From Marchantia polymorpha subsp. ruderalis (lineage: Eukaryota > Streptophyta > Marchantiopsida > Marchantiales > Marchantiaceae): a DNA stretch of 64,000 nucleotides. Of the stretch, positions 1 to 64,000 are shown one piece after another. The notes under the pieces are model-generated. The model worked only from the letters and a program-made list of their open reading frames with translations, had not been told where the DNA came from and made no database searches. The position numbers and the translations under genes were made by a program. Position 1 is the stretch's first letter. Every line of letters starts with the position of its first letter. The stretch covers positions 28,150,501-28,214,500 of the forward strand of contig AP031352.1 of NCBI GenBank assembly GCA_037833965.1, written 5' to 3'.

Positions 1-232
1 TTGTTGTGTTACTGGAATGTTTCTCAGTGAGTCCTTCAGTGCGGACCTGTGTTCTCTGCGCGTTTTGTGAGTTGAAAGTGTTGTTCACCGCGTGTGAGTG
101 ACTTCGATCCGAAGTAGGAAACCCGGGTTTTCCACGCTAGCAGAAGGCTAGTGGAAGGGTTTATAAAGCCGCAGTTGGGAGTCACTACCCGCAGATTCGC
201 TAAGTGTACTTGCGAGAGACGTTTCCCCCTAT
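1..232 (+). mobile_element. LTR fragment of the outer GC-rich retroelement family, cut by the window edge
   Basis: This stretch is repeated directly at about 2174-2405 and in inverted orientation at about 7065-7310, so it belongs to a repetitive LTR-like sequence. It ends just before TGGTAACCCACTTTTTG, which also occurs inverted at about 19857-19873 next to a different flank. A TGG-starting sequence at that junction is a candidate primer binding site, but I could not match it to a tRNA with confidence. The part upstream of base 1 is outside the window. Fossil of an LTR element. Confidence 0.55.
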
Positions 233-447
233 GGTAACCCACTTTTTGTTTCTTGTCGGAACTAAAACATTTTTGAATAGTAAGTACCGCGGCAGCAGCT
301 GTAAATAGTAATCGGTACGCGAAACCAGAGTAAAAAGAGGATCGAGGACAGTCAAGGGGTTTTGGGCTTAGGCCACAGTGGGACGCTCGGGACGGAACGG
401 ACGGTTCATGCTACAGGATCCGCTTTGAGCACCTTCGGCGGTAGATC

Positions 448-1235
448 ACTCATAACTCTTTCAATTCGTAACGCTTTGAGTTGCTTCGGGTCTTGTTGGA
501 AAGAACTCGACGCGCTGGTTCTAACGAGCCCAAGAACTTGTGAAACGGATGAGAGGTCACTGAGTTATGAGTGTCGGAAGTTACTGATGGGGGGCCTTCG
601 GCGGTAGAGTGACTTTGGCGGTACGCCTTCGGCGGAAGAACCGCCGGAAGATGCGCCTTCGGGTCAAGTGATGCGGGAGAGTGCATTCGGCGGAAAAGTG
701 AATCCCTCATAACTTTCTCAATTCGCAACGCCTCGACTTGGTTAGGGTCTCGTTGGAAAGACCTCGACGCGTTGATTCTAACGAGCCCAAGAACGCCACA
801 AATGGAGGAGGGCTCCGGGAGTTATAAAGGTCGCAAGATACTCAGCTTTCCGCCTACGCACAGGCGAAGGAAGTTTTGTCCTATGCGCGGACAAAGGAAG
901 TCCGCCTGCGCACAGGCGAAATAGGGTTTCGACGTTGGCGCGAAGTTCGGCTACGCACAGGCGTTCGCCTGTGCACAGGCGCTTCGGCGTCGGCGGGAAA
1001 TCCGCCTTCGGCCCTAGAAATGCGCCTTCGGGGTTGGAACTTGTACGGACGCGGACGGACGCGGACGCCTTCGAGTGCATAGGCAAACGCCTTCGGCGGA
1101 AGAGTAAAAACCGTCATTTCTTTCTCAATTCTTAACGGTTTGACTTTTATAGGGTGTTGTTGGAAAGAGCTCGCGACGCTCGTTCTAACGAGACCAAGAA
1201 CTCTTGGAACGGATAAGGCGTCACTGAGTTATGAG
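448..1235 (+). repeat. Three ~123-bp repeats with terminal inverted repeats
   Basis: Copies lie at 448-572, 707-829 and 1114-1235. Copy 1 begins ACTCATAACTC and ends with its exact reverse complement GAGTTATGAGT. Copies 2 and 3 keep degenerate versions of these ends. The shared core includes the words TTGGAAAGA and TTCTAACGAG. A fourth, degenerate copy lies on the opposite strand at about 19505-19605 in the right arm. The unit could be a miniature inverted-repeat element or a structured leader RNA module of the retroelement. Confidence 0.6.
851..981. repeat. Cluster of 16-bp near-palindromes (CGCCTRYGCRYAGGCG type)
   Basis: Copies are seen at 851-866, 903-918, 948-963 and 966-981; the last is the perfect palindrome CGCCTGTGCACAGGCG. 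Further copies in the right arm lie at 17267-17282, 17285-17300, 17321-17336, 19011-19026, 19371-19386, 19396-19411 and 19450-19465. The centres vary while complementarity between the half-sites is mostly kept. This suggests selection for, or copying of, a small hairpin rather than a fixed word. Confidence 0.6.
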
Positions 1236-1640
1236 CTTCGAAAGCGGCTGTCATGGTTAGGAGAGACGCCTTCGGCGTTAACATATAGAGGAGCCTTCGG
1301 CGTTAACAGTTAGAGGGGCCCTTGGCCCAAGGCGGCCTGCGAGTAGGCGGCTTGCGTGTAGGACGTGTGGGACCCACAGTCCTCGGATTTTGGAGAAGGA
1401 ATTTTGGCCTAGGTTCAGAGATCTTGCGGGGCCCATATCTTTGCGATGGACGGTCGGATGGATCTGAAATTTTGTGAGGCCGTTGATCTCGGCCGGCCAC
1501 GCATGCCTGCAAATTTTCAGCCTCAGATCTTGGATGAAAAGGCGCTGGCGGCTCTGTACAGTAGGCTTAGGATTCAGATTTAGGGTTAGGGTTAGATTTA
1601 GGTTGTAAGTTAGAGGGGAAGGCAGCCGCCGACTCCTCCG

Positions 1641-2690
1641 GTGTAGGATCTGTTGCGGCTCGCACCATGGCGTAGTGAAGTGTAGTGCTAGTTAGGACTT
1701 AGAAGGTATAAAGTGGTTCAAGGCGTTTTGCCTTGGGTTCTTTCCCAAATTCAGAAGTGCAGATCAGGAACTCATTTTCTCTGCGTGTTTGTGTCCTTAG
1801 TTCTGTCACCACGCAAGAGGAGCTACAACTTGGCGTTCCGCATTTTGTAGCTGAAGGCCTTCGGCCGAATGTTCAGAGCTAGTACATTGGTTAGAGACTT
1901 GAGTAGTTCGGATCTACACCTGCGGGTGATTGCCGATGCTAAGAGCTAGTGACTAGTTAGATACTTGAATAGTTTCGCCCCTACACCTTCGAGTGTTTGT
2001 TCCTGATTGTACTCTTTCGGGATTTTTCCCGTGAATGCCAAAGTGAAGTTTTGCTACTTCGTGTAAGCCTTGGTTGTAAATTCAGGTTACGCTGCAGCAG
2101 GTGCCTTCAGGGTAACCCCTGTAGTATTTCTGGGAATGACAAGTGCCTGAGAATTCAAACTCTTCAATAGACTGTTGTTGTGTTACTGGAATGTTTCTCA
2201 GTGAGTCCTTCAGTGCGGACCTGTGTTCTCTGCGCGTTTTGTGAGTTGAGAGTGTTGTTCACCGCGTATGAGTGACTTCGATCCGAAGTAGGCAGTCCAA
2301 CCCGGGTTTCCTACGCTAGCAGCAGGCTAGTGGAAGTGTTGTAAAAGCCGGAGTTGGAAGTCACTACATGCAGCTTCGCTGAGTGTACTCTTGAGAGACC
2401 TTCCCCCTGAAATCTTGAGTAGAGGTCCTAACGGATCTTTGGGTTGTGTTTCTATAGTTTCAGGTGTGTGTGTGTGTGTTACGCTGCACTGTGCGACCTC
2501 CGAGTGCGCTCCGAGTGGACACTTGCCGTATTTCTGGGAGTGACAGTCGCCTGAGAATTCAAACTCCTCAATAGTCTGTTAAACGTGACACTTTGTACCC
2601 TGTGTGTTCCTCTGTCCCTGTGGGTTCGACCTTTCTACCACTATATTGCAGTTTTAGCCTTTAGTGGGTTATTACACCCCCCCTGAAATC
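1641..2690 (+). mobile_element. LTR of the outer retroelement family, left arm (plus orientation)
   Basis: This stretch matches the reverse complement of 6774-7800 over most of its length. It contains a TATA box (TATAAAG at 1707-1713), a short (GT)n tract near 2465-2480, and ends in TTATTACA near 2683. The same TTACA end with a downstream primer site is seen in the inverted copy at 6774. I read it as an LTR of about 1 kb (U3 with TATA, then R and U5). Old relative to the inner element, because many single-base differences and small indels separate the two arms. Confidence 0.6.
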
Positions 2691-2960
2691 TTAAGTAGAG
2701 GTCCTAAACGATCTCTGGGTTGTGTTTCTGTAGTTTCAGGTAGGTGTGTGTGTGTTGAGTGAATTACCCTGCACTGTGCGACCTCCGAGTGAGCTCCGAG
2801 TGAACACTTGCAGTATTTCTGGGAGTGACAGTCGCCTGAGAATTCAAACTCCTCAATAGTCTGTTAAATGTGACACTTTGTACCCTGTGTGTTCCTCTGT
2901 CCCTGTGGGTTCGACCTTTCTACCACTATATTGCAGTTTTAGCCTTTAGTGGGTTATTAC
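2405..2960 (+). repeat. Tandem duplication (~286 bp) of the LTR 3' part
   Basis: 2405-2690 and 2691-2960 are two copies of the same LTR end. Each runs from the CCCCTGAAATCTT word through a GT-rich tract to the GGGTTATTACA terminus. The second copy abuts the gag-pol remnant directly at 2961. The inverted partner at 6774-7065 has only one copy. Confidence 0.75.
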
Positions 2961-3720
2961 AGTCGGCCACCAATATCCTGCGTTCACGATCTTGGTAACC
3001 GTATTTCTGGTGGCATAGTGGCCACCGACGTCTTTGGTGTGCATCGCACTTACTACCCGTGGAACCTCTGATTCCTCCAAGCATCTGCACAATCTCTCAT
3101 CCGCCATCTTCTTGAACAATACTCCTTGTTGGAGTTGATACGGGCCAGCCTTATGTATGAAGACAGTCCGTTGCTCAACATCCATGCCGTCGGGACATTG
3201 AAGTGTTAGCAGGCACCTGTACAACTCTGCATATCTGGACTCATTGCCGGCGGACAACTGAAAGAGTTGTTCGTCCGGGAAGTCATCAACTAGTTCCTCC
3301 TCGGTGGGCTTGGTCCACAATCTGGAGAGGTAATCTGCGTTTTCGTGGTGAACACCCTTCCTGGTCTGTACAATATAGGTGAACTCCTGCAGCAACAGCA
3401 CTCACCTAGCTATCCGGCCAGACAGATCTGCCTTCTTCACTAGATGCTGCAAAGCGTAGTGATCCACATGGAACACAAACTCGTAGCATATTAAATAGTG
3501 TCTGAACTTCTTGCAGGAATACACCATCCCCAACGCTTCTCTCTCCGTCATGGTATACTTCCTTTCTGCTAGCGACAGCTGACGGCTCGCAAAATAAATC
3601 GGGTAGTCCTTTTTGTTGTCATCCTTCTGACTTAAAACGACACCGATGGCGAATGCTGATGTGTCGACGTAGACATGGAAAGGACGGTCCCATTCCGGAC
3701 TCCTTAGTACCGGGGCGGTC
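2961..3720 (-). mobile_element. RNase H and integrase N-terminal part of the outer Ty3/Gypsy remnant
   Basis: Fossil RNase H region followed by HHENADYLSRL, the usual RNase H to integrase link. After it comes the start of the integrase zinc-binding (HHCC) domain, HTKDVGGHYATRNTV. Sequence of the integrase core is not recognised here or next to it. Confidence 0.7.
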
Positions 3721-3752
3721 GTAAGCTTAGCTTTGAGTGCCTCGAACGCTGA

Positions 3753-4427
3753 CTACTGCTTCTCACCCCACTCGTAGGGTTCGTCCTTCTTTAGCAACTT
3801 GGTCAGGTCGGCCGCCAAGATTGCATACATGTGTATGAATCTTTGGTAGTATCCCACATGACCAAGAAATGCTCTCAGCTCCCTCAGATTTGTTGGTGGC
3901 TCTAGTTCGAGAATGACCTTAACCTTCTCGGTGTCTACTGCAATGCCACTCGACGAAACTCGATGACCCAACAAGATTCCGCTAGTCATGAAGAAAAAAC
4001 ATTTTTCGGGGTGCAGCGATAAACTGCTCTCCCTGCATTGATCAAAAGTCTGTCTAAGGTGTCCCAGATGTTCCGACCGTTTTCCAAAGACGCAAAAGTC
4101 GTCTATGAATATTTCTAAGAACTTCCTCAACTGCTCTTGGAAAATGTTGGTCATCATTCGCTGGAAGGTGGCCGGTGCATTGCACAGACCGAAGGGCATC
4201 TTGTGATACGCGTAGGTTCCCCAATCGGTTGTGAATGTCGTCTTGTCCTTGTCCTGTTCCCGGATAGACACCTGATTGTAACCTGAGAACCCGTCGAGGA
4301 AACTGTAGCACTCACGTCCCGCTACATGATCTAGAATGGCATCCGTGAATGGAAGGGGGTGATGATCCTTACGCGTTGCCGCGTTCAACTTTCTGAAGTC
4401 CTGGCACACCCTTATCTTACCTGTCAA
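3753..4427 (-). mobile_element. reverse transcriptase part of the outer Ty3/Gypsy remnant
   Basis: Fossil RT region. The Gypsy signatures MPFGLCNAPATFQRMM and the catalytic-box variant FIDDFCVFG are readable, as are RVCQDFRKLN upstream and the LRAFLGHVGYYQRFI connection to RNase H downstream. These motifs place the remnant in Ty3/Gypsy rather than Ty1/Copia. Confidence 0.85.
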
Positions 4428-4825
4428 CTTCTTGGGTACGATGACAATCGTGGATACCCATTCACTACTGAGAACTGGGTATATGATACCTTCACGAAGT
4501 ACTTATCTATTTCCTCCTTAACCAGCAAGGAGTATTTGGGGTTGAGCTGGAACTAGCGTTGACGAATTGGAACTGCTTCATCCAATAAGTCAATCCGGTG
4601 TTCTCCATACCGTGCAGGTATTCTTTTCATGTCCTCTATTCTCCAGGCGAAGACATCTACGTAGTGGCGAAGGAAGGCATGTACCTCCCTTAGCTCTTCT
4701 CCCGTCACTGTGCTTGATACCTTCAAGCTCTTATCTGGACTGAGTTGCACTTCACGACAGTCACTAGGATTCACAATACCCTCCGTGTGACTCGTTTCGC
4801 TTCTTCCCAGTCCCACCGTTAATTG

Positions 4826-5572
4826 CTATTCATCGTCCGGCTGGATAGCGTCCAGTTTCTCTTCTACAGAGCAGCAAGCGACAAATCCCACAAAATCGGG
4901 GGTCCAGTCGAAGTCTGACGGAAGCGACGAATCACTCTCCGCTCCCGAAGTGTAACCTGCGCTTGTCGATGGCGTCTTTCCTTCATGAGGGATCTTGGTC
5001 CAAGGGACGGTGATGGTCCTTGAAGGATATTTGGGGTCGGGAAACCGCAGGCGATGCCTACGCCAGTCACATCGCACTTGCGCACCATATAACCATGGCC
5101 GCCCGAGCAGGATGTCATATCCTTGCTTCATCAAAGGCTGCAGGATGATATAGGTCAATTGAAAGTCCGCACCTCCGATGTTGGTTCTGATATTGCGCAG
5201 CATACCCAAAGGCATCCTCCGCGTTTGATCTGCCAACCTCAACACTCGTGTTGTAGGTTCGAAAACACTAAAACCTAAGGCACGCGCAGTATCCTCAGTC
5301 ATTATGTTAACTCCCGATCCTGAATCTACCGGTACCTTGCGGACTCAGCACCCGCCGATCTCCACATCGATCTCCGGAGGTCCCAGGTCTTCACTGGTTA
5401 CATGGTATACTTGGGGAAGTTTGACTGTACGGGCCTTCCGTGGTCGGCGTAGCGAAAGCATCAGCATCTTTCGATACGTCTTGTTGTCGTCGAGGAGCTG
5501 ATTGAACGTGATGTTAGCCCGCTGATTTTCGATATCTTCTACTACGTCGTAATTGGCGTGTCGGCTTGACAC
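4826..5572 (-). mobile_element. protease part of the outer Ty3/Gypsy remnant
   Basis: Fossil retropepsin-like region. The typical plant Gypsy protease tail is present: a hydrophobic stretch followed by YDILLGRPWL, a hallmark downstream of the catalytic aspartate region. It lies between gag and reverse transcriptase, as expected for Ty3/Gypsy pol order. Confidence 0.7.
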
Positions 5573-5598
5573 CGACGGCTTACGCTGTTCCGAGGATG

Positions 5599-6636
5599 CT
5601 ACGTCCGAGCGACAGAGGGCGTCGGAACGTTCCGTCCTTCCATCTCTGTTCGGGTACGGACTGCTTCCTTCAACAGTTCCGCAACTTCGTCCCTGATGTC
5701 CGGGGTGTACTCCCGCCTCAACACACGTACTTGTTCATCTTCGGGCCTTGTATTAGGCCGCGCCAAAGGCGTTTCGCGCATAGCCGAAGGCCTTTGCGCA
5801 GGCCTCAAGTCAGGCCTGCTACTTGTATTTTCTTCTCCCTTCCCTTTTCGGTCATCGGCCTTGCGACTGTGCTTACGATTATCTCTTTCGTCGTCTTTTG
5901 ATCGCCTTGAGCTGCAGATTTCCACCCGTCCGCACATAACTTCTTCTTCAGGCCACTCCTCTTCCTTGTCATTCTTGTCCGAACTCGCATCGACCTGATT
6001 GACCTGTACGTCCTCCTTGGCAGGAGGCGTCACAAATCGCACAGTGGGTCGGTTTGCTGGGGGTTGATCACATTCTACTGACGTATGTCGAGACTTCTTG
6101 CAGTTGCTGCAGCTCGGAACATACCGTGTCTGTCTTTTTGGGTGGGGGCACTGGGGAGAGTAGTGTCCCACTTTCTCACAATTGAAACAGGCTCGCGGCG
6201 GCGGTGGCTGTTGGTTATACGTCCCGGGAGGTGCCATGCGCCTCTGGGGTAGCGTAGTAGCCATATCTCTCGGATGGAACCGGGGAATATGCACTGGCTG
6301 GATCGGGGTAGTAGCGGGGGCCGACTGGATGGCGTAGGCTGCCTCTTCGCTCGCCTCGCCATAGTACTGAGGGTTTTTCCCATAGTACTGAGGTGCCCAC
6401 TCTACTGCGTTCACTTGGTAAGATGAACGGGTGGTAAGACATTCAGTGTTAGCATGTCCCACTGCTCTGCACGTAGTACACCACAAATTCGCCCGCAATC
6501 TTCCTGGAGACTTCCGTCGGTCCTGACCGCCCACCACGTGGACTTTCAAGTTGGCGAAGTCCTTTACCAGGGTCTCCACCTTGGATGCAATGTCTCCCGA
6601 ACCTTTGTCAATATTTGCTCTTCTTTGGCCTTTCAA
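5599..6636 (-). mobile_element. gag part of the outer Ty3/Gypsy remnant (three zinc knuckles)
   Basis: Fossil of a nucleocapsid-type gag region. Three CCHC-like motifs can be read: CTTCRAVGHANTEC, CFNCEKVGHYSPQC and CSNCKKSRHTSVEC. Such knuckles bind the element's RNA during packaging. Three knuckles are more than the one or two usual in plant Gypsy gag. The region is followed on the same strand by the protease part. Confidence 0.8.
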
Positions 6637-6733
6637 TATTCTTCTCTCTTCTTTCTTCTTCTATTTGCTTCCACTTGCTCCTGTCGACATTCACCGAGCA
6701 TTGCTGCTCACGTACCCCGGTGTTGACGCACTG

Positions 6734-6751
6734 TCCCCGGCAGCGGCGCCA
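6734..6751 (-). promoter_or_regulatory. Primer binding site (tRNA-Asp type) of the outer Ty3/Gypsy element
   Basis: The minus strand reads TGGCGCCGCTGCCGGGGA. This differs at one position from the tRNA-Asp-complementary site TGGCGCCGTTGCCGGGGA used by many plant Gypsy elements. It lies 22 bases inside the LTR end at 6774. The site fixes the orientation of the element: its 5' LTR is 6774-7800. Confidence 0.8.
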
Positions 6752-6773
6752 AAAAGAAGTTGTCGGCTTCTTA

Positions 6774-6979
6774 TGTAATAACCCACTAAAGGCTAAAACT
6801 GCAATATAGTGGTAGAAAGGTCGAACCCACAGGGACAGAGGCAACACACAGAGTACAAAGTGTCACATTTAATAGACTATTGAAGAGTTTGAATTCTCAG
6901 GCGACTCTCACTCCCAGAAATACTGCAAGTGTTCACTCGGAGCTCACTCGGAGGTCGCACAGTGCAGCGTAGTTCACTC

Positions 6980-7014
<35 letters not shown>

Positions 7015-7802
7015 GAAACTATAGAAACACAACTCAGGGGTCGGTTAGGACCTCTACTTAAGATTTCAGGGGGAAAGTCTCTCGCAAGTACACTCAGCGA
7101 ATCTGCGGGTAGTGACTCCCAACTCCGGCTTTTACAACCCTTCCACTAGTTTCTGCTAGCACAAAGAACCCGGATTGGACTTCCTACTTCGGATCGAAGT
7201 CACTCACACGCGGTGAACAACACACTCAACTCACAAAACGCGCAGAGAACACAGGTCCGCACTTAGAGACTCAACTGAGAAACGATCCAGTAGCACACCA
7301 TAACAGTCTATTGAAGAGTTTGAATTCTTAGGCACTTGTCATTCCCAGAAATACTACAGGGGTTGCCCTGAAGGCACTTGCTGCAGCGTAACCTGAATTA
7401 CAACCAAGGCTTACTCGAAGTAACAAAACTTCACTTTGGCATTCAGGGGAAAAATCCCGAAGGAGTACAATCAGGAACAATCACTCGAAAGTGTAAGGGG
7501 GAACTGTTCAAGTATCTAACTCGTACCTGGCTCTTAGCATCAGCAATCACTGCAGGTGTAGATCCAAACTACTCAAGTCTCTAACCAGTGTACTAGCTCT
7601 GAACATTCGGCCGAAGGCCTTCAGCTACAAAATGCGGATCGCCAAGTTGTAGCTCCTCTTGCGCGGTGACAGAACTAAGGACACAAACACGCAGAGAAAA
7701 TGAGTTCTTGATCTGCACTTCCGAACTGGAAAAATCCCAAGGCAAGACGCCTTGAACTACTTTATACCTTCTAAGTCCTATCTAACACTACACTGCACTA
7801 CG
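6774..7802 (-). mobile_element. LTR of the outer retroelement family, right arm (minus orientation)
   Basis: Reverse-complement match of 1641-2690. It contains a TATA box (TATAAAG on the minus strand, about 7760-7766), a longer (CA)n run at about 6978-7012, and the terminal TGTAATAACCC at 6774. It follows the minus-strand reading frame ending at 7803 and precedes the primer site at 6751. One LTR therefore seems to serve as the 3' end of one unit and the 5' end of the gag-pol unit. Confidence 0.65.
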
Positions 7803-8306
7803 CTACGCGCCTGCACGGAACCACGCTACACTACACTCCGCAGAACCTGTGCTTTGCCTTCTGCGCGACGGACTGCCGCGAACTAACTCTCTACCCTGCC
7901 AGTCTTCCGCTTGACTGCGCAGTCCCAACCACCGCAACACCGCAGAAACCTCCGTATCGAGAGTGGCCATGGTGTCCCGCGACTTCGACAGACACGAATC
8001 CAGCTTCTTCGCCACTCGCCGCCGGCTCCGACTGTCACCTGACAACAAACCCGCCGCACGAAGCTCTAACTCGCGCAGTGTGAGTTTCTCCTGCGCCGCC
8101 ACTTCCCAGTGGGCGTAACCTCTAAGACAGTGGTTGACTCGCCTCGCCAACTCTTCCTTCGTGCGATCTGCCTCCCGCCGGCGATTGTCGTCAACTACAA
8201 CCAACTGCAATTCGGCCTCCGCACGCTGTGCTCTCAATTCTCTACACTCGGATTGCAGTTTGCGGATTAATTCTTCATCCGCCTGCCGTGCGAGCTGACA
8301 CTGCTC
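7803..8306 (-). mobile_element. Outer-element reading frame, part downstream of the inner insertion
   Basis: Open, charged, helical sequence rich in Arg, Glu and Leu (for example RGYAHWEVAAQEKLTLRELE). It lies on the same strand and is of the same style as 16152-16935. The inner Gypsy element (8307-16151) separates the two parts. I recall similar sequences from predicted Marchantia polymorpha proteins; this is memory, not a search. No enzyme motif is visible. Fossil part of a retroelement. Confidence 0.6.
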
Positions 8307-8732
8307 TGTAAGACCGGGTGTTGCACATATGTACTAAGTCTTAGAAGTGGTCAAGGGAATAAGGATGATTAGCCAAGGCATAGCTAAGACTAGCTAGTTA
8401 TGACTAAACTAGTTAGTTATAACTAAGTTTATCTAGTCATGACTAAGTTTAGCTACAATGTTTATAGTTGGCGGAATAATTAGCGGAGTTCTAGAAGAAT
8501 GGAGTGAGCACTTCTATTTTGTCTTTTACAAGGAGTGAGCACTTCTATTTTGTCTTATACAAAAGTTATAGATTCCAAGGGATTAGATATTTGACTAGAA
8601 GCTTGGATTTGATTGGTTTGACTAAATGTATGAAATATGATTGGCTAGACTAAGTCTAATGTTGACTTAGTGGCTAGGAAGCTTGTAGAAGTTTAAAAGC
8701 TTCCAATGGCATGTCGCCACCTCAACCTTGGA

Positions 8733-8750
8733 TTCCGGAAGCTTCTAGAA
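8733..8750. promoter_or_regulatory. Tetrameric heat-shock element in the inner LTR
   Basis: TTCCGGAAGCTTCTAGAA is four perfectly alternating TTC/GAA units with 2-base spacers, the ideal binding site for trimeric heat-shock transcription factors. It lies about 113 bp upstream of the TATA box. Additional partial sites lie at 8489-8496 and 8678-8690. The same site is in the 3' LTR at 15718-15735. Heat-responsive LTRs with such sites are known in plants (the ONSEN/ATCOPIA78 family), but that family is Copia, not Gypsy. Confidence 0.7.
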
Positions 8751-8863
8751 GGTTTAGGTAGGCCAATGGCATGTTGCCACGTAGAGAAGGTTAGTCAAAC
8801 TTACCTAGGTAAAAGTAAGTTAGGAGAAATTACCACATGTTACTATGGTAACTTCTCAAGTAG

Positions 8864-8870
8864 TATAAAT
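8864..8870 (+). promoter_or_regulatory. TATA box of the inner LTR
   Basis: TATAAAT in the context AGTAGTATAAATGGAG, within the 5' LTR and downstream of the heat-shock element. It probably sets transcription start for the element's RNA. The equivalent in the 3' LTR is at 15849-15855. Confidence 0.65.
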
Positions 8871-9170
8871 GGAGAGGTAGAGTAGCACCTCTCAAGCAAG
8901 TTTGGAGAGTCATGTGTGAGGACTTGTTTCAAGAATGAAGCATTGAAGTTTTTGAGTATCTTGTAGTATCGACGTGTGTTTGCGTTTATGTGAAGAGAGT
9001 GACGTGAGGAGAGTTTGTGTGTGAGTTGGAGTAATACATGGCGAGTTTGTGAGAGAAGGTGTTTGGGACATGAGTGAGAGGATGAATCCTAGTCTTCTAG
9101 AAGCATGATGCGCTACCACAAAGCCATCAGAGGTAAACCTGAGTGAGAGTCAGCCCGGAGGTTGCATTTT

Positions 9171-9188
9171 TGGTTCCGTTGCCGGGAC
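9171..9188 (+). promoter_or_regulatory. Primer binding site of the inner Ty3/Gypsy element
   Basis: TGGTTCCGTTGCCGGGAC begins four bases after the 5' LTR. It matches 15 of 18 positions of the tRNA-Asp-type site used by plant Gypsy elements and resembles the outer element's site at 6734-6751. Confidence 0.7.
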
Positions 9189-9898
9189 CTCAATCTAGAA
9201 GGCGGAATGTTTAGGATTCGATTTCTAGCTAGAGAGAAAGTATCCATGAGGGATCACTTGGTGTTAACATTGGGAAATGAAAGAGCGGAGAGTGTGCTTG
9301 AGAGCGAAAATCCCTTTGTTTATCCAATAGTCTCATATGATAGCCTAGAAGTGATTTTGTACGTTTTCTACACGTAAATAGGTCTTTTTGAGAGAAAAGT
9401 GATCTTAGACATCAAAATTTTTTTATTTTTGAAGGTATTTTTCAAAGTTTTTATTGATTTTAGAGTGGAAGATAGAGAACATTTACGTTTTTGTTTCAGG
9501 TCCAGATCATGTGTTAACAGAAAGATATGAGAGTTAGAAGTTGAGTGGGTTTTCACGGGTATCAAAAGTCTGCTCTCTGGAAAGTTTGTACAGAGTTGAT
9601 TACTTTTTTTGTATTTCAAGTTAGGATTTGAAACTTCGTACGAGTGTGTATTGGAAGATAAGCTACGTTTGAGTCAAAATTTCACTGAGAGATCACGTCT
9701 AGAGACAAAGTTATGTTGATTTGAAGTTGAGGGGGTACAAAAGCAAGATAACAAAGCAAAAGTTTTTGATTTCTTTATTCACAGTTTTCGTCAAGTAGAT
9801 AGCGTTTCTGGGAGAGGTCTTTTGAGTGGTTTCTACCTTATGGGAAAATGAGTGAACAATAAGGTTGGAAGGTTAGGTTATCCAAAGTACCTCAAGGC

Positions 9899-11987
9899 TT
9901 GGATGTTATAGTGTCTCTAGACTCCAATACAAGAGAATTCAAGGTGGAGTTTGAAGAAAGAGTAGTGAGTCAATCTCCAAGAGTCAAACGTGAAACTTGT
10001 TTTTATTGTGGAGAGGAGGGCCATAAGGTTGTCAATTGTTCCCTGCGGAACAAAGATAGAAGATTGAGGAGCAAGAGGAACTTGGGAGATTTGAAACTTC
10101 ACTTGGGACCATCATCGCCACATGAATCCCAAAGCGCGACCTTCTGTGACAATTGCGGAGTGATTGGGCTACCAGCGGGACACGAATGCAGCGGAGTGAA
10201 GGCACTTCTGGAATCACTTGTGGAAGGGTTTGACGGCAAGCTAAGTGCTGAAATAGAGAAAGTGACCTCAGCGGGCTCAAGCTCCAACTGAAAATGGAGA
10301 TCATCATTCGAATGATGGAGAAGATGATGATGAGGGTAAGACTCATCGTATGCCTAGGAGAGGAGAGAGCTTTGGCTATCCTGGAACAACCAATTCCTTT
10401 TGTGTTTCCTTTGATGAATTACTCAAGGATGGAGTTAGTGTTGTTTATTTTGTATTAAGAAGCCCCATATAAATTTCCAATAGAATAGAAGAAAAAAAAA
10501 AATAAATTAGTTGGAAATGGGGAAGCTTCCGGTATTTTATGGGAGGGAGAATGAGGATGTAGAAGCTTTTGTTAGGGACTTCAAGAGGGCTTGCATAGGA
10601 AACAATGAGAGGAAGAAAGACGAGTGGGCTATGCTTTTGCCGGATTTCTTGGAGGCTTCTGCTCTCAAGTGGTACAAGGAGTACAAGAGGGAGCATTTGG
10701 AGGACGACACGTGGGAGACATTAACGGAGAACCTGATCGAAAACTTTCTTCCCAGTGAAAGTTATGAAAAGTTGATGTGTGAGGTCACCTTCTTGAAACA
10801 AGGAGAGAACCGAGAAGTTGGAATCTAGATTCCATGTGGTGTTGAGGAAGGGCGGAGACGAAGTGGATGCTACAATGGTGGGGATAAGGGCGATGCTCAT
10901 GAAGAACTTCGTTGGAGGTTTGAGACTTGAGATTCGAAGTAAGGTGAGATACGAGAAGCCCTCTTCTAAGGCTGAAGCCATTCGAATTGCTATTAGAATG
11001 GAGGAGAGCTTAGAAGATGATATTTCTAGCTTGGTGGCTAGAGAAGTAGCTCCACCGGTTGTAGGAAGGTCCATTGTTTCAAACCCTTCTACTTCATCCA
11101 CGATAGCGAATCCTAGTGTGGATTTTCAAAATGAGTTGAAATCTATCACGGAGACCCTAGCAGATCTCAAGATCAATGTAGTACAGTTGTGGGAGAAGAG
11201 AATCAGAACGTAGGAGGAGGTTCTAGGGGGTATGGAAATTATCCTCCAAGAGGATAATTTCCATATAATTTCCATACCTTCAGGAAACTTTGCGGTTTCT
11301 TGCTTTTCTTGTGGAGGTCCTCATTTTCAGAGGAATTGTCCTAACCCTCGACAACATGATGGAGTTTGGCACAACAACAATGCACCGGCCACGCAACAAG
11401 CCAAGGATAAGGGAGTAGCATCCATTGATGTATTCCCTCATCAATGCACTTTTGAGAAAGGGGAGAGCTCGAAATCGAAAGTGGATATCCTTGCTCATGA
11501 GAAGAAGCGTGCCCGATTTGCGGACGAGTCGATTTTCATGGAGGACACGCCAAGTCGAAGTACACGGTCAAGTGGAGTGAGTCAACCAAGAGTACCAAGG
11601 AAGAAGTTGGGCATGGATGACTTTTCCATTTCATCTTCTGAAGCTAAGTATGACGTGGTGGAGGATGTAGGAAATCAGAAGGCCAATATAACAGTTGGTC
11701 AGCTGATTGCCTTGAATCCAGCCATTCGGAAGGAGTTAAGAGGAGGTCTTAGCTCCACAAGGACCAAGAAGCGGAAATCTAAAGGGAAGGCTCACATGAC
11801 CAATGTGGGAGTTGGGGTGGTGGATGCGGCTGCTTCGGAGGTATGTACACATGCTTCAAAGATCGAAGTGAGGATCAATGGACATGATGTATCAGATGTG
11901 TTGGTTGATGGTGGATCGGCTGTGAATGCCATGTCTGAGAGGTTGATGCAGAAGTTGGTATGCAAGCTTCTAGACCTTCTAGCATAA
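9899..11987 (+). mobile_element. gag to protease region of the inner Ty3/Gypsy element
   Basis: An upstream frame (9899-10291) carries a zinc knuckle CFYCGEEGHKVVNC and a second Cys pair region (CDNCGVIGLPAGHEC). It is followed by a retrotransposon gag capsid-like domain (about 10511-11213; WKYKEYKRE-type motif ALKWYKEYK), another knuckle CFSCGGPHFQRNC, and the protease catalytic region DVLVDGGSAVNAM near 11895-11935. Two knuckle-bearing regions on either side of the capsid-like domain are unusual. The region appears to have a small number of breaks. Confidence 0.75.
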
Positions 11988-14900
11988 TTGTTGGTATGGC
12001 CAACAAACAGAAGGTAAGACCACTGGGAGTGGTAGATAAAGTTGTGGTTAGTGTGAGGGGAGTGCAAACTTTGCTTTCCTTCCAAATTCTCAAGGAAGCT
12101 AGTTACGACTTGCTGTTGGGACGTCCTTGGTTGAGGGCGGTAAGGACTACGGACCGATGGCACAAGGGCTATTTGAGGATAGGCCCAAAGAACCATCGAG
12201 TTAAGGTTCCTTTGACGAGAGGAGGGGAATCCACCACTGACTCAGATAGACCAACTGACGAGTATTGGGAATCTGAGAGTGAAGAGAATGGTAGCTTTTC
12301 AGAAGTTGACACAGACATCTCAACTTCTGATCAAGAAACATCATCAGAGTACTCTTCTGATGATAATGTTCAAGCTCAAGTCATTGCTGCCATGGAGTTG
12401 TTGCCTAGGCCTGGAGTGAAGAAAGATCCTGACAAAGTGGAAATGAGCGAAGAGGAGGTGTGTCGACGACTGTCCACTCTCAGGTTTGGTCCCAAGGTTA
12501 CCAAGGAGGAAAAGGCAAAGTTTCTGGATATATTTCGCAAATATATTCATGTTTTTGCCTTTAGTTACAAGGATCTTAAGCATGTGACGTTGGAGACTCA
12601 TCGCATCGAGTTGGAGGAGAAAGCTCGTCCTATTCGGCAAAAGCAACGCCGAATAAATCCACCTACGGCTCTTGTGGTGAAGGAGGAGATCGACAAGCTC
12701 AAGGAGGCTGGCTTCATCTACGAGGTAGAAAATTCTGAATGGGTGTCTCCAATTGTGATAGTGAAGAAGAAGAATGGTAAGCTACGAGTGTGCGTAGATT
12801 ACAAAAAGTTGAATGCTGTCACAAAGAAAGACTACTATCCCTTGCCTTTCATAGATGAGATTCTAGAGGAGGTTGCTGGCCATAAGTGGTATAGTTTTGG
12901 AGATGGTTATAGTGGCTATAACCAAATCCAAATTGCCTTAGAAGACCAACTCAAAACAACTTTTACGACTTCATGGGGAACCTTCGCTTTTAGAGTGATG
13001 CCGTTTGGTCTATGTAATGCTCCTGCCACTTTTCAAAGGTTCATGAATAGAGTGTTTGAACCTTTCATTGGAAAGTTTGTAAGGGATTTCATAGATGATT
13101 TTTGTGTTTACGGGAGGAAAGCGGATCATTTTGATCATTTGATCAAAATACTTCAACGGCTGGAGGAAGCTAAGGCTTCACTCAATCCAGAAAAATGCAT
13201 TTTTGGATGTGAGGAAGGCCTATTGTTGGGGCATATCATCTCCAAGAATGGTATAGCGGTGGATCCAGAGAAGGTGACACGGATCATGGACTTAACTTTT
13301 CCGGCGACTTTAACCAAGTTGAGGCAATTCCTTGGTATGGTGGGGTACTATCGACGGTTCATCTTGTCCTTCTCCAACAAAGCTCATGCCTTGACAAATT
13401 ACATGAAGAAGGGAGTGGAGTACGAACTCATTTTTAAGGATGAAGCTGCAAAGACGGCGTTCGAAGTTCTCAAGAAGGCGTTGGTGACGGCTCCAATTTT
13501 GGCGAAACCGGATTGGGGTAAACCTTTCATTCTCTACACAGATGCATCAAATATTGCTGTAGGATGCACCTTGAGTCAATTAGATGATGAAAAGCATGAT
13601 CATCCAATTGCCTATGCTAGTAGACAAATGGTTCAAGCGGAGAAGAACTACTCAGTGACAGAGAGAGAAGCCTTAGCTGTAATCTTCTCACTTAAGAAGT
13701 TTCGACATTATTTGTTGGGTGGGAGATTCACTATAGTGACTGATCATAAGGCTTTGAAATACATTTTCAACAAGCCTAATGCTGAAGTGAGGATAGCTAG
13801 ATGGAAGCTACTACTAGCAGAGTTTGATTATACCATTGAGGATAGACCTGGAAAGAAGCATGCTAATGCGGATTTGATGTCGAGAGCATATGATGATGGA
13901 GGAGATCAGTCAGTAGATGACACCTTTCCGGATGAGGACTTGCTAGTCATGGACACGGTGACAACAGTACCGGAGGAGTACAAGGAAATTTGGGATTTCA
14001 TCTCTAGAGGAGAGTTTCCTCAAGGAATGCATCAAAGGGAGAAAAATGCATTAGTGAAGAGATGTCAACCTTATATGATCATGGAGAAGGTACTTTTTCA
14101 TCAAGGAGCTGACGGACTTCTACGAAGGGCGGTTGGGAGGGGAGAGGCACTCAAACTCATGAAGGAGTTTCATGATGGTGCAGTATGTGGAGGACATTTT
14201 GCGGGGAAGGTAACTGCCTTCAAAATTCTTGATGCTGGTTATCATTGGAAGGGTATTTTTAAGGATTGTGTGGAATATTGCAAAAGTTGTGATGTGTGTC
14301 AAGCTTTTGCTAAAAAGTCCATGAAAACCCCTCCTATGATTTCTGTACCAGTGTTAGGTCCTTTTGAAAAGTGGGGAATAGATTTTGTAGGTCCTTTGAA
14401 TCTTACTCCTCGAGGGAATAAGTTCATTGTGATAGCTACAGATTATCTTACGAAGTGGGTAGAGGCAAGACCACTTAAATCTACTAATGAGAAGGAGGTT
14501 GGTAGATTTTTGTATGAGAGAATCATTACTCGATTTGGTTGTCCATTGGCGTTAGTATCAGATAGAGGAGGAGAATTTGTGGGAAGTATGATTCAAGCCA
14601 TGTTGGAGCACTTCTCCATCAAGGCTCGAGTGACCACTTCCTACAAACCTAACGCTAATGGGTTGGCGGAGCGGACCAACTACACTTTGTGTATGATGTT
14701 GGCCAAGGATGCAGACATGGACGGGAGTAAACACAATTGGGACAAGAGGCTCCATGCTATCTTATGGGAGTATCGCACAACATGGAAGACATCTACCGGA
14801 TACTCACCTTTTCGGATGGTGTATGGAGTTGAGTCAAAACTTCCCATACAGTTTGACTTGACAACATTCACAACAATCCAGCAAAGGTTGAAGAAATCAA

Positions 14901-15268
14901 ATGGAGCAGAAGCCATCAAGTCTCGCCAACAACAATTGATGGAGTTAGAGGAAGCTCGAGCACTAGCCATGGTACGAGTGGAGCGGGCTCAACAGTTGCA
15001 GAAGAAGTATCACGACAAACGAAGTGGAAGCCAGAACTTGAAGCCGTTCAAGGAAGGTGATTGGGTGATGCTCTTTGATGCAATTAGATACAAGAGAGCT
15101 AGGAAAAAGTTTCTTCCTAAGTATTTTGGACCTTTCATAGTTGAAAAGGTGTGGGGAAATTTCACTTATGACATCAAGGAGTTAGGAGTACGTCACTTCG
15201 ATCGAGTCAACCACGACAAGTTGAAGTTATTCCATCCAAGATCAGATTCTTTCACTCCGAGGGCGTAG
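11960..15268 (+). mobile_element. pol reading frame of the inner Ty3/Gypsy element (PR tail-RT-RNase H-integrase)
   Basis: Open for about 1100 residues. It holds the protease tail YDLLLGRPWL near residue 50, RT with MPFGLCNAPATFQRFM and the catalytic box FIDDFCVYG, and RNase H with LYTDASN and TDHKALKYIF. The integrase HHCC domain (GGHFAGKV...CKSCDVCQ) is followed by its catalytic core, with the first Asp in KWGIDFVGP, the second in VSDRGGEFV, and the Glu in NANGLAERTN. No chromodomain is seen at the C-terminus. The frame ends 23 bases before the 3' LTR. All expected domains are present, consistent with a recently active element. The Met at the listed start lies in an overlap with the upstream frame, so the true junction is unsettled. 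Confidence 0.9.
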
Positions 15269-15278
15269 TGAAATCTTG

Positions 15279-15291
15279 GTCCGGGGGTAAA
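15279..15291 (+). promoter_or_regulatory. Polypurine tract of the inner Ty3/Gypsy element
   Basis: GGTCCGGGGGTAAA directly precedes the 3' LTR start TGTAAGACC. Its position and G-run fit the plus-strand primer of an LTR element, though it is shorter than most. Confidence 0.55.
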
Positions 15292-16151
15292 TGTAAGACC
15301 GGGTGTTGCACATATGTACTAAGTCTTAGAAGTGGTCAAGGGAATAAGGATGATTAGCCAAGGCATAGCTAAGACTAGCTAGTTATGACTAAACTAGTTA
15401 GTTATAACTAAGTTTATCTAGTCATGACTAAGTTTAGCTACAATGTTTATAGTTGGCGGAATAATTAGCGGAGTTCTAGAAGAATGGAGTGAGCACTTCT
15501 ATTTTGTCTTTTACAAGGAGTGAGCACTTCTATTTTGTCTTATACAAAAGTTATAGATTCCAAGGGATTAGATATTTGACTAGAAGCTTGGATTTGATTG
15601 GTTTGACTAAATGTATGAAATATGATTGGCTAGACTAAGTCTAATGTTGACTTAGTGGCTAGGAAGCTTGTAGAAGTTTAAAAGCTTCCAATGGCATGTC
15701 GCCACCTCAACCTTGGATTCCGGAAGCTTCTAGAAGGTTTAGGTAGGCCAATGGCATGTTGCCACGTAGAGAAGGTTAGTCAAACTTACCTAGGTAAAAG
15801 TAAGTTAGGAGAAATTACCACATGTTACTATGGTAACTTCTCAAGTAGTATAAATGGAGAGGTAGAGTAGCACCTCTCAAGCAAGTTTGGAGAGTCATGT
15901 GTGAGGACTTGTTTCAAGAATGAAGCATTGAAGTTTTTGAGTATCTTGTAGTATCGACGTGTGTTTGCGTTTATGTGAAGAGAGTGACGTGAGGAGAGTT
16001 TGTGTGTGAGTTGGAGTAATACATGGCGAGTTTGTGAGAGAAGGTGTTTGGGACATGAGTGAGAGGATGAATCCTAGTCTTCTAGAAGCATGATGCGCTA
16101 CCACAAAGCCATCAGAGGTAAACCTGAGTGAGAGTCAGCCCGGAGGTTGCA
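15292..16151 (+). repeat. 3' LTR of the inner Ty3/Gypsy element
   Basis: 860 bp and, as far as I can see by eye, identical to the 5' LTR. It is followed by GCTCT, the second copy of the target duplication. It includes the tetrameric heat-shock element at 15718-15735, so a transcript could start here and read into the flanking outer element. Confidence 0.95.
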
Positions 16152-18390
16152 GCTCTAACAACCGTGTCTGTCGCACGAGCTCCTCTAACAAAATTCGATT
16201 CTGAGCCTGCTCAGAATCCAGCTCCTCTGCGAGCTTCGCCTTCTCCTTGGCGAAATCTTCCAGCTTCTCGTTCTTCGTCTTGTCGAGAGCCTTGTACATC
16301 TTCTTAGTGAGGTTGAGGTGGCCCCACAGGCAATCATGCCTCTCCCGCAGATCCTTAAGTTCCTGATCCACACGGGCCAACAACTTGCTGGTGTGGACTT
16401 TAGTGCGGGTTCGCCTTCTCACTAATTCGACGTAGGACCCAGGCTGGCGGGGGTCCGCGTACTTCTCCACTTTGCGATCAAGGTACCTCAACAGAGGTAC
16501 TACCTGCTCGCAGAGCGCCGCCGTCGGCGTGCCTGCCACTGACTGCTCCTCCTCCTCACTTGATTCCGATCCCGACGCTGATTCCGTCGATCCTTCTTCT
16601 TCGTCATCCTCCGCATTGAGGATTTCGGTTGCCAATGAATTCGTCGGTGACTGTCTTGAGCGTGGCTTCGAAATGTCTGCGTCCTCTGCCATCACTGTCG
16701 CCGCTGCAGCCTCGCTGCTCCCTGCCAGAATGTCCAAGGCGGTGTGAGCATGTGGTTGTGTCAAATTCACATCGCCCGCCCGTCCGGCTTCGACTAACTT
16801 CTCATCCCCGATTGCGTCCACCGCCGAAGGCGATCGTGCGGAAGGTGTCTCCTCGGGGTGCAATTGTGCATCGCACACACGTATTTGCTCCTGCCGACAG
16901 TCAATACGCTCCTTCGATAGGTCCCGCTCCTCCATAAGGTCATGCGCCAGGGATGCGTCCTGCCTATGCGAGGGCGCTATTGTCGGCGGCGCTTCCGCCG
17001 AGGGCGCAGCGCCGAAGGCGGCTCGCTTGATGTCCCTTGGCCCGAAGGCCCTTCCGCCGAAGGCGCAGCTTCCAGCGGACTTCCTGCCGAGGGCGCGTTC
17101 CCCGCCGGCTGCCTACTTGTAAACTCGGTGGCCCGAAGGCCCTTGCGCCGAGGGCGCATTTCATGGCGGTCTCACCGCCGAAGGACCTTGCCCCGAAGGC
17201 CCTTGAGCCGAGGGCGGATCTTCCGCCAGCTCCTTTCCTTTCCTGCGCTGCACCGGAGGTGAGTCTCGCCTATGAGTAGGCGCTCGCCTATGCGCAGGCG
17301 TGCTCGTGTCCGCAGGGAGTCGCCTATCCGTAGGCGGCACACTCATCCGTGCCGCGTGTTGTCGCTCCTGACCCGAAGGTCGTCTTACTTCCGCCGAGTG
17401 CGTTCGTGCCTTCGGCGTAGGGACGTCCGCTGACCCCTCTGCTGTCCGTGCATTCCCGTCCTCCTCCGAGGATGGGGTCTCCTCCTCTCCGGCGGCCCGC
17501 GCCGTTTCCGCGCTACTTGCAGGTAATACAAGCCGGCGTGCTTTCTGCTTCGGCCGACTGTAGAGCTCGTGTAGTGGCCGCTTTCGTTTGAGAGCAGCCG
17601 AATCTTGAGGTTGCTCTTTCTCCGGTTCCTCTCTCCATCTCCGCTTCCGCGGCACTCGTGCTGCGGATGCGTCTCTCCCCGCATCCTGTTGAGCCGGTGG
17701 AGTGGAAGTCGGAGTGTCCTCCGCGTCGGAGTTGACCTCGTTATCCCGCACATACCTCCCGAGATTGTCGAGTGACAACAGCGGATACTGAATACGCTCG
17801 ATCGCGGTTAAGCAACCCATCGACCGATAAAAGTTTATCAAGAAGGGGGAGAGATGATTGATCGTTCCTACCCTCTTCTCAAACGCATGCTGCCGCGTTA
17901 CTCTATGCAATATACGCGACCAGTGAACTGGAGCTCCGGCCAATGTGAGCTCCACGAAAGACACTTGCCAAGAAGTGATGTACGTTGTTCGGTGCGGCTG
18001 CAAGAGTTGAAGAAGTGCCATCGCTACGTTTCTGTGGAAGCGATCCCTGTAGTCACGGGTCATGTACCCGTTCTTGGTGGACTTCTCTCTCTTGAACAAT
18101 TCCACGAAGGAGGCTTCTTCCGCCTTCGACACCTTGACACTCTCACTGTGAAATAGGAGGAACCCGTCCTCGCCTGCACATCTCCCCAGTACTTGTCCCC
18201 AATCTTGGACAGTCCAACGATCTACGTGCGGTCGGAATCCGCGCGTAGGTTGGTGTCCCTCCCTTTGCCATTCGCGCACCATGTCCGGGCACACGTAATT
18301 CCATCCCCACAGCAGGAAATCAAGTTTTACTGCAATCAGCCGGTCCTGAAAAGCACGCGACCCAACCTGCGGAAGTTTGAGTGGAACCAT
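16152..18390 (-). mobile_element. Outer-element reading frame(s), upstream parts; Marchantia-type repetitive protein
   Basis: Two long open stretches, 17161-18390 and 16152-16935. The first starts MVPLKLPQVGSRAFQDR, has a compact globular N-terminal region of about 200 residues, then a low-complexity Arg/Pro/Ser/Glu tail with GPSAQGPSGQG-type repeats. The second is acidic, then a long predicted coiled coil (from EQVVPLLRYLDRKVEKYAD onward). I recall this family as very common among predicted Marchantia polymorpha proteins, which is my main clue to the organism. Function is unknown; it may be an extra ORF of the LTR element. It is broken by the inner insertion and in at least one or two other ways. 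Fossil. Confidence 0.6.
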
Positions 18391-19883
18391 CCGCAGCTAA
18401 GTTGACTTGGACATCTCGTTCTTGAAATTCGATTTCGTGAACCTTCCTCCGCTACCCTCAAGCTTCTTGCTCACTACTTCGATTCTCCTGCAAATGTTAA
18501 TCTCTCTCGATTCCGCCTGTCGCGCACTCAATTCTCTCTCTGTCACCGTGTGAGTCTCTGCGCGGTGGTGTCTGGAATGTCTCTCGGCTAGAAGGTGGAC
18601 GCGCGCAGCTCGCACAAGAAATTGAAATCCCAAAGTCAAGAATGAAGTGTTTGTTCTCCGTTCGCAGTATGTCATGGTCGGCACTCGGTCGTGAATGTCG
18701 ACTCACTTGATGGCTGCGCCGGCTCGGAGGTGTAACGGCCCTCCTCTCGCACGCGCGGCTTCACGCTCCGCAGTCGCGCTCACTCGCACGCTCGAAATGT
18801 CAATTTGAACTCCGCCAGCGTACTTCGCCGCGGCGATGGTCGCGCAGCGCCGAAGGCGTCTTTCTTGCCGACGCGCTACTCGCATTCGTACTTCGACTCG
18901 CGTCGATCCCGCACCGCTGAAGGCGTTCCTCCGCACGCTCCGCCGAGGGCGAACTCCTTCCGCCGAAGACGGATTTCTCGGTGGACTTCCCGCCGGCTCC
19001 GAACTCCATCCGCCTGTGCGTAGGCGCTGACCGTCAGCGCCGAAGATGTCCTTCGGCGTAGGTCCCTTACGTTGTTCGTCGGCGTAGGTGCATCGCCGTA
19101 GGCGCAGCGTCGAAGGCGTTGACCGTGGTCAACGGATTCCGTTCCGTCTGTCAATCTCTCTCGCCTCTCCGCATGCGAGAACGCCTGCGGAGTCCCGTCC
19201 CGCCGAGGGCGCACCCATCCGTTCCGCCGTAGGCGTTGAGCCGAAGGCGCACCGTACGGATTCGCTACTCCGTTGATACTTACCTAATCATGATGCGATG
19301 GCGCCGTATGAGCTTTACCTCCGAAGGCGAACTTCTAGGGCCGAAGGCGGATATTCCGCCGCTGGCGAAGTGCCTACGTGCAGGCGAAATCCTTCCGCCT
19401 GTGCGTAGGCGGAATTCCCGGCGGACTTCCCCCGACGACGAACCCCTTCCGCCTATGCGTAGGCGCTCGTCTTCGCATCTTCCGACAGTCACAACTCCCT
19501 GAGTCCTCGTCCGTTCCAGGCGGTCTTGGGCTCGTTAGAACGCGCGCGTTGAGCTCTTTCCAACAAGACCCTAAGCAAGTCGAGGCGTTGTGAATTACAT
19601 AAACTCTGAGGGATCCCTCTGGCGCCGAAGGCGTACCGCCAAAGGCGGATTATGCGCCTTGCGCCGAAGGAGAACTCCTTCAGAATCGATCGTTCAAGTC
19701 GGCGCTTGTTCCGGACATTGCGCCCAACTTCTGGATTCTACGAGATCCTGCGAGATCCACAATTATCCATTTCACTCTAATTAAATGTACCGATCACCAT
19801 TTACACGGCTGCTGCGGTACTGTTTTCCAAAATTGTTTTAAATTCCGCACAAAAGCAAAAAGTGGGTTACCACAAGGTCTTAA
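18391..19883 (-). mobile_element. Internal leader region of the outer retroelement, right arm
   Basis: GC-rich non-coding sequence matching the left arm (233-1640) on the opposite strand. It is full of GCCGAAGGC words, carries several of the 16-bp near-palindromes, and holds a degenerate copy of the ~123-bp repeat at about 19505-19605. It ends with the same TGGTAACCCACTTTTTG word (minus strand, about 19857-19873) seen at 230-246. It lies upstream of the minus-strand reading frame that starts at 18390. Confidence 0.55.
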
Positions 19884-20010
19884 TGTAATGTGGTTTTTCT
19901 AGTATTTTCTTTACTCGGGGGGCCCTTCTAGTGTATTCGGTTACAACGACAAGGTATTTTTCATCACATAAGAGTTTTATTGGTGTAATACCTTGTAACA
20001 AGTCCTGACA
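19884..20010 (-). mobile_element. Candidate short LTR or element terminus abutting the ROCO array
   Basis: The minus strand begins TGTCAGGACTTG at 20010, contains AATAAAA, and ends ATTACA at 19884, giving TG...CA ends over 127 bp. Eleven bases further in lies the TGGTAACCC word that is a candidate primer site. At 20011 the sequence becomes homologous to the ROCO tandem units (compare 32736 onward). This is therefore the junction where the retroelement nest meets, and cuts, the array. The short length suggests a truncated or TRIM-like LTR. Confidence 0.4.
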
Positions 20011-20940
20011 CTTCCTCTCAAAATCCCTCTAGAAGTGTAGGTTGGCAAATATGGACTTTGCCTACATTACGCTTTCAACTGCTTTTAAGTTCTCTGCTAG
20101 TGGAGAAAACTTCATATCTCGTGTTAAAGATTTAAGATCCTGTTTACTTGGCTGCCTAAGTACACCTCTATCAAGGGTGGGAGGACTTTCTTAACACACC
20201 ACAGTTCATATGAACAACTCCATTTTGGACATACCTGAAGATTTTGAATTCCTTGCTGTAGCTGTTGTAAAATGCGTCCTCTGCATATCACATGGATTCT
20301 CTAACCTACAGGTGCGAAACTCGCAATCTTAACCTATACTTTAAAAATTTTTCATTGTTCCCCGTATTTTTCAAGGGTTTATTTGCTCTGAATATCATGA
20401 AATGCGATTCACTTCTGAGAGCAATTTTGTACTTGTTGGCAAATCAATATCTGGCATTCAGAGTTAAGTTGATAATTTCTTCATGAGTCCAAGTTTATAC
20501 GTAGATGTATTGGATTGTTTGATTCTAAGTACATGTGGACTGCTAAGCTCAAAGATGCTCATCCCAAAACGGGCGTTTTAAAGAGAAAGTCAATATCTTC
20601 AGATGAGTTGTTATCCAAAGTGCACATGATTACCATTCGTTCGTAGAGATCGATGCGTTGGCCATGAGTATTTTCTTCCTTGTGTTTCTAAGAAGCGCAA
20701 AAGTCAATCCACCATGAGTGTAGACCTCTACTTCCCAAGATTCACCTTGTTATATTTGTCAGCCAAAAAAAGAAACAGACCTTAGGGAGAGAAACGAGGG
20801 AAAAAACCACGTCATAAACATGTGAAAACAAAAGAGCAATTACAACTTTAACATCCTGATCAAACGCGGGTTTCATATTGAATGAGAGTCTAAACATATG
20901 CTTGTCATCTGCATAATGACATTGTAACCTCTTCAAATTC
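20011..20940. other. 3' flank of ROCO copy 1
   Basis: AT-moderate sequence downstream of the stop codon, conserved in all units (33,000-33,675 and 45,700-46,378). It presumably holds the 3' UTR. A 64-codon open frame (20742-20936, minus) just downstream of the stop is conserved between units 1 and 2 but has no recognisable domain. No clear gene is seen. Confidence 0.5.
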
Positions 20941-23900
20941 CTAATATGTCAAGATGTCAGAACGAAGACCTTTTACCATGCACTCCTCGCACACCCATGC
21001 ATGCCCACCTAATTCTAGTCTCACGTATTTCACCTGATACAACTTGAAGATGGCCGAATACCTATCTTGAAGTTGAGGCGTCAGAGTTTGCTGAATCCTC
21101 AACCATGCTTCTCTCAGCTCCTTACTTTCCTCACCTTTTAGAAATGCCCTACGATCACGATCACTAAGACCATCTAATTCAGCAATATCAGATTTGAAGT
21201 CTTCCCAGTCCGGAATCGCTTGGCCTAACCCAAGAGTCACATCTAATCCAGCCTTTGCAGCATAATACATGACTTTGAATGAGATTTTAATGGTTTTCTC
21301 AATCCAGCCGCAATTCTTCCCATTCAAGCGTACCTTCAAACCTTCTTGATCTTTCACCCTATGAAATCCAGTCACCGACTCACACATCAAGTGTAATCGA
21401 ACGGTTGTTCCCACATGCAGAACTGCGCTCATCCTATAGAAAATGCCAACATCGTCCGTAACGTAAGGTCGCTTGGGAAATCTGGCCTGCCGAAGAGATT
21501 GAGAATACCCATTGATGTTGTCCACTTCAGACATGAAGGCACTCATTGTTGGCTGCAGTTTTCGTTGTAAAAAGAGTATCTGTTCCATCTTAATATCCAA
21601 TCTCTGCACAATGTTCTCCACTGATCTCAACCTCTCATCCAAACCATGAAACATTTGTAGTATCAGGTCTATCTTGTTCTCAAGTCCGGTTGAACAAGTT
21701 TCTACACTTGTGCTGGCTTGACTTATGGATGAAGTTGGATTGGAGTCTTTCATATGAGGAAGATTTGAATCGCTAACCATGTTCTCATTTGCAGGGTAAG
21801 AATGATTCAAATCATTCTTCACGTTGTTTGAAGCTCGCCGCAATGACTCCAATTGTTGCATTTGCTTATCTCGAATCTCATTCACAATTGCTTCCACATC
21901 GCTCTCCCACAGCAAGTCCCTAGCTCTTTCGAAGACAACATGTGTCGTGTGACTTTCAATCGGGGGCCAACAGTGCTCATAGTTGAACAACTCTTCCTCC
22001 TTCTCCAAGTGTGACTTATCCAACGGAATATCCTCAAGTTTGTCTTTGATGCTACGAATGAATTCAGATTTGAGCTCCTCAATCAGAATCGCCCCTCTTA
22101 GATGACACGGAATCAGCATCTCCACGCAAAGTGTTTGGATCACACCAAGCACTAAAGCCACCCCGGGACAGCCTTTGGGTGATGCGCAAAATGATATCAA
22201 CTCCTGGACGACATGCTTCATTAGGTATTTCAGAGCCCCCTCCCGTGACTTATGCTTCGAGCATAACATCAGAACATCCACATATTTGTGGGAACTTCCT
22301 TGCTGGACATAAATCTGATGTCCATCAAGAAAAAATCCAAGATAGTGTCGAGAGCAGGTCACAGTCTCCTTGGAAACATGCATCTCCGATATCAATTTGC
22401 GTCTCATGAACATCTACAATGATATAAAACTTGGTAAATATTGAGTTATTCATTCCAAAAATTGAATTGAATTAACATATGAAACGAGAATATTCCATTC
22501 ATTTTACACAAATTACAATCAGAACTTGACGAATTCAATCTTCTCATAGTATATATGCAATCATGATATAACCTCACCTGGAAGCATGGAAAGAAAGCAG
22601 CGGTCAGCAACATTGTTCTTCCATCTTGACATTGAATCCGGATGCCCACAAACCGTGAAGTCTCATCCCTAGTTCTCCAAGCCATCGACTCCACGTGCGC
22701 CCCTTCTTGATGCTTCTGTTCTTCCATGCTTGCATGCTCAGGTATGAAGGAGGGAATGAAATACTGAGAAGTATCTTCAAGCTTGAAACACAAATCCAAA
22801 TTGATAAGGATGTTTTCAACCACCTCTTTGTCCACACCTTTTTGTCTGCGTGATTGCTTTCGCAGAAACTCTTCTATCAACCGAGCAAAGACACCCTCAC
22901 TCACAAATCCGTCCTTGCTTGTGTATGAGTTCCATGACATGGTTTTGTCTGAAGACCCGGACTCTTGAGGTTGAAAGTCTTGACCTAGAGCTACTAGCTC
23001 ACCCAATAATACATTGGTGAGCCAGTTTGGATTTATGATGATATAATCAAGGTTATGAATATAGATGATGGATCCTATGTCATTCAAATAGGATAATATG
23101 GAAGTCATTAAACTTGAATGATCAATAGTAAGAGCAGAAGATGATGGAATAAACTGAGCCAAGCTGGGGTCACAAAAATCTTGAAACTCTTGGGATGACC
23201 AAAGTGGGCAACATTTGTTCTCTTCGGTGTTTGTAATCAAGAGGGACGAGAGTTGAGAGCACAATAGGGGAACTCGTGGAGATTTTTCACTCAACAACTT
23301 TGTGAAGATCTCAAAGATGTGATTTTTGAGAGGAATAACTTGCTTCTTCTTCCTAGCATCTACATGAAAACACTCTTTAATAGGGTGGAGATCCACAAAT
23401 TTTGCAAATCTTTTGGTGAGCTTGTTCACTATTGAGTTAGCCCATGTCAAAGAGCTGGATTTGGCTTTATCCTTGTGTGATATCACAACAAGAACTTGTG
23501 GACGATTATGCCCAGTAATCCTAGAGCTGGATGTGATGAAACTCAACCATTCTTCCAACTCTGTTAGAAAACAGGATTCTGATTTGTCTAAAGATGTTTT
23601 TTCACAGAAGTGGCTATACACAAATAGAAAAATACAAAAGTTGCTGGTTTGAGGGAAAAGTACACTTTGAAGGGTACGAAAGACTCTTTGTCCTGCAAGA
23701 TCCCAGATTGAAATTTGACCTTTGTCATTATTTTGCAAAAACTCCACCTCAATGCCTCTCGTTCTCCACAACTCGTCCCATTTGTTACCAACCCAACTTT
23801 TGCCTCGAACTATCCTCATCAAGGTTTGACGCAATTTGGTCTTGCCTGAAAAATTGAACAAACAGAATCATACCAAATACAATTTGTTACTTGAGATGTT

Positions 23901-26074
23901 TTTACGTATCAAATAATATCATAGTTTTTAATCATATGAGTAAAATATTCTTGACAAATTATTATAATTCATAGTATGATGAGTTGCTTCATTGGAAGTG
24001 GTAATACGATTTAAATGACACAAAAATAAAAAAATATAAATATTATGTCTAAAATTACCGGAAATCTTGAACAAAACAAGATATTTATAATTCAAATTTA
24101 TTTGGATATAATTTTTCTTTTTCTTCCCACTTGAAAACACAATTTTACACAAGTGCATATACATCTAGAGATAAACAATAAACTTGACGCAAATAAGTTT
24201 AAATTTTGAGTAGTAAAAACGTTAGATTGCTAATTTGCACACATGGAGAATAAAACTGAGAACTGACGGAGCAACTTACCTGCTCTAGGAGAGCCGCATA
24301 AAAAGAGTCGACCAGCATTTGCATCTCCAAATGTTAATTTGGCTTCCCTGAAGACGGCCATGTAGAAGGCCCGCTTCTTGTTCTGCTTTAGTGCCTCTTG
24401 AATCTGCGACGCCTTTCCGTCATTTTGGGATGACGTGCGTGAGACATCTATTTCCTCCAGAGTCAAGTTCACTTGGAGTAGCCCCATCATCTCCCTAAAC
24501 ATCTGATCGTCGAGTATACAACTAGATAATTCCAAGTGAGTGAGACTTGTGTTCTCTCGCAAGCTCGAAAGCAGATCCTTCCATATTTCCTTCCAAACAT
24601 CCTGGCTTTTAACATCTAATACCAGTCTCTTCAGGACGGAAGTTTCTCCAGTTTGGCCATTCATCGGGAGGATACTTTCCGGTCTATCTTGGTTGCTACC
24701 CGAAGTGGGACAATGCATCCCCGTTAGACTGAAAGATGTCAGAGATTTGATATCCCCACGCAGTACCCTACCTAATAGGTTTAATGATAACATCCAGTCA
24801 CGGTCATTAGGCGATGCAAAGCTGAGTTCAAGCTCCAATTTGGGGTCCTTGATATCGGAGCTGGCAGCACACACAAGAGCTTCTATTGACTGCCAGTGAT
24901 CTCTCACAGAATCGAAATGAAAATTTACAAGAAGATTCGTTGCTATAGCATTGTCACGTATGACTTCGCCGAGCTGGTGCCATTCCTCACGACTCATCCG
25001 CGAGGTATCCAACATCACTTTCAATGATGGGTTGGAAGTAAGAAGCTCCCTTAAACAGCCTCCGAGTTTATGCAAATTCCTCAGCCAAAGACTTTCAATG
25101 GATCGGTTGCCATCATCTCCAGCGAAAGCTTTCAGCAACAAGGCCGCTCCCCAGTCCACACTCTCTAATCCCAAACCTTTCAGAGAGGAGCTCCGGATCA
25201 AAGCCTGGGACAGGATTCCAACGGTCTCCTCCTCCATGGCGTCTATAAAGCCTAAATGCAACCATTCTAATCGAGTAGCACTGTTGATAATGTCAGCCAC
25301 ATGCTTCACCGCACTCGAGTCCTTGCACGCGTCCGCTATTGTTAAAGACTTGAGGTTAGATTCAGAATTTCCTCGCAGTCCTGAGGCGAGATTCAAGAAA
25401 CATCTGGCACTCAATCTGTTGTACATTATTCTCAAATCTGCTACGCCAGAGGAATTCAGAAGTTGCCCCAGCTGTGAACACAAGTTCTCCACTTCCGCAT
25501 CTGAATTCCATTTCAACATATTTCCGATAGTATACTCGGTGCTATATCTGAATCCTCTCAAAACTATTTCCCACTCGCTAGCGGTCAACCTCGATATATT
25601 TCCACCACAAATTTTCCTTACATTCAGATGCTGAAGGGTGTTGCAATTGCCGATTGCCTCCAGCACTCGAAGGCGCACTTTGCTTCGCCACCCTCTGATC
25701 TCTCGAAGATCAGATGCACGCTTCGGAAAGAAATCCCGAAACTCTGGCACCCATAATCCGGGAAACGACTTTATAGGCTCGCCATTTCCTTCCAAACGCC
25801 GTAGAAGGTGCTGGACAGCGGAAGGAAACTCCGGTTCCTCGTCCGCAGAGTCCATTCCCTGGAAAGCGGAGGAAAGCTCCGGTTCCTCGTCCGCAGAGTC
25901 ATATCCCAGACGCCGTAGAGGGTCCATAGGGTCGATTCTCACCACCATAGAGACAAGTTCAGAACCGTGACTCTCAATAGACGGTCCTGCACTTTCGATT
26001 CTCTCCTCCATTCTCACACAGTAAGACACGTTTGCTGCTTGGCATGCGCGGGTGAAATGTAACCGAGACTTCAA
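20941..26074 (-). CDS. LRR-ROC-COR GTPase (plant ROCO, TORNADO1-like), copy 1
   Basis: Three exons: 26074-24280, 23845-22578 and 22413-20941, giving 1511 residues. Introns have AG|GTAAGT...CAG and CAG|GTGAGG...TAG borders; intron 1 (434 bp) is phase 1 and intron 2 (164 bp) phase 0. Residues 1-100 hold two acidic DSADEEPE repeats. About 130-570 are ribonuclease-inhibitor-like LRRs. The ROC GTPase starts with the P-loop GSPRAGKT (about 594-601), split by intron 1. DLAGQ (about 647) is G3 and SHKDK (about 721) is G4. COR follows to about 1020. Exon 3 carries a coiled coil (about 1267-1309) and a C-terminal domain with [14 protein letters not shown] and VCEEC, as I remember from TORNADO1. The likely role is a GTP-regulated scaffold; the pathway is unknown. 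A start at 26011 (MEERIESAG) is as plausible as 26074. Confidence 0.87.
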
Positions 26075-27270
26075 GAGTCCCTCTCCTCGATCCGCAAGCC
26101 CCGCTCTCCCGAATAAAACTTTACTTCCTGTCCCGTCGCAGTGTCACATCTTGTGTGAATGCTGGAGGAGGTCACTCTGCATGAGTAGCAACACAGAGAT
26201 TAATTGAACTCTGCATTGAATCAGATCAAAATCAATCACCACAAACGCAAGAACATTGTGGAAAGTGGATGCAGGAGTTAACTGGAACTCAATACATGAC
26301 CCTACCAACTATCTGAAACAAATTAAACTCAAAGAACCAAGATTCCGGTTTCACAAAAAATCAGATAGCGTGTGCATCTGTGAGGAACGCAAACCTACTG
26401 TGAACTCGAAAAGAGAGAAGCTTTTGATATATATTGGTGATCGAACTGGGTATACAACCTGATAGCTTTGCAGATGCTAAGTCACTCTGCATGTGCCAAT
26501 TCTCCCCTTCGCCACACTGCCTTTGAATGGAACGAATTATTGCAAACTCATCGTTGGACAGTCCGTTGGATAAACTGGGGACCAAACTGGGTGTACAAGC
26601 TGATAGCTCTGCATATGAATCTTAAATCCAAAAGACTGTTTTGTAGCAACAATGGTGCGATGTGGACGCAGAATTCCAAAGAATGCATGGAAGCGCAGAT
26701 TTCTCAGATGTGAAGTACTTTGAGTGGCGTAAAACTGCATGTACAATTGGAGAATGCGAATTTAGCTGTATCAAGACCTCGGAAGACAGACTCTACTATG
26801 GGTAGGGCGTGGAAAAAACATGCAGCGTCATTCAATCAGATCTTCTTATTGAAGCGCGTGAGTGGTCGAGGTAACGACAACATGAGAAAACAACAAGCTA
26901 CTTCCTCTATACTCGGTGTGATTGGAAATTGGTCTAAGAAGGTGGGTATAGATCTTGACTTTGTTGTGCAAGCGAAAAGGAAACGTGGGCCAATGCATCA
27001 GTGTGCTGATACACTCGATGTCTTCACGCTGACAACGGAGATTCCAAAGTTCGTTTTCATAGAATCATTTTCCTGGAAACTTTGATCTTGCAAGCAAGTG
27101 GATGTATTCTGACAAATGAGAGGCACATGCGTAGTCAGCTCGGCGGACAAAGCCTGTTGTGCTTTTTTCGTGTTTTGAAAATCGGTACAGTAGGCTATCG
27201 TAACTCGTAGGGTCGAAACAAAATTATCAACTTTTTGGGAATTTTCTAAGCATAATGTCGAATTGAGAAT
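26075..27270. promoter_or_regulatory. Upstream region of ROCO copy 1, with unit-conserved open frames
   Basis: Probable 5' UTR and promoter of copy 1; no clear TATA box was fixed. It contains plus-strand open frames conserved in all units, the longest 26720-27085 (121 codons; copies at 39696-40061 and 52350-52706). The differences between copies are nearly all amino-acid changing and the frame shows no known domain, so I do not call it a gene. An internal imperfect repeat links about 26437-26475 and 26575-26620. Confidence 0.4.
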
Positions 27271-28760
27271 TGAGAACGGAGAATAAGAGTATTCGAGGTT
27301 ATCAACTGGTGGTTTGTTTTTCTTCTAGCTCAACTCTCGAGATTCCATCGACTCTATTCAGTGTGCAAATAACCGTTCCACCTTGCAACGCACGGATCTC
27401 CGGGAATCGCTACGAGGAAAAGAAATCCAGGAATGAGTCAGAGTCCAGCACTGTTTTCGCTTCATGCACTAGTATTCAGAGCCGTGGTGACTCATATGCA
27501 ACTCTAGTTGTGGGTGCGCCACCTGATGGAAAGTATCTTGCACTCTCACTGATGACACAAGTACTCTCTTGCACTGACTCTTTGTGTAAGGTCTTCTATT
27601 TCATTCTTTATTTCTCATTGCTCTGCAAAAAATGTGATATTTAAAAATCTGTCCCATCTTAAACTAGAAATTATTTAGTACTGCATCTTACTCCCGGCAG
27701 GTATTAACTTACACCGGTTCATTGTCCACTGAAGAAAGTGAAGATGCTAGGCTGGACACTTTTGATCTTTTTTTGGGACCTTAGTTGTTGAAGAGTACAA
27801 TGCCTCGACTGCAAAGTCCATCAGCATCATGCCACCCCCTTCTCTGTCTTTAGAGCCAACCCTGTCATCTGTTGAATATTTCAGCTCTGAATGTTCTTTC
27901 TTGCTTGGGCTTCTTGACTGCACCTGGTGTTGACAAAAGAGACGTTGAACCTAGAATCAGGTATATACCCTTTCATGATTCCTCACTCTGTCCGCATGCA
28001 GTGACACCGACCTGATGAAAGTGAAGTTACGTAGTATGTTCTGATATTATGCAAGTCCTACGAAGTCACACCAGTTTTCAAGACCATGAGCGCCTTCGAG
28101 ACCGCTTTTCATGCCAGATTTCCACGGATCTACGAAGCAGGTGGGCCAGTTGGAGTACGGTTGATTATTACGGAGCTGCTAGGGTCCACGAAAAGGAAAT
28201 TCGAATAGGACGTGACAGCCGTCTTGATGCTTGCTCTCAGGAAGAATATTGTTCACCATGTGGGTATAAGTACAGCGCTCTGACATTGCTGATTTGATAG
28301 AATAATGTCTCTAAAGTGTCTGGTTGTTACATTGAGAAAGCGATTTTTCATACAGCACCCTGGAAATTCCATTGACTCTATTCAGCGTAGAAATAAGCGT
28401 TCCACCTTGCAACGCACGGATCTCCGGGAAGCGCTGCGAGGAAAAGAAATCCAGGAACGAGTAAGAGTCCAACACTCTTTTCGCTTCATGCAGTAGTATT
28501 CAGAGTTGTGGTGACTCATATGGAACTTTAGTTTAGTTGACGGTGCGCCACCTGCACAAGTACTTGGAGCTTGGCGTTGCCAAATCTGAACTTCATAAAC
28601 CGGGTGAAGATTATAGTGACAGTTTCCGATTAACCATGGACCGCAATTTCCAGACTGTTGCGGTGGCAGTTCGTTACCTAGACTATCTCTTTAGAAGAGA
28701 AGCCAAATAGTCTGTAAGGCCGAATTACAAGACGATGGCTTTCTTTCTGCTTGTCTAAAT
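27270..28760. repeat. Intergenic block of unit 1 with a ~200-bp internal repeat
   Basis: A segment of about 200 bp at 27330-27540 recurs at 28365-28555, and in units 2 and 3 at about 40300, 41340, 43805, 52930, 54105 and 56645. A GT-AG pair at 27586-27700 is conserved in unit 3, but the AG is lost in unit 2 and no reading frame continues across it. No gene model holds in all units. Probably decayed coding or transcribed sequence. Confidence 0.5.
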
Positions 28761-29900
28761 TATTTCCAAATTTTTTGATCAGAATTTGGACGTTGAAATT
28801 ATCCTTGGCCTAAAACCGAAACTCAAATGAACATTTAGCACTCTGCACTACGTTGCCACTGGCAACGTGCCTTGTCATTGCTAGCACGAAGTTCACCACA
28901 CAAGCTTCACTTAAAAACAGGCACCTGTCGGGATTCCAGGAAAGCCCATCAGACCCAACCCTGTCCTTAGAAGTGGATACTTCCCATGATCCAATGTCTA
29001 AGTGTCAATTAACATTGATTTGGATCAAATCTGTGTCGATTAACAGTTGCAGTAGGAAGAGTAAATGATGGTGGTGATGGGTGACTTACTCCAATCTACT
29101 GAAGTGAGCAATCCATCTAGAATGTTTCCTTGAAGTGCCAGATCTGTAGATCTGCACCACGTTGGCATGCACGCCATTTCGAAAGAATTTCCGAGCATCA
29201 GCGAGCAAAATATTCGTCAATGTATCCGATGAAAGACTTTCCCGCACATGTAAGATTTGATGGATTTCTACTACTGCAGCCTGGAGATCAATCCCTTCTG
29301 AGCTAACTCCCTTGCTCGTAGAATCTACGGCAGAAAACCACGCAGCAAGTCAATTTGCTGGAAGATTCTCTGTTACTGAACGTCCACACGGCAGTCCAAC
29401 AGTAGGCTCCACTTCGCCTCTGCATTTCGAAGCTTGTATGTATTAACATTTATCTTAGAATTGAAACTACAGACACTTGGCACTTGAAGAAGCTGGAACA
29501 AGAACAAGATGGACCTACTTCGAGACATTTGCATGTTCATTCAAATCAACTAGTACGCGCAACCGACTGCAGCAAACGGCACACGCTAGTACGCGCAAGG
29601 TCGAGGTGGTTCGTGAACTTCTATATGCATATCAATTTAGGAGAGTTTTTTCCTCGCGATGATCGAATGATGAGAGAAAAAATTAAGCCATGGATTATAT
29701 AGATTTCTCGTGGTACGCTCTGATGCACAAATTATCCCAAAATATCCTGTTCAGCGTCAGTGGAAGTGCGAAATGACAAGGTCACCACTACTGTCCCAAA
29801 GCATGATCATCGATAACGAGGGAGTCCAGGTGTCGAAGATGATAGAGAATCCCATCCATCTAGGGAAAGAGCTAGAGGGTTCTAGCGGAAATTGAGGGCG
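28760..29900 (-). pseudogene. Unidentified minus-strand gene fragment, unit 1
   Basis: Minus strand 29349-29086 is open for about 85 codons with protein-like composition (WFSAVDSTSKGVSSEGIDL ... ILLADARKFFRNGVHANVV) and no Met start. The unit 3 counterpart (about 57740-57520) keeps the first 55 or so residues and then changes frame. The plus strand at 29477-29702 is also open. I do not recognise the family. It could be an exon of the minus-strand gene at 31374-32813, or an unrelated gene scrap. Confidence 0.35.
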
Positions 29901-31237
29901 GTCAAAAGGAGTCGATGCGCGAAAGTCAAAATTGGGGGAGAGATTTGTGCAGAAGTTTTGTTTTATCGGTAAGATGCATTGGAAGTGGAGTAAGGCCTCC
30001 TAAGGAATCTTCTAAAATCTTCCGGTCACACAAACAAGCGCCAGAAGCAGATTCACATTTCATTACGAGTTTCTGAGCTTAACTGATCCGAGATACTGCA
30101 TATTTTGGAGAAGTAAGATATTGTAGTAGAAATTGCTGTCTTCAAGGTGACCACCCCCACGTCTAAAGTGAAGGGATTTGATTATGTTGGGTTTAGGGTT
30201 TAAACCTAATGAGTAACCTAATGCATGATTTCCGCATGAATAGACATAAACTTATTCGAAAGAGTTAGGGACATGCTAAGAGAAAACTCACTGCTAAGTA
30301 CCTCAAATGCACCATAGAATAAGGATAACGCTACTCAGAAGTTCTTCCTAAATGTACACACGTCACGTGATAGTTATTGTAACTAACTTGAGATCACACT
30401 GGACTTCATCTCGACTGATAATGGGCAACTCTTAGTTCTCATATATAATCCTAGGACCAGCTTCATTACAGATCAGAAGTCATATTCTGGTCTGCTTTTA
30501 GATTTTCCAGAACTGTGCCACAACAATTTGATCTTGAATGAACCGTGTATTTCAGCTCAAACCTGTAATTTCAACTTCTGGTTCAAACATTCATTCACTT
30601 GTTTGAGATTAATCTCAGCTGTTCTTTTAATCTGACTTCATCGGTCTGTAAGTACGAGAACTAGATTGTAAAGATGAAGCAGTCAGATAGCAGCCATTGT
30701 CTTGATGTTTTTAGCTTTAAATGACCATAATTTTCTGTTTCAGAGCAAATTTCAGTATCACTTATTAAAAAAGTCTTACTGGTATCTTGTACAATTGGTT
30801 GACAACAATTGTATCCTATTCCGCCGGTTTCACCGACCAATATCCGAAAGTTCTGTTTGGAGGTTTAAGTCTGTAAATTACAAATCTGCAAATGACATGT
30901 CTTGTCAAGTCGGTATCCAAGTCCTCTCGATGAATACTTATTGATAAAAGTGAAGAGGATTAAAATGAGAGAAATGTTACTGATAAAGAATGATCGTCGC
31001 TTCAGATTCAAATAAATGACATAATTTCATACAACATAATTCATGAATAAAATTGATGCTGGTTATACTCCTCGTCATCGGATCCTCATAAATAAATATG
31101 TACGACAGCAACTGATGTATTGGAATGTTTGTGATTTGCTATTAACAGGATTGATCTCGATAGCGCAGTTTTCTGATCGTTTCAGGGATTTATAAGTGAA
31201 TGCCCCCAGCGTGAGTTGAAAAATTTAAAATCGTGAG
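29900..31237. other. Sequence present only in unit 1
   Basis: AT-rich sequence with no counterpart in units 2 or 3, which join directly across this interval (unit 2 at about 43931, unit 3 at about 58203). I see no gene, terminal repeats or other structure in it. It is either ancestral sequence lost twice or an insertion in unit 1. Confidence 0.5.
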
Positions 31238-31373
31238 GTCCAAATCAAATTCCATATTCTTATAGCATCTCATAGAAGGAATTTTCGAACGCACAAGTTA
31301 AGTACAGTATGAGGTCAGTATATGGTTGCAAAGGAATGGACCCAGTTCACTTTTTGCCAAATATCCAATCTGA

Positions 31374-32813
31374 TCATTGATGCAGTTCAGCTCCTTCACA
31401 GGAGTTCCATGAGACTTCAAAATTCACGTCCTCAGATTCATGTCCTCCGATTCTCTCAACTGACTTTCCTGAAGATCTCAAGTTACCACAAGGTAGACGT
31501 ATTGAATGTTTCTGAAGCAAGTGAGTTGGCGGGTATATGGGAATATTCTGACTGAAAAACATCATGACCTGCGTTATGTCGACTGGTACACTGTAAGAAG
31601 CTGTGGCAGAAGTACGGATGTCCCGCGAGCGCGTTGCTTCAAATAATCTTCCAACCATCCAAGTGGACTGGACTTACTGACGTTCAGTAAACTATTATGG
31701 AACAGGCATACAGCGAATCAGCACATGCGTATGGAAGTTAAGAACAGGGTATAGGCATATGTCTGTATATCTACAGTATTTTAAGCTCTGGATCAAACCA
31801 CTTCGGAGCTCACGCACATAAACTAGAAGAAACCGACATATGATGTCCATCGAATTACTCGAGTCTGCACTAAAAGGATTTAGTCCAAACCGAGATGGGC
31901 ATTCCACGCTTAAGAGAGGTCTAAGATTATAGTTTTGAAGTTCATCCAAGCCAAAGGGGCAAGATCCTTGTTACTGGTTGATCAATAGTTCAGTTTAGGC
32001 GACATTCGAAATAAATATCATACTAACAACCATCTTGGTTCACCTAGAGATAGTTTCATTTGGAAACCTTATTCCAGGATTTAGTCTTGGCCACCTTACA
32101 TTCCAAGATAAATCTTACTTGCTGTCTCAAAGTATCTGGAGATATTCATACTGACATCCTCCCCTCTCCGTGCAAGATGGTTCTGGAATTGTTCATTTGA
32201 GTATTTTGAACAGCTATACTTGATTCTAGAGAAAACGTCTGGGCATGTCAAGTTTAAGGTTCTTATACTCCATCCAAGTTCTCTTTGGTACGTTACTCTG
32301 TCGTGTCTGTCAGGAGGCATGAGACTTGAACCTGAAGGCAGAAGATTCTCAATTTCAAATCCAGTCGAATGATCTTCAATTCGAGGGTTATCCCAACTGC
32401 CAAATCCAAATCGACGAGCTGAAAGACATACTTTTTCTACTCCACTACTTGATAGCCATTCAGAGCTTCCAGTCAGAATCTAGACCGCACCTAATCACTT
32501 GTCAAACGAACTGTTCAGTGCCCAATAGGCTATTCCTGACACAAAGATCTTCAAATCTCGGAGTCCACATGACAAGAGAAGTAAGCCGCCTAGTAGCTAG
32601 CCCACTTGCTTCACCTCCAGCATCAAGTTCTCTCATGTCAGCAGTGATCTCAGACTGACATGTCCTGGTTCCACTTGCTCTGTTGTAAAATATGACTTCC
32701 TGGGCTGACATGTCGTAGCTTCGTGCGAAAGTTTGCTGACTCTCTCTTCCTCTCAAAATCCCTCTAGAAGTGTAGGTTTGCAAATCTGGGCTCAGCCTAC
32801 ATAACGCTTTCAA
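31374..32813 (-). pseudogene. Unidentified minus-strand multi-exon gene or relic, unit 1
   Basis: Four consecutive protein-like open stretches lie in order on the minus strand: 32813-32502, about 32475-32119, 31966-31775 and 31658-31374. Between the second and third, a donor GCAA|GTAAGA (intron from 32118) and an acceptor ACAAG|GA (to 31967) define a 152-bp intron that keeps phase 1. The next donor (GTAGAT at 31774) is weak. Residue pattern (for example LGWSIRTLNLTCPDVFSRI, LDELQNYNLRPLLSVE) is vaguely LRR-like but I do not recognise a family. The counterpart in unit 2 is 44081-45516, with the first stretch broken; in unit 3 only 58259-58658 remains. The first and second stretches are not in one frame, so it may already be a pseudogene. 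Confidence 0.4.
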
Positions 32814-33675
32814 CTGCTTTTAAGTTCTCCGCCAGTGGAGAAAACTTCATGTCTTTTGTTAAAGATTTACGATCCTGTTTACTTGGCTGCCTGACTACGC
32901 CTCTATCAAGGGTGGGAGTACTTTCTTAACGCACCACAGTTCATAAGAACAGTTCCATTCTGGACATACCTGGAGATTTTGGATTCCTTGCTGTAGCTGT
33001 TGTAAAATGCGTCCTCTGCATATCACATGGACTCTTTAACCTACAGGTGCGGAAACTCGCCATCTCAACCTATCTTTTAAATTTTTCCATTGCTCCCCTT
33101 ATTTTTCACGGGTTTATTTGCTCTGAATATCATGAAATGCGATGTACTTCTGAGAACAATCTTGTCCTTGTTGGCAAATCAATATCTGGCATTCAGAGTA
33201 AATTTGATAGTTAATTCATGAGTCCAAGTTTATACGTAGTTGGATTGGATTGTTTGATACTAAGTACATGTGGACTGCTAAGCTCAAAGATGCTCATCCC
33301 AAAACGGGCGTTTTAAAGAGAACGTCAATATCTTCAGATGAGTTGTTGTCCAAAGTGCATATGATTACCATTCGTTCGCAGGGATCGATGCGTTGGCCAT
33401 GAGTATTTTCTTCCTTGTGTTTTTAAGAAGCGCAAAAGTCAATCCACCATGAGTGTAGACCTCTACTTCCCAAGATTCACCTTGTTATATTTGTCAGCCA
33501 AAAAAAGAAACAGACCTTAGGGAGAGAAACGAGGGAAAAAACCACGTCATAAACATGTGAGAACAAAAGAGCAGTTACAACTTTTAAATCCTGATCATAC
33601 GCGGGTTTCATATTGAATGAGAGTCTAAACATATGCTTGTCATCTGCATAATGACATTGTAACCTCTTCAAATTC

Positions 33676-36600
33676 CTAACATGTCAAGATGCCAGAACGA
33701 AGACCTTTTACCATGCACTCCTCGCACACCCATGCATGCCCACCTAATTCTAGTCTCACGTATTTCACCTGATACAACTTGAAGATGGCCGAATACCTAT
33801 CTTGAAGCTGAGGCGTCAGAGTTTGCTGAATCCTCAACCATGCTTCTCTCAGCTCCTTACTTTCCCCACCATTTAGAAATGCCCTACGATCACGATCGCT
33901 AAGACCATCTAATTCAGCAATATCAGATTTGAAGTCTTCCCAGTCCGGAATCGCTTGGCCTAACCCAAGAGTCACATCTAGTCCAGCCTTTGCAGCATAA
34001 TACAGGACTTTGAATGAGATTTTAATGGTTTTCTCAATCCAGCCGCAATTCTTCCCATCCAAGCGTACCTTCAAACCTTCTTGATCTTTCACCCTATGAA
34101 ATCCAGTCACCGACTCACACATCAAGTGTAATCGAACGATTGTTCCCACATGCAGAACTGCGCTCATCCTATAGAAAATGCCAACATCGTCCGTAACGTA
34201 AGGTCGCTTGGGAAATCTTGCCTGCCGAAGAGATTGAGAATACCCATTGATGTTGTCCACTTCAGACATGAAGGCACTCATTGTTGGCTGCAGTTTTCGT
34301 TGTAAAAAGAGTATCTGTTCCATCTTAATATCCAATCTCTGCACAATGTTCTCCACTGATCTCAACCTCTCATCCAAACCATGAAACATTTGTAGTATCA
34401 GGTCTATCTTGTTCTCAAGTCCGGTTGAACAAGTTTCTACACTTGTGCTGGCTTGACTTATGGATGAAGTTGGATTGGAGTCTTTCATATGAGGAAGATT
34501 TGAATCGCTAACCATGTTCTCATTTGCAGGGTAAGAATGATTCAAATCATTCTTCACGTTGTTTGAAGCTCGCCGCAATGACTCCAATTGTTGCATTTGC
34601 TTATCTCGAATCTCATTCACAATCGCTTCCACATCGCTCTCCCACAGCAAGTCCCTAGCTCTTTCGAAGACAACATCTGTCGTGTGACTTTCAATCGGGG
34701 GCCAACAGTGCTCATAGTTGAACAACTCTTCCTCCTTCTCCAAGTGTGACTTATCCAACGGAATATCCTCAAGTTTGTCTTTGATGCTACGAATGAATTC
34801 AGATTTGAGCTCCTCAATCAGAATCGCCCCTCTTAGATGACACGGAATCAGCATCTCCACGCAAAGTGTTTGGATCACACCAAGCACTAAAGCCACCCCG
34901 GGACAGCCTTTGGGTGATGCGCAAAATGATATCAACTCCTGGACGACATGCTTCATTAGGTATTTCAGAGCCCCCTCCCGTGACTTATGCTTCGAGCATA
35001 ACATCAGAATATCCACGTATTTGTGGGAACTTCCTTGCTGGACATAAATCTGATGTCCATCAAGAAAAAATCCAAGATAGTGTCGAGAGCAGGTCACAGT
35101 CTCCTTGGAAACATGCATCTCCGATATCAATTTGCGTCTCATGAACATCTACAATGATATAAAACTTGGTAAATATTGAGGTATTCATTCCAAAAATTGA
35201 ATTGAATTAACATATGAAACGAGAATATTCCATTCATTTTACACAAATTACAATCAGAACTTGACGAATTCAATCTTCTCATAGTATATATGCAATCATG
35301 ATATAACCTCACCTGGAAGCATGGAAAGAAAGCAGCGGTCAGCAACATTGTTCTTCCATCTTGACATTGAATCCGGATGCCCACAAACCGTGAAGTCTCA
35401 TCCCTAGTTCTCCAAGCCATCGACTCCATGTGCGCCCCTTCTTGATGCTTCTTTTCTTCCATGCTTGCATGCTCAGGTATGAAGGAGGGAACGAAATACT
35501 GAGAAGTATCTTCGAGCTTGAAACACAAATCCAAATTGATAAGGATGTTTTCAACCACCTCTTTGTCCACACCTTTCTGTCTGCATGATTGCTTTCGCAG
35601 AAACTCTTCTATCAACCGAGCAAAGACACCCTCACTCACAAATCCGTCCTTGCTTGTGTATGAGTTCCGTGACATGGTTTTGTCTGAAGACCCGGACTCT
35701 TGAGGTTGAAAGTCTTGACCTAGAGCTACTAGCTCACCCAATAATACATTGGTGAGCCAGTTTGGATTTATGATGATATAATCAAGGTTATGAATATAGA
35801 TGATGGATCCTATGTCATTCAAATAGGATAATATGGAAGTCATTAAACTTGAATGATCAACAGTAAGAGCAGAAGATGATGGAATAAACTGAGCCAAGCT
35901 GGGGTCACAAAAATCTTGAAACTCTTGGGATGACCAAAGTGGGCAACATTTGTTCTCTTCGGTGTTTGTAATCAAGAGGGACGAGAGTTGAGAGCACAAT
36001 AGGGGAACTCGTGGAGATTTTTCACTCAACAACTTTGTGAAGATCTCAAAGATGTGATTTTTGAGAGGAATAACTTGCTTCTTCTTCCTAGCATCTACGT
36101 GAAAACACTCTTGAATAGGGTGGAGATCCACAAATTTTGCAAATCTTTTGGTGAGCTTGTTCACTATTGAGTTAGCCCATGTCAAAGAGCTGGATTTGGC
36201 TTTATCCTTGTGTGATATCACAACAAGAACTTGTGGACGATTATGCCCAGTAATCCTAGAGCTGGATGTGATGAAACTCAACCATTCTTCCAACTCTGTT
36301 AGAAAACAAGATTCTGATTTGTCTAAAGATGTTTTTTCACAAAAGTGGCTATACACAAATAGAAAAATACAAAAGTTGCTGGTTTGAGGGAAAAGTACAC
36401 TTTGAAGGGTACGAAAGACTCTTTGTCCTGCAAGATCCCAGATTGAAATTTGACCTTTGTCATTATTTTGCAAGAACTCCACCTCAATGCCTCTCGTTCT
36501 CCACAACTCGTCCCATTTGTTACCAAGCCAACTTTTGCCTTGAACTATCCTCATCAAGGTTTGACGCAATTTGGTCTTGCCTAGAAAATTGAACAAACAG

Positions 36601-38938
36601 AATCATAACAAATACAATTTGTTACTTGAGATGTTTTTACGTATCAAATGATATCATAGTTTTATATCATATGAGTAAAATATTCTTAACAAATTATTAT
36701 CATTCATTTATAGTTTGAAAAGTTGCCACAATGGAAGTGGATATACGATTTAAATGACCAAAAAATACACATTTGAAGACTATGTCTAAAATTACTGGGA
36801 ATCTTGAACAAAACAAGATATTTATAATTCAAATTTTATTTGGATATATTTTTTCGCTTTCTTCCCACTTGAAAACACAATTTTACACAATTGCATATAC
36901 ATCTAGAGATAAACAATAAAGTTGACGGCTATAAGTTTAATTTTTGAGAAGTAAAAACGTTAGATTGCTCATTTGGATACATTGAGAAAAAAACGGAGAA
37001 CTGACGGAGCAACTTACCTGCTCTAGGAGAGCCGCATAAAAAGAGTCGACCAGCTTTTGCATCTCCAAATGTTAATTTGGCTTCTCTGAAGACTGCCATG
37101 TAGACCGCCCGCTTCTTGTTTTGCTTTAGTGCCTCTTGAATCTGCGACGCCTTTCCGTCCGTTTGCAATGAGGTGTGTGAGTACGTTGGCCATGAGTAGT
37201 CTACATTTATTTCCTCCAGAGTCAAATTCACTTGGAGTAGCCCCATCAGGTCCCTAAACATCTCTTCGTCGAGTTTAGAACTAGATAATTTCAAGTGAGT
37301 GAGACTTGTGTTGTCTCGCAAGCACGAACGCAGGATCTTCCATACTCCCTTCAAAAGATCTTTGCCCTTAACATCTAATACCAGTCTCTTCAGGACGGAA
37401 GCTTCTCCAGTTTGGCCATTCTTCGGGAGTATACTTTCCAGTCTATCTTGGTCGCTACCCGAAGTGGTCCGATTCAACCACCTTAGACTGAAAGATTTCA
37501 GAGATTTGATATCCCCGCGCAGTACCCTACCTAATAGGTTTAATGATAACATGCAGTCGTGGTCATCCGACATTGCAAAATTGAGTTGAAGCTCCAATTT
37601 GGGGTCCTTGACATCGGAGCTGGCAGCACACACAAGAGCTTCTACTGACTCCCAGTACTTACTCACAGAATCGAAATCAAACGTTACAAGAAGATTCGTT
37701 GCTATAGCATTGTCACGTATGACTTCGCCGAGCTGGTGCCATTCCTCACGACTCATCCGCGAGTTATCCAACTCCAATTCCTTCAATGATGTGTTGGAAG
37801 TAAGAAGTTCCCTTAAACAGCCTCCGAGTTTACGCAGAAACTTTAGCCGAAGAGTTTCAATGGATCGGTTGCCATCGTCTCCAGCGAAAGCTTTCAGCGA
37901 CAAGGCCGCTCCCCAGTCCACCGTCTCTAATCCCAAACGTTTCAAAGAAGAGCTTTGGATCAAAGCCTGGGACAGGATTCCAACGGTCTCCTCCTCCATG
38001 GCGTCTATAATGCCTAAATGCAACCCTTCTAATCGAGTAGCACTGTTAATCATGTAAGCCACATGCTTCACCGCACTCGAGTCCTCGCACGCGTCCGATA
38101 GTGTTAAAGACTTGAGGTTAGATTCAGAATTTCCTCGCAGTCCTGAGGCGAGATTAGAGAAACATCTGGCATTCAATCTGTTGTACATTATTCTCAAATC
38201 TGCTACGCCAGAGGAATTCAGAAGTTGCCCCAGCTGTGAACACAAGTTCTCCACTTCCGCATCTGAATTCCATTTCAAAGAATGAACGAGTATACTCTCG
38301 GTGCTATATCTGAATCCTCTCAAAACTATTTCCCACTCGCTAGCGGTCAACCTCGATATATTTCCGCCACAAATTTCATTTACATTCAATTCCCCAAGGG
38401 TGTTGCAATTGCCGATTGCCTCCAGCACTCGAAGGCGCACTTTGCTTCGCCACCCTCTGATATTCGAGAGAGATGCACGCTTCGGAAAGAAATCCCGAAA
38501 CTCTGGCACCCATAATTCGGGAAACGACTCTATAGGCTCGCCATTTCCTTCCAGACGCCGTAGAAGGTCCTGGACAGCGGAAGGAAACTCCGGTTCCTCG
38601 TCCGAAGAGTCCATTTCCTGGAAAGTGGAGGAAAGCTCCGGTTCCTCGTCCGGAACTTCAAATCCCAGACGCCGTAGAAGGTCCTGGACAGCGGAACGAC
38701 ACTGCGGTTCCTCGTCCGCAGAGTCCATTCCCTGGACAGCGGAGGAAAGCTCCGGTTCCTCGTCCGCAGAGTCAAATCCCAGACGCCGTAGAAGGTCCAT
38801 AGGGTCGTTTCCCACCACCATAGTGACAAGTTCAGCCTGGATAGACGCTCCTGCACTTTCCATTCTCTCCTCCACTCTCACACAGTAAGACACGTTTGCT
38901 GCGGTGAAATGTAACCGAGACTTCAAGAGTCCCTTCAA
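33676..38938 (-). CDS. LRR-ROC-COR GTPase (plant ROCO, TORNADO1-like), copy 2
   Basis: Exons 38938-37018, 36580-35313 and 35148-33676; introns 437 and 164 bp, same phases as copy 1. The predicted protein is 1553 residues from the first Met; the Met at 38863 (MESAGASI), conserved with copy 3, is an alternative start. Four acidic DEEP repeats lie near the N-terminus, then LRRs, a split P-loop GSPRAGKT, DLAGQ, SHKDK, COR, coiled coil and VCEEC C-terminus. Over exons 2 and 3 it differs from copy 1 at only a few residues (about eight in the 490-residue exon 3). Over the LRR exon it is the most divergent of the three. No break is seen. The intact splice sites and motifs suggest it is functional. 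Confidence 0.87.
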
Positions 38939-39020
38939 GAGTCCCTCTCCTCGATCCGCAAGCCCGGCTCTCCCGAATAAAACTTTACTTCCCGTCCCGC
39001 TGCAGTGTCACATCTCTTGT

Positions 39021-39242
39021 GAATGCTGGAGGAGGTCACTCTGCATGAGTAGCAACACAAAGATTAATCTAAGCTGTGCACAGAATCAGAACAAGAGCAA
39101 TCACCAGGAAGGCAGGAAGATTGTGGAAAGTGAATGCTGGAGGAGGTCACTCTGCATGAGTAGCAACACAAAGATTAATCTAAGCTGTGCACAGAATCAA
39201 ATCAAGAGCAATCACCACAAAAGCAGTAAAATTGTAAAAAGT
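39021..39242. repeat. 111-bp tandem duplication upstream of ROCO copy 2
   Basis: Two copies (39021-39131 and 39132-39242), both starting GAATGCTGGAGGAGGTCACT. Units 1 and 3 have a single copy (about 26158 and 51787). It sits about 80-300 bases upstream of the first Met, so it could alter the promoter or 5' UTR of this copy. Confidence 0.8.
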
Positions 39243-41613
39243 GGGCGAAGAGTGTTGCTTGAACTCAATGCAGGGCGCCATCAACGATATGAATCAAAAT
39301 GAACACAGAAAACCAGGATTACGATTGGAACAAAAATCAGATGGCGTGTGCATCTGTGAGGAACCCAAACCTATTGTGAACTTGAAAAGAGAGAGGCGTT
39401 TGATGTATATTGGTGATCCAACTGGGTGTACAACCTGATAGCTTTGCAGATGCTAAGTCACTCTGCATGTGCCAATTCTCCCCTTCGCCACACTGCCTTG
39501 AAATGGAACGAACTATTGCAAACTCATCGTTGGACAGTCCGTTGGATAAACTGGGGACCAAACTGGGTGTACAAGCTGATAGCTCTGCATATGAATCCTA
39601 AATCCAAAAGACTGGTTTGTAGCAACAATGGTGCGATGTGGACGCAGAATTCCAAAGAATGCATGGAAGCGCAGATTTCTCAGATGTGAAGTACTTTGAG
39701 TGGTGTAAAACTGCATGTACAATTGGAGAATGCGAATTTAGCTGTATCAAGACCTCGGAAGACAGACTCTAGTATGGGTAGGGCGTGGAAAATACATGCA
39801 GCGTCATTCAATCAGATCTTCTCATTGAAGCGCGTGAGTGGTCGAGGTAACGACAATATGAGAACACAACAAGCTACTTCCTCTATACTCGGTGTGATTG
39901 GAAATTGGTCTAAGAAGGTGGGTATGGATCTTGACTTTGTTGTGCAAGCGAAAAGGAAACGTGGGCCAATGCATCAGTGTGCTGATACACTCGATGTCTT
40001 TACGCTGACAACGGAGATTCCAAAGTTCGTTTTCATAGAATCATTTTCCTGGAACCTTTGATCTTGCAAGCAAGTGGATGTATTGTGACAAATGAGAGGC
40101 ACATGGGTAGTCAGCTCGGCGGACAAAGCCTGTTGTGCTTTTTTCGTGTGTTGAAAATCGGTACAGTAGGCTACGTAGGGTCGAAACAAACTTATCAACT
40201 TTTTGGGAGTTTTCTAAGCATAATGTCGAATTGAGAATTGAGAACAGAGAATAAGAGTACTCGAGGTTATCAACTGGTGGTTTGTTTTTCTTCTAATAGC
40301 TCAACCGTCGAGATTCCATTGACTCTATTCAGCGAACAAATAACCGTTCCACCTTGCAACGCACGGGTCTCCGGGAATCGCTATGAGGAAAAGAAATCCA
40401 GGAATGAGTCAGAGTCCAGCACTGTTTTCGCTTCATGCACTAGTATTCAGAGCTGTGGTGACTCATACGCAACTCTAGTTGTCGGTGCGCCACCTGATGG
40501 AAAGTATCTTGCACTCTCACTGATGACACAAGTACTCTCTTGCACTGACTCTTAGTGTAAGGTCTTCTATTTCATTCTTTATTTCTCATTGTTCCACAAG
40601 TTGTAATATATCTAAAAGTTTTTCCTATCTTAAACTAGAAATTATTTTAGTACTGCATGTCACTCCCGGCATATATTAATTTACACCAGTTCATTGTCCA
40701 CTGAAGAAAGTGAAGATGCTGGGCTGGACATTTTCGATGGTTTTTGTGGGACTTAGTTGTTGAAGAGTACAATGCCTCGACTGCAGAGTCCATCTGAATC
40801 ATGCCATTCCCTTTTTGCTTTTTTAACACGCATTTCGAGCCAACCATGTCATCAGTTGAATATTTCAGCCCTGAATCTTACTTTTGGGTTGGGCTTCTTG
40901 ACTGCACCTGGTGTCGACAAAAGAGAAGTTGAACCTAGAATCAGGTATATACCCTTTCATGATTCCTCACTCTGTCCGCAGGCAGTGACACCGACGTGGT
41001 GAAGCTTGAGTTACGTAGTTTGTTCTGATACTATGCAATTCCTACGCAGTCACACCATTTTTCAAGACCATGATCAACTACGAGACTGCTTTTCAGGCCC
41101 GATTTCCACGGATCTACGAAGCAGGTGGGCCGGTTGGAGTACGGTTGATTATTACGGAGCTGCTGGGGTCCACGAAAAGCAAATTCGAATCGGACGTGAC
41201 GGCCGTCTTGATGCTTGTCCTCAGGAAGAATATTGTTCACCATGTGGGTATAAGTACAGCGCTCTGACAGTGCTGAATTTGATAGAATAATGTCCCGAAA
41301 GTGTCTCGTTGTTACATTGAGAAAGCGGTAGTCCATACAGCACCTGGAGATTCCATTGACTCTATTCAGGGTACAAATAAGCGTTCCACCTTGCAACGCA
41401 CGGGTCTCCGGGAAGCGCTGCGACGAAAAGAAATCCAGGAACGAGTAAGAGTCCAACACTCTTTTCGCTTCATGCAGTAGTATTCAGAGTTGTGGTGACT
41501 AATATGGAACTTTAGTTGACGGTGCGACACCTGCACAAGTCCGAGGCGACAGTTTCCATCAGCCATGGACCGCAATTTCCAGAGTGTTGCGGACCATGTC
41601 CGTGGACTATCCC
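39243..41613. other. Intergenic block of unit 2, first part
   Basis: Homologous to 26250-28600 of unit 1. It includes the 121-codon plus-strand frame (39696-40061) and the first copy of the internal block (about 40500-41560). A minus-strand frame of 142 codons (41031-41459) and a protein-like plus-strand frame (41070-41267, ending ...NIVHHVGISTAL) overlap. In other units both are broken, so neither is called. No other structure is seen. Confidence 0.4.
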
Positions 41614-42057
41614 TTAAAAAGAGTAGCGAAAGAGTCTGGAAAACCGAATTACAAGACGATGGCTTTCTTTCTGCTTGTCTAGTTGTCTCAATTTACGCAA
41701 AACTACCGCCCACTCGCTAGCCGTTAACCTCGATATATCTCCGCCAAAAATATCTTGTAAGCCTAGATATTCAAAGGTGTTGCACCTGCCGATTGCCTTC
41801 AGCACTCGAAGGCGCACTTGGTTTCGCCACCCTACGTTCGTCGAGAGCGATGCATGTTTCCGGAAAAATTCTCGAAATTCTTTCCGGATTAATGTGGGCA
41901 GCCACCGTGAACAGCCTTCCAGCTGCCGTAGAAGGTACTGGACAGCGGAAGGAAGCTCCGGCTCCTCGTCTCCGGAGTCCATTCTCCGTGTCGCAAGTTC
42001 AGCATCGTCAAGGACGATGGACGCACCTGCACGTTCGATTGTCTCTTCCCTTGTCAA
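41614..42057 (-). pseudogene. Truncated N-terminal LRR-ROCO relic, unit 2
   Basis: Encodes a relative of the ROCO N-terminus: TIERAGASI, one acidic repeat ([15 protein letters not shown]), then EFREFFRKHASLSTNVGW and [12 protein letters not shown]. After about 120 residues homology stops, where the LRR region should begin. It is clearly more diverged from copies 1-3 than they are from each other, so it marks an older, fourth member of the family. It lies between the two copies of the internal block. Confidence 0.8.
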
Positions 42058-42960
42058 TTTCCAAGGTCAAAAGGCGTGCTCCATGCCTTTTGCCCCAGGC
42101 ATGCCCGTATTACATTTACGTTTATATGAAGCTTCTACTAAGTTTTTTGGTGAATTATTCCAGTCATTTTGCTTTGATAAAATTAAGTTCGAAATTCTAG
42201 AAATTTTCAAATAAAAAATAATAATAATGAGAATTTATCAAATAATCACTTGGTTTTTTACAATCTAATGTAAGATGTTTTAATTTTCTAAAAGTCGCAT
42301 TATTTTGTTTAATATTGAAGTAAAAATAGGTGTTATTTTTTAATGAAAGCCAATGTTCATATTTTGTTATAGCGTATTCATGTAAAATTTGTTACACAGT
42401 TTGCAATTCGAGTATTTTTTTTGTTGATTTTAATCTGAAAATCTTAAAGCAAAAAAAATTTGATATGATTTGTTTCAAACAAGACAGTTATTCCATGAAA
42501 GTGTCAATTTTAGGATTCTCATAAGATTTCTTAATTTCCTTAAAAGATTTGACTCTTCATCTCCTCGCTTGTTTCAGTATACTTGAATAGTACAACTATA
42601 CTAAAAAATTAAAACGGTAATCAGTCATAACAAAGATAATGACTGAATGCCAAGTTCCTCACTCACTCAGGTTCGAATGGATACAACTATTTGTGGGGTC
42701 TTATGCAAACAGACAAGAGTACAAGTGACTTGGCTCTGAAAGTACTTAATGACTTTTTCTTCTTTGGTAACCCAGACCATTCGATTTGGTACGTTTAAAT
42801 ATCTAGGATTATGCACCAGTATACATTTACATGGCTTTACGTGTAAGAGATTTTTACAATTTGTTTACTAAAGTATGTAGTTGATACACAATTATTGCAT
42901 ACACACTTTTTAGATAGATGAACAGAAATCTCTCTTGCTCACACAAGTTTACAGGTGGTA
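42058..42960. other. AT-rich spacer between the internal blocks, unit 2
   Basis: Low-GC sequence shared with unit 3 (about 54980-55785) and absent from unit 1. No gene is seen. It carries the candidate upstream region of the LRR relic, with a short inverted repeat near 42068-42092. Confidence 0.5.
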
Positions 42961-44080
42961 TAAAAAAGTATCTTGCACTCTCAGTGATGACACAAGGACT
43001 CTCTTGCACTGACTCTTAGTGTAACCTCTTCTAGGAATCTCACATTTCATTTCTGATTTCTCATTGCTACACAAGTTGTAATATATCTAACATTTTGTCC
43101 CATCTTAAAGTAGAAATAATTTAGTACTACATCTCACTCCTGGCAAATGTTAAACTTACACCAGCTCACTCTTCACTCAAGAAAGTGAAAATGCTGGGCA
43201 AGACATTTTTTATTTTTTGTGTGTGACCTTAGTTGTTGAATAGTACAAGGCCTCCACTGCACAGTCCATCAGAATCATGTCATCGCATTTTTAGCTTTTT
43301 GAACACACATTTCAAGCAAACCCTGTCATCAGTTGAATATTTCAGCCCTGAATGTTCTTTCTTGCTTGGGCTTCTTGACTGCACCTAGTGTCGGCAAAAG
43401 AGACGTTGAACCTAGAATCAGGTATATACCCTTTCATGATTCCTCACTCTGTCCGCATGCAGTGACACCGACCTGGTGAAAGTGAAGTTACTTAGTATGT
43501 TCTGATATCATGCAAGTCACACCAGTTTTCAAGACCATGAGCGCCTTCGAGACCGCTTTTCAGGCCACATTTCCACGGATCTACGAAGCAGGTGGGCCGG
43601 TTGGAGTACGGTTGATTATTACGGAGCTGCTGGGGTCCACGCAAAGGAAATTCGAATCGGACATGACGTCTTGATGCTTGTTCTCAGGAAGAATATTGTT
43701 CACCATGTGGGTATAAGTACAGCGCTTTGACCGTGCTGAATTCGATAGAATAATGTCTCGAAAGTGTCTCGTTGTTACATTGAGAAAGCGGTTTTCCATA
43801 CAGCACCGGGAGATTCCATTGACTCTATTCGGTGTACAAATAAGCGTTCCACCTTGAAACGCACGGGTCTCGGGGAAGCGCTGCGAGGAAAAGAAATCGA
43901 CGAAAAGAAATCCAAGAACGAGTAAGAGTCCAACACTCTTGAGGTCCAAATCAAATTCCATATTCTTATAGCATCTCATAGAAGGAATTTTCGAAAGCAC
44001 AAGTTTTAGTACAGTATGAGGTCAGTATATGGTTGCAAAGGAATGGACCCAGTTCACTTTTTGCCAAATATCCAATCTGA
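42960..44080. repeat. Second copy of the internal block, unit 2
   Basis: Repeats about 40500-41560 with an offset of about 2470 bases. It ends at about 43931, where unit 2 jumps to sequence equivalent to 31237 of unit 1. A minus-strand frame (43581-44000) crosses this deletion junction and is therefore chimeric, not a gene. Confidence 0.6.
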
Positions 44081-45516
44081 TCATTGATGCAGTTCAGCTC
44101 CTTCACAGGAGTTCCATGAGACTTCAAAATTCACGTCCTCAGATTCATGTCCTCCGATTCTCTCAACTGACTTTCCTGAAGATCTCAAGTTACCACAAGG
44201 TAGACGTATTGAATGTTTCTGAAGCAAGTGAGTTGGCGGGTATATGGGAATATTCTGACTGAATAACATCATGACCTGCGTTATGTCGACTGGTACACTG
44301 TAAGAAGCTGTGGCAGAAGTACGGATGTCCCGCGAGCGCGTTGCTTCAAATAATCTTCCAACCATCCAAGTGGACTGGACTTACTGACGTTCAGTAAACT
44401 ATGGAACAGGCATACAGCGAATCAGCACATGCGTATGGAAGTTAAGAACAGGGTATAGGCATATGTCTGTTTATCTACAGTATTTTAAGCTCTGGATCAA
44501 ACCACTTCGGAGCTCACGCACATAAACTAGAAGAAACCGACATATGATGTCCATCGAACTACTCGAGTCTGCACGAAAAGGATTTAGTCCAAACCGAGAT
44601 GGGCATTCCACGCTTAAGAGAGGTCTAAGATTATAGTTTTGAAGTTCATCCAAGCCAAAGGGGCAAGATCCTTGCTACTGGTTGATCAATAGTTCGGTTT
44701 AGGCGACATTCGAAATAAATATCATACTAACAACCATCTGGGTTCACCTAGAGATAGTTTCACTTGGAAACCTTATTCCAAGATTTTGTCTTGCCACCTT
44801 ACATTCCAAGATAAATCTCACTTGCTGTCTCAAAGTATCTGGAGATATTTATACTGACATCCTCCCGTCTCCGTGCAAGATGGTTCTGGAATTGCTCATT
44901 TGAGTATTTTGAACAGCTATACTTGATTCTAGAGAAAACGTCTGGGCATGTCAAGTTTAAGGTTCTTATACTCCATCCAAGTTCTCTTTGGTACGTTACT
45001 CTGTCGTGTCTGTCAGGAGGCATGAGACTTGAACCTGAAGGCAGAAGATTCTCAAGTTCAAATCCAGTCGAATGATCTTCAATTCGAGGGTTATCCCAAC
45101 TGCCAAATCCAAATCGACGAGCTGAAAGACATACTTTTTCTACTCCACTACTTGATAGCCATTCAGAGCTTCCAGTCAGAATCTAGACCGCACCTAATCA
45201 CTTGTCAAACGAACTGCTCAGTGCCCAATAGGCTATTCCTGACACAAAGATCTTCAAATCTCGGAGTCCACATGACAAGAGAATTAAGCCGCCTAGTAGC
45301 AAGCCCACTTGCTTCACCTCCAGCATCAAGTTCTCTCATGTCAGCAGTGATCTCAGACTAACATGTCCTGGTTCCACTTGCTCTGTTGTAAAATATGACT
45401 TCCTGGGCTGACATGTCGTAGCTTCGTGCGAAAGTTTGCTGACTCTCGCTTCCTCTCAAAATCCCTCTAGAAGTGTAGGTTTGCAAATCTGGGCTCAGCC
45501 TACATAACTCTTTCAA
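44081..45516 (-). pseudogene. Unidentified minus-strand gene or relic, unit 2
   Basis: Counterpart of 31374-32813. The stretches 45023-44799 (74 codons from an internal Met) and 44365-44081 (94 codons) are nearly identical to unit 1. The donor at the first proposed intron is GTGAGA instead of GTAAGA, still acceptable. The most upstream stretch is no longer open. No family is recognised. Confidence 0.35.
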
Positions 45517-46378
45517 CTGCTTTTAAGTTCTCCGCCAGTGGAGAAAACTTCATGTCTTTTGTTAAAGATTTACGATCCTGTTTACTTGGCTGCCTGACTA
45601 CGCCTCTATCAAGGGTGGGAGTACTTTCTTAACGCACCACAGTTCATAAGAACAGTTCCATTCTGGACATACCTGGAGATTTTGGATTCCTTGCTGTAGC
45701 TGTTGTAAAATGCGTCCTCTGCATATCACATGGACTCTTTAACCTACGGGTGCGGAAACTCACCATCTCAACCTATCTTTTAAATTTTTCCATTGTTCCC
45801 CTTATTTTTCACGGGTTTATTTGCTCTGAATATCATGAAATGCGATGTACTTCTGAGAACAATCTTGTCCTCGTTGGCAAATCAATATCTGGCATTCAGA
45901 GTTAATTTGATAGCTAATTCATGAGTCCAAGTTTATACGTAGTTGGATTGGATTGTTTGATACTAAGTACATGTGGACTGCTAAGCTCAAAGATGCTCGT
46001 CCCAAAACGGGCGTTTTAAAGAGAAAGTCAATATCTTCAGATGAGTTGTTATCCAAAGTGCGTATGATTGCCATTCGTTTACAGGGATCTATGCGTTGGT
46101 CAGAAGTATTTTCTACCTTGGGTTTCTGAGAAGCGCGAAAGTCAATCCATCATGAGTGCAGACCCCTACTTCCCAAAATTCACCTTGTTATATTTTTCAG
46201 TCAAAAACAGAAACAGAACTTAGGGAGAGAGATGATGGAAAAAACCACGTCATAAACATGTGAGAACAGAAGAGCAGTTACAACTTTTACATCCTGTTCA
46301 TACGAGGGGTTCATATTGAATGAGGGTCTAAACATATGCTTGTCATATGTATAATGACATTCTAACCTCTTCAAATTC

Positions 46379-49300
46379 CTAATATGTCAAGATGCCAGAA
46401 CGAAGACCTTTTACCATGCACTCCTCGCACACCCATGCATGCCCACCTAATTCTAGTCTCACGTATTTCACCTGATACAACTTGAAGATGGCCGAATACC
46501 TATCTTGAAGCTGAGGGGTAAGAGTTTGCTGAATCCTCAACCATGCTTCTCTCAGCTCCTTACTGTCCCCACCTTTTAGAAATGCCCTACGATCATGATC
46601 GCTGAGACCATCTAATTCAACAATATCAGATTTGAAGTCTTCCCAGTCCGGAATCGCTTGGCCTAACCCAAGAGTCACATCTAGTCCAGCCTTTGCAGCA
46701 TAATACATGACTTTGAAAGAGATTTTAATAGTTTTTCCAATCCAGCCGCAATTCTCCCCATCCAAGCGTACCTTCAAACCTTCTTGATCTTGCACCCTAT
46801 GAAATCCAGTCACCGACTCACACATCAAGTGTAATCGAACTGTTATTCCTACATGCAGAACTGCGCTCATCCTACAGAAAATGCCAACATCGTCCGTAAC
46901 GTAAGGTCGCTTGGGAAATCTTGCCTGCCGAAGAGATTGAGAATACCCATTGATGTTGTCCACTTCAGACATGAAAGCACTCATTGTTGGCTGCAGTTTT
47001 CGTTGCAACAAGAGTATCTGTTCCATCTTAATATCCAATCTCTGCACAATGTTCTCCACTGATCTCAACCTCTCATCCAAACCATGAAACATTTGTAGTA
47101 TCTGGTCTATCTTGTTCTCAACTCCCGAACAAGTATCTACACTTGTGCTGGCCTGACTTATGAATGAAGTTGGATTGGAGTCTTTCATATGAGGAAGATT
47201 TGAATCACTAACCATGTTCTCATTTGCAAGGTAAATATGATCCAAATCATTCTTCACTTTGTTTGAAGCTTGCCTCAATGACTCCAATTGTTGCATTTGC
47301 TTATCTTGGATCTCATTCACAACCACTTCCACATCGCTCTCCCATAGCAAGTCCCTAGCTCTTTCAAAGACAACCTCTGTTGTGTGACCTTGAATCGGAG
47401 GCCAACCGTGCTCATAGTTGAACAACTCTTCCTCCTTTTCCAAGTGTGACTTATCCAACGGAATATCCTCAAGTTTGTCTTTGATGCTACAAATGAATTC
47501 AGATTTGAGCTCCTCAATCAGAATCGCCCCTCTTAGATGACATGGAATCAGCATCTCCACGCAAAGTGTTTGGATCACACCAAGCACTAACGCCACCCCG
47601 GGACAGCCTTTGGGTGATGCGCAAAATGATATCAACTCTTGGACGACATGCTTCACCAGGTATTTCAGAGCCCCCTCCCGTGACTTATGCTTCGAGCATA
47701 ACATCAAAACATCCACGTATTTGTGGGACGTTCCTTGCTGGACATAAATCTGATGTCCATCGAGGAAAAGTCCCAAATAGTGTCGAGAGCAGGTCACATT
47801 CTCCTTGGAAACATGCATCTCCGATATCAATTTGCGTCTCATGAACATCTACAATGATATAAAACTTGGTAAATAGTGAGTAATTCATTCCAAAAATTGA
47901 ATTGAATTTAACATATGAAACTAGATCAATCCATTCAGTTTACACAAATTACAATCAGAACTTAACGCATTCAATCTTCTCACAGTTTATATGAAATCAT
48001 GATTCAACCTCACCTGAAAGCATGGAAAGAAAGCAGCAGTCAGCGACATTGTTCTTCCATCTTGGCATAGAATTCGGATGCCCACAAACAGTGAAGTCTT
48101 GCTCCTAGTTCTCCAAGCCATCGACTCCACGTGCGCTCCTTGTTGATAGTTCTGTTCTTCCATGCTTGCATGCTCAGGTATGAAGGAGGGAATGAAATAC
48201 TGAGAAGTATCTTCGAGCTTGAAACACAAATCCAAATTGATAAGGATGTTTTCAAGCATCTCTCTGTCCACACCTTTCTGTTCGCGAGGTTGCTTTCGCA
48301 GAAACTCCTCTACCAACCGAGCAAAAACACTCTCACTCACAAATCCGTTCTTGCTTGTGTATGAGTTCGGTGACATGGTTTTGTCTGAAGACCCGGACTC
48401 TTGAGCTTGAAAGTCTTGACCTAGAGCTACTAGCTCACCCAATAATATATTGGTGAGCCAGTTTGGATTTATGATGATGTAATCAAGGTTGCGAATATAG
48501 ACGATGGACCCTACGTCATTCAAATAGGATAATATGGAATTCATTAAACTTGAATGATCAACAGTAAGAGCAGAAGATGATGGAATAAACTGAGCCAAGC
48601 TGGAGTCACAAAAGTTTTGAAACTCTTGGAATGACCAAAGAGGGCAACTTCTATTCTCTTTGGTGCTTGTAATCAAGAGGGAAGAGAGTTGAGTACACAA
48701 TTGGGGAACTCGTGGAGATTTTTCACTCAACAACTTCTTGAAGATCTCAAAAATGTGATTCTTGAGAGGAACAACTTGCTTTTTCTTCCTAGCATCTACA
48801 TGAAAACATTCTTGAATAGGGTGGAGATCCACAAATTTTGCAAATCTTTTGATGAGCTTGCTCACTATTGAGTTAGCCCATGTCAAAGAGCTAGATTTGG
48901 CTTTATCCTTGTGTGATATCACAACAAGAACTTGTGGACGATTATGTCCCGTAATCCTAGAGTTGGATGTGATGAAACTCAACCATTCTTCCAACTCTGT
49001 TAGAAAACAAGTTTCTGATTTGTCTAAAGATGTTTTTTCACAGAAGTGGCTGTACACAAATAGAAAAATACAAAAGTTGCTTGTTTGAGGGAAAAGTACA
49101 CTTTGAAGGGTACGAAAGACTCTTTGTCCTGCCAGATCCCAGATTGAAATTTGACCTTTGTCATTATTTTGCAAGAACTCCACCTCAATGCCTCTCGTTC
49201 TCCACAACTCGTCCCATTTGTTCCCAAGCCAACTTTTGCCTTGAACTATCCTCATCAAGGTTTGACGCAATTTGGTCTTGCCTGGAAAATTGAACAAACA

Positions 49301-51805
49301 GAATCATACCAAATACAATTTGTTACTTTAGATGTTTTTACGTATTAAATAATATCATAGTTTTTAATCATATGAGTAAAATATTCTTAACAAATTATTA
49401 GTATTCATTTATAGTATGATAACTTGCTACAGCGGAAGTGGTAGTACAATTTAAATGACAAAAAAATACAAATTTGAAGACTATGTCTAAAATTACTGGA
49501 AATCTTGAACAAGACACTATATTTATAATTCAATTTATTTGGATATAATTTTTCTCTTTCTTCCCACTTGAAACAGAACAAAACAGAATTTTTCACAATT
49601 GCATATACATCTAGAGATAAAGAATAAACTTGACGGATATAAGTTTAATTTTTGAGAAGTAAAAACGTTAGATTGCTAATTTGCACGCATGGAGAAAAAA
49701 ATTGAGAACTGACGGAGCAACTTACCTGCTCTAGGAGAGCCGCATAAAAAGAGTCGACCTGCTTTTGCATCTCCAAATGTTAATTTGGCTTCTCTTAAGA
49801 CTGCCATGTAGACGGCCCGCTTCTCGTTCTGCTTTAGTGACTCTTGAATCTGCGCCGCCTTTCCGTCCTTATGCCATGAGGTGTGTGAGACATCTATTTC
49901 CTCCATAGTCAAGTTGACTTGGAGTAGCCCCATCAGGTCCCTAAACATCTCTTCGTGGAGTTCAGAACTAGATAAATCCAAGTGAGTGAGACTTGTGTTC
50001 TCTCGCAAGCACGAAAGCAGATCCTTCCATATTCCCTTCCAAACATCGTCGCTTTTAACTGTTACTACCAGTCTCTTCAGGACGGAAGTTTCTCCACTTT
50101 GGCCAATCATCGGGAGGATACTTTCCGGTCTATCTTGGTTGCTACCCGAAGTGGGACAATGCATCCCCGTTAGACTGAAAGATGTCAGAGATTTGATATC
50201 CCCACGCAGTACCCTACCTAATAGGTTTAATGATAACATCCAGTGACGGTCATTCGGGACTCCAAAGCTGAGTTCAAGCTCCAATTTGGGGTCCTTGACA
50301 TCGGAGCTGGCACCACACACAAGAGCTTCTATTGACTGCCAGTAATCTCTCACAGAATCGAAATAAAACCTTACAAGAAGATTCGTTGCTATAGCATTGT
50401 CACGTATGACTTCGCCGAGCTGGTGCCATTCCTCACGACTCATCCGCGAGTCATCCAAGATCACTTTCAATGATGGGTTGGAAGTAAGAAGCTCCCTTAA
50501 ACAGCCTCCGAGTTTATGCAAATTCCTCAGCCAAAGACTTTCAATGGATCGGTTGCCATCATCTCCAGCGAAAGCTTTCAGCAACAAGGCCGCTCCCCAG
50601 TCGACCCTCTCTAATCCCAAACCTTTCAGAGAGGAGCTCCGGATCAAAGCCTGGGACAGGATTCCAACGGTCTCCTCCTCCATGGCGTCTATAAAGCCTA
50701 AATGCAACCATTCTAATCGAGTAGCACTGTTGATAATGTCAGCCACATGCTTCACCGCACTCGAGTCCTCGCACGCGCCCGATAGTGTTAAAGACTTGAG
50801 GTTAGATTCAGAATTTCCTCGCAGTCCTGAGGCGAGATTCAAGAAACATCTGGCACTCAATCTGTTGTACATTATTCTCAAATCTGCTACGCCAGAGGAA
50901 TTCAGAAGTTGCCCCAGCTGTGAACACAAGTTCTCCACTTCCGCATCTGAATTCCATTTCAAAGTATGAACGAGTATACTATCGGTGCTATACCTGAATC
51001 CTCTCAAAACTATTTCCCACTCGCTAGCGGTCAACCTCGATATATTTCCGCCACAAATTTCATTTACATTCAGATGCTGAAGGGTGTTGCAATTGCCGAT
51101 TGCCTCCAGCACTCGAAGGCGCACTTTGCTTCGCCACCCTCTGATATTCGAGAGAGATGCACGCTTCGGATAGAAATCCCGAAACTCTGGCACCCATAAT
51201 TCGGGAAACGACTCTATAGGCTCGTCATTTCCTTCCAGACGCCGTAGAAGGTCCTGGACAGCGGAAGGAAACTCCGGTTCCTCGTCCGATGAGTCCATTC
51301 CCTGGAAAGCGGAGGGAAGCTCCGGTTCCTCGTCCGAAGAGTCCATTCCCTGGAAAGCGGAGGAAAGCTCCGGTTCCTCGTCCGAAGAGTCCATTCCCTG
51401 GAAAGCGGAGGAAAGCTCCGGTTCCTCGTCCGCAAAGTCAAATCCCATACGCCGTAGAAGGTCCTGGAAAGCGGAACGACACTGCGGTTCCTCGTCCGCA
51501 GAGTCCATTCCCTGGACAGCGGAGGAAAGCTCCGGTTCCTCGTCCGCAGAGTCAAATCCCAGACGCCATATAGGGTCCATAGGGTCGATTCTCACCACCA
51601 TAGAGACAAGTCCAGCAGCGTGACTCTCGATAGACGCTCCTGCACTTTCCATTCTCTCCTCAACTCTCACACGGGAAGACACGTTTACTGCTTGGCATGC
51701 GCGGGTGAAATGTAACCGAGACTTCAAGAGTCCCTCTCCTCGATCCGCAACCCCGGCTCTCCCGAATAAAACTTTACTTCTCGTGTGAATGCTGGAGGAG
51801 GTCAC
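46379..51805 (-). CDS. LRR-ROC-COR GTPase (plant ROCO, TORNADO1-like), copy 3
   Basis: Exons 51805-49726, 49281-48014 and 47848-46379; introns 444 and 165 bp with the same phases as copies 1 and 2. It gives 1605 residues from the first Met; the Met at 51652 (MESAGASI) is an alternative. Six acidic DEEP repeats near the N-terminus make it the longest copy. The LRR exon is closest to copy 1, while ROC-COR and the C-terminus are more distant from copies 1 and 2 than those are from each other. Key motifs GSPRAGKT, DLAGQ, SHKDK and VCEEC are kept. No break is seen. Confidence 0.87.
51240..51575 (-). repeat. Coding minisatellite: 48-bp acidic repeats in ROCO copy 3
   Basis: Units of 48 bp encode 16 residues of the type [16 protein letters not shown]. 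Three near-identical units lie in a row at about 51281-51424, with three more degenerate ones to their right. Equivalent arrays lie at 25790-25920 (2 units, copy 1) and 38560-38800 (4 units, copy 2). All length changes are multiples of three, so the frame is kept. Confidence 0.85.
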
Positions 51806-53270
51806 TCTGCATGAGTAGCAACACAGAGATTAATCTAACTGTGCACAGAATCAGATCAAAAGCAATCATCACAAACACAGGAACATTGTGGAAAGTGGAT
51901 GCAGGAGTTTGCTGGAACTCAATACATGACACTACCAACTATCTGAAACTAAATAAACTCAAAGAACCAAGATTCCGGTTTCACAAAAAAACAGATAGCG
52001 TGTGCATCTGTGAAGAACGCAAACCTATTGTGAACTCGAAAAGAGAGAAGCGTTTGATATATATTGGTGATCGAACTGGGTGTACAACCTGATAGCTTTG
52101 CAGATGCTAAGTCACTCTGCATGTGCCAATTCTCCCCTTCGCCACACTGCCTTGAAATGGAACGAATTATTGCAAACTCATCGTTGGACAGTCCGTTGGA
52201 TAAACTGGGGACCAAACTGGGTGTACAAGCTGATAGCTCTGCATATGAATCCTAAATCCAAAAGACTGGTTTGTAGCAACAATGGTGCGATGTGGACGCA
52301 GAATTCCAAAGAATGCATGGAAGCGCAGATTTCTCAGATGTGAAGTACTTTGAGTGGTGTAAAACTGCATGTACAATTGGAGAATGCGAATTTAGCTGTA
52401 TCAAGACCTCGGAAGAAAGACTCTAGTATGGGTAGGGCGTGGAAAATACATGCAGCGTCATTCAATCAGATCTTCTCATTGAAGTGCGTGAGTGGTCGAG
52501 GTAACGACAACATGAGAACACAACAAGCTACTTCCTCTATACTCGGTGTAATTGGAAATCGGTCTAAGAAGGTGGGTATAGATCTTGACTTTGTTGTGCA
52601 AGCGAAAAGGAAACGTGGGCCAATGCATCAGTGTGCTGATACACTCGATGTCTTTACGCTGACAACGGAGAATCCAAAGTTCGTTTTCATAAAATCATTT
52701 TCCTGACAAATGACAGGCACATGGGTAGTCAGCTCGGCGGACAAAGCCTGTTGTGCGTTTTTCGTGTTTTGAAAATCGGTACAGTTGGCTATCGTAACTC
52801 GTAGGGTCGAAACAAAATTATCAACTTTTTGGGAGTTTTCGAAGCATAATGTCGAATTGAGAATTGAGAACGGAGAAGAAGAGTATTCGAGGTTATTAAC
52901 TGGTGGTTTGTTTTTCTTCTAGCTCAACTCTCGAGATTCCATCGACTCTATTCAGTGTACAAATAACCGTTCCACCTTGCAACGCACTTGAGCCCTGCCT
53001 AACAAAACGCTACCTATGCAGGAGGTTTTGGGTGCTGTGTCGTCCAGCTGCTGCATTACACGTTCACCAGCTAATTCGGGGTCCAAAGGATACTTCTTTG
53101 CCTTTCCAGGCACTACGTGCTTCTTTGGCTTTACGCGGGTCTCCGGGAATCGCTACGAGGAAAAGAAATCCAGGAATGAGTCAGAGTCCAGCACTGTTTT
53201 CGCTTCATGCACTAGTATTCAGAGCCGTGGTGACTCATATGCAACTCTAGTTGTGGGTGCGCCACCTGAT
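51806..53270. other. Upstream region and first intergenic block of unit 3
   Basis: Equivalent to 26100-27530 of unit 1. It lacks about 25 bases next to the gene start that the other units have. The plus-strand 121-codon frame is shortened here (52350-52706). Parts are almost identical to unit 2 (an 87-codon frame at 52080-52343 equals that at 39426-39689), closer than to unit 1. No gene is called. Confidence 0.4.
52988..53135. other. ~148-bp private insertion in unit 3
   Basis: Interrupts sequence continuous in the other units, with the word ACGC at both junctions. The minus strand is open across the whole insert (about 49 codons; it includes KKHVVPGKAKKYPLDPEL and QQLDDTAPKTSC) and reads like a real protein segment, foreign to the locus. 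No terminal repeats and no poly-A are visible. It could be a captured exon fragment or repair-templated filler DNA. Confidence 0.6.
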
Positions 53271-54480
53271 GGAAAGTATCTTGCACTCTCACTGATGACA
53301 CAAGTACTCTCTTGCACTGACTCTTTGTGTAAGGTCTTCTATTCCATTCTTTATTTCTCATTGCTCCACAAAAAATGTGATATTTAAAAATTTGTCCCAT
53401 CTTAAACTAGAAATTATTTAATACTGCATCTCACTCCCGGCAGGTATTAACTTACACTGGTTCATTGTCCACTGAAGAAAGTGAAGATGCTGGGCTGGAC
53501 ACTTTTGATCTTTTTTGTGGGACCTTAGTTGTTGAAGAGTACAATGACTCGAATGCAGAGTCCATCAGAATCATGCCACCCATTTCTCTGTTTTTCGAGC
53601 CAACCCTGTCATCTGTTGAATATTTCAGCCCTGATTCTTCTTTCTTGCTTCGGCTTCTTGACTGCACCTGGTGTCGAAAAAAGATACGTTGAACCTAGAA
53701 TCAGGTATATACCCTTTCATGATTCCTCACTCTGTATGCAGGCAGTGACGCCGACGTGGTGAAGCTTGAGTTACGTAGTTTGTTCTGATACTATGCAATT
53801 CTTAGACAGTCACACCATTTTTCAAGACCATCAGCGCCTTCGAGACTGCTTTTTAGGCCCGATTTCCACGGATCTACGAAGCAGGTGGGCCGGTCGGAGT
53901 ACGGTTGATTATTACGGAGCTGCTGGGGTCCAGGAAAAGGAAATTCGAATCGGACCTGACGGCCGTCTTGATGCTTGTTCTCAGGAAGAATATTGTTCAC
54001 CATGTGGGTATAAGTACAGCGCTTTGGCAGTGCTGAATTCGATAGAATAATGTCTCGAAAGTGTCTCGTTGTTACATTGAGAAAGCGGTTTTCCATAAAG
54101 CTCCCTGGAGATTCCATTGACTCCATTCAGTGTACAAATAAGCGTTCCACCTGGCAACGCTCGGTAGAACGCTGCGAGGAAAAGAAATCCAGGAACGAGG
54201 AAGAGTCCAGCACTCTTTTCGCTTCATGCAGTAGTATTCAGAGTTGTGGTGACTCATATGCAACTTTAGTTAACGGTGCGCCACCTAGACAGGTCTGAGT
54301 ACCTCGGCCTTCCCAAATCTTAACTTCATAAACCGGGTGAAGATTATCGCGACAGTTTCTCATTAGCCATGGACCGCAATTTCCAGACTGTTGCGGACCA
54401 TGTCCCGTTGTCATTTCGTTCCCTGGACTTCTAAAGAAATAGTCCATCCTTTTACAAGAGTAGCCAATTAGTTCTTGAAG
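53270..54480. repeat. First copy of the internal block, unit 3
   Basis: Homologous to 27530-28600 (unit 1) and 40500-41560 (unit 2). It contains plus-strand frame 53465-53692 and minus-strand frame 53791-54126, neither conserved as open in all copies. No gene is called. Confidence 0.5.
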
Positions 54481-54499
54481 GTCGAATTACAAGACCATA

Positions 54500-54905
54500 G
54501 CTTTCTTTCTGCTTGTCTAGTTGTCTTAATTTACGCAAGCCACTCAAAACTACCGCCCACTCGCTAGCCGATAACCTCCATATATCTCCTCCAAAAATAT
54601 CTTGTACGCCTAGATATTCAAAGGTGTTGCACCTGCCGATTGCCTTCAGCACTCGAAGGCGCACTTGGTTTCGCCACCCTACGTTCGTTGAGAGCGATGC
54701 ATGTTTCCGGAAAATTTCTCGAAATTCTTGCCGGATTATTTTGGGAAGCCACCGTTAACAGACTTCCAGCTGCCGTAGAAGGTTCTGGACAGCGGAAGGA
54801 AGCTCCGGTTCCTCGTCTCCGGAGTCCATTCTCCGTGTCGCAAGTTCAGCATCGTCAAGGACGATGGACGCACCTGCACGTTCGATTGTCTCTTCCCTTG
54901 TCAGT
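54500..54905 (-). pseudogene. Truncated N-terminal LRR-ROCO relic, unit 3
   Basis: Same relic as 41614-42057: TIERAGASIVLDDAELATRR, one acidic repeat, then a break after LRRQLEVC, and a second open part with RLRVLKAIGRCNTFEYLG and SASEWAVVL. It is more decayed than the unit 2 copy (a stop and a frame change between the two parts). Sits between the two internal blocks. Confidence 0.8.
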
Positions 54906-54928
54906 AGGATTGTAGGCAGAGCAAAATA

Positions 54929-55001
54929 TTTTGAGGCATGCCATGCCCCTCTTTCAACGTGAAAAGGCATGCCCCCCATGCCTTTTGGGTATGCCTCAAA
55001 A
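54929..55001. repeat. Nested inverted repeat upstream of the LRR relic, unit 3
   Basis: Outer arms TTTTGAGGCATGCC (54929-54942) and GGTATGCCTCAAAA (54988-55001) have one mismatch. Inner arms AAAAGGCATG (54962-54971) and CATGCCTTTT (54977-54986) are perfect, with a 5-base loop. Unit 2 has only the inner hairpin in imperfect form near 42068. It may be a MITE scrap or a local palindrome. Confidence 0.6.
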
Positions 55002-55009
55002 GTTCTAAA

Positions 55010-55785
55010 TTCTAGAAAGTTTCAAATAAAAAAAAACTGAGAATTTATCAAATAATTAATTGGGTTCTTTGCAGTCTGATGTAAGATGTTTTAATTTTCT
55101 AAAAGTCTCATGATTTGAAGTTTAATATTGAAGTAAAAATAAGTGTTAATTTTTAGTACCAAAGAAAAGCCAATGTTCATTTTTTTTGTATATCGTATTC
55201 ATGTAACATTTGTTACACAGTTTGCAATTCGAGTCTCCTATTTGTTGATTTTTATCTAAACATCTCAAAGCAAAAAAAATGATATGATTTGTTTCAAACA
55301 AGACAGTTATTCCATGAAAGTGTCAATTTTAGGATTCTCATAAGATTTCTTAATTTCTTCAAAAGATTTATCTCTTCATCTCCTCGCTTGTTTCAGCTTT
55401 TGAATAGTACAACTATACTAATAAATTAAAACGGTAACCAGTCATAACAAAGATAGTGACTGAATGCCAAGTTCCTCGCTCACTCAGGTTCGAATGGATA
55501 CAACTGTTTGTGGGGTCTTATGCAAACAGACAAGAGTACAAGCGACTTGGTTCTGAAAGTACTTAATGACTTTTTATTCTTTCATAACCCAGACCATTCA
55601 ATTTGGTACGTTTAAATATCTAGGATTATGCACCGGTATACATTTACATGGCTTTAAGTGTAAGAGAGATTTACAATTTGTTTACTAAAGTATGTATTTG
55701 ACACACAATTATTGCATGCACACTTTCCAGATAGATGAACAGAAATCTCTCTCGCTCACACAAGTTTTACAGGTGGAAAGTATCT
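55010..55785. other. AT-rich spacer between the internal blocks, unit 3
   Basis: Homologous to 42200-42960 of unit 2, with small indels. No gene or regulatory structure is recognised. Confidence 0.5.
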
Positions 55786-57060
55786 TGCACTCTCACTGAT
55801 GACACAAGGACTCTCTTGCACTGACTCTTAGTGTAAACTCTTCTAGGAATTGCACATTTCATTTTTGATTTCTCATTGCTACACAAATTGTAATATATCT
55901 AAAAGTTTGTCCCATCTTAAACTAGAAATAATTTAGTACTACATCTCACTCCTGGCAAGGATTAAACTTACACCAGCTCACTCTCCACTCAAGAAAGTCA
56001 AGATAAAATGGTAAATGGTAAAAGATGCTGGGCAAGACATTTTGATTTTTGTGTGTAACCTTAGTTGTTGAAGATTACAATCATGTGATCAATCAGCAGA
56101 GTCCATCACAATCATGTCATCGCCTTCTCTGCTTTTTGAACATGCATTTCAACCCAACCTTGTCATCAGTTGAATATTTCAGCCCTTGGGCTTCTTGACT
56201 GCACCTGGTGTTGACAAAAGAGACGTTGAACCTAGAATCAGGTATATACCCTTTCATGATTCCTCAATCTGTCCGCATGCAATGACACCGACCTGGTGAA
56301 AGTGAAGTTACTTAGTATGTTCTGATATTATGCAATGACTGCCTACGCAGTCACACCATTTTTCAAGACCATGAGCGCCTTCGAGACTGCTTTTCAGGTC
56401 CGATTTCCACGGATCTACGAAGCAGGTGGGCCGGTTGGAGTACGGTTGATTATTACGGAGCTGCTGGGGTCCAGGTAAAGGAAATCGAATCGGACCTGAC
56501 GGCCGTCTTGATGCTTGTTCTCAAGAAGAATATTGTTCACCATGTGGGTATAAGTACAGCGCTCTGAGAGTGCTGAATTCGAGAGAATAATGTCTCGAAA
56601 GTGTCTCGTTGTTACATTGAGAAAGCGGTTTTCCATACAGCACCCTGGAGATTCCATTGACTCTATTCAGGGTAGAAATAAGCGTTTCACCTTGCAACGC
56701 ACGGATCTCCGGGAAGCGCTGCGAGTAAAATCCAGGAACGAGGAAGAGTCCAGCACTCTTTTCGCTTTATGCAGTAGTATTCAGAGTTGTGGTGGCGCAC
56801 CTCAACTTTAGTTGAGGTGCGCCACCAACACAGTTCTGAGTACCTCGTCTTGCTCAAATCTGAATTTCATAAACCGGGTGAAGATTATCGCGACACTTTC
56901 CATTAACCATGGACCGCAATTTCCAAGACTGTTGCGGACCATGTCCGGTGTCAAGGTGTCAGTTCGTTACCTAGACTATCTTTTAGAATAGTAGCCAAAT
57001 AGTCTGTAAGGCCGAATTACAAGACGATGGCTTTCTTTCTGCTTGTCTAGATTATTTCCA
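55785..57060. repeat. Second copy of the internal block, unit 3
   Basis: Repeats about 53270-54470. Its right part (about 57000-57060) matches 28700-28760 in unit 1, so the single block of unit 1 ends like this second copy. It contains the perfect hairpin at 56791-56826. Confidence 0.6.
56791..56826. repeat. Perfect 17-bp-arm hairpin
   Basis: GGTGGCGCACCTCAACT at 56791-56807 is followed by two bases and then its exact reverse complement at 56810-56826. The other copies of this sequence (about 28521, 41496, 54244) have only an imperfect palindrome here. Confidence 0.9.
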
Positions 57061-58200
57061 AATTTTTTTATCTGAATTTGGACGATGAAATTATCCCTGG
57101 CCTAAAACTGAAACTCAAATGAACATTTACCACTCTGCACTAAGTTGCACTGGCAACGTGACTCGCACGCCATTTCTATAGAATTTCAGGGGATCAGCGC
57201 GCGCAAAATGTGCAAATGGACATTGAGCACAAAGCTGGATGAGGCGATAGACTGTGACAATTTAGCTACATTTTCCAAAGACAACCGGAGTCTGAAGACT
57301 CTGTTGCGCTTTTCTTCCCTGCTCCAATTCGACTGCCGGTTGCAATTGCCAGCACGAAGCTTCACTTAAAAACAGACATCTTTTATCTGCAGTGCCTGTC
57401 TTCAGGGAAGGTTTCCAGGAAAGCCCATCAGACCCAACCCTGTCCTTAGAAGTGGATACTTCCCATGATCCAATGTCTCAGTGTCGATAAAGGATCCAAA
57501 ATCAGTGTAGATAAACACTGATATGTAGATCTGCACCACGTTGGCATGCACGCCCGATTCCAAAGAATTTGCGAGGATCAGCCAGCAAAATGTTCGTCAA
57601 TGTATCCGATGAAAGACTTTCCCGCACATGTGAGATTTGATGGATTTCTACTACTGCAGCCTGGAGATCAATCCCTTCTGAGCTAACTCCCTTGATCGTA
57701 TAATCTACGGCAGAAAACCACGCAGCAAGTCAATTTGCTGGAAGATTCTCTGTTACTGAACGTCCACACGGCAGTCCAAGAGTAGGCTCCACTTCGCCTC
57801 TGCATTTCGGAGCTTGTATGTATTAACGTTTATCTTAGAATTGAAACTACAGACACTTGGCACTTGAAGAAGCTGGAACAAGATCAAGATGGACCTACTT
57901 CGAGACATTTGCATGTTCATTCAAATCAACTAGTACGCGCAACCGACTTCAGCAAACGGCTCACGCTAGTACGCGCAAGGTTGAGCGGTTCGTGAATTTC
58001 TATATGCATATCAATTTAGGAGAGTTTTTTCCTCGCGATGATCGAATGATGAGAGAAAAATTAAGCCATGGATTATTTAGATTTCTCCTGGTACGCTCTG
58101 ATGCACAAATTATCCCAAAATATCCTTTTCAGCGTCAGTGGAAGTGCGAAATGACAAGGTCACCACTACTGTCCCAAAGCATGATCATCGATCATCGATA
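57060..58200. pseudogene. Unidentified gene fragment region, unit 3
   Basis: Counterpart of 28760-29830 in unit 1. The minus strand at about 57740-57560 keeps about 55 residues of the open stretch seen in unit 1 and then changes frame. The plus strand is open at 57857-58201 (114 codons), longer than in unit 1, with no recognised domain. A local duplication of ATCATCGAT marks the junction at about 58190-58200. Confidence 0.3.
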
Positions 58201-58258
58201 ACCATCAGCTCCTTTACAGGAGTTCCATGAAACTTCAAAATTCATGTCCGTAGAAAAT

Positions 58259-58658
58259 TCATGTTCTATCAACTGAATTTCCCGAAGATCCCAAGTTACT
58301 ACAAGGTAGACGTATTGAATGTTTCTGAAGCAAGTGAGTTGGCGGGTATATGGGGATATTCTGACTGAATAACATCATGACCTGCGTTATGTCGACTGGT
58401 ACACTGTAAGAAGCTGTGCCAGAAGTACGGATGTCCTGCGAGCGCGTTGCTTCAAATAATCTTCCAACCATCCAAGTGGACTGGACTTACTGACGTTCAG
58501 TAGACTATGGAACAGGCATACAGCGAATCAGCACATGCGTATGGAAGTTAAGCACAGGGTGTAGGCATATGCCTGTATGTCGAACAGTATTTTAAGCTCT
58601 GGATCAAACCACTTGGGAGCTCACGCACACAAACTAGAAGAAACCGACATATGATGTC
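58259..58658 (-). pseudogene. Unidentified minus-strand gene or relic, unit 3 (truncated)
   Basis: Only the downstream stretch remains (58471-58259, matching 31658-31374 with several changes), plus part of the preceding one. The array edge at 58658 removes the rest. Confidence 0.35.
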
Positions 58659-59700
58659 CACTAAATCAAAGTGTTTCAGCATATTACAAATATTTTCTAA
58701 TTTTTGTGAATAAATTTTTCAAAATTAATAAATTATTGTGAAATATGAGCTACAATATATGATTAATTTTACTGTACTCTTTGCAACAAGTATTAATCTT
58801 ACTATAATTATATATATATATATATATATATCATTATTATTTGTATGTATATATATCATTTTGTGTCAAATTGTACTATTCAACTTTTTAAATTCAAAAA
58901 GAACTCATACTTTTGGATGAAGAAATAATTTTTAACAAATTTTGACTAATCTTTTACAAATGATACATAGTTTATCCAAAAAGTGAAAATTTTGGATAAA
59001 ATCTTTAAACGTGACTATGTATATACTCAAATAAATTTTTGTAAATATAAAATTCAAAATAAAGAGCTTTTTTATATATATTGTTCATAATACAATGTTT
59101 ACAACATTTGAACCCATGTCAAACAACTTTACATATGTCGAATAACTACCTACTATTTTCATGTAATGTCAAGTGTTTATTCTTCATATGGTCCACACTA
59201 AAATGTCATACAAATGTCATGTGAATTCAAAATTCAGTAACATGTATGTCATCTTGAAACTCCACTCAATACTTTTAAATCGAATAAACTAGAGTGATAA
59301 GATTTTCTCTTTTACCATATAGAATATTTACGTCAATCAATATAAGTTTGACTTTATCAAACAATATAATTTTTTTCAATTTCATAACTTTGATTTCCTA
59401 ATCTCTATCATTATTCATCAAAATTGATTAATTTTATACTTTATGTAAATAATGTGACAAAAAGAAGCATTCTCCAGAATTCATATATCTTTAAATTCTT
59501 TTCTAAATTTCATAAGATTTAAATTTGGCATTGTTATACATTTGATGAAGTTAACTCTGATTAAGGAGTAATTTCATGTGTAACTATTTATAGCTGAAAT
59601 TGATCATCGGTGTTGACTATATGTATCCAGGCTCTGTGTATTACTAGATTGAACGCATAGTATAATATCACAATGTCTTACTCCCGTAGTCGTAGCCCAT
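58659..59700. other. AT-rich unique DNA at the right edge of the array
   Basis: Homology to the tandem units stops at 58658. The sequence is very AT-rich with homopolymer runs. It includes a (TA)n microsatellite at about 58807-58831. No gene is recognised. Confidence 0.6.
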
Positions 59701-61600
59701 GAAGATGAACCATATTATTTTCTATATCTTGTGTTGATGGCTTTATAGACAAAATACTATCACTAACTTTAGTGTTCAAACATGGACATTTTTGCCACAT
59801 TTCAGATAGATTATCTTTTCTTCCTTCAGTACAACATCAAACTAGTTGTTAATACTTTTGGCTCCTTGTATTATACAACAACAATGCTAGACACAATTCT
59901 ATCGAGCTTTCTTGTGAAAATATCAAACTTTTTTGCATGACCTTCTCATCAAATTTCTACATTTTCTTCATTAAATTGTTTCTTTTGAATTAATGTTGTA
60001 GTAGAGCAAGACATAAATCCATTCACTTTTCATGAAAAACAAGCTCTCAGCAATTTCTTCAACAATCTTCATTTTATGCTCAATATCTACTACTTTGACA
60101 ACTTATATGCATGTATTCACATTAATAGCTTTGATAGTGTCCACAACGATTGCGGCTAGAGCCGTTACAGATTCTTCAATGGCAGCGTCATGTTCAGATG
60201 CAGTTGCAAGTGTGTTAGGTGTAGTTGCAAGTATTTTTGTTGTCACTAGCTTGACAAGTTCAGTTGCAGAGTCTTTAACAACTTTGATTGACTCTATCGG
60301 TGCAAATGTAGTACTTGCTTCTGCTTTTTCCGCCCTAGTAGTTGTTGTTGTTATGCTTTCCTATTCACCATGCCAAATCATGACCTAGCTGCTGGCTCAT
60401 CATACTCTTTCTTGGTTTTTTTGCAATGACGTAACCTACTTTGAATCTTCTTCTTTACTTGATTTTATCCCTTTTTCATACTCTTTTGAATCTCTTGTAT
60501 TACCTAATTCTATAGCTTTCTTCGACTCTAAAGAATTTTCAAGATTAGTGTTACGTCTATGTAGGAGATTTGAACTCGATCACCACGTGTCGGTGATATT
60601 TCAACATTTCCATCACCATTCTTTTACTTCCTTCTCCCTCTTTTGCCTCTTCTATGTAACACTAGAGTTTAGATTGAACCTCACTCAAAGATGAATACAT
60701 AAATTATGAAGATGAGAGATATCAACAATGGTTTAACTTTCCATTATATAGCTTTTACCAACAAGTACAATAAGAGAAGATCTCATATCCATCTTTTAAT
60801 CCCTTATAGTGAATTGGAGACATGGCGGAAATACCTAATGAGCACATAAATTGTTCAGATGTCGCTCCCAACTAGCACATTCAATCCTTACCTAACAAGC
60901 ACATGGATTGATGACGTGTCGTTCTCAACTAACATAATCAACTAGCATACGGATTGCTGACGTGACACTATAGATATTCTACTATCATCTACTCTACTCA
61001 ATCTTGAATTGAGGAGATAGATGATGTAATCTCTACTTTAGTTCTAACTAAAAAAAATGATTACGCTCAATCATAAATGTCACTTCTCCGCTTTGAAAGT
61101 TTTATTGTAGCATTATAGTCTTCATTTTACTCTCTTGATTGATGGATGAGTATGTTGTAACATTCTTCGCGAACTAATATTTTTTCTTTAAGTTTTTTTT
61201 GTCTTTGCAACATAGCTTATCTTTACATACCTCTACGTACTTGTCGGCTTCATAAGTACGTCTAGCTTGATAATAAGATTCAACAGTAGTTTTATCATGT
61301 TTAAAGTCTACAACTACTTTTTCATCTCTTTGTTTGATTTTTACGGTAGCTTCACGCTCACTACTCCTATCAACTAACTACTGATTGTTTTGTACCTGTA
61401 CCAATCTTTTAAATTCCAAGTCTCTCATAGCTCTAGTTTTCTCCCTACGCAATGAATATAAATGCATTTTTGCTTTGCCTTGTAGTTTTTTGCTCACTTT
61501 ACCACTTGTTGTAGATAAATTATCTATAACTGGTTTGTTTCACATAACTTTCACCAAGAGTGCGGATTTTCAAATAGTGCATTAGCTTGAATACCATATT
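59700..61600 (-). other. Eroded coding-like sequence of unknown origin
   Basis: The minus strand shows stretches of protein-like sequence, for example about 61560-61205 (with KKLQGKAKMHLYSLRREKT and DFKHDKTTVESYYQARRTYE) and about 60390-60060 (ESIKVVKDSATELVKLVTTK). The plus strand at 60032-60388 is open for 118 codons and hydrophobic, but is likely the shadow of the minus-strand stretch. GC is locally higher than in the surroundings. The family is not recognised and the sequence is broken. Confidence 0.35.
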
Positions 61601-61949
61601 CTTTGTTATGACAAATTTAACTGTGTCATACATTTGTAACGCAATTGCCAAAAGACATGTTGCATAAGATTTCAACATCTCACAAACTATCACTTTCAAA
61701 TATTTTTTTGTTGAAAATCATCAAACTCCTTTCTATGTAAATTTCATATTACATATCACATGAATTAGATCTTTTTATGATCCATTGTTTGATACTAACA
61801 AGTACTTAATGCTCAAAAAACCTGAGTATACTACACATGCATATATATCAAGCAAGAAAAAAAAATAAAAGTAATCTGGTAGCAACCACGCAAACACGTA
61901 TTGAATGTTTTCCAGTACATCAAATTTTTTGAAGATAACAGTTTAAAAA

Positions 61950-62800
61950 TATTGTCATATTCTGGGATTATATTCACAAGGCGATCAATTGTATGAAAGA
62001 AAAGATAGTCGTAAGTGAATAAATATCATGTTGACTTCTTATATTTCAATTCTTCTTGCTTCAAAATTGTTGCCAACAAATGAAGCAGACAAAGCTTGAG
62101 ACAATGGCGAGTACTACTTATCCGCCTCATCAAACTCCGCGCTCCTTGTGCACTACAATCTGGGTCACACTATCACTAGCCTCGTGGATTGATTGTTTTT
62201 CGTAGATGAAATATTTTGATGATTGTAGCTAAAAAAAATGTCATTTTTCAAAATATATTCACAAGGCGGCCAATTTTATGAGAGTAACGGTAATTGCTCG
62301 TGAATGGATGTCTTGTTGCCTGCTTGTAACACAATTCTTTTAACTAAAAATTGTCGTCAATGAATGAAGCAAATAAGGCTTGCAATCATTGCAATGAATA
62401 CATATTTGTCTCATCATCTCTACGTCTTCTGCATTACATGCTCGCTCTCTACTGCTAGTTCCACAGATTGAATGTCCCCTGAAAACAAGAAATTTTGAGT
62501 ATAGTGCTTCAAAAAAGTCGTCATTTTCCAAACTGTACTCACAAGGCGATCAATCGTATGAGAGCAACGGTACTTTTTTCTTAATATATCCCCCGTTGCT
62601 TGCTTTATGTAAAAATATTGTGATCAATGAGTGAAGCATAGAAGTCTCGAAAGCATGACGACTATACTCTATCCGCCACATCAAACTCCGTGCCTTGTGC
62701 ACTATATACTTGCTTCTACTACCACTTGCTCCGACGACAAAGGTTTGCTTCAAATGTGGGCACATAATTGTACTCACATAGCTCCAAAAAATGTAACATT
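61950..62800. repeat. Three degenerate tandem repeats of ~280 bp
   Basis: The landmark word CACAAGGCG appears at 61975, 62260 and 62540, giving periods of 285 and 280. Each unit also shares an ATGAAGCA word, a GCAC/GCATTAC...TGCTC-type middle and a CAAAAAAxTGTCAT-type end. Units are clearly diverged from each other. No gene is seen. Confidence 0.75.
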
Positions 62801-64000
62801 TAATATAAAAATTTGCAAATTTTCAAAACTTAATTCAAAATTTTTTAAATAGTTTTTTTTTCTAACATTCTTCTTATTTTCTGATTTTCCAATTTTTTTT
62901 AAAAAACAAAATATTTCATTAAATATAGTACATGAACATAAAATTATATTTAAAACATTTTATTTTGATGCTAGATTAATCTAATGCCAACGATGAAAAC
63001 TTAAAATTATAATCTTGCTATAATTTATTTTTAATTAATTTTTGTTACCTATTGTGTCTTGTCTATGGTGTCTATTTATTGATTTTTTAATCATAATTAA
63101 ATTTCAATATAAATACATATATATATATGTTTTTTAATTATTCATGAAAAATGAAATAATTTTCTAAAATAAAAATATTTAAGAGAATTTTTTTTCATTT
63201 GTTTGAACACATCCAATAATTTTTTTCATCTTGCATAAAACACTTTTTTAAATACGTTAAAATTATCATTTAGAAACAAATATAAGTTACACAATTTTTC
63301 AAAATTTCAATAATTTAGACTCAAATTTCACAGTGTAAATTTTTTTAAATCAAAAATTGCCAAATTGTTGAATTGTGCTTATTTATTGCTAACTCAAATT
63401 TTGAAAAACTATAAATGAAATTGAAGTAAAATAAGCTCTCATTTAGCTTAACATTTTTAAATGTAATTTAAGCTTACTTTTAGAATACGCTTGTATTCAT
63501 ATTGGGTTAAGAATTATAAATTTTGAAGATCAAACTTTGAATTTTTTATTATTTTTTGTAAAATAATAAAAAATTTGACTTTTCAGTGTTTTAACTTTGA
63601 CATAAATTTTTTCATCAAAAATTTTAACTATAAAATTTCTAGTTTTTTTATAGTAGTTGTTTCAAATTCAATTGTTGAAAGATGAAAATTAATAAATAAT
63701 AAATAATCTGACATGGACAAAAGAAAAATCTTCACTATCATATCAACAACTAAACTGTGATACAAATTCAATTTTTAACAATAAAACAAGTTTTATCATT
63801 TGTGACATAGTCTTATCTTGAAAATGAAATTTAATAAATACTTAAAAGATCATAAACACATCATATGAAAGTTGTATATGCTGATGATAAATAAATAGGC
63901 ACTTCCTCAAAATTTCAGATATTATGTTATCCATGTTATCATTTCAGCTTCAATTTGAAATATTAACTCCTTGATGCTCTTGACACATCATTTATTCAAT
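62800..64000. other. Extremely AT-rich DNA without recognisable features
   Basis: Long runs of A, T and AT-rich words and no open frame of note. I see no gene, repeat ends or RNA gene here. Confidence 0.6.

Follow-up and report, generated by a model that had tools for sequence, protein, structure and literature searches.

Three LRR-ROC-COR (ROCO) genes, each intact and divided into three exons, lie in tandem on the minus strand of the window, a stretch of 64,000 nucleotides of the Marchantia polymorpha subsp. ruderalis genome, between positions 20941 and 51652. The units repeat at 12,735 and 12,700 bases, measured start to start over the gene part, and each holds one gene with three coding exons, an open frame, GT-AG splicing and identical phases. 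The predicted proteins are 1,490, 1,528 and 1,554 amino acids long. The gene models, spacing and motifs thus confirm a sequence-only reading that had described three complete three-exon genes with GTPase motifs in a 12.7-kb tandem array. That reading set the limits of the array at 20941 and 51805. The first limit stands; the second does not, as the coding span ends at 51652 and position 51805 falls outside it, on the upstream side of the inferred start methionine, in a stretch where 21 of 27 matches from relatives contain stop codons.

In copy A, exon 1 (24280..26011) runs from the inferred start methionine through an acidic N-terminus and the LRR region to the first half of the P-loop, as modelled from the gene structure and the LRR pattern. 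Exon 2 (22578..23845), which was included in family alignment A2, encodes the remainder of the P-loop, ROC and COR-A, and exon 3 (20941..22413) encodes the C-terminal region up to and including the stop codon, a region common to intronless relatives. The gene models of the other copies follow the same plan: LRRs and the first half of the P-loop in exon 1 (copy B, 37018..38863; copy C, 49726..51652), ROC and COR-A in exon 2, here also detected by Pfam (35313..36580; 48014..49281), and the C-terminal region in exon 3 (33676..35148; 46379..47848), all on the minus strand. The P-loop, GSPRAGKT, is interrupted by intron 1 and joined across the splice, and each of the three copies also contains DLAGQ and SHKD, which correspond to G-motifs of the family. 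A 48-bp in-frame minisatellite encoding an acidic repeat occupies positions 51253..51560 of copy C exon 1 (strand not assigned); a related array lies in copy B at 38551-38798, and the unit number varies between copies. A partial gene copy, consisting of a piece of the exon-1 5' end, occupies part of the spacer on the upstream side of copy B (41686..42045, minus strand; tblastn, 52% identity over 126 amino acids), and another such piece lies upstream of copy C (54533..54940, minus strand; 45% identity over 142 amino acids). Retroelements adjoin the array, and an Rfam search of the window returned no match.

In copies B and C, the frames of exon 2 matched the Pfam profiles for both Roc and COR-A, at scores below Pfam's own cut-offs: 24.9 and 29.1 bits in copy B, and 25.5 bits (cut-off, 27) and 32.2 bits (cut-off, 35.3) in copy C, or 25.1 and 32.4 bits once the copy C exon was trimmed. 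Among the aligned family members, PF08477 (Roc) and PF16095 (COR) were each found in 21 of 21 at an E value of 0.01 or less (best, 4.6e-7 and 4e-8, respectively), with COR placed directly after ROC, as in ROCO proteins. Pfam's LRR models gave no match in the first exon of copy B or of copy C, and LRR_6 matched family rows weakly (12 of 24). The earlier reading had looked to Pfam for all three domains, and the profiles bore it out for Roc and COR while failing it for the LRRs of these two exons. A family profile of 24 rows, by contrast, matches LRR proteins whose structures are known, including NLRP1 and NLRP14, and 11 repeats of the LxxLxL type are visible in exon 1, 2 of them (columns 162 and 192) placed by eye; all detected LRRs lie within this exon, N-terminal of ROC. 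Together with the P-loop, these domain matches confirm the ROCO identity predicted for the window genes. NB-ARC was absent among the Pfam matches of exons 1 to 3 in copies B and C.

Divergence within the trio ranges from 0 to 13% per 250-base window of the genes and is arranged in mosaic blocks, a pattern which upholds the earlier description of a recombining cluster, with blocks of sequence exchanged among the three copies. Because of this mosaic divergence, and because the family occurs at more than 150 other places, misassembly of the trio is unlikely. Some distant arrays do contain evenly spaced rows of identical score, a pattern that assemblers can miscount, but the three units of the window differ both in their blocks and in the contents of their spacers, and we give almost no credence to the idea that they are an assembly artefact.

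The trio is a small part of a much larger family. Searches of the 241-Mb Marchantia genome for two 27-nucleotide motifs from exon 2 gave 174 and 158 places, and reversed-pattern controls gave none. Counted from the listed exon-2 places only, the matches merge at 6 kb into at least 158 loci (at least 160 at 3 kb) on eight of the nine contigs; 74 of these loci are grouped in 10 clusters, and the window trio contributes 3. The cluster of three genes is as the sequence-only reading described it, but that reading was too modest in scale. None of the exon-2 positions listed falls on C1, a small contig of 5.6 Mb that we guess may be a sex chromosome. Near-identical tandem units occur elsewhere in the genome, and at the one dispersed 9.9-kb locus tested, the shared sequence also includes 316 contiguous bases on the upstream side of the gene.

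The same genome also carries separate intronless ROCO frames (L042-L047). Unlike the three-exon family, these are single open frames of 1,106 to 1,326 amino acids (L047, a fragment, has 690), and aligned identity between the two groups is about 25%. Roc scored above its cut-off in all four frames scanned with Pfam, as did COR-A in one of the four in which it was detected, and LRR models matched all four. Their likeness to the large family lies in the ROC-COR profile match (99.7%) and the C-terminal match (93% over 105 columns). In a midpoint-rooted tree with long branches, all 32 family rows group together apart from the intronless frames with support of 100/100.

We estimated selection from pairwise omega (dN/dS) in 13 pairs chosen on exon-2 dS, with LRR positions assigned from the LxxLxL sequence motif and the exposed and core columns partly set by eye. 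Omega was 1.73 at exposed LRR-strand codons (bootstrap, 1.35 to 2.22), 0.46 at LRR core codons, 0.75 in the remainder of exon 1, 0.34 in exon 2 (ROC-COR) and 0.42 in exon 3 (C-terminal region), and only 3 of 5,000 random codon sets reached the exposed-site value. Across the 181 of 325 pairs with dS of 0.02 to 0.5, the corresponding values were 1.53, 0.34, 0.74, 0.34 and 0.39. Choosing pairs on exon-1 dS can inflate exon-1 omega; repeats on exon-2 dS and on intact rows gave the same outcome, the intact rows alone yielding 1.84 (1.47 to 2.33) for the exposed codons and 0.33 for exon 2. By maximum likelihood, the best omega for the exposed class was near 2.5, and omega 1 was rejected with each of three frequency models, its fit being worse by 22.3, 26.8 and 24.2 log units; the best fit for the core class was near 1.3 under F3X4 and 0.4 under the other two. 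An automatic placement of 14 LRR hits gave omega values of 1.50 and 1.82. When the register was shifted, omega was as high or higher just past the strand (1.70 at +2 and 2.03 at +5), and the fast-evolving zone is therefore the strand and the loop that follows it, not the strand alone. The exposed LRR positions are under positive selection, and the LRR core, the switch and the tail are constrained. The variable LRRs of the sequence-only reading are borne out, and the likeness to plant immune-receptor clusters that it had drawn is now a measured pattern, that of receptors in an arms race.

Of the 33 loci that we modelled, 21 keep an open frame throughout the part that was read and 12 are apparently disrupted. 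This proportion of disrupted loci, the retroelements beside the array and the near-identical tandem units elsewhere are what would be expected of a mostly nonfunctional family spread by duplication or mobile elements. We regard such a family as very unlikely, however, given the omega of 0.33 to 0.42 across exons 2 and 3, the omega above 1 at exposed LRR codons in intact rows, and the retention of introns at all 33 modelled loci, which are therefore not retrocopies.

The family probably constitutes a set of recognition receptors, of which the likeliest role is that of immune sensors inside the cell, with ligand binding, GTPase switching, immune output and an intracellular location that we infer. 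In such a mechanism, the ribonuclease-inhibitor-type LRR would bind a fast-changing partner, for example, a molecule from a pathogen, and thereby alter the nucleotide state or dimerization of the ROC-COR switch. This conserved switch would in turn signal via the conserved C-terminal region. Copies that duplicate in tandem, disperse and exchange sequence would provide fresh LRR surfaces for a switch that stays the same. Several observations weigh against this receptor repertoire: the 12 disrupted loci among the 33 modelled; the spread of high omega into the loop behind the strand; the fit of the core class near 1.3 under F3X4; the motif-based, partly by-eye assignment of LRR positions; and a selection pattern that is also expected, as is the clustering, of proteins whose LRRs tell own-kind partners or selfish elements apart rather than pathogens. 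Such a repertoire for allorecognition, gamete recognition or genome conflict is an unlikely alternative, against which stands the lack of any listed position on the possible sex chromosome.

A review of ROCO proteins (PMC4104024) presents Tornado1 as the only plant ROCO, a developmental protein, in agreement with the earlier remark that Arabidopsis is known for TORNADO1 (TRN1), and flowering plants as the only plants with ROCO genes. The Marchantia genome, with its large family and its intronless frames, contradicts the latter statement. As described there, TRN1 has N-terminal ribonuclease-inhibitor-type LRRs followed by ROC-COR and lacks a kinase. The Marchantia family resembles this description in LRR type, domain order and absence of a kinase; it differs in its more than 150 copies, its diversifying LRRs and the intron within its P-loop. 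The shared domain order (PMC4104024), and a C-terminal region that the family shares with the intronless frames, would suit multiplied TORNADO1-like developmental signaling proteins whose LRRs became adapted to numerous endogenous partners. Positive selection on an exposed LRR surface would be unusual for developmental genes, as would a copy number above 150 and frequent disruption, and we consider this origin of the family improbable.

Receptors of the NB-ARC type dominate what has been described of intracellular immunity in plants, and ROC-COR proteins are related to the Parkinson's protein LRRK2. In Marchantia, a transformable liverwort, a family of ROCO genes with at least 158 loci under arms-race selection would add a candidate receptor class to plant immunity and offer students of ROC-COR proteins a natural set of sensors that vary while the switch stays fixed. 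With the NB-ARC LRR receptors (NLRs) of plants, the family shares clustering, a diversifying exposed LRR surface and a nucleotide-binding switch; unlike in NLRs, the switch is ROC-COR and the LRR stands ahead of it. NB-ARC matches in the Marchantia genome number 66 and form a separate set. The family may tentatively be seen as a second intracellular immune-receptor system exceeding the NLR set, with ROC-COR replacing NB-ARC, sensing by hypervariable exposed LRRs and an origin independent of the brown-algal ROCO repertoire, a fuller proposal to which we give somewhat less than even credence.

Brown algae, to which Marchantia would be a parallel case, have 9 to 47 LRR-ROCO candidate immune receptor genes, most of them dispersed, with 7 to 55 exons per gene and each LRR a separate shuffled exon, according to the published account (PMC11378527). 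The two groups are alike in LRR-ROC-COR order, expansion, proposed immune role and diversifying selection on the LRRs. In place of one LRR per exon, the Marchantia genes have all their LRRs in one of three coding exons, and they lie in tandem arrays and diversify point by point. Their count of at least 158 loci exceeds the highest published ROCO count that we found, the 47 genes of the brown alga N. decipiens (PMC11378527).

The three ROCO genes (copies A, B, and C) of the window, which lies at contig C3, 28150501 to 28214500, belong to a large family with many further loci in the same 241-Mb, nine-contig genome. At ≤3 mismatches, 174 genomic places carry a 27-nt motif that takes in the SHKD codons (reversed control, 0), and 158 places carry a second motif, in COR (control, 0). 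Protein searches scored 96 exon 2 loci out of 320 first-look candidates, at 69 to 100% identity; 21 have an internal stop in the match and 75 do not, two of the latter being split into two matches, and the query itself takes in a few residues from each intron. When the positions from both motifs and the protein search are merged, the total is at least 158 exon 2 loci on 8 of 9 contigs, a lower bound, as the motif positions came from 100 places per motif. Of these loci, 74 fall into 10 clusters with at least three members each, the largest holding 28 (C5, 16.8 to 18.0 Mb). The NB-ARC domain gave 66 matches in this genome (76 of 76 candidates scored; several short), a comparison that is only rough because a match is not a gene.

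Repeat analysis resolves the array into three tandem units, whose gene parts start 12,735 and 12,700 bases apart, each with one minus-strand gene of three coding exons. Exons 1, 2, and 3 lie at 24280-26011, 22578-23845, and 20941-22413 in copy A; at 37018-38863, 35313-36580, and 33676-35148 in copy B; and at 49726-51652, 48014-49281, and 46379-47848 in copy C, all on the minus strand, and the predicted proteins have 1,490, 1,528, and 1,554 residues, respectively. We infer that the start methionines lie at these exon 1 starts; upstream, relatives are still similar, but stops interrupt 21 of the 27 matches there. The introns (434 to 444 and 164 to 165 bases) have GT-AG ends, and the first, in phase 1, interrupts the P-loop, so that GSPRAG ends exon 1 and KT opens exon 2. 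Both introns are present, by the same four motifs, in 36 of 36 modeled rows and therefore at 33 of 33 loci, since three loci are represented twice.

ROC and COR-A are encoded by exon 2. Both PF08477 and PF16095 were matched at E ≤ 0.01 in all 21 aligned members, with copies B and C scoring slightly below the curated cutoffs, and an exon 2 profile weakly matched PDB 4wnr (“Leucine-rich-repeat protein”; E = 0.001), an archaeal Roco, and Rab GTPases (E = 0.004 to 0.008). Exon 1 carries eleven LxxLxL-type repeats spaced 25 to 34 residues apart. A Pfam scan of exon 1 from copies B and C returned no match, and LRR_6 was weakly matched in 12 of 24 rows (best E, 0.062); searched against proteins of known structure, a profile of the 24 rows found LRR chains, DRC5, NLRP1, and NLRP14 among them (21 sequences at E ≤ 0.01), with a top row whose tubulin label looks like a mislabel. 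For exon 3, all Pfam matches in copies B and C fell below the cutoffs (best, COG3_N, 0.0036), and 105 columns matched intronless ROCO frames of this genome in their C-terminal region (probability, 93%; E = 2.8e-7); all four such frames scanned have LRR, Roc, and COR-A matches. A 48-bp in-frame minisatellite in exon 1 (38551-38798 and 51253-51560) encodes an acidic DSxDEEPE repeat, and its unit number varies among the three copies.

Of 33 modeled loci, 21 are open across the stretch read, nine of them across the whole gene, and 12 show a stop, frameshift, or truncated exon; because the six full-length genes from elsewhere in the genome were chosen from loci without a stop in their matches and the remaining rows were the best exon 2 matches, these fractions are not representative of the whole family. 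At six full-length loci (L048 to L053), the match to the window reaches within 0 to 78 bases of both edges of the sequence compared. In L039, the one single-gene locus of 9.9 kb compared, positions 2728-7685 match the window, and so do positions 1401-1716, whose counterpart lies upstream of copies A and B.

Codon analysis of 29 exon 1 rows from the 33 loci (short rows L019, L022, L035, and L038 left out) indicates that the exposed LRR surface evolves quickly and that the switch and tail are constrained. Across 13 nonoverlapping pairs selected by exon 2 dS, dN/dS was 1.73 for 44 exposed codons (bootstrap, 1.35 to 2.22), 0.46 for 33 core codons, 0.75 for the remainder of exon 1, 0.34 for exon 2, and 0.42 for exon 3, with LRR positions assigned from the LxxLxL motif, partly by eye. 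Three of 5,000 random draws of 44 exon 1 codons reached the exposed-class value. The 181 of 325 pairs with an exon 2 dS of 0.02 to 0.5 gave 1.53, 0.34, 0.74, 0.34, and 0.39 in the same order, and the 21 intact rows (10 pairs) gave 1.84 (1.47 to 2.33) for exposed codons, 0.33 for exon 2, and 0.40 for exon 3. In a register-shift control, dN peaks at register 0; dN/dS is still high in the loop past the strand (1.70 at +2, 2.03 at +5, 1.62 at +7) and falls to 0.31 to 0.58 at +14 to +19, and the fast zone is therefore the strand plus the following loop. By maximum likelihood (27 rows), the exposed-class omega was best at 2.5 on the grid tried, whose maximum was 2.5 in one run and 3.2 in the other; an omega of 1 was worse by 22.3 (F3X4), 26.8 (FQ), and 24.2 (F1X4) log units. 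The rest of exon 1 was best at 0.8 under all three models and the core at 0.4 under FQ and F1X4 versus 1.3 under F3X4, a value that we take as an effect of leucine-rich composition. Among the window copies (three overlapping pairs), exposed codons hold 59.8 nonsynonymous differences over 308 sites versus 2.2 synonymous over 79, and exon 2 holds 98 over 3,005 versus 70 over 793.

Identity in 250-base windows forms a mosaic of the kind expected of gene conversion or unequal crossing-over. In exons 2 and 3, A and B are 97 to 100% identical and C stands apart at 90 to 98%; at 24474-25470, in the LRR exon, A is nearest C (92 to 98%, versus 87 to 96% for A and B); and at 20011-20510, just downstream of the genes, B and C share 97.6 to 99.6%, with A at 90 to 91%. 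The spacers upstream of the genes contain five copies of a block of ~300 bases (27768, 40752, 43229, 53512, and 56049; span, 27768-56348) that adjoins exon 1 pieces; together these are old partial duplications of the gene 5′ end.

The family combines its domain order and an intact nucleotide-binding motif with a constrained switch and tail, a fast exposed LRR surface, and exchange among copies. In the working that we propose, the LRR would bind a changing partner and binding would alter the ROC-COR switch, with the signal then relayed onward by the C-terminal region. In plants, such patterns are known to arise most often from pathogen recognition, which is for that reason our leading idea for the role of the family; allorecognition may also explain the pattern. 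PMC11378527 proposes an immune role for the ROCOs of brown algae, which have 9 to 47, given as exceeding other species (10 in Chara, 19 in Gonium). The accessible text of PMC4104024 restricts plant ROCO genes (Tornado1) to flowering plants, and the term ROCO is absent from that of PMC11218826, on NLRs across plants. Among the top-ranked results of a search outside which most subscription journals lie, we found no paper on a ROCO/Roc family in Marchantia, liverworts, mosses, or bryophytes; a large Marchantia family was not found in the literature searched, which is not to say that it is unpublished.

Several other features were observed. Ten NB-ARC frames of 1,022 to 1,118 aa each stand in tandem at C4 9.65 to 9.84 Mb. 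Four equal-score ROCO rows, each with one TGA within its match, are spaced evenly 21,765 bases apart at C9 18.56 to 18.63 Mb, either an array of recent origin or a repeat in the assembly, and a head-to-head ROCO pair (L040 and L041), both rearranged, lies at C2 28.46 Mb. The LOB domain, which is plant specific, had 57 matches in this genome and 0 in 14 control genomes; repeated LOB-domain genes occur at C7 14.8 to 15.3 Mb (five rows of identical score) and C2 14.77 to 14.92 Mb (four, with stops). The MpACT qPCR primers of PMC4370483 also have exact matches in the genome, at the published amplicon size of 108 bp, and the LOB and primer results together indicate a Marchantia that is M. polymorpha or near it. 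In the window, two minus-strand frames of 325 and 411 aa (16135-18396), in a G+C-rich stretch (0.55 to 0.59), had no match in a Pfam scan. Fragments of an older, broken Gypsy-type element (2946-6660, minus strand; RVT_1, aspartyl protease, zinc knuckle) are surrounded by inverted repeats. A Ty3/Gypsy-type retrotransposon (8307-15591, plus strand; gag/pol frames at 11214-15268 with RVT_1, RNase H, and integrase) lies beside the array, and its flanking direct repeats (8307-8606 and 15292-15591) are 100% identical over the 300 bases reported, which argues that the insertion is young.
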